Shown here piece by piece: positions 1 to 64,000 of a stretch of DNA of 64,000 nt (the first letter of the stretch is position 1; each line of letters opens with the position of its first letter). This DNA comes from Siphonodentalium dalli (taxonomy: Eukaryota; Mollusca; Scaphopoda; Gadilida; Siphonodentaliidae). The notes beneath the pieces are model-generated. The model was not told the origin of the DNA, searched no databases, and saw nothing but the letters and a program-made list of their open reading frames with translations. Made by a program: the position numbers and the translations under genes. The stretch lies in assembly GCA_032622095.1 (NCBI GenBank), contig CP136061.1, positions 250,925,582 through 250,989,581 of the forward strand. The letters run 5' to 3'.

Positions 1-1549
1 ATAGAATGCATGGCTACCTGCAGAATGTAGATTTGTATATATTTATATCTGCATATCAACTGATGCTTGTATTTTTCTTCTAACTCACTCTGAGCTCACA
101 ACGCAACAGGATTGCATTCGGAATTTCAAGCCCATAAAGCTAGACACTTTAGAATCAAGCTTGCCAAATAAATTTCCATGAACCTCACATGAACTCACTC
201 AGTTGAACACAAGGAACGATTGTCAAGTTGGAAAATATTCTGTATGTATGGAAGCCCTATATTTTTAATGTGTGGATTTATCATAACTGGACTAAAGCCC
301 TTATAAAATAATCTGAAGGATACTGGATATCACACCAATAATCAATAGACATGTATTTGTTAGTTTTGAACAGGACAATATATTTTAATATTACTGCAAC
401 TGCATCTTTCTTATGACTTATTTTCTTACAAACTCCCAAATTTGAACCAGAAACAATTTAGGGCAAATATACATCTACGTGTACATATACATATATCAGG
501 ATATAAATATAGGCGATCATGCCAGACTAGCCATTATTTGTTCTAAAATAATGTACGTGTTAGGGAAATTGTAGAACCTTTATACAAAATGGTGATGCAG
601 CCAATCAAAATTGATGTGGGACTGATAAAGACGCAACCTGCTCGACTACCGAATCATACTGATTGATCAAATTGTAGTAACTCAACATCACTAAACCTGC
701 TTGTGAGCTGAGTATAATTCAATTCAACATTGGAATACCATAAAAACACCCTGTTCTCCCATAAGTTTAAAGAAAATAACACATTGAACTCATTTACATG
801 TATATTGCTGATGTGATACATGTATATGTCATTCCATTTATAACCATTTTGGCAACCATCTCACATCAAAGGCCATGAAATCTAGATAACAAAAGATGAA
901 CTACATTCAAATTATATCACCAGGTAACGTTTTTGTAGGAGTTTTAGGTTACTGATCAAATACCCTGTAATTGATGATTTCCTCAACATCTTTGTTATTG
1001 GGAAAATGTCTGTTTTTCATTCTACGACCAATATATTCCATCCAAAAACCTTATTTTCAGGGTCAAGAGCTCCCTGAAGGTCAATCCCATCCGATAATAG
1101 TACAGAAAATATCAGAAATGATACCTATATGTGGCACCTATGGATATAGGTCAATAAAATTCTAATTGGTGGCTCAACTTTGAGATAAAAGTGCTGAATC
1201 CCAAAATTGGGGTTCAGGCCCTCAAAAATGGATTTTTTTTTTGGTTTTTGGCAATTATCTTAAAAACCATTGACTTTTGGATATGAAAATGTATTACTGG
1301 CCCCCCATAATGTGGCCATTCCGCACATTTTGAGTGGTCACACGACCCCCTATGTCTAACAGTTCTGGAGATATAGTCACGACGGGTGGTAGTACTTCGC
1401 GCAAAAAGGGGCGTGGCCATTTGACCCATTTCGCCGTCAATGGGAAATGTGTTACCAACCAAATATTGTTTGTGTACCTTCAATTAGTGGATTCATGAAG
1501 AGTTTTGCTCTGGACATACAAGTGCATACAAAACCACCATGAGCTACTC
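1..1549. other. AT-rich non-coding sequence, no gene recognised
   Basis: No exon with convincing splice sites and no recognised domain was found here. It is probably intron or upstream sequence of the armadillo-like gene whose first visible exon is at 1819. A stretch at about 1205-1490 has a more even base composition and opens a spurious minus-strand frame. It contains no recognisable protein motif and may be an unclassified dispersed repeat. Confidence 0.5.
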
Positions 1550-1723
1550 TAGTAACATTCTTTAACATTTTTATAATTTTTTTCTACATTCTTTGAAAAT
1601 TTTATCATTTTTAATATGTGTTAAGCCAATGCATTCTCTTATATATGCGAGGCGACCTATGGTCGACTCACATATATAAGAGAATGCATTGGCACAGGGC
1701 CGTTCTGTTGGGTAAAGGGTTAA
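1550..1723. mobile_element. Half copy of a piggyBac-like TTAA MITE
   Basis: This is the right half of the family seen complete at 7673, 19656, 47859 and 51129. It has one near-perfect hairpin whose arms carry CCAATGCATTCTCTTATATA around a GCGAGGCGACC/GGTCGACTC loop. It ends in GTTGGGTAAAGGG followed by TTAA (1720-1723). The left terminus with CCCTTTACCC is missing, so the copy is truncated and cannot move. Confidence 0.75.
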
Positions 1724-1818
1724 ATATTCAATTTATGGCTTTTCATGGATTGTTTATACATAAATCAAGTTAATATGTCCTTCCATCTCTATGCCCAATA
1801 ATAACTAAATCTTTTCAG

Positions 1819-1915
1819 AAATCTGTTGTAATGAAGTTATGTGAAGCCGGATGTGTCCGTAGTCTTCTTGACTTTATGAGGGTCTATGATAAAGACGAAG
1901 AGGATTCCATTTTAG
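1819..1915 (+). CDS. Armadillo-like protein, internal exon A
   Basis: The exon follows an acceptor (CTTTTCAG) and is followed by a GTATCT donor. It encodes 32 residues starting KSVVMKLCEAG and ending EEDSIL, plus one base of the next codon (phase 1), which fits exon B at 2395 exactly. The amphipathic helical character (LCEAGCVRSLLDFMRVYDK) and the continuation in exon B look like an armadillo/HEAT repeat protein. I do not recognise the family. The 5' part of the gene is outside the window or not visible to me. Confidence 0.7.
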
Positions 1916-2040
1916 GTATCTGACTATATTATAATAGCATTCCATCTTTATAGGTATCATTATTAACTCCATGACTGGAGCTTCCTAAAATTTTATTTAA
2001 AAAATCTTTCATGGTATATGCTCAGCTTTACTCTGTGAAA

Positions 2041-2219
2041 CCATACACCTAAATAGACGAGTTTCGCAACGAGAACAAAAATCGTAAAAACAAACTGGCA
2101 AAATTTCATTGAATAAAATGTTAAATAACTTTTTTTATGCAATTTTATACTATAGTTGACTGTGGTTAGCATTATTTTTGGGCAATTAATCGATTCTGAT
2201 AACTGGAGCGGCATTTAAA
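2041..2219. repeat. Dispersed repeat also present at about 15296-15465
   Basis: The motifs GCAATTTTATACTA, GTTGACTGTGGTTAGCATTA and GATAACTGGAGCGGCATTT recur in the same order and orientation near 15400-15460. The shared block is non-coding, and no termini or target duplication could be fixed. Confidence 0.6.
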
Positions 2220-2394
2220 GAAACGTTGTTGTTGTTGAAATCTAGTGATATGAGGACCATCGAATCGGATTGAGTACCTTTAAGCAAACTGCATAAACTT
2301 TGGGGTTGATGCAGTTTGCTGATATTTTCTCATGGTATAAATCCCATGATGACGTTGAAACCACCGCTCATTTCTAATATGTTTATGTTTACAG

Positions 2395-2574
2395 CTTTGG
2401 CAATCCTTGAGAAGTTGATTCTTCTTGATCCGAGAATTAAAGCATCATTTGACAGATACGGAGGCCAAAATTTACTTGTTGTGATGTCTAGGTATACGAC
2501 AGGGAAATTAAAGATTCAAGTTGCCAAGTTTCTCAAGCTTATCTCCCGTCGAGTCACGAATTACAATAAAACAG
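2395..2574 (+). CDS. Armadillo-like protein, internal exon B
   Basis: The acceptor is GTTTACAG and the donor GTACGA. The 180-bp exon enters in phase 1 and leaves in phase 1. Its product begins ALAILEKLILLDPRIKASF and continues DRYGGQNLLVVMSRYTTGKL, ending in a basic helix around FLKLISRRVTNYNKT. Leucine-rich helical pairs of this kind are typical of armadillo-like folds, which is inference from pattern only. Splicing to exon C (10255) needs an intron of about 7.7 kb that carries the whole 38-bp minisatellite. Confidence 0.75.
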
Positions 2575-2700
2575 GTACGAAAATTCAGTTTTACACCACT
2601 TTAAAAAAAAAAATCACCCACCTAGAAAATCAAGATCAATTCAGTTTTACACCCTCACTTTTCAAAGAAATGTCTTTGTCCACAAGTGTTCGGAAATTGT

Positions 2701-3075
2701 GTGTCTGTCAATTGCAAAATGAGGTCCCCAAAGGGTTAATTTAGTAATTTCAGCACTGGGCTAGCATCACCAAATTGACCCTCTGGGGACCTCATTCTGC
2801 TTAGGCCTCATATTCTGGGAAGTATCTATAGTCTCAAATTAAACAAATTTAGTTGCTTTTTCCCTTCTGTTCAGTTTCTATATCCCCTAAATTTCAGAAG
2901 ATAAAATGAATAATCGAGGTTACAAATGGGTGAACATCACTTGAACTGGAGAATCTGATCCTAGGTCTCCCATAGCAGTTGAGACCTTAGCAGAATGAAG
3001 TTTTATTCAATGAAATAAGTACCCAGAGGGTGAGTTTGGTGATGCTAGCCCACCCTCTGGGTACCTCATTCTGTA
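2701..3075. mobile_element. Two adjacent fold-back MITEs of the CTCATTCTGC family
   Basis: Inverted arms of the type AATGAGGTCCCCAAAGGG and CCCTCTGGGGACCTCATTCTG occur at 2718-2800 and, as a second diverged pair, around 2990-3075. They enclose a GATGCTAGCC core. The same family recurs at 16653, 17663-18030, 42145, 43918, 55215, 57000 and 63518, which marks it as a mobile palindromic element rather than a local hairpin. Confidence 0.7.
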
Positions 3076-3104
3076 AATGACACCGTCTGCACCTTTTATT
3101 ATCT

Positions 3105-3222
3105 GTTGTCTGCTTTTATGTCCTGAACATCTCTCCAGATGAATAATGGACTCTTCCGATCTATATTTTTATAACTGATGAAAGAATTCATTTAGTAAAG
3201 AATGGGTAATGTAAACTTGGTA
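3105..3222. repeat. Fragment of the 'CTCCAGATGAATAAT' interspersed repeat
   Basis: The sequence from CTGTTGTCTGCTTTTATG through CCAGATGAATAATGGA to ATTCATTTAGTAAAGAA recurs, in either orientation and diverged, at 42000-42090, 50090-50280, 52600-52800 and 57240-57490. It is non-coding and directly abuts the start of the 38-bp array. Confidence 0.55.
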
Positions 3223-3223
3223 G

Positions 3224-6200
3224 CTCACCTTTTAATGTTCAGCAGGCCTCCTGTCCTTCGGGTCACCTTTTAATGTTCAGCAGGCCTCCTGTCCTTCAGG
3301 TCACCTTTTAATGTTCAGCAGGCCTCCTGTCCTTCAGGTCACCTTTTAATGTTCGGCAGGCCTCCTGTCCTTCAGGTCACCTTTTAATGTTCAGCAGGCC
3401 TCCTGTCCTTCAGGTCACCTTTTAATGTTCAGCAGTCCTCCTGTCCTTCAGCTCACCTTTTAATGTTCAGCAGGCCTCCTGTCCTTCAGGTCACCTTTTA
3501 ATGTTCAGCAGGCCTCCTGTCCTTCAGCTCACCTTTTATTGTTCAGCAGGCCTCCTGTCCTTCAGGTCACCTTTTAATGTTCAGCAGTCCTCCTGTCCTT
3601 CAGCTCACCTTTTAATGTTCAGCAGGCCTCCTGTCCTTCAGGTCACCTTTTAATGTTCAGCAGGCCTCCTGTCCTTCAGCTCACCTTTTATTGTTCAGCA
3701 GGCCTCCTGTCCTTCAGGTCACCTTTTAATGTTCAGCAGGCCTCCTGTCCTTCAGCTCACCTTTTAATGTTCAGCAGTCCTCCTGTCCTTCAGCTCACCT
3801 TTTAATGTTCAGCAGGCCTCCTGTCCTTCAGGTCACCTTTTAATGTTCAGCAGGCCTCCTGTCCTTCAGCTCACCTTTTATTGTTCAGCAGGCCTCCTGT
3901 CCTTCAGGTCACCTTTTAATGTTCAGCAGGCCTCCTGTCCTTCAGCTCACCTTTTAATGTTCAGCAGGCCTCCTGTCCTTCAGCTCACCTTTTATTGTTC
4001 AGCAGGCCTCCTGTCCTTCAGGTCACCTTTTAATGTTCAGCAGGCCTCCTGTCCTTCAGGTCACCTTTTAATGTTCAGCAGGCCTCCTGTCCTTCAGCTC
4101 ACCTTTTAATGTTCAGCAGGCCTCCTGTCCTTCAGGTCACCTTTTAATGTTCGGCAGGCCTCCTGTCCTTCAGGTCACCTTTTAATGTTCAGCAGGCCTC
4201 CTGTCCTTCAGGTCACCTTTTAATGTTCAGCAGTCCTCCTGTCCTTCAGCTCACCTTTTAATGTTCAGCAGGCCTCCTGTCCTTCAGGTCACCTTTTAAT
4301 GTTCAGCAGGCCTCCTGTCCTTCAGCTCACCTTTTATTGTTCAGCAGGCCTCCTGTCCTTCAGGTCACCTTTTAATGTTCAGCAGTCCTCCTGTCCTTCA
4401 GCTCACCTTTTAATGTTCAGCAGGCCTCCTGTCCTTCAGGTCACCTTTTAATGTTCAGCAGGCCTCCTGTCCTTCAGCTCACCTTTTATTGTTCAGCAGG
4501 CCTCCTGTCCTTCAGGTCACCTTTTAATGTTCAGCAGGCCTCCTGTCCTTCAGGTCACCTTTTAATGTTCAGCAGGCCTCCTGTCCTTCAGGTCACCTTT
4601 TAATGTTCAGCAGGCCTCCTGTCCTTCAGCTCACCTTTTATTGTTCAGCCGGCCTCCTGTCCTTCAGCTCACCTTTTAATGTTCAGCAGGCCTCCTGTCC
4701 TTCAGCTCACCTTTTATTGTTCAGCAGGCCTCCTGTCCTTCAGGTCACCTTTTAATGTTCAGCAGGCCTCCTGTCCTTCAGCTCACCTTTTATTGTTCAG
4801 CAGGCCTCCTGTCCTTCAGGTCACCTTTTATTGTTCAGCAGGCCTCCTGTCCTTCAGCTCACCTTTTAATGTTCAGCAGGCCTCCTGTCCTTCAGGTCAC
4901 CTTTTAATGTTCAGCAGGCCTCCTGTCCTTCAGCTCACCTTTTAATGTTCAGCAGGCCTCCTGTCCTTCAGGTCACCTTTTAATGTTCAGCAGGCCTCCT
5001 GTCCTTCAGCTCACCTTTTAATGTTCAGCAGGCCTCCTGTCCTTCAGGTCACCTTTTATTGTTCAGCAGGCCTCCTGTCCTTCAGGTCACCTTTTAATGT
5101 TCAGCAGGCCTCCTGTCCTTCAGCTCACCTTTTAATGTTCAGCAGGCCTCCTGTCCTTCAGCTCACCTTTTATTGTTCAGCAGGCCTCCTGTCCTTCAGC
5201 TCACCTTTTAATGTTCAGCAGGCCTCCTGTCCTTCAGATCACCTTTTAATGTTCAGCAGGCCTCCTGTCCTTCAGGTCACCTTTTAATGTTCGGCAGGCC
5301 TCCTGTCCTTCAGATCACCTTTTAATGTTCAGCAGGCCTCCTGTCCTTCAGGTCACCTTTTAATGTTCAGCAGGCCTCCTGTCCTTCAGCTCACCTTTTA
5401 TTGTTCAGCAGGCCTCCTGTCCTCAGGTCACCTTTTAATGTTCAGCAGGCCTCCTGTCCTTCAGCTCACCTTTTAATGTTCAGCAGGCCTCCTGTCCTTC
5501 AGCTCACCTTTTATTGTTCAGCAGGCCTCCTGTCCTTCAGGTCACCTTTTAATGTTCAGCAGGCCTCCTGTCCTTCAGCTCACCTTTTAATGTTCAGCAG
5601 GCCTCCTGTCCTTCAGCTCACCTTTTAATGTTCAGCAGGCCTCCTGTCCTTCAGCTCACCTTTTATTGTTCAGCAGGCCTCCTGTCCTTCAGGTCACCTT
5701 TTAATGTTCAGCAGGCCTCCTGTCCTTCAGGTCACCTTTTAATGTTCAGCAGGCCTCCTGTCCTTCAGGTCACCTTTTAATGTTCAGCAGGCCTCCTGTC
5801 CTTCAGGTCACCTTTTAATGTTCAGCAGGCCTCCTGTCCTTCAGCTCACCTTTTAATGTTCAGCAGGCCTCCTGTCCTTCAGGTCACCTTTTAATGTTCA
5901 GCAGGCCTCCTGTCCTTCAGCTCACCTTTTATTGTTCAGCAGACCTCCTGTCCTTCAGGTCACCTTTTAATGTTCAGCAGGCCTCCTGTCCTTCAGCTCA
6001 CCTTTTAATGTTCAGCAGTCCTCCTGTCCTTCAGCTCACCTTTTAATGTTCAGCAGGCCTCCTGTCCTTCAGCTCACCTTTTAATGTTCAGCAGGCCTCC
6101 TGTCCTTCAGCTCACCTTTTATTGTTCAGCAGGCCTCCTGTCCTTCAGCTCACCTTTTATTGTTCAGCAGGCCTCCTGTCCTTCAGGTCACCTTTTAATG

Positions 6201-7672
6201 TTCAGCAGGCCTCCTGTCCTTCAGGTCACCTTTTAATGTTCAGCAGGCCTCCTGTCCTTCAGCTCACCTTTTAATGTTCAGCAGGCCTCCTGTCCTTCAG
6301 CTCACCTTTTATTGTTCAGCAGTCCTCCTGTCCTTCAGGTCACCTTTTAATGTTCAGCAGGCCTCCTGTCCTTCAGGTCACCTTTTAATGTTCAGCAGGC
6401 CTCCTGTCCTTCAGCTCACCTTTTAATGTTCAGCAGGCCTCCTGTCCTTCAGCTCACCTTTTATTGTTCAGCAGGCCTCCTGTCCTTCAGGTCACCTTTT
6501 AATGTTCAGCAGGCCTCCTGTCCTTCAGCTCACCTTTTAATGTTCAGCAGGCCTCCTGTCCTTCAGGTCACCTTTTAATGTTCAGCAGGCCTCCTGTCCT
6601 TCAGCTCACCTTTTAATGTTCAGCAGTCCTCCTGTCCTTCGGCTCACCTTTTAATGTTCAGCAGGCCTCCTGTCCTTCAGGTCACCTTTTAATGTTCAGC
6701 AGGCCTCCTGTCCTTCAGGTCACCTTTTATTGTTCAGCAGTCCTCCTGTCCTTCAGCTCACCTTTTAATGTTCAGCAGGCCTCCTGTCCTTCAGCTCACC
6801 TTTTATTGTTCAGCAGGCCTCCTGTCCTTCAGGTCACCTTTTAATGTTCAGCAGGCCTCCTGTCCTTCAGCTCACCTTTTAATGTTCAGCAGGCCTCCTG
6901 TCCTTCAGATCACCTTTTATTGTTCAGCAGGCCTCCTGTCCTTCAGGTCACCTTTTATTGTTCAGCAGGCCTCCTGTCCTTCAGGTCACCTTTTAATGTT
7001 CAGCAGGCCTCCTGTCCTTCAGGTCACCTTTTAATGTTCAGCAGGCCTCCTGTCCTTCAGCTCACCTTTTATTGTTCAGCAGGCCTCCTGTCCTTCAGGT
7101 CACCTTTTAATGTTCAGCAGGCCTCCTGTCCTTCAGCTCACCTTTTAATGTTCAGCAGGCCTCCTGTCCTTCAGCTCACCTTTTAATGTTCAGCAGGCCT
7201 CCTGTCCTTCAGGTCACCTTTTAATGTTCAGCAGACCTCCTGTCCTTCAGGTCACCTTTTATTGTTCAGCAGGCCTCCTGTCCTTCAGGTCACCTTTTAA
7301 TGTTCAGCAGGCCTCCTGTCCTTCAGGTCACCTTTTATTGTTCAGCAGGCCTCCTGGTCACCTTTTAATGTTCAGCAGGCCTCCTGTCCTTCAGGTCACC
7401 TTTTAATGTTCAGCAGGCCACCTGTCCTTCAGGTCACCTTTTAATGTTCAGCAGGCCTCCTGTCCTTCGGGTCACCTTTTAATGTTCGGCAGGCCTCCTG
7501 TCCTTCAGGTCACCTTTTAATGTTCAGCAGGCCTCCTGTCCTTCAGGTCACCTTTTAATGTTCGGCAGGCCTCCTGTCCTTCAGGTCACCTTTTAATGTT
7601 CGGCAGGCCTCCTGTCCTTCAGGTCACCTTTTAATGTTGGGCAGGCCTCCTGTCCTTCAGGTCACCTTTTAA
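3224..7672. repeat. 38-bp minisatellite, left block
   Basis: About 117 head-to-tail copies of a 38-bp unit run without interruption. The unit reads TTTTAATGTTCAG, then CAGGCCTCCTGTCCTTCAG, then GTCACC. Common variants are AGGTC/AGCTC/AGATC, TTAATG/TTATTG, CAGCAG/CGGCAG and GGCCTCC/GTCCTCC. The GTCCTCC variant recurs at 3436, 3588, 3778, 4234 and 4386, which are spacings of 4, 5, 12 and 4 units, so part of the array amplified as multi-unit blocks. Because 38 is not divisible by 3, open frames here are low-complexity by-products with a 114-bp period. The array lies in the intron between exons B and C. Confidence 0.97.
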
Positions 7673-8064
7673 CCCTTTACCCAACAAAAGGGCCCTGTGC
7701 CAATGCATTCTCTTATATATGCGAGTCGACCATAGGTCGCCTCGCATATATAAGAGAATGCATTGGCTTAACACATTAAAAATTATAAAATTGTTAAAGA
7801 ATGTAAGAAAAAATGGTAAAAAGTGTTAAAAAAAGATTTTGTTTAGGCCAATGCATTCTCTTATATATTCCAGGCGACCTATGGTCGACTCGCATATATA
7901 AGAGAATGCATTGGCACAGGGCATAACTGTAACTATCACAATGTGGTCAATGAGCCGATTCCAATGATATCCATATTTGTATGGTTTTATTGAGACAGAC
8001 CCAAGATAATTTAGGCTGTTGCAGCTTTATTTGGCCGGTTTTGGCCGGTTTGTTGGGTAAAGGG
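7673..8064. mobile_element. piggyBac-like MITE inserted in the minisatellite
   Basis: The 392-bp element has termini CCCTTTACCCAACA and TGTTGGGTAAAGGG, flanked by TTAA at 7669-7672 and 8065-8068. The left TTAA completes a 38-bp unit (CACCTTTTAA) and the right TTAA resumes it (TTAATGTTCAG), so both flanks come from one target unit. Two long hairpins with CCAATGCATTCTCTTATATA arms sit inside. TTAA target duplication is the hallmark of piggyBac transposases. No coding capacity is visible. Confidence 0.9.
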
Positions 8065-9660
8065 TTAATGTTCAGCAGGCCTCCTGTCCTTCAGGTCACC
8101 TTTTAATGTTCAGCAGGCCTCCTGTCCTTCAGGTCACCTTTTAATGTTCAGCAGTCCTCCTGTCCTTCAGCTCACCTTTTAATGTTCGGCAGGCCTCCTG
8201 TCCTTCAGATCACCTTTTAATGTTCAGCAGGCCTCCTGTCCTTCAGATCACCTTTTAATGTTCAGCAGGCCTCCTGTCCTTCAGATCACCTTTTAATGTT
8301 CAGCAGGCCTCCTGTCCTTCAGGTCACCTTTTAATGTTCAGCAGGCCTCCTGTCCTTCAGGTCACCTTTTAATGTTCAGCAGGCCTCCTGTCCTTCAGAT
8401 CACCTTTTAATGTTCAGCAGGCCTCCTGTCCTTCAGGTCACCTTTTAATGTTCGGCAGGCCTCCTGTCCTTCAGATCACCTTTTAATGTTCAGCAGGCCT
8501 CCTGTCCTTCAGGTCACCTTTTAATGTTCAGCAGGCCTCCTGTCCTTCAGATCACCTTTTAATGTTCAGCAGGCCTCCTGTCCTTCAGGTCACCTTTTAA
8601 TGTTCGGCAGGCCTCCTGTCCTTCAGATCACCTTTTAATGTTCAGCAGGCCTCCTGTCCTTCAGGTCACCTTTTAATGTTCAGCAGGCCTCCTGTCCTTC
8701 AGGTCACCTTTTAATGTTCAGCAGGCCTCCTGTCCTTCAGGTCACCTTTTAATGTTCGGCAGGCCTCCTGTCCTTCAGATCACCTTTTAATGTTCAGCAG
8801 GCCTCCTGTCCTTCAGATCACCTTTTAATGTTCAGCAGGCCTCCTGTCCTTCAGGTCACCTTTTAATGTTCAGCAGGCCTCCTGTCCTTCAGGTCACCTT
8901 TTAATGTTCAGCAGGCCTCCTGTCCTTCAGGTCACCTTTTAATGTTCGGCAGGCCTCCTGTCCTTCAGGTAACCTTTTAATGTTCGGCAGGCCTCCTGTC
9001 CTTCAGGTCACCTTTTAATGTTCGGCAGGCCTCCTGTCCTTCAGGTCACCTTTTAATGTTCAGCAGGCCTCCTGTCCTTCAGGTCACCTTTTAATGTTCA
9101 GCAGGCCTCCTGTCCTTCAGGTCACCTTTTAATGTTCAGCAGGCCTCCTGTCCTTCAGGTCACCTTTTAATGTTCAGCAGGCCTCCTGTCCTTCGGGTCA
9201 CCTTCTAATGTTCAGCAGGCCTCCTGTCCTTCAGGTCACCTTTTAATGTTCAGCAGGCCTCCTGTCCTTCAGGTCACCTTTTAATGTTCAGCAGGCCTCC
9301 TGTCCTTCAGGTCACCTTTTAATGTTCGGCAGGCCTCCTGTCCTTCAGGTCACCTTTTAATGTTCGGCAGGCCTCCTGTCCTTCAGGTCACCTTTTAATG
9401 TTCAGCAGGCCTCCTGTCCTTCAGGTCACCTTTTAATGTTCGGCAGGCCTCCTGTCCTTCAGGTAACCTTTTAATGTTCGGCAGGCCTCCTGTCCTTCAG
9501 GTCACCTTTTAATGTTCGGCAGGCCTCCTGTCCTTCAGGTCACCTTTTAATGTTCAGCAGGCCTCCTGTCCTTCATGTCACCTTTTAATGTTCAGCAGGC
9601 CTCCTGTCCTTCAGGTCACCTTTTAATGTTCAGCAGGCCTCCTGTCCTTCAGGTCACCTT
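8065..9660. repeat. 38-bp minisatellite, right block
   Basis: The same 38-bp unit continues for about 42 copies after the MITE. AGATC and TTCGGCAGG variants are more frequent here than in the left block, while the TTATTG variant is absent, so the two ends have diverged or been homogenised separately. Repetition ends where CACCTT runs into unique sequence. Confidence 0.97.
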
Positions 9661-9775
9661 CCTCCATTACATTCTCCTTCTACACAAGATTTGATGATGT
9701 CATCATCTATGATGTCATTGCCAGTCAGTATGAAACATGGACATTGTCACATTGAATAACTCTTATCAATATTAA

Positions 9776-10095
9776 CCCTTTACCCAACAGAACGGCCCTG
9801 TGCCAATGCATTCTCTTATATATGCGAGTCGACCATAGGTCGCCTCGCATAAATAAGAGAATGCATTGGCTTAACACATATTAAAAATGATAAAATTGTC
9901 AAAGAATGTAGAAAAATATTATAAAAATTGTTTTTTTAGGCCAATACATTCTCTTATATATGCGAGGCGACCTTTGGTCAATGAACCGGTTCCAATGATA
10001 TCCATATTTGTATGGTGTTATTGAGACAGACCGAAGATATTTTAGGCTGTTGAAGCTTTATTTGGGCGTTTTTGGCCGTTTTGTTGGGTAAAGGG
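9776..10095. mobile_element. piggyBac-like TTAA MITE, internally deleted
   Basis: CCCTTTACCCAACA on the left and TGTTGGGTAAAGGG on the right are flanked by TTAA (9772-9775 and 10096-10099). The left hairpin is complete. The second is truncated after GCGAGGCGACC, giving about 320 bp instead of 392 bp. It is the same family as the copy at 7673, only 1.7 kb away. Confidence 0.9.
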
Positions 10096-10254
10096 TTAAC
10101 AGGTAAGATTGGAAAGTGCCAAAATTTGGCGATACCTCTGAATGAAAAATTTCCCTTTCTGGAAGGTGTACCCCCCTTGCCCTAGATTGCTTCTGGCACC
10201 CCTGTGCATGACTTCCATAATATCTTATCAAAATCATATTTCTTCCTATTTCAG

Positions 10255-10355
10255 CACCAAAAGTAGTGACTCGTATGCGAAAGTCACTTCGAGCCAGACC
10301 TGTTTCCGCACCTGTGCAGTCAGCTTCAAGATCAAAGCCGGATATATGGGATGAT
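10255..10355 (+). CDS. Armadillo-like protein, exon C
   Basis: The acceptor is TCCTATTTCAG and the likely donor GTATGT, giving 101 bp that enter in phase 1 and exit in phase 0. The product APKVVTRMRKSLRARP followed by VSAPVQSASRSKPDIWDD is a basic, serine-rich linker, unlike the helical exons before it. If the donor is not used, the frame reads another 20 or so codons to a stop near 10420, and an AATAAA lies at about 10382, so a terminal exon is the alternative. No later exon of this gene was found. Confidence 0.65.
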
Positions 10356-10447
10356 GTATGTTTACCTCAAAGCTTAGGCCCAATAAATACTGTATACTCA
10401 GGCACCTTACTCCTTACCTAAACAGGTCCCAAGTCTGATTCGGTTAA

Positions 10448-10702
10448 CCCTTTCATTACTGGAGCTGCGCTGGTGCAGCATTGAAGATCCTGTGCCAATG
10501 CATTCTCTTATATTTGTGAGTCTCCCACAGGGAGCCTCACATATATAAAGGCATGCACTAGCTTACAAGGTCAAGGTAAATATTGTTAGGCCAATGTATT
10601 CTCTTTTATAGCAGAGGCTCTCTTTGGGAGACTCACATATATAAGAGAATGCATTGGCACAGGGTTTATGCAAAAGTTCAGGAGGCTCCTGTCATGGAAG
10701 GG
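10448..10702. mobile_element. TTAA MITE, second family (CCCTTTCATTACTGG ends)
   Basis: TTAA flanks at 10444-10447 and 10703-10706 bracket 255 bp beginning CCCTTTCATTACTGGAGC and ending CTCCTGTCATGGAAGGG. Inside are two hairpins built on the same CCAATGCATTCTCTTATATA arms as the first family but with a CTCCCACAGGGAG-type loop. Relatives lie at about 48390-48577, 49862-50083, 59536-59772 and from 63807. Confidence 0.85.
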
Positions 10703-10734
10703 TTAAGGATATTGTTCTAAAAAAGTTGATTTAT

Positions 10735-10945
10735 GTGTAAGAAATGTGACTGTACGGTCTACGTGGGTGAAACAAAGCATCAGTTGGGAGGAGAACAACA
10801 GGGCATCTTAGAGACCCACCCAGGCTACATTTATATAAACCAAGTTTTGAACACTTCAACATGCTTGGTCATTCCATCCAAGACTTCTCTGTGCATAGTA
10901 TTAAAGTGAGTGGACTGTCGCCGTCATGTGAACTATCACCAACAT
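10735..10945 (+). pseudogene. Penelope-like retroelement remnant with GIY-YIG motif
   Basis: Translation around 10745-10790 gives CDCTVYVGETKHQLGGR, which resembles the C-(x)n-C-x-YIGETGR-L core of the GIY-YIG endonuclease domain at the C terminus of Penelope-like elements. After a one-base shift, a histidine-containing stretch (EHFNMLGHSIQDFSVHSIK) follows, as in the family. The frame is broken and the reverse transcriptase is absent, so this is a dead 3' scrap. Confidence 0.55.
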
Positions 10946-10989
10946 CATGACGGAAGTGACTCGCATTTGGGACAACAGAATGCTGTTTA

Positions 10990-12571
10990 TATTTCCGCCA
11001 AGGAAAGCCCTCACTGAACTATATGGATTATATCTCCGGCCTTGTATCATCAGGAGGGTTAAAATTTATTGTCAGCCTATCGCCTACTACCGGGGTCGAT
11101 CAGCACTCGGATTAGCCACGCATGAATGCGTCCCGTGTAACTCCCATGTTCTAACAATGCAATCTAGTCAGTTTTATTTCCCTCCTGTGTCGATCAACAG
11201 TGCACCAAAAACAGCAAATAGTTTAATATGGAATCAACGATTCAGTGACCATGAACATTTTGACATGAGGGACAAACTTATGCAAGTTTAGCACCCATGA
11301 ATTAAAAAATTGCAAGTGCATACGGGTGCGAGAGCAATTGCTCTCGTCTCCTGGGAAGGACTGAGACTTCTGACTCTTCCCCACGGTCCGTGGCCCACTC
11401 CATTACGAGAGTGGGTTTTGCCCCACTGGAATCATACTCCTTCGGGATATGTCCAGGCCTGCTCCACCATCGGCGGACTCTCCGAAAGTGTATAAAACGT
11501 TCTCCTCACCGTAAGCAAGGACACCGCTATGTTCTTGCACATGCAAAATCGAAACTCATCGTCCTCAATACACGAGAAAATACCATATCTTACCTGCGGT
11601 TCAACTTATCGCAGGTCAGATCACGTGGCCAAGAAACTGAAGGATTTTTGCCTTATTAATCCTGTTTACAATAACTAACCAAATGTTTGGAAAAAGAAAA
11701 ATGCCAGTCTTTACCTCGGGCAGGACTGGTTCGGGCCCCCCTGTTCTGCTCTGCATCAGTAGCGATCAGTGGTAGGCAGTGTGCTGCAAAAGTTGATTCG
11801 GGCAACCAATCTTCCAGGGCTGAAGCTCTGGCCACTGAACCTTGGCAGCTGTTCTGGGTTTGGCGGCTGTTCTGGGTGGGGAAGACTCGTTGTCCCGTGC
11901 CGCAAATAGCGCACCAGCCAACTGGCCTTCTGACTCTTCCCCACGGTGCCATGGCCCACTCCATTACGAGAGTGGGTCTTGTCCCCCTGGAAGTGTACTC
12001 CCTCGGGATACGTCCAGGCCTGCTCCTCTGCCGTCATGGGATTCGAAAGAGACCCATAATTTATGCCAGCTTGGTCAGAACCGCCTGCATTTGGGGGATA
12101 TGGGGGGGGGCTTCCTCTGGTCAGATGGCTCCTCCCAATTTTTTCCCTCTGCCCTATTGGCAGAGGGGCGTACCTTATTCTCCCTGGGCACCTTCTAATT
12201 GTGCGCCAGGATTTCAAGGGGGTAATTGGGCGGGCAATAGCTCCTTAAATCCATATGCGAGTGAATTTATTCCTTGCTCGAGCCATTCACAGAGTAGGCC
12301 TCCCTCCAGTAACGTATCCCAGCCTGATGCAGGATGTTCTGTGACTGGCGTCGATCCTGATGTACTTTCACTCCATCCCATGGCGTCGGAAGGCTTTGTC
12401 GACGATGAGCTAGTGGGCCAACAGTGGGGCGATTAGTGGTAGCTAGACAGTGTGCTCAGGGAGAAAATTAACTGGTATCGCATTGCAATTTGCTACCCAA
12501 ATTTGGATAATAGTTAAGCAATTTGGTATGAATTTTATATGATTTTAGAACAATGCTGTCTAATAATGTCA
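10990..12571. mobile_element. Decayed retroelement with inverted ends, left part
   Basis: The segment 10990-11240 is inverted relative to 14741-15060; shared pieces include AGGAAAGCCCTCACTGAAC, ATATGGATTATATCTCCGG and CTAACAATGCAATCTA. Between them lie paired blocks, for example GACTCTTCCCCACGG at about 11375 and 11933, and GGCAACCAATCTTCC at about 11803 with a relative at 13888. Inverted ends plus internal repeats would fit a DIRS-like element, but I find no tyrosine recombinase or reverse transcriptase, so the class is inference. The 249-codon frame at 11687-12436 has a proline/serine-rich, gag-like composition and no domain I recognise. Confidence 0.4.
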
Positions 12572-12579
12572 TTGTGAGG

Positions 12580-13813
12580 TAGAGCTGGGACGGTTATGGG
12601 TTTTTCGTGACCGGTTATGAACGGCAAAAAACCGCGATTAACCGGTTAACCACATATTATAGGTACTATTATGGGTGGGTAAGCCCAGTATTCAGAACGG
12701 CGATGATTGTGATGCTCACTGACATGGTAAGTTTGAGAACGGCTCCTGCCCATTATACAAAGAAGTTGTCACCCATGACACACATAATCACATATCTAAT
12801 TAATTACTGTATACACCCCGTCAGTAAGCCCAGGGGGCACGTGCACGTTTTTGTCCAAAAAGTGGGTACTGCATGGGCTTACTCACGGGGATCCTCCCGT
12901 GCAAAATCTCAGTTAGCCTTGAGATGCTGGTTTACCATCGTATTTTATACTGATACCAAGAGTAGTTGCGTTATATAAAGAGAATGATGCGTTTTATTAA
13001 GATAAAATAATATAATAATAACAAGATACAGATGTCGACAGGTAAAACAAAAAATACAATTTATACGTTGTAAACATGCGTATGGAACGGTTAATAGCGC
13101 ACATAAATAGCACAAAGTTCAGAAGACGACAAGTCCATCGTCGTCGAAACCATCGAACTCCAGGTCGTCGTCAGAATCTTCCTTGAAGAAGAAAAAATTT
13201 ATGAATTTCGCGGTAATCGACGAAACGTATTATGTACGTTCTGCAACAAGAACAATAACTCTATAAATTCGAGGTGGATTAATATTCGAATGGAAAAACT
13301 CATTATCTGATACTATTTTAAATGTAATGGTTCAAAAATGATTTAATATAAATATTAGCTGCTCTGATATATATATTGCCTCATGTTAAAATGAAATAAT
13401 CCAAGATTAATTAACGGCAATTGAGCCACAAAGATTGTAAACGAATTAACACCAGAGAACGTGGCAACTTTTAAAAGTATATCATAGAAAGCAGGACTGC
13501 TCGTGGAAATTATTGGGCTCAATTTATATTTTCTTGGGATCAATTTGAAAACACAATAGTTGTGTAATGAGTTCACACCCAAATTTAGCCCTCAAAGAGC
13601 CGACACACCGCGTTTGATGTTTTTTCCGTCAATCTCGGATTCATTTTAATTGACGGAGACAGATTAACCCTCTTATAGCCAGTTATAGCTGACCATCACA
13701 GTGATCATACACTATAATAGTGATGTTACGGTTAACCGACCACGGCAAATCCGTGACCGGTCACGGCCATAGTTGGTGGTTAACCGGTTAACCGCATAAC
13801 CGTCCCAGCTCTA
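12580..13813. mobile_element. Non-autonomous hAT-like transposon
   Basis: The 1234-bp element is bounded by TAGAGCTGGGACGGTTATG and its inverted counterpart ending CCGTCCCAGCTCTA. Perfect 8-bp target duplications TTGTGAGG lie at 12572-12579 and 13814-13821. Eight-base duplications and a CAG/TAGnGCTGGG terminus are hAT features. Subterminal CCGGTTAACC motifs cluster at both ends, as transposase-binding sites often do. No transposase frame is visible. It is nested in the older element with inverted ends. Confidence 0.9.
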
Positions 13814-13821
13814 TTGTGAGG

Positions 13822-15062
13822 TTATTTGCTAATCAAAATTTCAAAAGTAATTTTCTCCCTGAGTGTGCTGCAAAAGTTTATTCGGCCAACCAATCTTCCC
13901 GGGCTGTTGCTCCGACCACTGAACCTTGGGTCCCCACTGTCGGTTGAGGATTCTGTCGTTCTGCGGAAACGTGCTTTTGTGAATGAAGATAAGATGAAAA
14001 GAAAAGCTTTACGGTCTTCTTCTCTTCCTTAGTCTTTTGAGGAGAGGAGGACTGACATACCTTCTATGCGCCAAATGGATTTGTCAACGATGAGCTAGAA
14101 TCTTGGGCCAGCTGTTTTGTGAATGAAATCGACCGAGGTGATTTCTTGTACAACCTTCATCACTGGATACAGGTCAAATCTTGTTTAAATTAAATTACCA
14201 CAAAATTAACACCAACCATGCCAGTCTTTACCTCGGTTCTGGCACCATGGTCCTGCTACAGCAGTCAGGGCCAGTGGCAAGTAGGATGCTTATTTCTCTG
14301 ATTTGGGAAACCAATCTTCAAGGGCGAAAGACCCAGCATCAGTGCTTTTGGAGGCTGTTCTGGATGGGTAAGACTCGCTGCTGCGTACCGTCATTTTGCT
14401 AACAATTTAACAATTTGACAGGTATATATACAGCCATCAATCTCATCACATGACAACGAGAAGAGGATGACACAAAGAAAGAAGAAAGAAGAATAGGTCT
14501 CTGCTTGCTCGGTTTCATCGCTAGCACGACTGCTATGGCACTACCTGGGATGTTTCTTCCAAAACAAGGGGGGAGCTACAAGTTTGGGCAATGCCGGAAT
14601 CATAAATATATGAGCTCTTTCACAACACATTATATCTGATTCATGAATAAATCACATTTACATGAAATCGGTTTTGGAAGAGTACATTTCCATCAAATTT
14701 GGATATTAAATTTATTGCTCGTGCCTCCTCCTGGGCTTGCATTCTAATCCATATAGTTCAGTGAGGGCTTTCCTTGGTGGAAAAATATAATTTTTAGAAT
14801 TATAATTAATTTTTCCTTAAGGGAAGCCCGAACTGAACTATCAAAGATCCCTCCCATGGTGGTGCCATTCCCAACCCCGCGACTCGCAAATCCTATGATT
14901 GAGTCGGAAAATAAAACTGAGTAGATTGCATTGTTAGAACGCGGGAGTTACACGGGACAATAAATTTTAACACTCCTGATGACACAAGGCCGGAGATATA
15001 ATCCATATAGTTCAGTTCGGGCTTCCCTTAAAAGAAAAATTAATTATAATTCTAAAAATTAT
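13822..15062. mobile_element. Decayed retroelement with inverted ends, right part
   Basis: This continues the element interrupted by the hAT insertion. 13845-13860 (AATTTTCTCCCTGAG) is the inverse of a piece near 12458-12472. Blocks near 13888 and 14340 repeat left-side sequence (GGCTGTTCTGGATGGGTAAG). The segment 14741-15060 is the inverse of 10990-11240 and itself contains the ATCCATATAGTTCAG motif twice, at about 14748 and 15000. No intact coding sequence remains. Confidence 0.4.
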
Positions 15063-16650
15063 ATATCAGTTACTGGATACAAGTTGACATTTTAAATATG
15101 CATAATCCGAATTAATGCTCCCAAATTACTATTTCTTTGGCTTCGGGGGAAAAAAATATTTGATTTGGCTCAAGGAACCCACCCATCAAAGCTGAGAGTG
15201 ATCAGATATTGATTTTTAAAATTTGTTATTTCCCGAGATATGTAATTTCTGGCGGCCTGGCAAATATTTGTTAAGTCGAAGGTCTTGGACCAAATTGTGG
15301 ATGAAGATGAATAACTCTAAAATCAAGCGGCTTTGGGTGATAAATATTTGACAATCCGGCCAAATTTCGTTGAACAAAATGTCGATAAAAGTTTTGGGCA
15401 ATTTTATACTAGTTGACAGTGGTTAGCATTACTTTTGTTACCGATAACTGAAGCGGCATTTCAAACAAGAGGTTGCACCACAGGTACTGTACCTCCATGG
15501 TGAAAATTATTTAAATATGGGAAGGTCGGAAACCAAATTGTGAAAAAAAATAAGATGAACGAACAAAATACTTGACAATTATAATGAACGACAGACAGAA
15601 ATCCAACATTTTCAGCAAAGAAAGAGGGATAACTCTTGAACAGAAAATGTGAACAATGTCAATGAACCCTCTTTTGAAAACCCTCTTTTGAAAACCCTCA
15701 TGATGCCAAACCTGCATACCAAATTTCATTGAGATCTGACAACCCATGGTTGAGATATAAGAGCAGACATACGGAAATCCAACATTTTCAGATAAACAAA
15801 GAGGGATAACTATTTTTCGCTCAGTTTTAAATTGGTGCACCACCAGGTGCTCAATATTAAATATGAGTAAGGTATTATAATGAATAACATTGTTTCTCTT
15901 TTCAAGATTCAGCAAAGATGGAATTCTGAAGATCACGTACGAGATGTTTTGAGACAATGGCTGGATTAAAGCGAGCATTATGTCCATGATATATTCTGAG
16001 ACAATCTCCATTTTAGAATGAATTGTGGGATGTTTTAGGACTATATAAATTCTGCAAAGGATACAAGGAATACCTTGTTTTAGAGTTTGCTTTCTCTGCC
16101 TTCCCCTACCAAGGGCATCAGCTATGGATAGAGACTGGAATTGTCACTGATTACCATTCCATGTCTGACTCACGTCACATCATATTATAGTGACTATCTA
16201 GATCCCCTACATTGGAACGTGTAATTTTTAGAATCAAGACTTTAATATTCTAAATGCTTGGTGGAAACTGCTATATTCTTTTTTATATGCAAGGTCCATG
16301 CAACAGCTTTTACAGGTTTCATTAGTTATCAGCAAAATTTGAAGAGCACCATCTTATTCCCTGTGTCTAGTTCAAGTTTCCTTTGATGTAAACCAAATAG
16401 TGAAATCAACCGTTGGGGTAATGTTGTTTTACGTCCAAATTTTCAGTCATCTCAGACTTGTTAAGTATTGTTTTAGTACTTTGTCTCAATATTGTTTATT
16501 ACCTGTTGTTTTATACAAACAATATTTATCTTATAGCTGTTAATAAATTGTTAGAATCCTCTGTTGTTTCTATAATCTGGGTAATTTCTCCATTGCTTTT
16601 GTCTAACTAAGACTTACTGTTACTGATACTGATTGGTTCCAGCAAGCCTG
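15062..16650. repeat. Unique AT-rich sequence with two dispersed repeats
   Basis: The block at 15296-15465 is shared with 2041-2219. The block at 15530-15830 (TGCATACCAAATTTCAT, CAACCCATGGTTGAGATAT) is the inverse of the repeat at 53070-53200, and part of it is duplicated in itself (AACCCTCTTTTGAAAACCCTC; GAAATCCAACATTTTCAG twice). Long minus-strand frames here have no domain. I see no exon in 16010-16650. Confidence 0.55.
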
Positions 16651-16652
16651 TC

Positions 16653-16698
16653 ATTTGCTGAATGAGGTCCCCAGAGGGTGAATTAGTGACGCTATCCC
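16653..16698. mobile_element. Left half of a CTCATTCTGC fold-back MITE
   Basis: GCTGAATGAGGTCCCCAGAG followed by GGTGAATTAGTGACGCTATCC matches one arm of the fold-back family. The complementary arm resumes at 17663 (TATCCTGCATTGG, then GGGCTAGCATCA), so a later element was inserted into the loop. Confidence 0.75.
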
Positions 16699-17021
16699 CA
16701 GGGTTCGCACGCATGTACTGGAAACTTGAAGATACTGGAAATAGGAAAATAATACTGGAAATTTATGGAAAAATCACTCCGCGATGTCTGAGTACTTGAA
16801 TATACTGGATCGGCCAATTTTAGGTAGCACCGGTCACTGGAACCGGTTGTTATTTTTCGTAACACCGGTAAAACACAACGCGGTGCTTCCTGTTTGACCA
16901 TTTATTTTCTCATGTCTTATATCTACAACACCGGTTTATAAATTTAGAATAGAAGTGTAGTTCAGCGCGAATTCTAAATGAATTATAAATTTGTACATTA
17001 CACATTTAACACATTCAAAAC

Positions 17022-17213
17022 ATGCGCGGGAGGTGTGTTTTTCGTGAGAATTGGCTTGAGATTACCGAGTTCAGTGGATGGTTGGCTGCCGTCGATGGAG
17101 ATCGACATCGTGCAAAGTGTCTTGTTTGTTCAAAGACATTTGACATTGGAAATATGGGACAACATGCACTTTGTAGTCACGCTATTCATACAGGACAAAA
17201 ATTATGCTTAACA
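17022..17213 (+). pseudogene. BED-like zinc-finger fragment of a transposon protein
   Basis: The frame from 17022 reads a short N-terminal piece ending in GWLAAVDGDRHRAKCLVC and then SKTFDIGNMGQHALCSHA. The C-x2-C ... H-x4-H spacing with a KTFDI..MG..AL.SH core is the pattern of BED-type fingers found at the start of hAT-related proteins. The frame opens onto stops after about 60 residues and no dimerisation or catalytic region follows. It is read as a truncated domain carried by the enclosing element. Confidence 0.55.
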
Positions 17214-17454
17214 ATTTTGACATGTACTGAAAATGTATTAAACTGGTATATTTGCATGGTTTTGAGGTGTGGTTTATAGACAGTGACTTAAATATCACTG
17301 ACATAATGAAGCCAACACGTGAATTATCATTAAAAAGGATGTTTGGGTGAGTTAATTGGTTCAAATCTTTTTGGTGGCCGTAAGGAGTCGTAATACTGAA
17401 GTTGGGGGCCGTAGAGACTCCCGTCACCTCTCTGGCTAAGTCTGTGACAGTACG

Positions 17455-17572
17455 TAACCCTAACCCTAAACCTGGGATCGAGTAGAGTAGCTCTAACCCT
17501 AAACCTGGGATCGAGTAGAGTAGTCCTAACCCTAAACCTGGGATCGAGTAGAGTAGCCCTAACCCTAACCCT
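17455..17572. repeat. Telomere-like CCCTAA repeats with a 33-bp tandem unit
   Basis: Runs of TAACCCTAACCC occur at both ends of a block. Between them a unit of about 33 bp (CTAACCCTAAACCTGGGATC plus GAGTAGAGTAG) is repeated three times. The minus strand reads the matching TTAGGG. The block lies inside a hAT-like element and is interstitial, not a chromosome end. Confidence 0.85.
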
Positions 17573-17662
17573 AATTCGCCATACTGGAAATTCATAATAT
17601 CAGTACTGGAAATATACTGGAATATTCTGGAAAATGATTCCAGACAGGGTGTACGAACCCTG

Positions 17663-18030
17663 TATCCTGCATTGGTGGGCTAGCATCAACAAATTCACCC
17701 TCTTGGGACCTCAACTGACATGATTCTGCTTAGGCCTCAACTGCTATGGGAGACCTAAGATCAGATTGAATTTCCCCAGTTGAAGTACATGTAGGTGATG
17801 TTCACCCATTAATAGTGACCTCAATTATGCATTTTATCTTCTGCAAATTAGGGGATATAGAAACTTCCCAGAAGGGAAAAAGTAACTAAAAACAATGTTA
17901 ATTTAAGACAATAGATACTTCTCAGAAGATGAGGCCTAAGCAGAATGAGGTCCCCAGAGGGTGATTTGGTGATGCTAGCCCACTGAACGGGATAGCATCG
18001 CTAAATTCACCCTCTGGGGACCTCATTTCT
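17663..18030. mobile_element. Fold-back MITE copies of the CTCATTCTGC family
   Basis: 17663-17720 is the right arm of the copy that starts at 16653. A second palindromic copy at 17940-18030 has arms AATGAGGTCCCCAGAGGGTG and CACCCTCTGGGGACCTCATT. Between them lies a variant extension (GGCCTCAACTGCTATGGGAG) that also occurs inverted near 57100. Confidence 0.7.
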
Positions 18031-18147
18031 TGGGCTGGGTTCCGTGTAACTATGAATCCGATGCAGGGACCAGCCTTGAGAATTCAAATTGGGAGAAGTG
18101 ACTCTCATTAAATAGTTTATTGGGGAGAAATGGACTCTTATCTGGGA

Positions 18148-18300
18148 GAAGTCATTAAAGTGATGTGAAACACTCTGATCAGGTGTTTCAAATGGAATAA
18201 CTAATAATTATGCCAAAATAATTTATTTGCCTAAATGTGATATCCAAATTGTCAGAAAACATCATCAATGTATAAACAAATTGCACGCAGTGACTATTAT
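18148..18300. repeat. Dispersed repeat beginning AAAGTGATGTGAAACACTC
   Basis: The same block occurs in + orientation at 25768-25905 and inverted at 30125-30275. It is about 150 bp, non-coding, and diverged among copies. The two copies around 25-30 kb are in opposite orientation. Confidence 0.6.
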
Positions 18301-18450
18301 TGGGGAGATTATTGCTGTAATGTTTATGTCCAATAATGCATCCTGAATAAATTAGTAAATATTTTCATTTGTCTGTAGTTCAACCGTTGTGTTCTCTGAA
18401 ATGGTACAGTTGATGTTGTTTGAATTTTCAACAATCTTAGTTCAATGGTA

Positions 18451-18690
18451 CAGTAATGCCCTAAGTAATCGACCCCTTAACCACAGCAGAATTATGGGTA
18501 ACTTTTCAGGATTTAGTCGGAAATATGGCTTGTTGCCATTCATCGGAAAGCTCTCACCGAGAATATGGCTTGTTGCCATTCATCGGAAAGCTCTCGGATG
18601 AATGGCAACAAGCCATATTTCCGACTAAATCCTGAAAAGTTACCCATAAATCTGCTGTGGTTAAGGGGTCGATTACTTAGGGCATTACTG
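18451..18690. mobile_element. pogo/Tc1-like fold-back MITE (CAGTAATGCC)
   Basis: The 240-bp near-perfect palindrome starts CAGTAATGCCCTAAGTAATC and ends with its inverse, flanked by TA at 18449-18450 and 18691-18692. TA duplication and a CAGT terminus are Tc1/mariner-superfamily features. The arms share GGAAATATGGCTTGTTGCCA, and the apex carries a duplicated GAGAATATGGC piece. Five more copies lie in TNPO3 introns at 41427, 42783, 46041, 48812 and 50283. Confidence 0.85.
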
Positions 18691-18849
18691 TACATTCATC
18701 CAATGGGGATAATGTTTGGATACTCACATATTGGTTTTATTCAATGAAATAAATCAACAATATATCTTTAAGACAGAAGATTAGAGTTACTCTCTAATAT
18801 CACATTTCTGTCGTCCAATAATTATTAGGCGATAAAAAGAGCCCAATTA

Positions 18850-18963
18850 TAATAGCATTATACATGTAATGAGTAAGTACACCTTTATAATACCATTATA
18901 CATGTAATGAGTAAGTACACCTTTATAATACCATTATACATGTAATGAGTAAATACACCTTTT
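18850..18963. repeat. 38-bp tandem repeat, three copies
   Basis: The unit CCTTTATAATACCATTATAC plus ATGTAATGAGTAAGTACA is repeated three times, the first and last copies slightly changed. It is unrelated in sequence to the 38-bp array at 3.2 kb. Confidence 0.85.
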
Positions 18964-19286
18964 AGTATTCGGTAAATACACTTCAAATATGCTGTTTTGA
19001 AATATGCATACTGGTATATGAGAGAGAAGTCAATTCCTGGGGCAAAAATAAGGAAAAGTGGCATATTTTATGTAGACGATGTCTCCCAAGTTGCCCTCTC
19101 GGCTGGTCTTTGATCCGATGGCTGGGTCAATTGAATCCAATACCAGTATACTTTGGAATGGTTTATTATTCATCTGGAGGGGTGTTCAGGAAACATAAAG
19201 CAGACAACAGATGAAATGATAATTCAACTGTATTCCTTTTCAGAGATAGGATTATTGTTACTGGTAATAAGTTCATCAAACAGCCT

Positions 19287-20177
19287 AGATCATGTCATGA
19301 ATCTTTACTCTGGCTAACACCCGTAGGGATCATATTCCAATATGGTGAAACCTGGGAACTTTCTGATGTTCTGACCAGTTCTGACTGAGAACTTTATACC
19401 ATTGAACAAACAGGGCAGGGGATATGTTTCTTTGTTAATATGTGTTCCTCAATAATCTACACATTAGGAGGTATCCCAGCTTGAAATTTCATGCTTTTCT
19501 GTGACTATTGAGAGCTGATATCGCAAAAAAAACATTGAATTAATTACCCAGGAGAAATTCTATAATTGTAAGGGACGCAAAACAAATTCCTTTTCAAAGT
19601 TACTTAAATCGTGAAATTTCGAGTTAGGACCTTCACCTACAGTGAAGTACATTAACCCTTTACCCAACAAACCGGCCAAAACCGGCCAAATAAAGCTTCA
19701 ACAGCCTAAAATATCTTCGGTCTGTCTCAATAGAACCATACAAATATGGATATCATTGGAACCGGCTCCTTGACCACATTGTGATAGTTACAGTTATGCC
19801 CTGTGCCAATGCATTCTCTTATATATGCGAGTCGACCATAGGTCGCCTCGCATATATAAGAGAATGCATTGGCCTAAAAAAAATCTTTTTTTAACACTTT
19901 TTACCATTTTTTCTTACATTCTTTAACAATTTTATAATTTTTAATGTGTTAAGCCAATGCATTCTCTTATATATGCGAGGCGACCTATGGTCGACTCGCA
20001 TATATAAGAGAATGCATTGGCACAGGGCCCTTCTGTTGGGTAAAGGGTTAATAAGGAACAGGTAATAACTCAGAAATATAATACCCGCGTTATTGTCAAA
20101 ACTTCAAAAAGTTCCCAGGTTTTTGTGTGGAATATGATCTCTACGGGCGTTATCCAGAGTAGAGATTCATGGCATGG
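19287..20177. mobile_element. Inverted-repeat element, parent of the 50-bp minisatellite
   Basis: The left end (CATGAATCTTTACTCTGGCTAACACCCGTAGGGATCATATTCC, shown here in summary) is the inverse of the right end at about 20128-20177, and both are joined to an ACCTGGGAAC/GTTCCCAGGT block. A diverged relative at about 39140-39525 has the same internal order. The element was interrupted by a TTAA MITE at 19656-20047. It has no coding capacity. Confidence 0.7.
19656..20047. mobile_element. piggyBac-like TTAA MITE, full length
   Basis: 392 bp between TTAA at 19652-19655 and 20048-20051, with ends CCCTTTACCCAACA and TGTTGGGTAAAGGG. It carries two hairpins whose loops are mutually inverted (GAGTCGACCATAGGTCGCCTC and its inverse). 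It is nearly identical in layout to the copies at 7673 and 47859 but in the opposite orientation to the 7673 copy. Confidence 0.9.
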
Positions 20178-21672
20178 TGGAATATGATCTCTACGGGCGT
20201 TATCCAGAGTAGAGATTCATGGCATGGTGGAATATGATCTCTACGGGCGTTATATATATATAGCCAGAGTACAGATTCATGGCATTGTGGAATATGATCT
20301 CTACGGGCGTTAGCCAGAGTAGAGATTCATGGCATGGTGGAATATGATCTATACGGGCATTATCCAGAGTAGAGATTCATGGCATGGTGGAATGTGATCT
20401 CTACGGGCGTTATCCAGAGTAGAGATTCATGGCATGGTGGAATATGATCTCTACGGTTAGCCAGAGTACAGATTCATGGCATGGTGGAATATGATCTCTA
20501 CGGGCGTTGGCCACAGTACAGATTCATGGCATGGTGGAATATGATCTCTACGGGCGTTAGCCAGAGTAGAGATTCATGGCATGGTGGAATATGATCTCTA
20601 CGGGCGTTATCCAGAGTAGAGATTCATGGCATGGTGGAATATGATTTCTACGGGCGTTAGCCAGAGTAGAGATTCATGGCATGGTGGAATATGATCTCTA
20701 CGGGCGTTAGCCAGAGTACAGATTCATGGCATGGTGGAATATGATCTCTACGGGCGTTAGCCAGAGTACAGATTCATGGCATGGTGGAATATGATCTCTA
20801 TGGGCGTTAGCCAGAGTACAGATTCATGGCATGGTGGAATATGATCTCTATGGACGTCGTTAGCCAGAGTACAAATTCATGGCATGGTGGAATATGATCT
20901 CTATGGGCGTTAGCCAGAGAACATATTCATGGCATGGTGGAATATGATCTCTACGGGCGTTATCCAGAGTAGAGATTCATGGCATGGTGGAATATGATCT
21001 CTATGGGCGTTATCCGGAGTAGAGATTCATGGCATGGTGGAATATGATCTCTAGGGGCGTTTTCCAGAGTAGAGATTCATGGCATGGTGGAATATGATCT
21101 CTATGGGTGTTAGCCAGAGTACAGATTCATGACATGGTGGAATATGATCTCTACGGGTGTTTGCCAGAGTAGAGCTAGATTCATGGCATGGTGGAATATG
21201 ATATATACGGGCGTTATCCAGAGTAGAGATTCATGGCATGGTGGAATATGATCTCTACGGGCGTTAGCCACAGTACAGATTCATGGCATCGTGGAATATG
21301 ATCTCTACGGGCGTTAGCCAGAGTACAGATTCATGGCATGGTGGAATATGATCTCTATGGGCGTTAGCCAGAGTAGAGATTCATGGCATTGTGGAATATG
21401 ATCTCTAACGGCGTTATCCAGAGTATAGATTCATGGCATGGTGGAATATGATCTCTACGGGCGTTAGCCAGAGTACAGATTCATGGCATGGTGGAATATG
21501 ATCTCTACGGGTGTTAGCCAGAGTACAGATTCATGGCATGGTGGAATATGATCTCTACAGGCGTTAGCCAGAGTACAGATTCGATTCATGGCATATGGTG
21601 GAATATGATATCTACGGGCGTTAGCCAGAGTACAGATTCATGGCATGGCATGGTGGAATATGATCTCTATGG
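20128..21672. repeat. 50-bp minisatellite, about 31 copies
   Basis: The unit is TGGAATATGATCTCTACGGG, CGTTAGCCAGAGTAGAGATT, CATGGCATGG in order. Changes include CTATGGG for CTACGGG, TATCC for TAGCC, an inserted TATATATA near 20252 and a few duplicated GATTC or GGCAT steps. The first unit coincides with the right terminal repeat of the element at 19287-20177, so the array grew from that terminus. Confidence 0.95.
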
Positions 21673-21673
21673 G

Positions 21674-21910
21674 TTGTCAAGTCACACAGTTCCTAATTTT
21701 AATATTAATTGTGACCAGACCTTTCCATGACTGACATAGTAGAAACAGCCAATCACTGCTCAGTGTTAGAATCGAGGTCCTCATTTTAATATTCATTATG
21801 ACCTGACCTCGATTCTAACACTGAGCGGTGATTGGCTGTTTCTACTATGTCAGTCATGGAAAGGTCAGGTCACAATGAATATTAAAATTAGGAACTGTGT
21901 GACTTGACAA
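21674..21910. mobile_element. Fold-back MITE abutting the minisatellite
   Basis: The arms TTGTCAAGTCACACAGTTCC and GGAACTGTGTGACTTGACAA enclose inner inverted blocks (CTTTCCATGACTGACATAGT, GAAACAGCCAATCACTGCTC). Almost the whole 237 bp can fold into one hairpin with a short loop near 21785. No target duplication was found because the left side is the minisatellite. Confidence 0.8.
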
Positions 21911-22170
21911 TTTTTTTTAAGTTGGAATTATCGACAGATTTCTCCTCTATCTAAATTGTTTACTGACAATGTGTTGATTTGTATGAGTAAATAAATTATT
22001 AGCCGACAAGAAATCACTAAGTTCCAGATATTTAGTTGATCGTTTGACCGATTTTTAATGATAGTAAACTGTATGGGTGGTGAATTTTTAGAGACACATG
22101 TCGGCCATTGCTAGCTGAGCCGGATCAATCCTAAAAAATACGCTCTCCGGAGACAATATTAGGTGGTTAA

Positions 22171-23030
22171 CACGTTCACTGCCGAAAACCAATGGATAAT
22201 TCCATCCCATATGCCGACATGGGATTTGATGTTTTGCCGATAGTAGATGATATTTTACGTATGTATGAGTAATGGTTCGACCAATATCGGGTCATATGAT
22301 GGTGAAACATGTTATAAGACTACTACGAGATAACTCGTAGTCGGCACCTGTGACGGAATTTATTAATGTTTCATCCCTGGTGCCAGCTACGAGTTATCTC
22401 GTAGGTAACTACAATTACGTTGTCAGTGTCTTAGATGACGAAGAGTACGTGCTATACATGTACAAGCATATATATCGTATGTAAGACATGGTAAATGAAT
22501 TTATATATGATAATTGGTACGGACTACGTTGAATAAGACGTCAAAAAACATAATATGTATTTACCTACGAGATAACTCGTAGCTGGCACCAGTGATGACC
22601 ACTGGTGAGTTTCCCAGGTGCCGACTACGAGTTATCTCGTAGGAGCTTTATAACACGTTTTATCTTTCATTTACCCGGATTTGATCGCCAATTCCTTTAT
22701 ATATACACAATGTGTCCGGGAATGGTCTAGTTGCACATGTATATCATGGTTCAGGTACGTACATGTACATAAGAGGTGCTGGTGAATTGGAGTATCCTAC
22801 CAAGATTTCTATCTGGACCACACCCCTTGTTCGGGCTGTGGAAATCGTTGTATCTCAAGCCATCTTAATTATATATATACATATAAAATCGATCAATGGG
22901 ATCGTTGGGCATGTATTGGCGCACACAGCAACATTGCTTGCGGTTTGTGTTATTATTTATGTTGTATGAACATTGTGCAGTCCCCACGGAACGGTTTACT
23001 ACGAGTTAACTCGTAGTGGCAGTGAACGTG
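22171..23030. mobile_element. TTAA element with CACGTTCACTGCC ends
   Basis: The perfect 13-bp inverted termini CACGTTCACTGCC/GGCAGTGAACGTG are flanked by TTAA at 22167-22170 and 23031-23034. Five copies of the palindromic 18-mer CTACGAGATAACTCGTAG, or its inverse or variant, lie at about 22323, 22387, 22565, 22624 and 22998. They are paired as hairpins around GGTGCC/GGCACC. It looks like a non-autonomous piggyBac-type element. The 85-codon frame inside has no domain. Confidence 0.8.
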
Positions 23031-23259
23031 TTAAAATGTTATCAAATGCAACGTGTATGAATGTTTCTGATGGGAGTTTGTGGTATTTATTGAAAGATGA
23101 ATTCTTTGCCGATCCATCCGTGTATATATCGTTATCATTACTGGGGTGAATGGGCTAAATTTGTGCGACTCCCGAGCGATGGTGAAACGTTGAATTTCTA
23201 CAGTGCCCCTTGTCTATATATATAATGTTCCATTAACGCGAAGAAGGCGCGTATATAGA

Positions 23260-24167
23260 GGCGGCGTATATGGGCAGTGCAAGGGGGGGGGCGGAGCGCG
23301 TTTTATGTACAGACAGCAAAGCGTCTACAACACCTACATACAAGAACAGCCAACTGTGCAGCTCTACTCACATTGGGTCTTATTCCTCTAGAGGCAGAAG
23401 TACACAAGAGACCCCTGAAAACCTATGGGAATGTAGTACGGAATCAAGGATCTATCGAATGCCAACTAGCCGCCAGACAACTTGCAGTAAAATCTGGAAA
23501 ATACAACAGCTGGTTCATTAAAGTCACCAATCTCACTGAAATGCATGACCTACCATCAACACACGACACAGTAGCACTACCTCCTCCAAAACGTTTATGG
23601 AAAATCATGGTGGATACTGCAGTAGATTCCCACTGGATGAAAATTTTGAAACAGGAAGCCATGGGAAAATCAACTCTATCACATCTCAACCTTCAAGACG
23701 CCACCCCTGGCTCCGTACATCAAATTTGGGATGCTTGCGGGTCTGAACCGTTCGCCACTACCAAGGCTACCTACAAAATGAAAATGGCTACAGGCACCTA
23801 TATTCTCCAACGGCAGAAAGCCAAATTTTCCTCTACCAACACAGATATCTGTCAACTATGCGGCAAAGAACCTGAAGACATGGTCCATTTTATAACAACA
23901 TGCGACAGTCTCAATGAAGTCAGAAAACGATTTATAAACGCTATTGAAGAAACCCTGAGCCAAGCTGGTCTGAACCCATCTCTACAAAATCAACAACTAC
24001 TGAAATTAATACTCGACTGCTCAATATACAATATTCCACATGACTGCATGCAGAAGATAGAAGCTATATCACGAGGTCTGTGCTACCAACTTCACCAAGC
24101 TCGACTCCGTATTCTGACTGCAAAGAAACTTGGTCCCAAAGCTCCGTCTGTGGACCCCGGCAGTTAG
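23260..24167 (+). pseudogene. 5'-truncated non-LTR retrotransposon ORF2 C terminus
   Basis: An open frame of nearly 300 codons encodes the end of a LINE polyprotein. It shows a basic, tryptophan-containing thumb-like region (KSGKYNSWFIKV), then CQLCGKEPEDMVHFITTC, the C-x2-C-x8-H-x4-C knuckle that ends ORF2 in several non-LTR clades, followed by a helical tail with HQARLRILTAKKLG and a stop. Endonuclease and reverse transcriptase are missing, so the copy was truncated on insertion. Clade assignment (CR1/Jockey-like) is a guess. Confidence 0.75.
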
Positions 24168-25920
24168 TGACGGTCTCAACCCCAACTTGACACTTACCCA
24201 ACCAATCCAATTATTTTACATGTATATATATCAGAAGTTACTGTGCTTAAGAAGAAGTGGTCACGTCCACCCTAAGGACGGTTCTCCTGACACAGGAGGA
24301 ATTTACAGAGAAGGTAAAGGTAAAGGTTACAGGCCCCTTTGGTCCAATAATTGTTTATCACTCGTCACTGTGTCACGTATATACTGTTAGCAAAATCGTC
24401 ATTTCTGGAAATTTCACCACAATCATGTCCCATGCAGATATAAATAACCATGGAGTTCATGGGGTCTGTTCTGCAGTGGTATTTTGATGATGGCTGCATG
24501 TATACAATGACCAAAAACCCATACCATGGGTTTGCATCTTTGCATCCAAAGTTTTAAAAGCTAGACGAATTATTGTATATATAAGTCCAATGTTTGCAGC
24601 AATATGTCTTGTTGACACTATAATTGACATGCTGTATAATTTATGTATAAACACAACTAATATGGACACAATTGTCTTAAAGACATATTAAGTACTTGTT
24701 CGGGTGCATGAAACTGATTTAAGATAGTACTCGGCGCTATGCCAACTGGGTGGATGTAAGATTCTACTAATGTCACAGAAAAGCTGAAGAAAATCGACCA
24801 TACCACTCCATAGCAAACATCGTCTGAACAACGCTCAATTGTAAATATTTACTACTCGTTTCGGGACGCATCTATCGGCGATAAACTAACGAAAACGATT
24901 TCGCCACCGAGAGTCACTGCATTTAATTCAGGGCCTGGAACCTACGTCATAAAACAAAGTTTTTCACCGAAAAATGGCGGCTGCTCGGTGCGACTCGAAG
25001 TAAGTATTTATCGTTTTTGCAAACTATGTTCATAAACCACTAAAAAAATCATTGCTTATGAGCTGTAAAACATTGTTTGCTAGCTCACAGTCATCTATAC
25101 CAAGATATATATGTAACGGTTGTAAAGATTATCGCGTTCAGGTGGTTTCCGTCACCAATTTTCGAGGCATGTTTCAGAGTTTTGATATGGTAACGCCTAC
25201 ATTGACTTTTAAAACTGGAATTGTGACATAAATGGTAACGCCTACATATAGTCAACATTTGATTCCAAAATTGGAATTTGGCTGAATTCTTTCTTTCACT
25301 TGCCGAATATTACAATTAGTTTTAGGACTAGTGAGTAGTGTATGCCTTCACAGTTAATGGAACTTATGGCAGCGCAACAGTATAATTCTTCCCTCGCTAT
25401 AAGATCCCCTAATATTGCCGAGGCGAATCGGTATATATCGGCTCAAAAGTAGACTACTTCACTTGTGGCAGGCTAATTAATACGTTTTTCACGGAATAAC
25501 TATCACAAGACATAAATGAATAAAATAATAAGTAATTATATGACCTTTATATATCAATATTATTATAGGGAATAAGAAAAAGGGTCATTCTGGTTGATGC
25601 ATCATATACATGTATAATTATAGGCTAAAATAAACCAAACTTTGATAAATGAATAAATCGCAATATCGCCACTGCTTGAGTTGAACCAGGAAGAAGCTTT
25701 AAGTTGTATTATTCAATTTTTGTTTCAAATTCAAATGTTTCTGAAATTAATAAAAGAAAAAACTTTTAAAGTGATGTGAAACACTCAGGTAAGGTGATCG
25801 AATAGAAGTGGAGAATAATCTTGTTCAAAGTAGTTATTTTTACAAATGTTATATCTAAATTGACAACACACACCGTCATTCTTATATACTAATTAAATGC
25901 AGTGACTGCCGATGGCGAAA
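24168..25920. other. Non-coding sequence with dispersed repeats
   Basis: No exon was found. The block 24780-24860 (AACATCGTCTGAAC, AATATTTACTACTCG) occurs inverted at about 60310-60385 in TNPO3 intron 13. CAGGGCCTGGAACCTACGTC at about 24930 occurs inverted at about 30125-30150. The block 25768-25905 is the AAAGTGATGTGAAACACTC repeat. Paired AATTGTGACATAAATGGTAACG blocks lie near 25190-25250. Confidence 0.5.
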
Positions 25921-25924
25921 TCGT

Positions 25925-27420
25925 TTATTTCGACACGACTCAGTCTCATATCGCTGACATTTGTCAATATATGCACATAACATGTAGAATTTAAGGTAAT
26001 AGAAAATAGTTTGACATATTATATATCAATACTATCGGATTCAGCATTCAATGGTGCATGCATATATCGCAAGATGCCAGTGATGATAGCCGTCTGAAGT
26101 CGACAGAAGTCGCAATGTAACTTATACCGATTGTATAGATGGGAAACTATATACATAGTACATCCCTGCCAGTCATTTTCTGAGGCCTTCGTGTATTCTC
26201 GCCATAACGGAAAAGCCCAACACCAAAAAAACACGCGTGGTCTGGAATTCTACGGGTTCACAACAAACGCTAAAACCAGCGGGTGTCTATAACCGCGTAT
26301 TAGGAAAATTTCGGAAACCAAATACTCTGAATGATAACGTCTCAGCCGACTGAGCCGCCATATTTCGTCAGCCACGAACGTCATGACTAAGCCGGCTTAG
26401 CTAGATAACCAGCCACGAAAATTGGTTGAGCCAGCCAGGGGGGGGGGGGGGGGGGGTCTGGAAAAAAATTGCACACCAAAAAGTTTTTTTTCTGACCAGA
26501 GGGACCCACCACCCCAAAAAATATTGTTTTCCTCCAAAATTTTGGGGACCCACCCCCTCTTTCTCATATTTTTTTTAGCCGTTCTTCAATAACTGTGTTA
26601 ACTGTCTTACTAATTGGTAAACACAGATCAGAAAAAAACGAAAAATAATCTGTATTTCCAGACGTTTCCGTGTGTTTTCAGTATCTAACAACAATAATAA
26701 AGCATTGTGTAGGTGGTACACTATATGTCACAAATCGCCCTAGACCCCATTATAGCCTTAATAAATCGAGTGTGTTGTGTCTGACAGAGAACACCGACCA
26801 GTGTAAATAGTGATAAACAGGTCAGGGGTTCCACAATTATTTGTAGATGACCAAAGAACTCTTTTAAGTCTTCTCCACCGGGGTGGGGTGGTAGACCCCG
26901 AAGCCACGACAAATAGTTTTCATGGCTGGCTCAACCGATTTTCGTGGCTGGTTAGCTAGCTAAGCCGGCTCAGTCACGACGTTCGTGGCTGACGAAATAT
27001 GGCGGCTCAGCCGGCTGAGATGTTATCATTCAGCGTATTTCCGTTTCCGAAATGTTCCTAATCCCCTGTTATCGGTTATAGATGCCGTTTTTTTTAGCGT
27101 TTGTGGTGAACCCGTAGAATTCCAGACCACACGTAATCTTTTGATGTTGGGCTTTTCCATTACGGCGAAATTAACGAAGGACTGTCATGGATATACTATG
27201 TAGTTTCCCATCTAATCGGTATAAGTAGTTATATACATTGGGACTTCTGTCGACTTCAGACTGCTATCATCACTGCCATCTTGCGATATATGCATGCACC
27301 ATTGAATGACGAACCGGATAGTAATGATATATACTATTTCAAACTATTTTCTATTCTTATGTGTATATATTGACAAATGCCAGTGATGTCTGAGACTGGG
27401 TGTTGTCGATATAAAGAATT
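25925..27420. repeat. Long inverted repeat, ~490-bp arms, ~510-bp spacer
   Basis: The left arm at 25925-26437 and right arm at 26928-27420 are inverse copies. Paired pieces include GGTGCATGCATATATCGCAA with TTGCGATATATGCATGCACC, GGCTCAGCCGGCTGAG near 27002 with its counterpart near 26342, and CAGCCACGAA/TTCGTGGCTG. The arms have diverged by substitutions and short indels. The spacer carries a run of 19 G at 26438-26456 and no gene. It resembles a large fold-back element, but no target duplication was found. Confidence 0.8.
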
Positions 27421-30300
27421 TATATTTTAACCCTTTCAATACCGAATGGATGCGCCCATTCAGTTATATGAAAGCATGCATTGGGATAGTCTATTCCACA
27501 TTAAGGGGCCAGGTGTTCTGATAATATAACAACCATGCGAGTATGCCAATATTAGGCAATGCGGTTTAGTTCTTTGCGATTCACAGTACAGTTGTGCTTG
27601 ACATATAAGCCCATGCACATGGCTCAGCCATTTTACAATTCCGGCGGCGGAGATTTTTAAATGTGGCTGGCGTTAGAAATAATATGGCTGGCGGCGGCTT
27701 GTGGCCAATATGGCTGGCGGCGGCGGCGTACGATGGCGGCTTCGGGCTCTATGGGGTGGGGTGGGGGAGGGAATTGTTTTTGGTTAGGTATACACCTAGA
27801 TATATGGTTATTATACCGCCCAATATTAGTCGGCGGGTATATAGTTGACGTCTCGAGCCGTCCGTCCGTACAATCATTTTTCATTATAACTCAAGAGTCG
27901 GTTGTCATATTTGTATGCCCTATGGCATGGTGACGGACCAGAAATGGGGAACGAATATGCATAATATCACGGGTTGTGACTATTAATGCCTACCAGAGTT
28001 ATGGGCCGTGTTCGACTTCGTGAAATTCAGTCCGTACAAAGCTTTTGCAATATAAGTTAAGTGTCGGTTGTCGAATTTTTATGTGGTTTGGTATGGTGAT
28101 AGACCAGAATGAAGAATTGAATGTCATTTCTTAATGCATCACTTTATTTCAGTTCATCTATTTGTAAGTGATAACAGTATACAATTAGTATTTTAGTTTA
28201 GTCTTGTTGAGCAGTAAAGCTCCAAGATGAAGTTCGGAAATTCAATGAGAATAGCGTCATGTGACCTTCAGTTGGGATTGTCTGAGCAGTAAACAGTTAA
28301 CGGTCATTCATCATGACCAATTCAGTTTTATTTTGATAATTGTTGCAAATTAACATTACTTGCAATCATTCAAGATGAGAAATAACCAGGCGGAATGAAT
28401 TTGATTGCATGCCAGGACAAGACAGTATTTCAGACATTAGAAATTTATGAGATACCCTTTTCAATTTCATGTTATGCAACAATCATGTTAATGATATATA
28501 GTCATCATTGAGTATTCACCACGTAGTATCCAATTTGTGATACAGTTTTTATGTTTTATTACTTTTATTCAAGTAATACAACTGGGTAATATATTAATAT
28601 TTCTTCCGCTGATAATAAGTTTCCTGAACGCTATTACGGTGGTCCACTGTGAAGTGGTCGGGGATCCTGTGAAATCCAGAATGTTGCTAAATCTGAGGCT
28701 AAATAGGTCACTATAGCTGCTATATAGAAAACAATTACAAGCACGATTTTTTCCGCATTTGGACCACCCACCCACCCCGGCCCTATATACGGAATTTTGT
28801 TTGTAGACCCCCCCCCCCCTTAGACGACACCACAAGCCTCTTTTTGTTGTAATTTTTTTCTTCTATTCAACTTTAAGTTGGTTTTTTTCCTTGTATATAT
28901 CATTTTTGTCCGCAAAAGTATTCAATAAACGGAATATCCAGTTTATATAACATTTTGTAATATATAATGTTAAACATAACCAAACTAAATGAATATCCAG
29001 CCACAGGAACCATATTATGTTCACAATTCACTATATAACCTGCTACAGTTAATACATATGTGACCAATTAGTTTTTGGGGACTTGAGTACCTAATCATAC
29101 TTTATGATTATTGACTGATGATGGGACAGGGTGTATTTATCTGTTACATATATCCCGATGTTTTGGTTTTGGATTGCGAATATAATTGATGCGTGACCAG
29201 ATTAATTGTTTGACAACGGAGGTTCCTGGACCGAATAACACGTTCAATTCATTATCAATAAACATGGGTAAACAATGAATGTTAGTAATAGAATATAATT
29301 AAAGAAATCTTTATTGCATGATAATGTTTTAACGACAACTATCAGACGAAACTGGAAATATGAACAAATTAAGATGGATTCAACCAACGGAAATAGACTG
29401 GAATAACAAAGTAATACTACAATGAATATGGAATAAGAGAACGAATGACATGACATACACTTAATTAAACTACCGAATATACAATGAGAACATAAAAACA
29501 ATGATTATGCCATTAATTTATGTTCGTCTTTATATATAGTATTATCAAATAGTATATTGGCATCTCTATAACAGCCATTTGTGTATTGTAACGCATTTAA
29601 CAGAGTGTGTATATGTGAACACCGGATTCATCTACCGGATTATACGGATGGTGACTCAATTGTTAGTGCAAACAGGCCAATGTGTGAGCGTCAACGCGAT
29701 GTGGGCGTTACCATTAATAGACAAATTCATAAAAATTCTTTGTGTCTTAAGAAATTTACAAACAAACCACGGAAAAGTTATTTTTTTGTTATTGATTCAA
29801 ATTTTAACATTTATAATATCCCGAAACTCAATGTATACGGTTTTTAAATGAGTTTAGGGCGCGGAGAACATGAAATGTTGGCGTTAACACCTGCACGAAA
29901 ATAGGAAATCGGACGCGATTTTGAATTGCGAACGCGAAATTCTCATTATAAGCAATTCTTTCCGATTTTCGGTTTCTGTATTTGTTGAGATTTGCAGGTC
30001 GCATAGCTCCTTTGCTTATAATACTACATCGAAATCGATTGTATTTATTTAAAAAATGATGTCGAAGTAGCGAGTCGAAGTTTATTTACAGTTATTTTGA
30101 TGTAGGGTTACCCTTCCGGTGACGTAGGTTCCAGGCCCTGTAATTACTATATAAGAATGACAGTGTTTGTTGTCCATTTGGATATAATATTTCAAAAAAT
30201 TACTACTTTGAACAAGATTATTCTTCATCTCTATTTGATCACCCTACCGGGGTGTTTCACATCACTTTAAATAAAGATATCTTCTAATATATATTATGTT
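27421..30300. other. AT-rich non-coding sequence with scattered repeats
   Basis: At 27430 a TTAACCCTTTCAATACC terminus starts a degraded TTAA-type element related to the sequence near 42000 (CCCATTCAGTTATA). At 27850-28130 is the CCGTCCGTCC repeat, with two diverged copies of ACTCAAGAGTCGGTTGTCA / AGTTAAGTGTCGGTTGTCG. A C12 run lies at 28808-28819. The inverted copy of the AAAGTGATGTGAAACACTC block ends the region at 30125-30275. No exon or intact frame was recognised. Confidence 0.5.
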
Positions 30301-30304
30301 TGTC

Positions 30305-30520
30305 TGTTTATTAGCAATGGCTGGGAAAACTGCCGGACGGATCTCGACAAAATTTGATACCTAGGGATACATTTGTCCGGGGAGTGTTGTGGACGGGTCA
30401 AATCGTGACCCCGACCTGACCTTGACCTTCAAATTGGTCAATTCAAGGTCAAATCGCGCCTTTCGCCGGACAGCAGAGGGGAAACAGCCCGGACGAAGTC
30501 GGGCCCACCAGCTAGTATAT
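30305..30520. repeat. SINE- or LINE-tail-like repeat ending in a TA-rich stretch
   Basis: The block has a higher GC content than its surroundings, contains AAGGTCAAATCGCG-type tandem pieces (TTGACCTTCAAATTGG, TCAATTCAAGGTCAAATC) and ends CGGGCCCACCAGCTAGTATA before a TA run. The CTAGCTGG motif also begins the repeat at 50761. The class is not established. Confidence 0.45.
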
Positions 30521-31979
30521 TATATATATAACTATTGAATCATGAATATTCAAAAGTTCCATATACTGGAATGGACCTACACGCAGAACATTGACCTGTA
30601 AGCCTAGCACTTAAACCGCAGAACGGGGCTGGATGAATCCAATATGGCCGCAACTCAGTGTATTGATCTCGCTTATGTATAGGTCCAATGTATTTAAACA
30701 AAAAGTATTTATAACCAATGCACTGCCATGACATATATTTATAGGCCTAAGTTATATAGTACAGCGGCCAAACGCCAAAAGTGGTCGGGTACCCCTATCC
30801 ACGGTAGAACAAGTTAAAACCGACTTTTTTTGAAGGAGAAATACATACTGTAGACGAAAATGATAGTGAAAAATAACGGAATTGGTGGTGGCTATTCTCA
30901 AATCGACGATTAACGATACCCACCAGTGACTTTTCCCAGAAATTAACGATTTTGGTAAAGTGAGCCCTGCGGCTATGTCCTAAGTTATTAGCCCACATTG
31001 TAGGCGTTAAAATGACTACAGCATACCATATCTGTACCTGATATGCAAGAAGTGTTGGTTATTTTGATTTTCGAGCCATTTGGAGCCGAAACATTTATTT
31101 TTTGTTGAAAAATCGCTCTTTTTCAAAACAATTATATTTTTCGAACATTATCATTCAAACGGATATTGCAATGATATTGAAATATTTAATTCATATGGTG
31201 TAGTAGTTATCTAACAAGCATATGAAGAAAGAAGTTAACAAAAATTTTGAACGGTTTGCGAGATATTTGATTTTAGCTACCCCTACCCCAAACACGTTTT
31301 TGGTCGAAAAAAATACATATTTTTGTAAATGACATTACAAACATTTTCGAATTGATCTGAATGAGACCCAATATGAATCTTGTACTGAAAGTGTTGTCCA
31401 GAGATGCCGTTTAATCGATTACAGATGTGTTCAGGCTTTCATACCCCAGTTACAACAACAACAATTATTTTATTGATAACAGGTAATTTTGCATGCATTA
31501 ACATCGATGTTAAGTACTAAAGCCTTTGTTATAAACAATACGTAACCAACTATATAATTCATATGGCTGAGTAGTTATCTGGACATCACAAGTAGAAAGA
31601 ATTTGACAGAAATTGTCAACGGTTTTCAAGATATTGGAATTAGGTACCGCTATCCCGTACTCGATTTGGTAGAAAAACTACATATTTATGATAACAAGAC
31701 AGACCTTTCTAAATTATTCTAACGAGCATCTAATCATTATTCGTGTGATGAAAACCTGATCCGTAGACACCGCGAGCCTGGTTTTAGATGACCTAAGGTT
31801 TCCAATTAAATCCCCAGTTACAACAACAACAACACAATATTTTATTTATGACATGTAATTTTATATTAACACATATCGACTTTGAGCAACTGAAGTATTT
31901 GTTCTAAAGGACACATAATATAGAATAACATAATCATACAGAACAAAATTATTGTGGCTCCCCCGCCCTATTAGACGTC

Positions 31980-34540
31980 CTGAACACACCACGAACTGAA
32001 TAAAATATGATCTCAATATTAAGAATCATGTAATTATAAAGGACAGTTACATAAAGAAATATACAATGTTTATGGATGGGTTTGTGGCACTTTGCTTGGC
32101 AAATATGAAGGGCGAATTTGCTATATTTTTCAAGAACACTCTACCCAGTTTAAAGACTTCAAAGCAGTACGAAATTAATCTACATGTATATCATCTCTAA
32201 TTCTCTATATTAACCGAGAATGTGACGGGAATGTAGTTCTATCAGAGAATACATAATTTGTATGGATGGGTTGTGCATGTGTCGCTTTACAGAAAGTGGC
32301 TGATAAATAAGAAAGACGAATTTGCTGTTTTAGGCCCCCCTACACAATTAAAGTGTTAAAGTTGAACAACTCACGAACTGAAATGATTGCTGTAAATATT
32401 AACTGAGGATGTGGGCAAAAAATAGTCATATCGGGGCGCATACATGGTGTTGATTGATGGGTTGGGGTTGGATCCCGAAAGCCTTTAGCACTTTACGAAA
32501 ATCGGATGGCAAACTCCAAAGGCGAATATTTTTTGTTTTGTGGGACCCCTTTATACATGTATGCCCATTTAAACTCTTGAACACACCATGCTCCGAATAT
32601 TCATGCTTTTATTATTAAATCACAGTGTGAAAGAAAGGTAGTGCTATCAGGGAATATACACGTTATATGGGTAGTTTGGTTCCCAAAATCCTAGGGTACT
32701 TTACAAAAGGCGGCTGGCAAAAACCAAAGCTGAATATTTTCTTTTAGCACCCTACCCCATTAAAAGTCTTAAACACACTAATGGATGGACATGTTCTCAA
32801 TATTAACTGGGGTGTGGACAAATGGTATATAATTCAGGAAATATACCTCTTCAGTGCACGATGGGTGGGTTGGCTGGCTTCCCAATGTCTAGGGCACTTT
32901 ACAAAAAGTGGCTAGCAAAGAGAAGGCGAAATCTCACTGTTTTTGGGTACCCATAACCCTTCTAAACTCGTTGGCACACACTGAACCGAATCTATATGCT
33001 CTCATGTATTATTTACAATTTGTATGGGTGGTTTTGTTCTCGAAATCCTGGAACACTTTACAAAAGGCGGCTGGCAAATACGAAATGTAATGTGTTAGGA
33101 CACACTGCCCCATTTGCAGTATTGGGACACACGATGAACCGAAAGGATGTGCTCCCATTATTAACTGCGTGTGTAGAGAAATGGACGCTATATAAAGAGT
33201 ATAGTATACCAGGGTCTTGAATGTCTGGGTCACTTTACAAAAAGTTGTTGATGAAAGAGAAAGGCGAATACTCACTGTTTTGGGGGGCCCTACTAACCCA
33301 TTTAATATCTTGATCAGAGCATGAACTGAAATTATATTCTGTCATACTTAGCTGAGTGTGTGATCGAACGGTATTGCTATCATGGAATTATTAATTGATA
33401 TAAGGGTGATTTGGTTCCCCCAAAATCCTGGAACAGTTTACAAAAAGCGGCTGGCAAACAAGAAGGCGAATTCTCTATGTCTTGAGGACCCCATTATCCA
33501 ACTTGAAATCTTAACAAAATGATATTCTCTCAATGTTAACTGAAGTTGTGGACAAATGGGATTATTATCTGGCAATACGAATCTGTTATGGATGAGATGG
33601 TTCCCGAAAGCCTATGGCACTTTACAACAAATGGTCAGCAAATGAAAGGGCTAAATTTTACTCTCAGAGGACTCCATCCCTATTTGAAGTCTTGAACACA
33701 CCACTAGCTCAAGGCATAAGCTATCAGTATTACCCGAGATTGTGGCCGAATGGCTGTTCTGTCAGAAAAGATGCAATGGTCTCGCGAGCCCGCCGTTCGC
33801 GAGAAGACAGTGGCACCTTACACAAAGCAGATGGCAAACGATGAAGGCGAATTCTAAGGGACCCCTACCCCATGTAAACCATTGAACTACCACAAACTGA
33901 ATGGATGTGCCCTCAGGGTGGAAACGACGATCTGGACAAATGGCTATTCTATAAAGAAATACACGATTGTTATAGATGGGTTAATACCCGACAGTCAGGG
34001 ACACTTTACAAAAAGCGACTGAAAAATAAATAATGCGATTTTTCAATGTTTGTATTACCCCCTTCCCAATTTGAAGACTAGAACACACCACGGACTGGAA
34101 CGATATCATCATTGACTGCGTGTATGGACAATGGCGAGTTAATTGTACAAGGATGTAAACAATGTAAATAGATGGATTTGGGTTCTGAACGAATGAACAC
34201 TTAATGAAAAGTGACTGTGAAATAAGAAAGGCAAAATTTTGAGGACCCCTACTTTCTTTGAAGTCTTGGAAGACACCACATGGTGAAATGATATGACCCC
34301 AATATTAATTGAGGGCTTGACCAAAGGTTAGTTTTTATCAGAATATGCATATGTGTTGGTTCCCGAAAGTCTGCATCATGTGGCACTCCACAACAAGCGG
34401 CTGGCAAATGTTCACTGTTGTATGTACCCCTACCCTATTTGAAGTCTTGAACACATCATGTACTGAAGGGATTATGAATTCAATATCAACATATATTGTG
34501 GCCGAAACTATGCGATATATAAGTATGTGGTAGTTCTATC
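31980..34540. repeat. Degenerate tandem array, ~190-bp unit, about 13 copies
   Basis: Recurring landmarks in fixed order are GATGGGTTGGTTCCCGAAA, CACTTTACAAAAAGCGGCTG, GCAAATAAGAAGGCGAAT, a CCCCTACCCCATTTGAAGTC block, TTGAACACACCA and AATATTAACTGAGTGTGG. They occur roughly every 185-200 bp, with strong divergence between copies, so the array is old. Small open frames here are by-products. Confidence 0.8.
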
Positions 34541-34559
34541 CGGAGGTAAACAATTTATC

Positions 34560-35140
34560 TGGGAGAGAGATTGTATGGGGAAAATTAGGATGTTATCCAG
34601 TTGGAACTGATTGGATACAATGATATACACATAGTTTCGTTGGAGCTGATTGGACGCAATGCTACACAGATCATTGATACGCCCGTCGCCGTGAGATTGC
34701 AGACGATCTGGTGGTGGTAAATTTCGCGCTCAGCAGGGTTTCAATGCTTTTCACGAAGTTTTAACAAATGGCAGCGTTATGGAAATCGCTTTGTCTGAAC
34801 CCCGTTAACAATTTTAATATTTTCGCGATGACTTGAGTTGCTGTACATAAAAAAGAGTATTTCTGATAAAATTAGAAGTTCAGTCTTAGGACCACTGTTT
34901 TCCAAAAAGTAATGATATGGTTTTTCTATTTGCCACAATGACAGAGAGGGGACGTTTTAATGTGATTACTCAATTGGCCATAGTTCAAACTACTGTATTT
35001 CAATCTTAAACGCGAATGGAGTACTTGTGCATCTATACGTCGGACATGCTGGGTTCCCCAGCTGTCCAATTATTGTAATCTCTGTATACCATTATTGTTT
35101 TTTTGAGAATAAACTATTGATTGGTTGATTGATATGCGAC
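34560..35140 (+). repeat. Possible non-LTR retrotransposon 3' tail
   Basis: The segment ends with an AATAAA-like GAGAATAAACTATTGATTGG and then a short TTGATTGAT repeat. Simple ATTG-type tails are typical of CR1-like LINE insertions. No coding part is left. It is placed here by this 3' signature only. Confidence 0.35.
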
Positions 35141-36622
35141 ACGTATTGTATGTAACAGCAAATACAATGCGTTGTTGTTGTAATTTGGGGTCTGGAAGCA
35201 TGAACACGTCTTTAATCACTTAAGCAATGTCCCCGGGCTCAATTTTCAGCAAAATAATTATGTTGGGTCCCAGTATGATCAATTGGGAAATTTGGTAAAG
35301 TTCTGAACAAAAATATGTAATATTTCGACCAAAAATGTGTAGCTAAAATCCATTATTTCGCAAATTGTTCTAAATTTCTGTTAACTTCTTCCTGCATATG
35401 CTTGGCAGATAACTACATCACCATAAGAAATAAATATTTGGGCATTATAACAATATCCATTTCAATCATAATGTTCGAAAAATAATATTTTTTTGAAAAA
35501 GTGCGATTTTTCAGCAACAAATAAATGTTTTGGCTCCAAATAGCAGGAAAATCTAAATTAACCAACACTTTTTTTCATATCAGGTAGAGGTATGGTATGA
35601 TGTAGTAATTTTAACCCCAAAAATATGGGCAAATAGGCTAGGACATAGCCACAGGGCTCGCTATACCAAAATCGTTAATTTCTGGAAAAAGTCACTGGAG
35701 GGTATCGCTCATCGTCGATTTGACAATAGCCACCACCTATTCCGTTATTTTTCAATTTCTGTCAAATTCTTTCTACTTGTTATGTCCAGATAACTACTCA
35801 GCCATATGAGTTATATAGTTGGTCACGTGTTGTTTATAACAAAGGTTTTAGTACTTAACATCGATGTTAATGCATGCAAAATTACCTGTTATCAATAAAA
35901 TAATTGTTGTTGTTGTAACTGGGGGTCTGAAAGCCTGAACACATCTGTAATCGATTAAACGGCATCTCTGGACAACACTTTCAGTACAAGATTTATATTG
36001 GGTCCCATTCAGATCAATTCGAAAATGTTTGTAATGTCATTATCAAAAATATGTATTTTTTTCGACCAAAAACGTGTTTGGGGGAGGGGTAGCTAAAATC
36101 CAATATCTCGCAAACCGTTCAAAGTTTTTGTTAACTTCTTTCTTCATATGCTTGTTAGATAACTACTACACCATATGAACTAAATATTTCAATACTATTG
36201 CAATATACGACTGAATGATAATGTTCGAAAAATATAATTTATTTGAAAAAGAGCGATTTTTCGACAAAAAATAAATGTTTCGGCTCCAAATGGCACGAAA
36301 ATCCAAATTAACCAACACTTCTTGCATATCAGGTACAAATATGGTATGCTGTAGTCATTTTAACACCAACAATGTGGGCAAATAACTTAGGACATAACCG
36401 CAGGGCTCACTTTACCAAAATCGTTAATTTCTGGGAAAAGTCACTGGTGGGTATCGTTCATCGTCAATTTGAGAATAGCCACCACCAATCCCGTTATTTT
36501 TCACTATCATTTTCGTAAATAGTATATATTTCTCCTTCAAAAAAAGTTAGTTTTAACTTGTTCTACCGTGGGTAGGGGTATCTCGAAAACTAGAGCTCTT
36601 TTTCGATTTGGCCGCTGCACTA

Positions 36623-36805
36623 ATTGGGGGGATCCCAAACTTTGGTCCGTTTCCGAGCTCGGTGTAACATTTCGTAGTCCTTACTTTAGAATAAACCCTA
36701 GTCTTTCTTCTTCCGGTGTATAGGCGTGGAAATGGGAAATAATTGTCGATAAAAAGTTCGTTTTTAAAGTTTTAATAAACAATTTTAGAAGAAAATAAAC
36801 CAATA
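36623..36805 (+). promoter_or_regulatory. TNPO3: TNPO3 5' flank and probable 5' UTR
   Basis: About 180 bp separate the fold-back element from the start codon. I see no TATA box at a useful distance. The start at 36806 has a favourable context, A at -3 and G at +4 (ATAATGGA). The transcription start cannot be read from sequence alone. The promoter may extend into, or be supplied by, the adjacent element arm. Confidence 0.3.
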
Positions 36806-36922
36806 ATGGATAGTCAACCCTCGATAGAAACAGTTTATCAAGCGCTACACGCTTTATATAGCAACCCAGACGCGCTTGGAAAAGAGAAAGCATCTGTTTG
36901 GCTCGGCGAACTTCAGAAATCG
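36806..36922 (+). CDS. TNPO3: TNPO3 exon 1 (residues 1-39)
   Basis: It starts [18 protein letters not shown] and ends [10 protein letters not shown], with donor GTAAGA in phase 0. This matches the N-terminal helix and the WLGELQ motif of transportin-3, so the first in-frame ATG is taken as the start. Confidence 0.95.
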
Positions 36923-39900
36923 GTAAGAACTTTTTTTGGTCATGGACCATGGTGATGATCTTCGCGAGTGGATTTTGTGTTTCTTTCGGCAATTTCATAT
37001 GACTTCTCCGTCAAACGAATTTTGGACTGAGGTTTCTCAAAATGTACCACCATACTCACTCTTACCCACTGACCCAACCATGTAGGTTTCCACAAATGTG
37101 TTCCTTTGTGAAGATTGTCGTTACTTGTTGTCCTTTTAAACTTTATTGGCTGAGCCTGAGGTGTCTGTACTATTGTACAGCACCTGACTTCTGAGCCTTC
37201 ACACCGCATAATCAAATGGCCTGATCTGCACCTAAAACTCTAATCTGCTCGGCGTGCTAAATATAGAATATTGTTGTTGACGACGTCATTTTCAAGTACC
37301 ATGCCGGTAAGTATTTGCTTTTTTTTCTTAGTTTATGCTCGTTAGTTAGAGTGATATTAACATACTCTTTCAGTCTTTGTGCAAAAGTGTGTGGTTGTAA
37401 GAAATTCGGAAGTGTATGAAATAATAGGGACGTGACAACGGGGTCTTTAAATATATTAAGTACATGGTAATTTTAAGACCATTCCCATCATCATAACTAA
37501 TGCGTGGGTGATTTGTTTCACATATCGGAATGGGAGGTGTGTTTTCATATAAAAATTTCTACATCCCAATCTCTGTATTAATTATATAATTTTCCACCTG
37601 CAGTCTGTTCCATTAACCAATAACATAGTGCTGGGCAGTATTTAAGCATAAAAATACCACAGTAATCCTAAAAACATACCGCGGTATACAGTATTACCGA
37701 TTATTTAAACTAATCCCATAAAACCCACATTGAGTAGTGATCGTTTGGTACACAAGTCAACTGTTTTTTGGAGGAAATTGAATAGCTACACAGCTTACAA
37801 TAAATAAGGAAGCACACACAGCAATGCTCCGTTTTATAAAATTAGGGATTAACAAACTGTGGCAATATATCATTTGTTTGCATGCATCATGACATGTATG
37901 GATTCATGACAAGGTATGCTGATCTCAAATACAGGTAATAATTGCGAGTTATGGAAGCATCATTCAGCGGATACATCCAAGTGCTATAATAAGTTGGATA
38001 TTGGAATGTTCCACTGGGTGTGAATAAGTATAATGCTTTTTATTAAATGCCAGGAAATAAGGTTTATCACTTACGGAAGTATTTAACTTATAGAACGATC
38101 ATGCACTAATTAGTTGAATTATTATAATCATATATATATATAGATCCACGTTTATGAACATGATCAATCATCCCCACTCGATAACACCCCGGGAAATAAT
38201 GAGCTGTCCCACACAATCAGTAGTTTAAAAATAGCACAGAATGATGCAATCATAACTTGCAATAAATATTGCTCATACTGTGTCCGCTTCGCATCACTCA
38301 TGCGTTAAAAGAGTACCAGTCAGCTTGTCATACTGATGAGTATCAGAGCATGTTCTGATCAAACTAGAGCAGTGTTTGCAATGGCTGCAGCCAGTTCATT
38401 GGTTGGCTTGTACAAATGACTGGGGTATCAATCAGGCCGGTATGACCTGTAACCACGATAATACCGTCATCACGGTTTACCGATTATGAAAAAAAATGAC
38501 GGTAACAGTAACGGTACTGAAAATCTTGCCAATTATAATCGGTATACCGAAAAACCGCCCAGCACTACAATAACAAATAATTAAAGAACACACTATTAAA
38601 ACATGTATTCTTTGCAAATGGCAGAAACACGGGGACTTGTAACGCGGTCGCTGCTCCGTCACACCCCCTCCCCAACCGAACTGTCCTTATACGCTGTACC
38701 TATATGGCGTATTTACACCCCCCACACACATACTAGTACGCAGACCTTATTCACCATACCTAATATTATATATGTTCCTGTTTTACCTCATTGTAGTATA
38801 CACGAGACATATGTATACTACCATGAAGTATAGAGCAAGCACATATATAGGTGCGGTCTATAGGGCAGTGATGCGTTGGAGGGCGTGGGCAGTGGAGCGC
38901 ATTACAAGCCCATGTGGCAGAAACAGTAATCCAGAAATAAAATGTTATCACATCAAAGATGAATACTGTTTTGTAATAATTAGCATGTTATGTTCAATTA
39001 CTTAGCTTTTCATTATATCGGTAGGTATGTAATTCAAGGTCCCATCTACACAATGATGAACATCATATTTACAATAATACGTTAACTTTTGACAGGGAAC
39101 CTTATGAAGTCAAAAAATAAGGCGGGGAATATATTATCAGTTATTATCTGTTTCTTGATATTAAGGTACTTCACTGTACATGTATGTGAAGGTCCCAACT
39201 TGAAATTTCACGATTTAAGTGAATTTGTGAGCGATTTTGCTTCATGTTGCATACAATTATGGCATTTTTCCAGCGTAATTAATTTTATATTTACTGCGAT
39301 ATCGCTCACACAAGTAAGAGAAAAGCATGCAATTTTGAGTTGGGACATTCACCTATAGTGAAGTACATTATTAAGGAAAAGATAACAACTAAGAAATATA
39401 CATGTATTCCCTGCCTTATGTTTTGACTTTATAAGGCTCCCTGTCAAAACTTCCAAAAGTTCCCAGGTTTTGTTCTGGTGGAATATGATCTCTACAGGCA
39501 TTAGTCAGAGTAGAGATTAATGGCATGATCTAAGTAGGCCTATGTTTGTGATATTGTGATGAGATATTCAGAAAACAATTTTATTTAATAATAATCAACT
39601 GCCAATCAAAACACAAGACATATGGGAGGCCGTTTTCACATTTATATGAGAGGCCGTTTTTACATTTATTAAATAATTGTACTTTAAAAGCTTAACTTAA
39701 TTACAGTTAAGCGCAATTAATTGCACTTAAGTACAATTAATTGAGCTTAAGCACAATTAGTTGTACACAAATTGAATTGAAGTCCAATTATTAATAAATG
39801 TCAAAATTTCCTCCCATACAGATATCATAAAATAAAATAACAAGCATCGAATAGCATATACAATGATACATGTTTGTACACATATTCTCAAAATAAATGT

Positions 39901-42900
39901 CACTCTTAAAGCGGTCCTCAGCTGTTTACAACATGGTTATAATGACAATGCAACATGGTTGTTGCATTTACAACACGTTGATGGTGCATTGTGACCATGT
40001 TGAAGTTTAATGCACCGCATTAAAATTAAATGCTCGTCATTGGGAATCAACACAATCAATGCCGAAGCCATTTGCTGAAGCACACTGGGCTACGGCAGTG
40101 TGTTGTGTAGTGGATTGCCGAAGCCAAACAATCTGAAATCAAAAGGGCTGCATGCCCAACCAACTTAAAACTAATGTTATCTGCCCGAGGTCAAAATGCC
40201 TTCTGATCAGCTTTATATACTTGTGTTTGTGTGCTGTTCGTGATTACTCTGTAGCCAACTCCCAACCAACTTAAAACTAATCTTAACTGGGTCAAAAGGT
40301 CTTCTGATCAGCTTTATATCACATCACATAGCCGACTCCAGTGCCGCCCCCCCCTCGTTTCGTTAAATGCAGGTAATTTTTATGTAGTCACACAATGCAA
40401 AACTACATAAAAAGGAATCAAATTTTATATATATAATCAATCACGCCCTCACCCTCCCAAGGTGAACCATAATGTGTTTTTTTCACCGTACAACCTTGGA
40501 TTTGGATTTTTCCCTCTTGGTGTGCATTCAAGGGCGCAATAAAAATATTGGTTTCTACTCTCCCTACCCAATGTTTTGACACTGGGTAGGTCGGTAGGGA
40601 AATCCTTTTCACTATTGAAATCCCAGAATTCAGAGAAACAATGTCACTTTCATTCTGGAAACCGAAGTACTTGGAAATACATGTAAGTGACAATCCAAGT
40701 TAATATGTCATTTGGTATATTATTATTTTCACAGGTATTTGCTTGGCAAATTGCCGATCAGTTGTTGAGGCAGAATCAGAGTTTGGAATCATGTTATTTT
40801 GCTGCACAGACTATGAGAACAAAGGTGAGTGAAATAATAATAGTGATACATGTACATGTACATCTAAGATTATGGTTAATTATATCCTCCGCATAACAAG
40901 TTATTGGGGGGTATATAGGAATAATCATGTCCTTTCGTCTAGCCGTCCGTCCATAGACAAAACTTTTTCCAAGCTTTTATTCCTACATTTTGAAAGTTAA
41001 TTTTTTTAAAACTTGGCACATATATTTACTACTATGGGAACCTGTGCACCTGCGATTATTAGGTCTGTCCAGACTTTTTTGTGGAGTTACCCCCCTTTTT
41101 CGACTTAAAAATGTTCGCAACACTCAAATCAGGACTTACCTGTCCAGAGCATAAAGTGCATCAAACATATCTGCCACTGGCTGTCATAGGGGTATCCTTA
41201 GTCCCATTGTGACAGCTCACCTCTAATTAATTTTAATTTCAGCATCATCCTCAGTCCTCGAAATTGACCACGGCAAATAAGCGATGCCCTGTAAAATGCT
41301 GTGGCAACATGTTGAATCTAACAGGCCACAGCACTAAATTTGCCATGGGACATTTTCGAGGGCTGCATCCTTTAAACTGAGAATTAAATATGAAATGAAG
41401 AGATGCAAAAGTTTTTAGTTTTATTACAGTAATTGACCACTTAACCACAGCAGAATTATGGGTAATTTTTCAGGATTTAGTCGGAAATATGGCTTGTTGC
41501 CATTCATCGAAAGCTCGATGAATGGCAACAAGCCATATTTCCGACTAAATCCTGAAAAATTACCCATAATTCTGCTGTGGTTAAGTGGTCAATTACTTTA
41601 GGAATTACTGTATACCGCAGAGTTCACACCCCATATCAAATTATTTTTCAAATGATATGTGCCACACGTTGCCCAATCCGTTATCTGTGAATTAATTTGA
41701 TGACGTCTTGTAGATGGAATTCGTAACTTAGTTTATGGCTGGAGCCACAAAGTATATTTATACTAAATTTTTAAATTTGATTTTAATATAACCTGTTAAC
41801 TTGTACAATTACAGAAGACATCTTCAACTCAAATTAAGTATTTTTCTATATAGGTATTATCATATTAATTAGATCAAATTTATTTGAAATTGACATATAC
41901 ATGTAGTCCCCCTTTAACAATTTTGTTCTTTTACAGATACAATATGCCTTTCACGAATTACCCACGGAGTCTCATCAGGTAATATCACTGTCTCTTTAAC
42001 CCTCTCTATACCAAATGGATTATCCCATTCAGTTATAAAAGTATATAGGTTGGAATGGGGTCTATTAATAATCTGGAGGGGCGTTCGCTGACAATAAGAA
42101 TGATTCATATTCATTGGTGGGAAATGTTTAGATAATAAATAATTGTTTGATGTCCCCAGAGGATGAATTTAGTGATGCTAATCTGCACAGCAGGCTAGAT
42201 TCACTAAATTCACCCTCTGGGACATCATTCTGCTTACGCCTCATTTTCTCTGGAAAGTATCATTACTATCAAATTAATAAGTTAATAAATTAAAACCGTA
42301 CTATAAAATAATAATTGTTGACTCGAAAATTAAGTGGGCCTTTAAGAATTTTATAACCCAGAATCAGAATAAAAAATTTTCTGCAAAAAAATTGTGTATT
42401 AAAGTTGGATTATCTAGGAGCAAATCTATTCAATATATTTTGCTTTTGAAATGATTATTTACCACAAAGATAACAAATTGTTTGCAATATCCAAAAGTAT
42501 AATCGTAAGTTTCCCCCGTGTGCTGAAACAGTGGTGATGTATGTCGTATAATCATAAGTTTCCCTGTGCGCTGAAACAGTGGCGATGTATGTCGTATAAT
42601 CGTAAGTTTCACCGTGTTCTGAAACAGTGGTGATGTATGATGTATAATTGTAAGTTTTCCCCATGTGCTGAAACAGTGGTGATGTATGATGTATAATCGT
42701 AAGTTTCCCCGTGTGCAGAAACAGTGGTGATGTATGACGTATAATCATAAGTTTCCCCTTGTGCTGAAACAGTGGTGATGTACAGTAATGCTCTTCTTAA
42801 TCGACTCCATAACCACAGCAGAATTATGGGTAACTTTTCAGTCGGAAATATGGCTTGTTGCCCGAGAGCTTTCCGATGAATAGCAACAAGCCATATTTCC

Positions 42901-45900
42901 GACTAAATCCTGAAAAGTTACCCATAATTCTGCTGAGGTTAAGGAGTCGATTAATTAGAGCATTACTGTATGAAACAATGTGTAATTAAAAACAAAAATT
43001 CAAGTACAGAATTCCTCATGTATTTTTTCAGTCTCTAAGAGATTCTCTGGTAACCCACGGTCAGAAAATAACGGCTGCGACAGATCAAGCTATCGTAACA
43101 CAGGTAAGTTATTATTAGTATCCCACGGTCAGAAAATAACGGCTGCAACAGATCAAGCTATCGTAACACAGGTAAGTTAGTATTAATATCCTACGGTCAG
43201 AAAATAACGGCTGCGACAGATCAAGCTATTGTTACACAGGTAAGTTAGTATTAATATCCCACGATCAGAAAATAACGGCTGCGACAGATCAAGCTACTGT
43301 ATAATTTTCTCTTGCAATCACAGTTTTTGAGGGTGCAAATAATTACACATACATGTAGTCAACTTTCATACTGGCCATTGTATCAGATAACTTTTTTGAT
43401 CAAATCCACACCCCATAATTTCTTCTTGCGACTTTTAGATTAGTAAGCCAATGAGGGACATATTTCCAGCTGAATTCTGGAGGAAATCAATGACCACAGG
43501 TAGGTCTCGGGGACAAAGAAACATCCGCCAAAATTAACTTCAACATAAGGCCATGCTATGTTAATTTGCCGTTTCTCAAACTCGTCGCACTGTGATGAAA
43601 CCCTGCGTGTGCAACCTATTTATTTGTGTTCAATCTGTCAGGGAAAAATTGTCTGAGATATCAATTAGTTATCAACTAACTTTTATGGACATCTATTCAG
43701 GTAATAATTGACATTGGCAACTTAAATTACATTCAAAGCCAGCTGATGCAGCCTGGGTGGAATCATGGTTGCTGGAAATTATTATCGAAATCCACCAATA
43801 AATAATGTAATAATGTGCCATTACTTTAATAATAATATAGACAAGTATGGAAACTGGGCAATTCAGAGTCAACTGGACTCTCGCTACCACCGCTTGTTTC
43901 AAAGTCCTATTTCAGCCTGTCATTTGCAGAATGAGGTCCCCGGAGGATGAATTTAGTGCAGCTATCCTGCATAACAGGCTAGCATCACTAAATTCACCCT
44001 CTGGGGACCTCAATCTGGATGGCCTCATCTGCTGTGGGAGACATAGACTCAGATTAAAGTTCCCAAATGGTGAATATTGTGATGTACACCCATTGGGAAC
44101 CTCGATTATGCAATGTGTCGTCTGCCAATTTGGGATATAGAGATACTAAACTAAAAAAGAAATAGAATCTATGTGAAAAGTTTCTATAGAAATTTGATAA
44201 TAAAGATGTACCAATTGTAAAAAATATACTTTCACTCAATCAATTAGATATCTCTCTTGACCATAACACTGATATTACAACATTATTTGTCGATTTTTGC
44301 GACAATACTTACTTTGAATTCCCAACAGAACTGAATTAAAAAATTTGATGAGTAGCATCCTAGTCACAGGCTATAATTAGAAGCATGGGTTGGTTATGAC
44401 GTTACATCTTGGATGGCGACTCTCTCACAGACAAGCTTTCCATACTTGTCTATTAAATTTAATAAAGTAATGGGGTATTTATCGTGTCTATATCCAGGGT
44501 TTCCACCAGGCCGGCTGCGGGTCCGTCGCCCGGACCCATTCCCCCTGCCGATCTTTGCCATGAAATCCCGCTCATACACAAATAAATGACGTTATTAAAA
44601 ACTTATTCAGTCTTGTCTGTCTTGGCAGGCTATATATGATATCTAACCTTAGTTTCATTAATAATGACCAAATGGAATCGACACAGTCCATCTTCAGAAA
44701 AAAAAAATAACAGCATGAACAAACCATAAATAGTGACACCCCACACGTGATTGGTGGGGAATTCCCTATCAGGGGAGATATCATTGGTTCAATTTACTTC
44801 AGAGTATGGGAACGTGGATCATAAAAACTGCCTCATTTATTATCTTGACGTGAATATTGACGAGGCGTTTGGACTAATTTATTCATCATTATTCCAACTT
44901 TCATGTGTATAATTTGAGGCATGAGGAAACACACAAATATCGTATCATTTATAGTAATATAAAATTTCGACTTGGCTTACTGTTGTTTTAGGGCAATGGA
45001 TCGTTAATTTAGTGGTTGCCTCATTGTCGCGAACTGAAGCATGAAAACGCTTGGGCTAATGGCTATCATCATAAAAGAATCTTTGTGCAACATACACAAG
45101 TTCACGGCTTCGCGTCAATGCCCCATTAAAGAATAACACGCTGACCATGCATGCCCTCATTCAGAGTAAGAGTTTGTCTAATGCTCGTTCCCGAGCTGGC
45201 TTAGATAATCATTCCGATGTGATGTCATCCAGTAGAAGTTTGCAGACACGTGCAGTTAAATGTGTCACAATAATAGAGATAATCAAAGCTATTATACCGC
45301 AGTCATTGAATATCATGCACATGTCCACAATTATTAGTCCGGTCAAGGACGCCCAATGTTTTGCTGCTCTTTTGCAGTTGAATTATCAGATACTAATACA
45401 TATAATTTGATATAAATGTGTGAGACAGGGAATAAAATAAAGACACACAGACACAATGAGAATGGGTTTGTTTATTTCTTTTTTTTTATATCGGATTTAT
45501 CATCTTTTTAGATTTAGTTTGCGCCGGCATTTTGTCTTGTTGCTTACCTGTGATCGCCGTTTGTTTCTCAAAATCCGGATGAAAAATGCCCCTCATGACA
45601 TACCGATCCATAAGTCGCAGGAAGTTTTTAATAAGGGAAATTGGGTTAGAAAGTTGCGACTTATAATTATACATCGGCCGGTACGGTAAATGGCGAAATT
45701 ACAGATAAATTGGTCTTCATATATTTAATTATTTACTGGGTTTCCCCCATAGCAGCTACCGGACCCATTCCCCCGACCGTAGCGGAAACCCTGCTATATC
45801 GTATAACTGATTGGGAGAAAGAGGGCTGGAACATAGGATACATGTTTTACTGGAATTTGCATCTGATATTTCCTTTTCTATGTCTGTTCTAGCTGAGTTT

Positions 45901-48900
45901 GGCGTTAGCTGATCTCTCTCTACAAATGACTTCTTGGAAGAACTCCCCGGTTGACATCATCACTAAGTAAGATTTATGTCTATATAAATGCTCTCTGGGA
46001 ATAACATAAAACTCTGTAAATCAATTATCATTAACAAGTACAGTAATGCTCTAATTAATCGACCCCTTAACCCTTTAGTCGGAAATATTGCTTGTTGCCA
46101 TTCATCGGAAAGCTCTCGCCGAGAGCTTTCCAATGAATGGCAACAAGCCATATTTCCGACTAAATCCTGAAAAGTTACCCATAATTCTGCTGTGGTTAAT
46201 TAGAGCATTACTGTACATGAACAAATATTTTGACTTTGTTCTTATTTTTATTGTTAATAACGAACCAATGATCAGAATTCACGTGTTAAAACCATTATTA
46301 TGTAAATATTACTGTTACAGTGGAATGATCGATAAAAGTCCAATTAGATAGTTTAATAAAACATTTAATGGTTAACATGGGAAAAGGTAAAAAGCATTGA
46401 AAAATATTCTAAAATTAAAATTCAGACTGAATATTTAAAGGCCCACTTAATTTTCGAGTCACCGAATAATTTTTTATAGTGCATTGATATACGGTTTTAA
46501 TAACAATCTATGCCATAAAATATGATTAAAATACTATAATAAAATCATTTCCCCCATTATGGCTCCCAGAATGCAACAGAATTCAAACTATACATGTAGT
46601 TTTATTTTCAATGGAAGGGGAATAACTGTATATCTAATAGGCTTGCAGAAACTTGAGCAAAGAACTCACATCGGTAACTTGACAAAAACAACATGTTCAC
46701 AGTTTATTACATCGATTAAGTTGAAAATACAATGTTTTGGAGCTTCCTCCTTCAAATGGTATATAATTTGGCGTATATTGTATATAATGTGATCAGGGGG
46801 TTCGAAAATTAAGTTGGCCTTTAAACTTACTACACTATGTACATTTGTTGACAAATCACTGTAACAGGTTTGTTTTCTTAACAATGGCTTCAACACACAA
46901 AATTTCTTTATCGGAGAACTATCAATACTGAATATAAGAAATAAGTTTATCTATTTCTCCATGTTCTTCTTAGCAGAGACCAGCCTACAGGGCTATGGCA
47001 CAGAAGACGCATTACTATTGTTAGATAATTTATACAAGATCCATTGATGATCTCTTATTTGTATGATGTTTTCGTTTCGTTATGACTACCAATTTAAGTG
47101 TTTTCCGAATTGATCTGTATCTTCACTCTTGATACACTCGTGATAATGATTTGATTCGAGAATCGATGCATTTTCAAATCTATAGCCTGATTTCATTTCA
47201 GATTCGATTCCAAATGAAAGACCCTGAACACAGGGCAGGGCCCTAGGTGCACTCTCACTCAAACATATTGTCTTTCTACACTAAAACCATAATAAGAAGT
47301 ATAATATGTTTCATAAATTAGTCTGAAGCCCTGGATAGATTTTTAACGGACATAAATTAGTCTGAAGCCCTGGATAGATTTTTAACGGACATAAATTAGT
47401 CTGAAGCCCTGGATAGATTTTTAACGGACATGGCTCATTCGAACATCCATATTTTGTCTACGTAATTTGGAGGGACAGAAACGATAGGTTGATAAAGGTG
47501 GACAATATTGATATAACGGTTTCATATACTCTGAAAAATACTTGGCAAAGTCACAGCCATTTTCAAGCCGTTTACAATTTTCACCAGAAGTCAGATATTA
47601 AAACGCTCTTTATTTCTGCTATATCAGGAATAGACTAACACAGAACACTATTTTCTGTACCATGTCATGCACATGGCTGTTTTTTGTTTGGGACCCAAAC
47701 ACAGTATTCATATTTCATTTCTTCAATATGTCTTTTTGGGTGACAGAAAGCTCATAAAATGTTGTTCAGATATTTATCAACCTATATCGATACCGGGAAA
47801 AATTAAAAAGTGGATAATATTATGTGTATTTCAAGCACAAACTGCCATGTGGCTTTAACCCTTTACCCAACAGAACGGCCAAAACCGGCCAAATAAAGCT
47901 TCAACAGCCTAAAATATCTTTGGTCTGTCTCAATAACACCATACAAATATGGATATCATTGGAACCGGCTCATTGACCATATTGTGATGGTTACAGTTAT
48001 GCCCTGTGCCTATGCATTCTCTTATATATGCGAGTCGACCATAGGTCGCCTCGCATATATAACAGAATGCATTGGCCTAAAAAAAATCTTTTTTTTAACA
48101 CTTTTTACCATTTTTTCTTACATTCTTTAACAATTTTATAATTTTTAATGTGTTAAGCCAATGCATTCTCTTATATATGCGAGGCGACCTATGGTCGACT
48201 CGCATATATAAGAGAATGCATTGGCACAGGGCCCTTCTGTTGGGTAAAGGGTTAACAATGTAAATATCAAGTTATTGGAATTTTTCCACTCAACAAACAA
48301 ATACAACTTATATGAATGATATTTTATCGGTATATCACTTAAACTCATAACTAATTCTATTTCTAAATTTTACTCATTGCAGTATTTACCAGAATGTTTA
48401 TGCTACAACTCCCATAGGGAGCCTCGCATATATAAGAGGATTCATTCGCCTAACATTATTTACCTTGACATTTTAAACCAGTGCATTTTCTTATATATGT
48501 GCACATATAAGAGAATACACTGGCACAGGATCTTTAATACTGCACCAGCGGCAATCTCGTCACTGGAGGGTTATTGATAATGAAAAGAAGAACTCCTTCC
48601 TTCTCATCTTCTTCTTGATTATAGTGGTTTAAGAAGCTTTATATAACATTCCAGCTGTACCAACAGCGAACGTCTTCCATATCTTTAATGCTGATGAATT
48701 TGGCGTTATTTTTTCAGATTAGGAACTAACTTGGAGCAACTGCCATTTCTGCTAGAGGTTTTACATGTCATGCCAGAAGAAGTGAGTAAACATTCTTCTA
48801 CTTTCTTAATACAGTAATGCTCTAAATAATCGAATCCTTAATCACAGTGGAATTATGGGTAATTTGTCAGGATGTATATGGAAATATGGCTTGTTGCCAT

Positions 48901-51900
48901 TCATCGGAAAGCTCTCACTGAGAGCTTTCTGATGAATGGCAACAAGCCATATTTCCGACTAAATCCTGAAAAATTACCCATAATTCTGCTATGGTTAAGG
49001 AGTCGATTATTTAGACCATTACAGTACTTTACAGACTTCAGGAAGAAAAGCTTATCTCAGGTTTTCTTTTTCCAATCTTCTGTGATACATCGCATGATGC
49101 TGTCAAAATTTGGGCTAAATCGGATATATGGGTAAAAAGATATAAACGCTCGAAAATCATGATATAGTTACACACATGGGTTTTACATACATCTATCCTC
49201 AAAGTAATTGACTTAAAAAACTGGGTAATGGCGGTATTATCAGTGGTATAATGTATCCACAGCGGTAATCGGCCATGGGTGGAGTTTATAATTCAACAGC
49301 TGAAACAATGTCGGCAACTTCAAAGTCGTGTAAGTTCACAACGTGCTACATTGTGGGTCACTCGACTGGATGATTACAATGAAGACCAATCAAGTCACAT
49401 TCACAAAAAGTGCAGTGATTTCTTAGTATCATATTTACTGTTGTGATTGTGACATTTCTGTTTGAAATATTGCTTTTAATTGCTTTAAATCCAGGATTCA
49501 TCTCGGTTTTGATGCGGTAATCTTTATGCGGTGTTGGTGGTTACCGCAGTATTAATAGGGTGATACCACATATAGGCGGTCAATTTCTTTTAAGGATAGC
49601 TGTATATAGATTGATAATCGGAGTACACAGCCATGTTTGGTGTTCTCACCATGTTTTAATAATTGTTTGTTTTATGTTGCAGATTAATAGCCGCTCATTG
49701 AGGCTTGGTGCAAATAGGAGAAATGAACTTGTGGAAGAATTCAAAAGTTGCTCTGCAATAATACTTCAACTCCTTGTAAGTTCAATATTGTATTAACACC
49801 GGGATTGTCAACCCAAAATAAGCCAAAATCTAAACATAAACATAGATAACCCTGTAAAATGATAAACATGATCGGGAGCTGCACTGGTGCAGGATTAAAG
49901 ATCCTCTGTGCCAGTGCATTCTCTTATATATGTATATATATACAACAGAATGCACTGGCTTTCAAGGACAAGGTAAATATTGTTAGACGATTGTATTCTC
50001 TTATATATATATATATATATATAAGAATGCATTGGCACATGGTTTTCGCAAAATTTCAGGAAGCTCCAGTCATAAATGGGTTAACCCTTTCTTTTCATAA
50101 CTCTTTCTATACTAAATGGATTCACCCATTCAGTTATAAAAGTATACATTGGAATGGTCTATTAACCCCATTCTATGATAAATAGCATATATTATTCATC
50201 TGCTGGCATGTTCAGGAAATGAATGCAGAGGACAGATAGTAGAAAGTATCCTATTCCTTGGTGTGGAAAAGTTCAGATAATACAGTAATGCCCTAAATAA
50301 TCGACTCCTTAACCACAGCAGAATTATGGGTAATTTTTCAGGATTTAGTCGGAAATATGGCTTGTTGCCATTCATCAGAAAGCTCTCAATGAGAGCTTTC
50401 CGATGAATGGCAACAAGCCATATTTCTGACTAAATCCTGAAAAATTACCCATAATTCTGCTGTGGTTAAGGAGTTGATTATTTAGGGCAATACTGTTCAA
50501 CAAACAACCTATAGGGATAACTATAAATGAGTATTTAGTAAAGAGATTATTATTCATTTGGAGGGGTTTTCAGGAACAGTAAGCCGATGGCAGATTATAC
50601 AAGTACTGAAGGAGGCCTATTGGATGGACTGACCTTCCCAAGAGATGGGGGCGATTGCTCTCGCACCCGCACTCACTCATCATTTTCAATTCATTGCTGC
50701 TAAAAGTTGCACTCATCCCTCTTGTCAAAATGCTTATATATTTTGAACTTTTATTTGTTACTAGCTGGGGTACCCGGCGTTGCTTGGATAAAGAAGATTG
50801 GAAACAAATTGAAGTGTTTTGACATGAATTTACTCAATTTCAAAGAGCTTCTTTGTACACCACATTGGTGGTCTTCCCTTCTGCTGCATGATGAATAAGT
50901 TTTGTGATGATCCAACCATCGGGCACCCAACGTAGAACTGGTAATGTGAGTCATGATATGGTATGGATAAAGGGCTTATGCTATTCGAGGCGATGTGCGA
51001 CATTGAGTGAGGTTTCTGTATATTAACAATAAAGAGCGTTCCCGGTTCATCTATTCCTGATATGGTATGAATAAAGAGTGTTCTGCTCACTCATGTGCAG
51101 CAACTTGTTAACAACATTCCGTTTTTAACCCTTTACCCAACAAACCGGCCAAATAAAGCTTCAACAGCCTAAAATATCTTCGGTCTGTCTCAATAGAACC
51201 ATACAAATATGGATATCATTGGAACCGGCTCCTTGACCACATTGTGATAGTTACAGTTAGCCCTGTGCCAAGGCATTCTCTTATATATGCGAGTCGACCA
51301 TAGGTCGCCTCGCATATATAAGAGAATGCATTGGCCTAAAAAAAATCTTTTTTTTAACACTTTTTACCATTTTTTCTTACATTCTTTAACAATTTTATAA
51401 TTTTTAATGTGTTAAGCCAATGCATTCTCTTATATATGCGAGGCGACCTATGGTCGACTAGCATATATAAGAGAATGCATTGGCACAGGGCCGTTCTGTT
51501 GGGTAAAGGGTTAAGATATCTGATGTCAACGGGACCTATCTAATAAGATTCTCCAGATAAAGTTACCCTTATAAACAAATAATCAGCTCAGAGCAGGCCT
51601 GCAGGTTTCTAAATTAGGTGTAACATATTTTTCGTTCACCTGGTTTGTGCTTAGGTAACCCATACCATACATGTAGGTTAGCAGGAGAGTTACCCAAACT
51701 GTTATAATCACGACAATTGGTATTATTAACTACAGATGGGCAACTCATTGGAGTACCATAATAAATTTGAATATCTCATTTTGGGACTTGTTGAGTAAAA
51801 ATTAAGGTGAGAATTAGTTATCGCGAGACCTGCATTTATAAAACTTTGGCACAACCTGTTTTTCGTTCGTGGCATTTTCATTTTAGATAACTTCCAGGCG

Positions 51901-54900
51901 AATTGAATGGTCGTTCGCCTCAAATTTGCAGGCCTGCCAAGGGTCCAGCCATTTGGTCGCTTATAGCCAGACAAACGAACAAACAGAATTGGGCTTTATT
52001 AGTATAGATTTAAACATGTAAACACAGGTCACTTTAAGAAAGTGTAACTGGGCATAGCTTTTCAGAAAAACCCAACAATATTTCACCCGTCTTCTGAATT
52101 TCTGAAGCAATTAAATGCCCTTGCTGTGTTTTCCTCATGCGGAGGACTGGAGGGAAATGTTCAGATAATAAGTTTATATGGTTGTTTGTTGAACTTATTA
52201 TCTGAACATTTCATAAATGAAGTACTCGTTAATGACTATTTAAAAAGGGTTAATACTCATTATTACCACTTTAGAGGAGGTTCTCTAGTAGATTAACAGC
52301 ATTTTACCCGTACGATAAGATTCCATAATTTTGAGGCGAAGTTGACCGGTAGCGGGCAGCGGGCGTCAATGAAGCTTTATTTTCATTAACGCCGCCATCC
52401 GCCTCCGGTTAAGTCACCGATCACGTGACCACACAAGGACGGACTGGTAATAATAGTAATGACATGATTTTGTCCGGTGTCATGGTTTATTAACGGCCCT
52501 CCAGTAATGATTAACAGCCCTCGGGCATATTGGCGGCCCAAGACATATCGGGCTGTTAATCATTCCTATCAGGCCGTTAATAAACCATAACGCCTTCAAA
52601 AATAATGTTATTGGTATATTAACGTGTGTAGTTCACTTATTGGACATATTATCTGAACATTTCCCACCATTGAATAGGATCCTTCTGCTCTTGTATTATC
52701 TATCGTCAACCTATATTTCCTTAACATCGATCTAAATGAATAATAGGCCATTATCAGGTTTTTTGAAATTGAATGGGAGAATCCATTTAGTAAAGAAATG
52801 ATTATAGGATGCCATTGCTCAATTATCTTAGTCAACTCAGTCGAGAAGAACATTATTCATGGTATAATTCCTTGTTTGTTTTCAGAGTGCTACGTGTGAT
52901 AATTTCCATGACGACCACAAGGTTCGATGTCAGGTGTATAGGTGCCTTGGAAGCTGGTTCAATGTGGGAGCGATTCCAGAAGAGAATATAATGAAGACCA
53001 ACCTCTTAACTCTACCTTTCCAATCACTGGTAGGTTTAGTTATAATTATACCACCAACCAAAAGATTACATGCATCCGTCCGTCCGTCAGTGCGTCCGTC
53101 CATGCGCTCATATATCTCAAACATGGGTTATCGGATCTTGATGAAATTTGGTATGCAGGTTTGGCATCTTTCATTAATATACTCCCAGATTGATACAGTT
53201 AGCTCCCTCGGCTTTTAATGTACACCGGGTCAATTGAGTTATGTCCCGAAAGACATTTCTTCAAAATGGCAACCTTGATATTTTCGAAGATAAATGTTTT
53301 TCATGGGGTTTTTAATTTTGTTGTTATGTATCGACAACCATGAAAACCACACCGCCACAAAAAAGGTACTTTTACAGTCTCTAGAATTGTACCACAAAAC
53401 AATGTTAATATATCCATTGGAACACAGGCTACTGACCAATCAGGACAATCCTTTTATGCAGGTTTAGGTAAGGTCATATTATAATTTATTACAAATTTAG
53501 CCTCGAATTATAAGGATTTCTCAGTGAATTAAAAGTAATGTCACACCTGTGAATTATGTTCCCAGTGAGAGCGCGCGATCAGCTGATCAGGGACGATGTT
53601 GTCACATATTCTATTACATGATCCGACCCTTATTCCATTTAATAAACCCATTCTATAAATTGTGATATTAAACATTCGTTTAATAACAGGAAATAGTGCC
53701 AGGGCCCAGGTGACCTTTGACTTGCGGTTTGTCGTCTGTTAACATCCCGTGCGCTACGGCTCAAAATACTATGGCTTCCAATATTTTTCCAACAAATTAT
53801 CATGAATGAAGAGTTTGAAAAGTTATCTCATTCAATATACGCCATTAAATGCACCAAAGAGTCTTTATTTATCTGGGACTATTTCTTTACGCGTGCAAAC
53901 AACGGATAGTTACGTGAAACGTCATCGCATGCCTTACAGAAGCCAATGTTAGTTTCGCGTCCCATTTGTTGATTTTTTGGATTATGTAATAAATAGAATC
54001 TACAACTGCGCCCCAAGTTTTAGCAGATATTACAAAAACTCGTTTTGTAAATTAGGTCTGGACCTCGCCAAAGGCTCGATCCAGACCTAATTACTGGACT
54101 CGTTTTGTAAATTCTGCTATAAACTAGGGACTCGTTGTAGATCCTCTATATCTTTCGAGTTAGCTCCTTTTAGTGGTGGAAGGTGTGTAATAAACAGAAT
54201 AATAAACTGGTTTTTGATTACGTGACACAAATCACTTGGTGAGCCAGTCCAATTGGCCCAGTTCCCCTCATAATTATTTCTCCTAATCATCGAAACCAAT
54301 TGATTACTCTCTATTTTACTCATTATTTCTTCTTTTGTCCTGACAGAGTCAGCCTGAGTGTCCATCCATGCTACATGAGGCAGCCAGTGACTGCGTTTGT
54401 AATGCTCTGTATTGTGTCGAGGTAAGTAAAGTTGTCCATCCATGCTACATGAGGCAGCCAGTGACTGCGTTTGTAATGCTCTGTATTGTGTCGAGGTAAG
54501 TAAAGTTGTCCATCCATGCTACATGAGGCAGCCAGTGACTGCGTTTGTAATGCTCTGTATTGTGTCGAGGTAAGTAAAGTTGTCCATCCATGCTACATGA
54601 GGCAGCCAGTGACTGCGTTTGTAATGCTCTGTATTGTGTCGAGGTAAGTAAAGTTGTCCATCCATGCTACATGAGGCAGCCAGTGACTGCGTTTGTAATG
54701 CTCTGTATTGTGTCGAGGTAAGTAAAGTTGTCCATCCATGCTACATGAGGCAGCCAGTGACTGCGTTTGTAATGCTCTGTATTGTGTCGAGGTAAATAAA
54801 GTTGTTCAGTTTAGTGATATACGTCTTAGTGTTTTTAATCCTTTGTATACTGAATGCTCATTGATGAGTAGTTCCCTTAAGAAATGTTCATATAAATAGT

Positions 54901-57900
54901 TCAATAGGTCATTTGCTGAACTTATTATCTGATGAATTTTGCATGACAACTTATAATTTGAGTTATGGCAGCCAACGTCCTTTCACGCTACATGACAAGT
55001 TATTTGTTCGTAGGATGTGATGGCAGCCAGCGTCCTATCATGATATATGACAAGTTATTTATTTTGTAGGATGTCATGGCAGCGAGCGTCCTATCGCATA
55101 CACTGTTTCAGAGTGTGGTCTCATTGGTCGATATGTATCATCTGGCTGTTGCTCAAGAGGATTTCGACAAGTATGTATACACTACTTCCATACAAGCCTG
55201 CAAATTGTGTACCTGTAATTTGCAGAATGAGCTCCCCAAAGGGTGAATTTAGTGATGATACCCTGCACAGCGGGCTAGCATCACCAAATTTACCCTCTGG
55301 GGATTATTAGTTTTGGACGTTTCGCACTATAGTACAAAATATTTTGTCTGAAGTTCATTGTCGATCACATGCTAAAGGCAGGTGATTAGTGTTAATGAGT
55401 GTAAGCCGTGGTCGGGCTTACTGAGTGAAATAATGTTCTGGGCCACTTTAGCCGATCTGGTCTCGCAAGGTGCACGTATCAAATTAAAATTAAAAGAATA
55501 TGTGGATATTTCAAATAAATTGAGCTCACGTATATGTCTTTGTACGAAGGTCGTGTATACAAAGCAGAGCATTTTGAACAGACATTTCCATCATGAGTAG
55601 TCATCATATATTATAAGCAACAGTTATAATATGTCCGTTCGATAAATGACCGAGGTGTATATATTTTATTATGTAGATTTTTCTACATTTTTGAATTTAG
55701 TGTATTGCAGGAATTAAATTATTACGAATTTAACAAATCTTATCACGTAGGATGCATAGTAATCATGTTTATATACGCATATAATGTAACGTTGATCAAT
55801 AGTATATGTATGATGTACTCCATGTATGCAGGCATGAGTATTCAAAGCTTTCAGAGTTGTTTTCTTCACAGAGTGGTTTTATCTCTGTTTTTATGCCTGA
55901 ATGCCTTCTGTAAACGGCTGTCCGTTCAATCAAGTTTTGTGAGAATCTTGAATTGAGACTATATTTACCAACTGGGTATACTGTATTAACACATAAGAGA
56001 GTATGAGGTTAATAGCTATTGGCACGGGCATGAAAAGGATTCTGCCATGAAGCTAATATAACAAAAACATTTTCGTCGTGAATTTCCTTAGCTAAAAGCA
56101 TAATTTTGTGTCCAACAGCCATTGCTGGAATACCTATTTACACCTTGTCACCAATAAAGCCAGCGGCTATATGCAAAAAATCCATTGTGTTTGTACTTAG
56201 TCTAGAGCAGACCTCATTCTGCTTACACCTCATCTTCTGTGTAGAATCTATAATTCTTAATTTAACATTGTTTTTAGTTACTTTTTATAAGCCCATTTGA
56301 AAAAACGGTCGTATTATGTAAATGAGTTGTCCGTCCGCCCGTTGTCTGTCTGTCCGCTTTGGTTCTGGATGATAACTTTAGATTGAATCCAGTGAACTGA
56401 ACCAAATTTGGTACGTTAGTTTACCACACCAAAATACATATCAAGTTGGAATATGGGTTTCGTCCGCATGATTTTGACTGAGTTATGCCCCTTTTTCAAC
56501 TTAGATTTTACCTGATTTGCAGTATATGGATGATAACTTTAGATTGATTCGAGTGAACTGAACCAAATTTGGTATATTAGTTTACCACCCCAAAATACAG
56601 ATCAAGTTCGAATATGAGTTTCGTCCACATGATTTTGACTGAGTTATGTCCCTTTTTCGTCTTTGATTTTACCTGATTTGCGGTCTCCGGATGATAAATT
56701 TAGATTGAATCAAGTGAACTGAACCAAATTTGGTATATTAGTTTACCATCCCAAAATACTGATCAAGTTCGAATATGGGTTTTGTCCGCATGATTTTGAC
56801 TGAGTTATGCCCCTTTTCGACTTATATTTTACCTGATATGCAGTTTCCAGATGATAACTTTTGATCGAATTGAGTGAACAGAACCAAATCTGGTATACAG
56901 ATCAAGTTCAAATATTGGTTCTGTCTACATGCTCCACTCTACTCCAGAAATGGGCGTATTATGCCACGCCCCGACGGCATGCTTTTGTTTTCTTCTGGGA
57001 AATTTCTATATCCCCAACTTGCAGAAGATAAAATGCATAATTGAAATGACTATTAAATGGGTGAACATCACCAAATTCAACTGGGGAACTTCAATCTGAT
57101 CCTAGGTCTCCCATAGCAGTTGAGGCCTAAGCAGAATGAGGTTCCCAGAGGGTAAATTTGGTGACTAGCTGACTGTGCAGGATAGCACCACTAAATTCAC
57201 CCTCTGGGGACCTCATTCTGCAAATGACTAGATGCTATTTGCAGGCTTGATTGACAAGTAGTTCCCTAGGAAATGTTCAGACAATAACTTCAACAAACGA
57301 GCGTATATTGGAAAAATTATCTGAACATTTCTCACCAAGGAATAGAAATTCTTCAGCACTTGTATTATCTTTTTGTCATACTGTCGTCTGCTAGTTTATC
57401 CCAAACACCCCTCCAAATGAATAATAGAACATTCCTATGTATAATTTTATAACCAGGTGGGACAATATATTTAGCACAGAAAGGGTTAATTGAACTTAGG
57501 TGGAGTATACCTCGTAGTGAAGATGGATGTGAAATGTATTTTTTAATTTTTCAGAGTGATGAACTATTGTCGAATATTCTCTGACATGGCTGAGTCATTT
57601 CTGCCAGTTATCATCGCCACACCTCATCAGGTAAGCCATGCCTCATCAGGTAAGCCACGCCTCATCAAGTAAGCCACGCCTAATCAGGTAAGCCACGCCT
57701 CATCTCTGGAACTAACTGTTATCATTGCCATACCGCATCTGGTAATCAACGCCTCATCAGGTAAGCCACGCCTCATCAGGTAAGCCACGCTTCATCAGGT
57801 TAGCCACACCTCATCAGGTAAGCCACGCCTCATCAGGTAAGCCACGCCTCATCAGGTAAGCCACGCCTCATCAGGTAAGCCACGCCTCATCAGGTAAGCC

Positions 57901-60900
57901 ACGCCTCATCAGGTAAGCCACGCCTCATCAGGTAAGCCACGCATCATCAGGTAAGCCACGCCTCATCAGGTAAGCCACGCTTCATCAGGTTAGCCACACC
58001 TCATCAGGTAAGCCACGCCTCATCAGGTAAGCCACGCCTCATCAGGTAAGCCACGCCTCATCAGGTAAGCCACGTCTCATCAGGTAAGCCACGCCTCATC
58101 AGGTAAGCCACGCCTCATCAGGTAATCAACGCCTCATCAGGTAAGCCACGCCTCATCAGGTAAGCCACGCCTCATCAGGTTAGCCACACCTCATCAGGTA
58201 ATCAACGTCTCATCAGGTAATCAACGCCTCATCAGGTAATCAACGTCTCATCAGGTAATCAACGCCTCATCAGGTAATCAACGCCTCATCAGGTAAGCCA
58301 CGTCTCATCAGGTTAGCCACACCTCATCAGTAGAACTAACTGTTATCATTGCCACACCTCATTAGGTGTGACTTCAGTGGAACTAACTGTATTATACTTG
58401 GCCCCTGCGTATACTTGGTTTTTGATTGAATCAAATTTCTAATCAAACAGTTCTCGAAAATTATTCGAAAATGAATTGAATATTGAACAATCTTGGTTGC
58501 TGAATTTATTACATTGTTATCATATCACTTATTTTCTCTTTTATTTGTTTTGCAGGGACTTGGCGATTTCCATAGCTTGGATTTACTTTTAACCTGTGTT
58601 GGACACCATTCATATGAGGTATGAGTATTCTAACTCACATTCACTACATTAAATGGGAATAAAATAAAGTAACACCATTTAAGACTCATTTGAGTTTTTA
58701 AAAAACACGAGCTTTCGGCTATCTAGTAGCCTTTATCAAGTATGAATTGAACAAACAGTGAAAAGTCATTGACGTTGAAAGTGTCCATCACGATGACGTT
58801 CATAACAAGAGTGACGGAAAGCAACTACGTTGCGGCTGCTCCCGAGCGCCGATTTCCCCGGAAATTATGCAGTACAGTGTAATGTGAGAGAAAACCATAG
58901 TCCCTGTTTAACCCTTTCCGGATGGTATCCACGTAGGTTATTAATTTCAACCCTACTGTTTTCCTTGCTCTCAGTCGTTTCAATCCTCCTCTGAGAACTC
59001 TGACCTCGAGGTCTTCCTCTGAATGGTGAGAAGAGTTAAAATGTTCTCCCCCAGGCACGAATATATTTTCTGATGTTATGTCATGCCGGTGTCCATTCAT
59101 GCGGCATCTGAGGGTTTGGCCCGTCTCTCCGATGTAGATATTAAAGCCCGGGACACTGTCTGCACGTGTAGAGTATAAACAACACCTTCAGAGCTGCACG
59201 AGAAATACCCACTCGGTGTGATAGATTTCCCTGTACTGTTGGTCAGAGTTCCATTTGTCACAGAAGAGCATGTTGCACAATTCCATATTCCGCACGGGTA
59301 TGTTCCGTTTTGTTGGTTGTTATGCAAGTTCTGTGCTCTAACTAGACTCTTTCGGAGGTTCAGAAGTTGTCGATATGACATTAAAGGTAATTCGGGGAAA
59401 ATATCACGCAGTTTGCAACATGCTCTTCTGTGACAAATGGAACTCTGACCCGAGTGAGTCTTCATGGGACGTGTCAGAAGCAGCTTTATTTATTATGAGT
59501 GCTGTTGCCAAGAACATTTTACCATCAGTTTTTAAACCTTCCAAGACTGGAGCTTTCTGACATGTTGCGAAAATCCTGTGCCAATGCATTCTCTTATATA
59601 TGGGAGTCTCCCATAGGGAGCCTCGCATATATAAGAGAATAAATTTGCCTAACATTATTTACCTTGATGTTGTAAGCCAGTGTATTCTGTTATATGGGAG
59701 ACTTGCATATATAAGATAATGCGTGGCGCAGGAGCTTTAATGCGGCACAGTGCAGCTCTCGTCATGATAAGGTTAAGGGGGGTAAATACTATATGCGTCC
59801 CACGAATTCACATCCCCATAAAATGGCCTCTTGGAGAGAAAACATGAAAAATAATGCCAACGAAATAAAAGCATTCACAGTATTGTAATTTTGTTTCAGG
59901 CTGCAGAGGTTACCTTTAATTTCTGGTATAGATTATCAGAAGAATTATATAATAAGAATAACACAGAGCTGAACGAAGTATTCAAACCATATGTTACCAG
60001 ACTAATATTTGCCCTGTGCCGGCATAGTCAGATGGAAACAGATACAGTAAGTTAACCCTTTATATGATTCTAGTAAATGAACAATGTATTTAAACCATAC
60101 ATTACCAGACTAATATTTGCCCTGTGTTGGCATAGTCAGATTGATACTGATACAGTAAGTTAATCCTTTTATATACTACCAGTAATTGCAGTAAATGAAT
60201 GATGTATTCAAACCATACGTTACCAGACCAATATTTTTCCTATGTCGGCATAATCAGATAGATACTGATACAGTAAGTTATTGGATTTTCGTTAGTTTAA
60301 TGTTGATAGTTGCATCTCGAATCGAGTAGTAAATATTTATAATTGAGCATAGTTCAGACGATGTTTTCTATGGAGAGGTACAGTCAATTCGCTTGAGATT
60401 TTCGGCGATATTAGTAGAATGCTACATTCCTCCAGTTGACATAGCATCTGTATACTATTAAGTTTTCAGTTTTATGCACCTGAACAAGACTTGTTCAACA
60501 AGTCCATACTATGTTTTTAATTAAACAATACAAGCGCCTGAGAAAAAAATTGTCATTGAACTAACGAAAATGCATTTAATAAAACTGATACCTACGTGTG
60601 TACCTCGCTGCAAGCTGCTGATGGAAAATCGGTATTTTACTTACATTTTCTATGGGATAACTACTCATCAATGATGGTTTAGTATAGAAAGGGTTAAACT
60701 AATTATCTGAACATTTACTATGGATAACTACTCATCAATGATGCTTTAGTATAGAGAGGGCTAAAGTTATTATCTGAACATTTAATATGGGATAACCACT
60801 CATCAATGATGCTTTAGTATAGAAAGGGTTAAACTTATTATCTGAACATTTCCTATGGTGTAGCAACTCCTCAATGATGCTTTAGTATAGAGAGGGTTAA

Positions 60901-63794
60901 ACTTATTATCTGAACATTTCCTATGGGATAACTACTTGTCAATGGTTCTTCAGTTTAGAAGGGGTTAAACTTATTATCTGAACATTTCATATGGGATAAC
61001 TACTCATCAATGATGTGTTGGTATGGAAATGGTTAAACTTATTATCTGAACACTTCCTATGGATAACTACTCAACAATGATGCTTTAGTAAAGAAAGGAT
61101 TAAACTTATTATCTGAACATTTCCTATGCGATAACTACTCGTCGATGATGCATTAGTAAAGAAAGGGTTAAACTTATTATTTGAACATTTTCTATGGGAT
61201 AACTACTCATCATTGATGCTTTAGTATAGAGAGGGTTAAACTTATTGCTGAACATTTCTGGTGCTGGGACGGTTGTCTGGATATCCGGTTATGATTTGGT
61301 TATGCGTGTCAACCGGTTGGAGGAGGCCACAACCGGATAACCGCACTATTGATAACAATCATACTATCATCGTAGTACTGCGTGTAAATGTTGCCGAAAT
61401 CATTTACGGAAGTTTATGTAACTAGAGTAAGTTATAAGATGCGATTTGGACAGTTGATTGTGTAATCATATACCCCACAACACATGCCCATTTGATCACC
61501 GGCAGCTTTTCTAGACATGAAACCAACAACTACACTCTGTGTCAGTCTGCGAATCACTTGCTACACATTCGATGCCAATTTCCTTCGGAGGCCTTACATG
61601 AAAGGTTGCGAGTCCATGACGTTCCGGCTGCACGTGCACCATGGCATATATCAAAGCAATCAAGTCTAGACTTTTACTACGTCATCAATAGTCTGTCTGT
61701 TTTGTTGAAACTGTCCCCCCTTTGTCATTATCATTACTTAACTTTATTTCCTAAATACTGGCTGGAGCTTGTGTAATGAATCACGACGATTTAATTTTGT
61801 TTGAATTTGTTTATTAAATAATTGAAGTAACATCATGAAGTCACTGTCATTAGGACATACCTACCTATACCCAAACACTAGTAAACATTACTAAACAACA
61901 GTATACCTACCTTCAGTACCTTGTAGTATAACATGTTTCAGCTAATCATGCCCGGGATATACACGAGGAAGGAACTATATTTCGTCGCGGAATGTTTTGC
62001 AAACAAGCGTTGTTTATGTGGAACTCCCGTAAACATCAATATACTAGCGACCACAAGCAATTGCTCTATCACAAATCATCAGGAAGTGGGAATTATTGTG
62101 CACTACTAATATATATTATATTTTAGTTTGTTTGGGCTCAAAACTTAATTAATTTATACACATATACCACTATTTGATCGCCGTAACGGGACCGCATTGT
62201 ACGACCAAGACATCGTTTCTGATCGTATGTATATCGACGTTTCCGGGACGCGTAATCAACACTTGTTTTGCGATATAGTGACCAGTGTATTCAATCTCGT
62301 ACTTAGGGTAATGATGGTCGTGGTTATCCGGTTGTGATTAGGTTAATGCCCGCGGTTAACCGGCTAGGAAAAAAACCCAACCGTCCCAGCACTAAACATT
62401 TTCTATGGGATAACTACTCGTCAATGATGCTTTAGTATAGAGAGGGTTAAACATTTTATGTTAACATTTTCTATGGGATAACTACTCATCAATGATGCTT
62501 TAGTACAGAGAGGGTTAAACTTATTATCTGAACATTTACTATGGATAACTACTCATCAATGATGCTTTAGTATAGAAAGGATTAAACTTATTATCTGAAC
62601 ATTTCCTATGCGTTAACTACTCATCGATAATGCGTTAGTATGGAAAGGGTTAAACTTATTATCTGAACATTTTCTATGGAATAACTACTCATCAATGATG
62701 GTTTAGTATAGAAAGGGTTAAACTAATTATCTGAACATTTACTATGGATAACTACTCATCAATGATGATGGTGACCAGTGTATTCAATCTCGTACTTAGG
62801 GTAATGATGGTCGTGGTTATCCGGTTGTGATTAGGTTAATGCCCGCGGTTAACCGGCTAGGAAAAAAACCCAACCGTCCCAGCACTAAACATTTTCTATG
62901 GAATAACTACTGATGCTTTGGTATAGAAAGGGTCAAACTTATTATCTGAACATTTCCTATGGGATAACTACTCATCAACGATGCTTTAGTATAGAATGTG
63001 TTAATAAGGTAACTACTCACCAGCGATGCTTTAGTATAGATGGGTTAATAAGGTAACTACTCACCAGTGATGCTTTAGTATAGATGGGTTAATAAGGTAA
63101 CTACTCGTCAATGATGCTTTAGTATAGAGAGGGTTAAAACAGAATTTCTACATTGTTTTTGCAGGATTCTACAGAAGACACCAGTGATTTTACAGAATTC
63201 AGGAAGCGAGTCACAGAATTAGTTAAAGATGTTGTTTTTATTGTTGGTTCGTCTTCATGTTTTAAACAGGTACTGCTTTAAATTGCCCTTTTCATGTTTT
63301 AAACAGGTACTGCTTTAAACTGCCCTTTTCATGTTTTAAACAGGCACTGCTTTAAATTGCCCTTTTCATATTTTAAACAGGTACTGTTTTAAATTGCCCT
63401 TTTCATGTTTTAAACATGTACTGCTTTAAATTGTTGTCTTCATGTTTTAAACAGTACTGCTTTAAATTGGAATTGTAATATATCCATATATAATTTATGA
63501 ATAATTCTTAAATGAACATTCCTCTGGGGACCTCATTCTGCATGACCTTTTTATAAAACCCAATTTCAAATTTTTATCCATTTTTTATACTTGTGACCCT
63601 GTCAGAAAACAAATAGCTAGCAATCTGTTGCAATTTATGATTATTCTAGCCATGTTGTTTGATTTCTTTAAACTTTTCAAATTGTTTTATCTTCAGATGT
63701 ATGAAATTCTACAGAATCAACCGAGTGGGTCTTCATGGGACGTGTCAGAAGCAGCTTTATTTATTATGAGTGCTGTTGCCAAGAACATTTTACC
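36806..63794 (+). CDS. TNPO3: Transportin-3, N-terminal half, 15 exons (3' partial)
   Basis: Transportin-3 is an importin-beta family receptor that binds RS domains of SR splicing factors in the cytoplasm and releases them in the nucleus on RanGTP binding. The fifteen exons listed below join without a phase error into about 454 residues. Vertebrate TNPO3 has about 920, so roughly half is present and the rest lies past 64000. Family landmarks run in the expected order: VYQALHALY and WLGELQKS (importin-beta N-terminal region, residues 10-39), [13 protein letters not shown] (57-69), SLRDSL (84-89), [17 protein letters not shown] (about 156-172), [11 protein letters not shown] (about 200-210), [13 protein letters not shown] (about 243-255), [14 protein letters not shown] (about 295-308), GLGDF (318-322), [12 protein letters not shown] (about 344-355), [17 protein letters not shown] (about 438-454). 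HEAT-type helices fit throughout. Introns range from about 0.4 kb to 3.8 kb. Confidence 0.95.
37626..38567. mobile_element. Non-autonomous hAT-like transposon in intron 1
   Basis: 942 bp with termini TAGTGCTGGGCAGTAT and CGGTATACCG...CCGCCCAGCACTA. Perfect 8-bp target duplications CAATAACA lie at 37618-37625 and 38568-38575. Subterminal CGGTATAC motifs recur near both ends. There is no transposase frame. The perfect duplication suggests a relatively young insertion. Confidence 0.9.
39140..39525. mobile_element. Relative of the 19287 element, without expansion
   Basis: The order GTGAAGTACATTA, then TAAGAAATATA, then CCAAAAGTTCCCAGG, then TGGAATATGATCTCTACAGG matches 19640-20160 but carries only one copy of the 50-bp unit and no TTAA MITE. 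The junction GTGAAGTACATTATTAAGG is close to the empty form of the site filled at 19652-20051. Confidence 0.65.
40735..40824 (+). CDS. TNPO3: TNPO3 exon 2 (residues 40-69)
   Basis: Acceptor TTTTCACAG, donor GTGAGT, 90 bp, phase 0 to phase 0. The product [16 protein letters not shown] continues into [14 protein letters not shown], the SCYFAAQT motif shared by transportin-3 proteins. Confidence 0.95.
40905..41240. repeat. CCGTCCGTCC-type interspersed repeat
   Basis: It begins GGGGGTATATAGGAATAATC, passes through TCTAGCCGTCCGTCC and includes a block ending CTTGGCACATATATT. Related CCGTCCGTCC repeats sit at 27850, 53065 and 56325. It is non-coding. Confidence 0.55.
41427..41610. mobile_element. 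pogo/Tc1-like fold-back MITE, intron 2
   Basis: A palindrome from CAGTAATTGACC to its inverse ending GGAATTACTG, with TA on both sides (41425-41426, 41611-41612). The arms share GGAAATATGGCTTGTTGCCA and the apex loop is only a few bases (CATCGAAAGCTCGATG). Confidence 0.85.
41937..41978 (+). CDS. TNPO3: TNPO3 exon 3 (residues 70-83)
   Basis: A 42-bp microexon with acceptor CTTTTACAG and donor GTAATA, encoding [14 protein letters not shown]. The FHELP.ESH core corresponds to the FYELPTDSH segment of vertebrate TNPO3. The phase is 0 on both sides. Confidence 0.95.
41995..42260. repeat. Interspersed repeat plus fold-back MITE, intron 3
   Basis: 41995-42090 (AACCCTCTCTATACCAAATG, CCCATTCAGTTATAAAAG) matches 50085-50165 and the start at 27430. 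42145-42245 is a palindromic CTCATTCTGC-family MITE around a CTAATCTGCACAGCAGGCTAG core. Confidence 0.65.
42496..42782. repeat. 48-bp tandem repeat, six copies, intron 3
   Basis: The unit GTATAATCGTAAGTTTCCCC, GTGTGCTGAAACAGTGGTGA, TGTATGTC is repeated six times with a few substitutions. Minus-strand frames through it are by-products. The pogo-like MITE at 42783 is inserted at the TA of the last GATGTA. Confidence 0.9.
42783..42968. mobile_element. pogo/Tc1-like fold-back MITE, intron 3
   Basis: The termini CAGTAATGCTC and GAGCATTACTG are flanked by TA (42781-42782, 42969-42970). One arm has lost the TCAGGATTTAG segment, so the hairpin is asymmetrical. Confidence 0.85.
43032..43103 (+). CDS. 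TNPO3: TNPO3 exon 4 (residues 84-107)
   Basis: Acceptor TTTTTTCAG, donor GTAAGT, 72 bp, phase 0. The product [16 protein letters not shown] continues TDQAIVTQ, equivalent to the SLRDSLLTHIQ...VIVTQ segment of vertebrate TNPO3. Its last 50 bases plus donor are repeated downstream. Confidence 0.95.
43054..43304. repeat. Tandem copies of the exon 4 3' end and donor
   Basis: Four copies, the first being exon 4 itself, of a unit of about 66 bp that runs from CCACGGTCAGAAAATAACGG through CAAGCTATCGTAACACAG to GTAAGTTAGTATTAATAT. Donors occur at 43104, 43170 and 43237. The fourth copy breaks off at CAAGCTACTGTATAA, before its donor. The extra copies lack the exon's own acceptor. Confidence 0.9.
43918..44115. 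mobile_element. CTCATTCTGC-family fold-back MITE, intron 4
   Basis: TTTGCAGAATGAGGTCCCCG and ACCCTCTGGGGACCTCAATC are inverted around TATCCTGCATAACAGGCTAG. The extended right arm (GGCCTCATCTGCTGTGGGAG, TTCCCAAATGGTGAA, CCCATTGGGAACCTCGATTA) matches 57000-57130 inverted. Confidence 0.65.
44390..45892. other. TNPO3 intron 4 right part, unclassified repeat
   Basis: An approximate inverted pair, CAGGGTTTCCACCAGGCCGG near 44497 and CGTAGCGGAAACCCTG near 45777, brackets about 1.3 kb and may mark an element with CAGGGTTTCC ends. Both ends also share a CGGACCCATTCCCC block. Frames inside (about 45147-45410 and 45456-45689) show no domain I recognise. Confidence 0.4.
45893..45966 (+). CDS. TNPO3: TNPO3 exon 5 (residues 108-131)
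   Basis: Acceptor TCTGTTCTAG, donor GTAAGA, 74 bp, phase 0 in and phase 2 out. The product [18 protein letters not shown] then PVDIIT matches the LALAIADLALQMPSWK segment of vertebrate TNPO3. Confidence 0.95.
46041..46213. mobile_element. pogo/Tc1-like fold-back MITE, intron 5
   Basis: CAGTAATGCTCTAATTAATC and GAGCATTACTG are bounded by TA (46039-46040, 46214-46215). Arms of unequal length reflect a deletion in the left arm between CCTTAACC and TTTAGTCGG. Confidence 0.85.
46277..46905. mobile_element. Unclassified inverted-repeat element, intron 5
   Basis: An end of about 40 bp (GTGTTAAAACCATTATTATG ... CTGTTACAGTG) is inverted at 46857-46900 (CACTGTAACAGG ... CAATGGCTTCAACACAC). Inner blocks with AGGCCCACTTAATTTTCGAG and TTCGAAAATTAAGTTGGCC are also inverted and match 42285-42350. 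It has no coding frame. Confidence 0.55.
47305..47432. repeat. 39-bp tandem repeat, three copies, intron 5
   Basis: CATAAATTAGTCTGAAGCCC plus TGGATAGATTTTTAACGGA is repeated three times with almost no change, which indicates a recent duplication. Confidence 0.9.
47859..48251. mobile_element. piggyBac-like TTAA MITE, intron 5
   Basis: 393 bp, ends CCCTTTACCCAACA and TGTTGGGTAAAGGG, flanked by TTAA (47855-47858, 48252-48255). Two long hairpins are present, and the orientation is the same as at 19656 and 51129. It is very close in sequence to 19656. Confidence 0.9.
48390..48577. mobile_element. Second-family TTAA MITE, ends eroded, intron 5
   Basis: The hairpin blocks CTCCCATAGGGAGCCTC and ATATATAAGAG, then GCCTAACATTATTTACCTTG, identify the family of 10448 and 59536. 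The terminal CCCTTT and the left TTAA are not preserved. Confidence 0.6.
48718..48781 (+). CDS. TNPO3: TNPO3 exon 6 (residues 132-153)
   Basis: Acceptor TTTTTTCAG, donor GTGAGT, 64 bp, phase 2 in and phase 0 out. The product is [21 protein letters not shown]. The [12 protein letters not shown] core is the LPFLLEILTVLPEE helix pair of TNPO3. Confidence 0.95.
48812..49024. mobile_element. pogo/Tc1-like fold-back MITE, intron 6
   Basis: It begins CAGTAATGCTCTAAATAATC after TA at 48810-48811. The right terminus is degraded (ACCATTACAG before TA at 49025-49026). It is the most diverged of the six copies, with GGATGTATATGG where other arms have GGATTTAGTCGG. Confidence 0.8.
49683..49775 (+). CDS. 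TNPO3: TNPO3 exon 7 (residues 154-184)
   Basis: Acceptor TATGTTGCAG, donor GTAAGT, 93 bp, phase 0. The product [19 protein letters not shown] then [12 protein letters not shown] carries the SLR.GANRR motif that is highly conserved in TNPO3. Confidence 0.96.
49862..50083. mobile_element. Second-family TTAA MITE, degraded, intron 7
   Basis: GGGAGCTGCACTGGTGCAGG near the left and AGCTCCAGTCATAAATGGG before TTAA on the right match the 10448 family. Both hairpin loops have been replaced by TA repeats (TATATGTATATATATA and ten TA steps near 50004). Confidence 0.7.
50085..50280. repeat. Interspersed repeat, intron 7
   Basis: TTCTATACTAAATGG, CCCATTCAGTTATAAAAG and a TTATTCATCTGC...TTCAGGAA run match 41995-42090 and 3105-3222. 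The trailing GTTCAGATAATA matches the 68-bp array unit inverted. Confidence 0.55.
50283..50495. mobile_element. pogo/Tc1-like fold-back MITE, intron 7
   Basis: CAGTAATGCCCTAAATAATC after TA (50281-50282) and the inverse ending GGGCAATACTG. The right TA is changed to TT. The arms are otherwise almost perfect, with a GAAAGCTCTCAATGAGAGC apex. Confidence 0.85.
50761..52010. repeat. Unclassified interspersed element split by a TTAA MITE
   Basis: It starts ACTAGCTGGGGTACCCGGCG and ends GGGCTTTATTAGTATAGAT. The two short end motifs look like the ends of a single retroposed element. It contains a direct GGTATGGATAAAGGGCTTA/GATATGGTATGAATAAAGAG repeat and is interrupted by the MITE at 51129-51510. 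No frame with a domain was found. Confidence 0.4.
51129..51510. mobile_element. piggyBac-like TTAA MITE, intron 7
   Basis: 382 bp with ends CCCTTTACCCAACA and TGTTGGGTAAAGGG between TTAA at 51125-51128 and 51511-51514. It lacks the short CCAAAACCGG repeat present in the 19656 and 47859 copies. Confidence 0.9.
52140..52810. repeat. Intron 7 right part: inverted and interspersed repeats
   Basis: 52158-52212 is a local palindrome (AAATGTTCAGATAATAAGTT and AACTTATTATCTGAACATTT). 52484-52590 is a second (CATGGTTTATTAACGGCC and GGCCGTTAATAAACCAT) enclosing paired GATTAACAGCCC/GGGCTGTTAATC. 52600-52800 belongs to the GAATAATAGGCC...CCATTTAGTA repeat. Confidence 0.6.
52886..53032 (+). CDS. TNPO3: TNPO3 exon 8 (residues 185-233)
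   Basis: Acceptor TTTGTTTTCAG, donor GTAGGT, 147 bp, phase 0. It encodes [20 protein letters not shown], then [20 protein letters not shown], then [16 protein letters not shown] is the family hallmark of this helix. Confidence 0.96.
53060..53260. repeat. CCGTCCGTCC-type repeat, intron 8
   Basis: CATCCGTCCGTCCGTCAGTG is followed by ATATCTCAAACATGGGTTAT and GAAATTTGGTATGCAGGTTT. It is the inverse of 15600-15780. Overlapping + frames spliced onto exon 8 are read-through by-products. Confidence 0.65.
53261..54346. other. TNPO3 intron 8 remainder
   Basis: No exon seen. A hairpin at 54050-54092 pairs TAGGTCTGGACC with GATCCAGACCTAAT, and the flanking ACTCGTTTTGTAAATT is directly repeated at about 54037 and 54098, which suggests a small inserted palindrome. 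The minus-strand frame at 54117-54443 has no domain. Confidence 0.5.
54347..54421 (+). CDS. TNPO3: TNPO3 exon 9 (residues 234-258)
   Basis: Acceptor TGTCCTGACAG, donor GTAAGT, 75 bp, phase 0. The product is [16 protein letters not shown] then [22 protein letters not shown] is almost unchanged from vertebrate TNPO3. Nearly the whole exon plus its donor is tandemly repeated. Confidence 0.96.
54360..54800. repeat. 74-bp tandem copies of exon 9 with donor, six copies
   Basis: The first copy is exon 9; five almost identical copies follow at exactly 74-bp spacing. Donors lie at 54422, 54496, 54570, 54644 and 54718 (GTAAGT), with a weakened sixth at 54792 (GTAAAT). Each unit joins GTAAGTAAAGTT to GTCCATCCATGCTACATGAG. 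The unit lacks the exon's acceptor and, at 74 bp, would shift the frame if retained. Confidence 0.97.
54965..55110. repeat. 56-bp copies of the exon 10 acceptor region
   Basis: ATGGCAGCCAACGTCC at 54965, ATGGCAGCCAGCGTCC at 55020 and ATGGCAGCGAGCGTCC at 55076 (real exon 10) are spaced 55-56 bp. Each is linked by ATGACAAGTTATTT and TCGTAG/TTGTAG. A decoy acceptor TAG|GATGTGA lies at 55013/55014. Here the duplicated border is the 3' splice site rather than the donor. Confidence 0.88.
55070..55170 (+). CDS. TNPO3: TNPO3 exon 10 (residues 259-291)
   Basis: Acceptor ATTTTGTAG, donor GTATGT, 101 bp, phase 0 in and phase 2 out. The product [16 protein letters not shown] then [17 protein letters not shown] aligns with the ETAYHMAVAREDLDK region of vertebrate TNPO3. 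Confidence 0.94.
55215..55305. mobile_element. CTCATTCTGC-family fold-back MITE, intron 10
   Basis: TTTGCAGAATGAGCTCCCCA and TTACCCTCTGGGGA are inverted around GATACCCTGCACAGCGGGCT. The right arm is truncated before the CTCATTCTGC terminus. Confidence 0.7.
55306..56210. other. TNPO3 intron 10, middle part
   Basis: No exon or recognisable repeat was seen. Overlapping short frames at 55382-55600 and 55705-55956 have no domain and no splice sites compatible with TNPO3 phase 2. Confidence 0.45.
56310..56990. repeat. About 160-bp tandem repeat, four copies, intron 10
   Basis: GATGATAACTTTAGATTGAA, GTGAACTGAACCAAATTTGG, TTTACCACCCCAAAATAC and GACTGAGTTATGCCCC recur in order near 56367, 56528, 56690 and 56849. 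The array follows a CCGTCCGCCC motif and is a multimerised interspersed repeat. Confidence 0.8.
57000..57230. mobile_element. CTCATTCTGC-family fold-back MITE, extended form
   Basis: The long left part (CTTGCAGAAGATAAAATGCA, GGTCTCCCATAGCAGTTGAG) joins the palindromic core GAATGAGGTTCCCAGAGGG ... CCCTCTGGGGACCTCATTCT. The same extended form lies inverted at 43918-44115 and 17700-18030. Confidence 0.7.
57240..57490. repeat. Interspersed repeat, intron 10
   Basis: AATGTTCAGACAATAACTTC, CCTCCAAATGAATAATAG and TTTAGCACAGAAAGGGTTAA match, inverted or direct, the units at 3105, 50085, 52600 and the 68-bp array at 60640. Confidence 0.55.
57555..57630 (+). CDS. TNPO3: TNPO3 exon 11 (residues 292-317)
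   Basis: Acceptor ATTTTTCAG, donor GTAAGC, 76 bp, phase 2 in and phase 0 out. The split codon gives K, then [15 protein letters not shown] and [16 protein letters not shown] is the conserved helix in TNPO3. The last bases of the exon seed a minisatellite. Confidence 0.95.
57622..58345. repeat. 19-bp minisatellite of the exon 11 end and donor
   Basis: The unit CCTCATCAG|GTAAGCCACG joins the last nine bases of exon 11 to the first ten of intron 11. It is repeated about 35 times with few changes (GTAATCAACG, GTTAGCCACA). Longer exon-derived pieces (TGTTATCATTGCCACACCTC and close variants) recur at about 57720, 58330 and 58385, showing more than one round of duplication. Most units keep a consensus CAG|GTAAG. 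Confidence 0.96.
58556..58618 (+). CDS. TNPO3: TNPO3 exon 12 (residues 318-338)
   Basis: Acceptor TTGTTTTGCAG, donor GTATGA, 63 bp, phase 0. The product [20 protein letters not shown] plus E matches the [20 protein letters not shown] segment of vertebrate TNPO3. Confidence 0.96.
58690..59449 (-). pseudogene. Penelope-like retroelement 3' fragment (GIY-YIG)
   Basis: Read on the minus strand, three shifted frames give a Penelope-like C terminus: [20 protein letters not shown], then CGIWNCATC, then [13 protein letters not shown], then [20 protein letters not shown] and HRHDI, then [18 protein letters not shown] and a helical tail with GLNRD. The cysteine cluster, YIGETG and the distal H..HS define the GIY-YIG endonuclease of this class. 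Reverse transcriptase is absent and frames shift near 59160. It ends upstream against the displaced copy of exon 15. Confidence 0.75.
59450..59535 (+). pseudogene. TNPO3: Displaced copy of TNPO3 exon 15
   Basis: From CCGAGTGAGTCTTCATGGG to GAACATTTTACC this matches exon 15 (63718-63794) with one base change (GGG to GAG). It lacks the exon's acceptor and first seven codons, and the donor ACC|GTAAGT has become ACCATCAGT, so it cannot be spliced like the original. It continues directly into the MITE that also flanks the genuine exon. Confidence 0.92.
59536..59772. mobile_element. Second-family TTAA MITE next to the displaced exon
   Basis: TTAA at 59532-59535 and 59773-59776 bracket the family with CCAAGACTGGAGC on the left and CGTCATGATAAGG on the right. 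The loops CTCCCATAGGGAG are preserved. The same element lies 11 bp downstream of the genuine exon 15 donor, from 63807. Confidence 0.8.
59900..60046 (+). CDS. TNPO3: TNPO3 exon 13 (residues 339-387)
   Basis: Acceptor TTTGTTTCAG, donor GTAAGT, 147 bp, phase 0. It encodes [20 protein letters not shown], then [20 protein letters not shown], then [16 protein letters not shown] is diagnostic for this region of TNPO3. Confidence 0.96.
59978..60285. repeat. Three copies of the exon 13 3' end and donor
   Basis: The genuine exon end is followed by two diverged copies (TATTTAAACCATACATTACC, GACTGATACAGTAAGT and relatives). Donors lie at 60047, 60155 and 60273, spaced 108 and 118 bp. The copies carry exon-like text (TTGCCCTGTGTTGGCATAGT) but no acceptor. 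Divergence is higher than at exon 9, so this array is older. Confidence 0.9.
60640..61258. repeat. 68-bp minisatellite, left block, intron 13
   Basis: The unit GGGATAACTACTCATCAATG, ATGCTTTAGTATAGAAAGGG, TTAAACTTATTATCTGAACA, TTTCCTAT is repeated about nine times. The unit resembles one end of the dispersed repeat at 54835 and 57240, which suggests it grew from such an insertion. Confidence 0.92.
61259..62394. mobile_element. Non-autonomous hAT-like transposon inside the 68-bp array
   Basis: 1136 bp between TGGTGCTGGGACGGTTG and the inverse ending CCGTCCCAGCACTA. The target duplications are AACATTTC (61251-61258) and AACATTTT (62395-62402), both from the 68-bp unit. Subterminal AACCGGTTG / GGTTAACCGGC motifs relate it to the element at 12580. 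No transposase is seen; the frame at 61492-61776 has no domain. Confidence 0.88.
62395..63140. repeat. 68-bp minisatellite, right block, intron 13
   Basis: The array resumes after the hAT element with about ten units, several shortened to about 45 bp near the end (GGTTAATAAGGTAACTACTC). At 62772-62886 a unit carries an extra copy of the hAT right end (GTGACCAGTGTATTC to CCGTCCCAGCACTA). Confidence 0.92.
63165..63269 (+). CDS. TNPO3: TNPO3 exon 14 (residues 388-422)
   Basis: Acceptor GTTTTTGCAG, donor GTACTG, 105 bp, phase 0. The product [20 protein letters not shown] then [15 protein letters not shown] aligns with the [23 protein letters not shown] region. The donor is weaker than at the other exons. 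Confidence 0.95.
63251..63470. repeat. 37-bp tandem copies of the exon 14 end and donor
   Basis: Six units of TTCATGTTTTAAACAG|GTACTGCTTTAAATTGCCCTT lie at 37-bp spacing, with donor positions 63270, 63307, 63344 (GCACTG), 63381, 63418 (lost, CATGTA) and about 63454. The first unit is the genuine junction. Confidence 0.95.
63697..63794 (+). CDS. TNPO3: TNPO3 exon 15 (residues 423-454), last in window
   Basis: Acceptor TTATCTTCAG, donor GTAAGT, 98 bp, phase 0 in and phase 2 out. The product [18 protein letters not shown] then [15 protein letters not shown] matches the [20 protein letters not shown] segment of vertebrate TNPO3. The gene continues beyond 64000. Confidence 0.95.
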
Positions 63795-63806
63795 GTAAGT
63801 TTTTAA

Positions 63807-63945
63807 ACCTTCCATGACTGGAGCTTCCTGGAATTTTGCGAAAATTCTGTGCCAATGCATTCTATTATATATGCAAGTCTCACATAGGGAGTCTCACATA
63901 TATAAGAGAATGCATAGGCCTAACAATAGTTACACTGACCTTGTA
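63807..63945. mobile_element. Second-family TTAA MITE at the exon 15 donor, partial
   Basis: TTAA at 63803-63806, then ACCTTCCATGACTGGAGCTT and CCAATGCATTCTATTATATA with a CTCACATAGGGAG loop. The right half fades into CTTGTAATAGGG near 63945, and no right terminus is visible before the window ends. Confidence 0.7.
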
Positions 63946-64000
63946 ATAGGGTTCTGTGAATATTCAATTCGATTTCGAGTCTAAATTTCCAACTCGAAAT

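What the first reader, a model, noticed from the sequence alone, without database searches (positions are those of the whole stretch)
43032..63470. Six TNPO3 exon borders have been tandemly copied with their splice sites
At exons 4, 9, 11, 13 and 14 the exon's 3' end and its 5' splice site form a tandem array. At exon 10 the acceptor border does. Unit lengths differ (about 66, 74, 19, 108-118, 37 and 56 bp) and the sequences are unrelated, so these are independent events. Six of about 29 visible borders is far more than chance if duplications fell at random in 27 kb. One explanation is that splice sites or R-loop or pause sites promote slippage. Another is that copies away from borders are lost while copies that keep one working donor are tolerated. 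A third is a regulatory role through competing donors.
Basis: partly seen in the sequence, partly recalled or inferred. Interest (0 to 1): 0.88.

Follow-up and report, generated by a model that had tools for sequence, protein, structure and literature searches.

The report
Tandemly copied splice borders in TNPO3
In this animal genome short DNA repeats have grown across the ends of many exons, copying the splice signal several times into the intron; the same thing is known from lancelet genes as "mirage" minisatellites, and here it is unusually frequent and falls in a curiously regular place just behind the splice donor.

Summary
The gene is TNPO3: a spliced 907-aa reading frame aligns end to end with human transportin-3. 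Five donor borders (exons 4, 9, 11, 13, 14) and one acceptor (exon 10) lie in unrelated tandem arrays. Beyond the window the gene has two more donor arrays (exons 22, 25) and an acceptor copy (exon 16). Among about 57 donors of other genes (chaperonin, myosin, exportin) four more donor arrays turned up, and two acceptor arrays.

The frame is intact only with the first donor copy; nearly all later copies add a frameshift or stop. One myosin array is present in two sister paralogs and absent from 21 others, so arrays are added to existing borders.

This is the "mirage" minisatellite already described in lancelet Adh, globin, troponin C and PGBD5 genes.

Outside the ascertained window, donors are hit about 5 times more often than unique intron sequence predicts, about 3 times after correcting for longer detectability of copies anchored in a conserved exon (P about 0.015). 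Acceptors show no clear excess. The unit is nearly always mostly exon plus only about 11 nt of intron (P about 0.001), which tolerance alone does not explain. A regulatory role has no support.

The parts
43032..43103 (+). TNPO3 exon 4; productive donor at 43104
   Evidence: spliced frame
43050..43301 (+). array over exon 4 donor: 68-bp unit (54 nt exon tail + 14 nt intron), 3.6 copies; donor copies at 43104, 43172, 43240 all cag|GTAAGT
54347..54421 (+). TNPO3 exon 9; productive donor at 54422
54359..54808 (+). array over exon 9 donor: 74-bp unit (63 exon + 11 intron), 6 near-identical copies with six donors
54961..55102 (+). array over exon 10 acceptor: 55-bp unit, about 2.5 copies; the last acceptor copy (exon starts 55070) gives the frame
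57607..58330 (+). array over exon 11 donor (exon 57555-57630): 19-bp unit (15 exon + 4 intron), about 38 copies, most keeping cag|GTAAGC
59970..60280 (+). array over exon 13 donor (exon 59900-60046): 108-118-bp unit (77 exon + 31 intron), 2.7 copies
63254..63469 (+). array over exon 14 donor (exon 63165-63269): 37-bp unit (16 exon + 21 intron), 5.9 copies
42497..42782 (.). unique intronic array in intron 3 (48 bp x5.9), an example of the intron background
36806..63794 (+). TNPO3 exons 1-15 (gene continues beyond the window to exon 26, ending at C1:251019531)

Best explanation
These are mirage-type minisatellites: local tandem duplications of about 20-110 bp that happened to span an exon border and then, in some cases, grew by unequal exchange or slippage. 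A duplication over a donor pushes the extra copies into the intron, so splicing at the first copy still gives the normal mRNA and the change is nearly neutral; a duplication over an acceptor works the same way with the last copy. Duplications wholly inside exons change the protein and are lost. A moderate mutational bias towards donor borders, with the second copy joined about 4-31 nt inside the intron, probably adds to this. Shown: the arrays, the frame, the spread to other genes, the excess and the short intronic part. Inferred: first-donor use in vivo, growth by slippage or exchange, near-neutrality, the mutational bias.
For: First donors and last acceptor give a 907-aa frame aligned end to end with human TNPO3. 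Almost all later donors lead to a frameshift or stop. Border arrays occur in other genes: CCT L073, L077, L080, an exon upstream in L061, MYH L029/L031, acceptors L059 and L074. The MYH array sits only in a sister pair (92/84 support), while 21 paralogs have a single donor at the same exon. Unit lengths 19-118 bp are mostly not multiples of 3, and copies differ in age or homogenisation (99% matches at exon 9, 83% at exons 10 and 13). Intron background is rich in arrays (10-17% of intron windows have a copy within 600 bp). Donor excess outside the window is 6 against 1.23 expected, 3-fold after the 1.6x detectability correction simulated (P 0.015). Same anatomy in lancelet genes, where splicing stays regular (PMC3087553; PMC3902484).
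Against: No RNA data, so use of the first donor is inferred. The sample is small (about 296 kb plus the window) and drawn from few gene families. The excess depends on which intronic arrays count: with transposon-borne arrays included, per-point coverage by first units rises to 7-8% and the excess largely goes. Pure tolerance does not predict that units are about 80% exon.
Confidence: 0.75

Rival explanations
1. Donor-directed duplication: something about the 5' splice site region (paused polymerase, R-loop over the exon tail, a nick, or nascent-RNA-templated repair) makes breaks or template switches a few nucleotides into the intron and re-copies the upstream exon tail.
For: Donors exceed the intron rate and acceptors do not clearly (11 against 4 in all; outside the window 6 against 3). 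Array starts pile up in the 100 bp before the donor (11) while 100-bp bins of the following 500 bp hold 0-1 each. Intronic part of units is short: median 11 nt, mean 0.21 of the unit, P 0.0003 uniform, 0.001 with anchoring, 0.002 outside the window only.
Against: Donor versus acceptor difference is not significant (Fisher P 0.10). Exon composition or uniqueness could draw duplications into exons in general, with only border-spanning ones surviving.
Confidence: 0.2
2. Plain tolerance: duplications fall evenly; those in exons are lost, those in introns and across borders stay; the apparent excess is ascertainment plus longer detectability of copies anchored to a conserved exon.
For: Anchoring alone gives 1.6x; the excess in unbiased exons after correction is only 3x for donors (P 0.015) and 2.3x for all borders (P 0.019); undetected transposons make the unique intron length too large.
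Against: Does not explain the short intronic part of donor units nor the spike of array starts at donors.
Confidence: 0.3
3. Regulation: spare donors compete for U1 or tune TNPO3 output through NMD isoforms.
For: Many copies keep strong donor scores (exon 9 all but one identical, exon 11 most at 10.9); stops follow in nearly all extended exons.
Against: Homogenisation explains kept scores; units, borders and copy numbers are unrelated between exons; paralogous MYH exons do without; lancelet mirages do not disturb splicing.
Confidence: 0.04
4. Assembly artefact.
For: Arrays are places where assemblies err; a lancelet mirage was mis-assembled in one draft (PMC3087553).
Against: Copies carry their own substitutions and indels, arrays are under 750 bp, contigs are chromosome-sized, and two myosin loci share one array.
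Confidence: 0.02

Closest known systems
Mirage minisatellites of lancelets (Adh3, globins BflGb6/BflGb9, troponin C, PGBD5)
   Same: Tandem repeats spanning exon-intron boundaries at either end, units 10-160 bp, copies of splice signals, normal coding sequence kept (PMC3087553; PMC3902484)
   Different: Here eight TNPO3 borders carry tandem arrays in one gene, donors lead acceptors, and units hold little intron. The species is not identified; a GFP search found nothing and 9 contigs with 2.2 Gb do not fit Branchiostoma lanceolatum (19 chromosomes, about 0.47 Gb, PMC11907188)
Intron gain or shift by tandem duplication (Rogers model; potato RdRp, vertebrate ATP2A1, Drosophila novel intron positions)
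   Same: Tandem duplication of a segment with splice signals (PMC4974935; PMC2891723)
   Different: No new intron arises here; existing introns get longer and keep their position
Ordinary intronic minisatellites
   Same: Unit sizes, copy numbers and homogenisation; intron 3 and others in the same gene hold such arrays
   Different: They do not include exon sequence or splice sites

Membership tests
Mirage minisatellite | tandem repeat unit contains both exon end and adjacent intron with splice site | tested here: met
Mirage minisatellite | one border copy gives the normal reading frame, the rest lie in the intron | tested here: met
Mirage minisatellite | regular splicing of the mRNA despite extra sites | not testable with these tools
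   no RNA reads
Mirage minisatellite | length instability between haplotypes or in somatic tissue | not testable with these tools
   one haplotype only; differing ages of arrays are compatible
Mirage minisatellite | host is a cephalochordate (the only group reported in the papers found; not a property of the structure itself) | tested here: inconclusive
   no GFP family match, but the tool warns that a null is not absence; genome size and contig number argue against Branchiostoma
Intron gain by tandem duplication | a new intron created out of the duplicated copies | tested here: not met
   the frame needs no intron inside the copies; each array lies at the edge of one existing intron

The most novel reading that the evidence does not exclude
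Donor splice sites are hotspots of a directed duplication in which the last 15-80 nt of the exon are re-copied a few nucleotides into the intron, for instance by template switching at a break or pause just behind the donor in transcribed germline DNA.
Probability: 0.2. Interest if true: 0.75.

Novelty: new member of a known kind. Interest (0 to 1): 0.5.

Why it matters
Border minisatellites are the raw material proposed for intron gain and intron shift. A genome where one gene carries at least eight tandem ones, and where sampled genes show them at up to about one in ten donors, would let their birth rate, loss and splicing effect be measured. The regular short intronic part gives a sharp, countable test of whether splice sites draw duplications.

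Tried and rejected
Array coverage alone was rejected as a test, because expanded and transposon-borne arrays inflate the intron background; I counted first units of unique arrays instead. TRF alone misses two-copy arrays such as L059, so a self-match scan was added. Exon 16, 17 and 20 acceptor signals: 16 is a separate copy 421 bp upstream, 17 a weak AT-rich match, 20 noise. My first junction measurement for exons 22 and 25 was wrong because of indels and was redone with gapped alignment. Attempts to name the species (GFP, molluscan hemocyanin, annelid linker families, paper searches) did not settle it.

Full report
What was checked. The window lies at C1:250925582-250989581 of an unnamed 2.2-Gb, 9-contig animal genome. 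I fetched 32 kb beyond the window, mapped 26 exons of the gene by tblastn and splice signals, and joined them. With the first donor of every donor array and the last acceptor of the exon 10 array the result is an uninterrupted 907-aa protein that aligns over its whole length with human transportin-3 (PDB 4c0p, 1084 bits), with no insert at any array border. So the gene name and the productive copies are well supported by sequence; real splicing was not observed.

More cases. Outside the window TNPO3 has two further donor arrays, exon 22 (81 bp, two copies) and exon 25 (86 bp, two copies, one with a deletion), and a copy of the exon 16 acceptor border 421 bp upstream, 94% alike and not in tandem. 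In 43 non-redundant exons of chaperonin, myosin and exportin genes from other places donor arrays occur in L029 (myosin, 67 bp), L073 (63 bp), L077 (39 bp) and L080 (53 bp), and acceptor arrays in L059 (55 bp) and L074 (83 bp). The exon before the L061 hit also has a donor array of 42 bp, left out of the rates because it was found through its array.

Age and polarity. The myosin array of L029 is shared only with L031, its sister in a tree of 23 paralogous 171-bp exons (92/84 support); the other 21 have one donor there. Arrays are therefore additions to existing borders. Copies in the six window arrays range from 83 to 99% alike, so they differ in age or in homogenisation.

Effect on the message. 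Splicing at a later donor would extend the exon by stretches that shift the frame or meet a stop in nearly all cases; the exceptions without a stop are the second copy at exon 9 (+74 nt) and the second and third at exon 11 (+19, +38 nt), which shift the frame, and a weak site at exon 22 (+24 nt). That fits use of the first donor and speaks against useful isoforms.

Is it more than chance? Introns of this genome are full of repeats: 10-17% of 52-bp intron windows have a copy within the next 600 bp. Many of these arrays travel with transposons. Counting only arrays not seen elsewhere in the sample and only their first unit, the chance that a given point is covered is 3.1% in TNPO3 introns and 1.5% in the other loci, on unique intron length. 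About 16 of the 57 'other' donors are myosin neighbour exons counted by eye. A simulation shows that a copy anchored to a conserved exon stays detectable 1.6 times longer than a purely intronic pair. With that factor donors are 3.0-fold over expectation (P 0.015), acceptors 1.5-fold (P 0.31). All donors together, window included, give 11 against 1.65. If transposon-borne arrays are counted as events, the excess mostly goes; undetected transposons act in the same direction. The excess is thus likely but not proven.

A regular joint. In the eleven donor arrays the second copy begins 4-31 nt inside the intron, median 11; the intronic part is on average 0.21 of the unit. If duplications covering a donor were placed evenly it would be 0.5 (P 0.0003), or 0.46 with anchoring (P 0.001); the six cases outside the window alone give P 0.002. 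Selection on the protein does not explain this, since a long intronic part is as harmless as a short one. Either exons are prone to duplication and only units that run over the border survive, or the joint is set by something just behind the donor. Acceptor arrays are too few to tell.

What it is. Tandem repeats over exon-intron boundaries were described in lancelet Adh3 and called mirages; they also occur in globin, troponin C and PGBD5 genes, at both kinds of border, with units of 10-160 bp, unstable length and normal splicing (PMC3087553; PMC3902484). The arrays here meet the sequence features of that kind. They are also the starting point assumed in models of intron gain by tandem duplication (PMC4974935; PMC2891723), but no intron was gained here. 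Whether the host is a lancelet could not be settled: no GFP match was found (weak), and the genome is about five times larger and has half the chromosomes of Branchiostoma lanceolatum (468 Mb, 19 chromosomes, PMC11907188).

Verdict. Real, of a known kind, unusually dense in this gene, probably near-neutral, with a modest and testable sign that donor borders attract duplications.

Noticed in passing
3225-7672 and 8065-9660: 38-bp satellite, 117 and 42 copies at 96-97% matches, split by about 400 bp; strong strand skew.
   Followed up: no
20127-21648: 50-bp array of 30 copies; a single related unit occurs at about 39480.
   Followed up: no
59465-59524: Copy of TNPO3 exon 15 end lying in intron 12, 4.2 kb upstream of the real exon, beside a perfect 37-nt inverted repeat (59241-59277 / 59414-59450).
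   Followed up: partly
23277-24164: 296-aa open frame with a weak match to the zinc-binding end of reverse transcriptases (zf-RVT, below cut-off), probably a non-LTR retrotransposon remnant.
   Followed up: partly
genome C4:158-292 Mb (loci L029-L051): About 20 muscle myosin heavy chain genes on one chromosome, several almost identical, a recent local expansion.
   Followed up: partly
L055/L056, L063/L064, L068/L069, L075/L076: Recent local duplicates of chaperonin genes (CCT, HSP60), tens to hundreds of kb apart.
   Followed up: no
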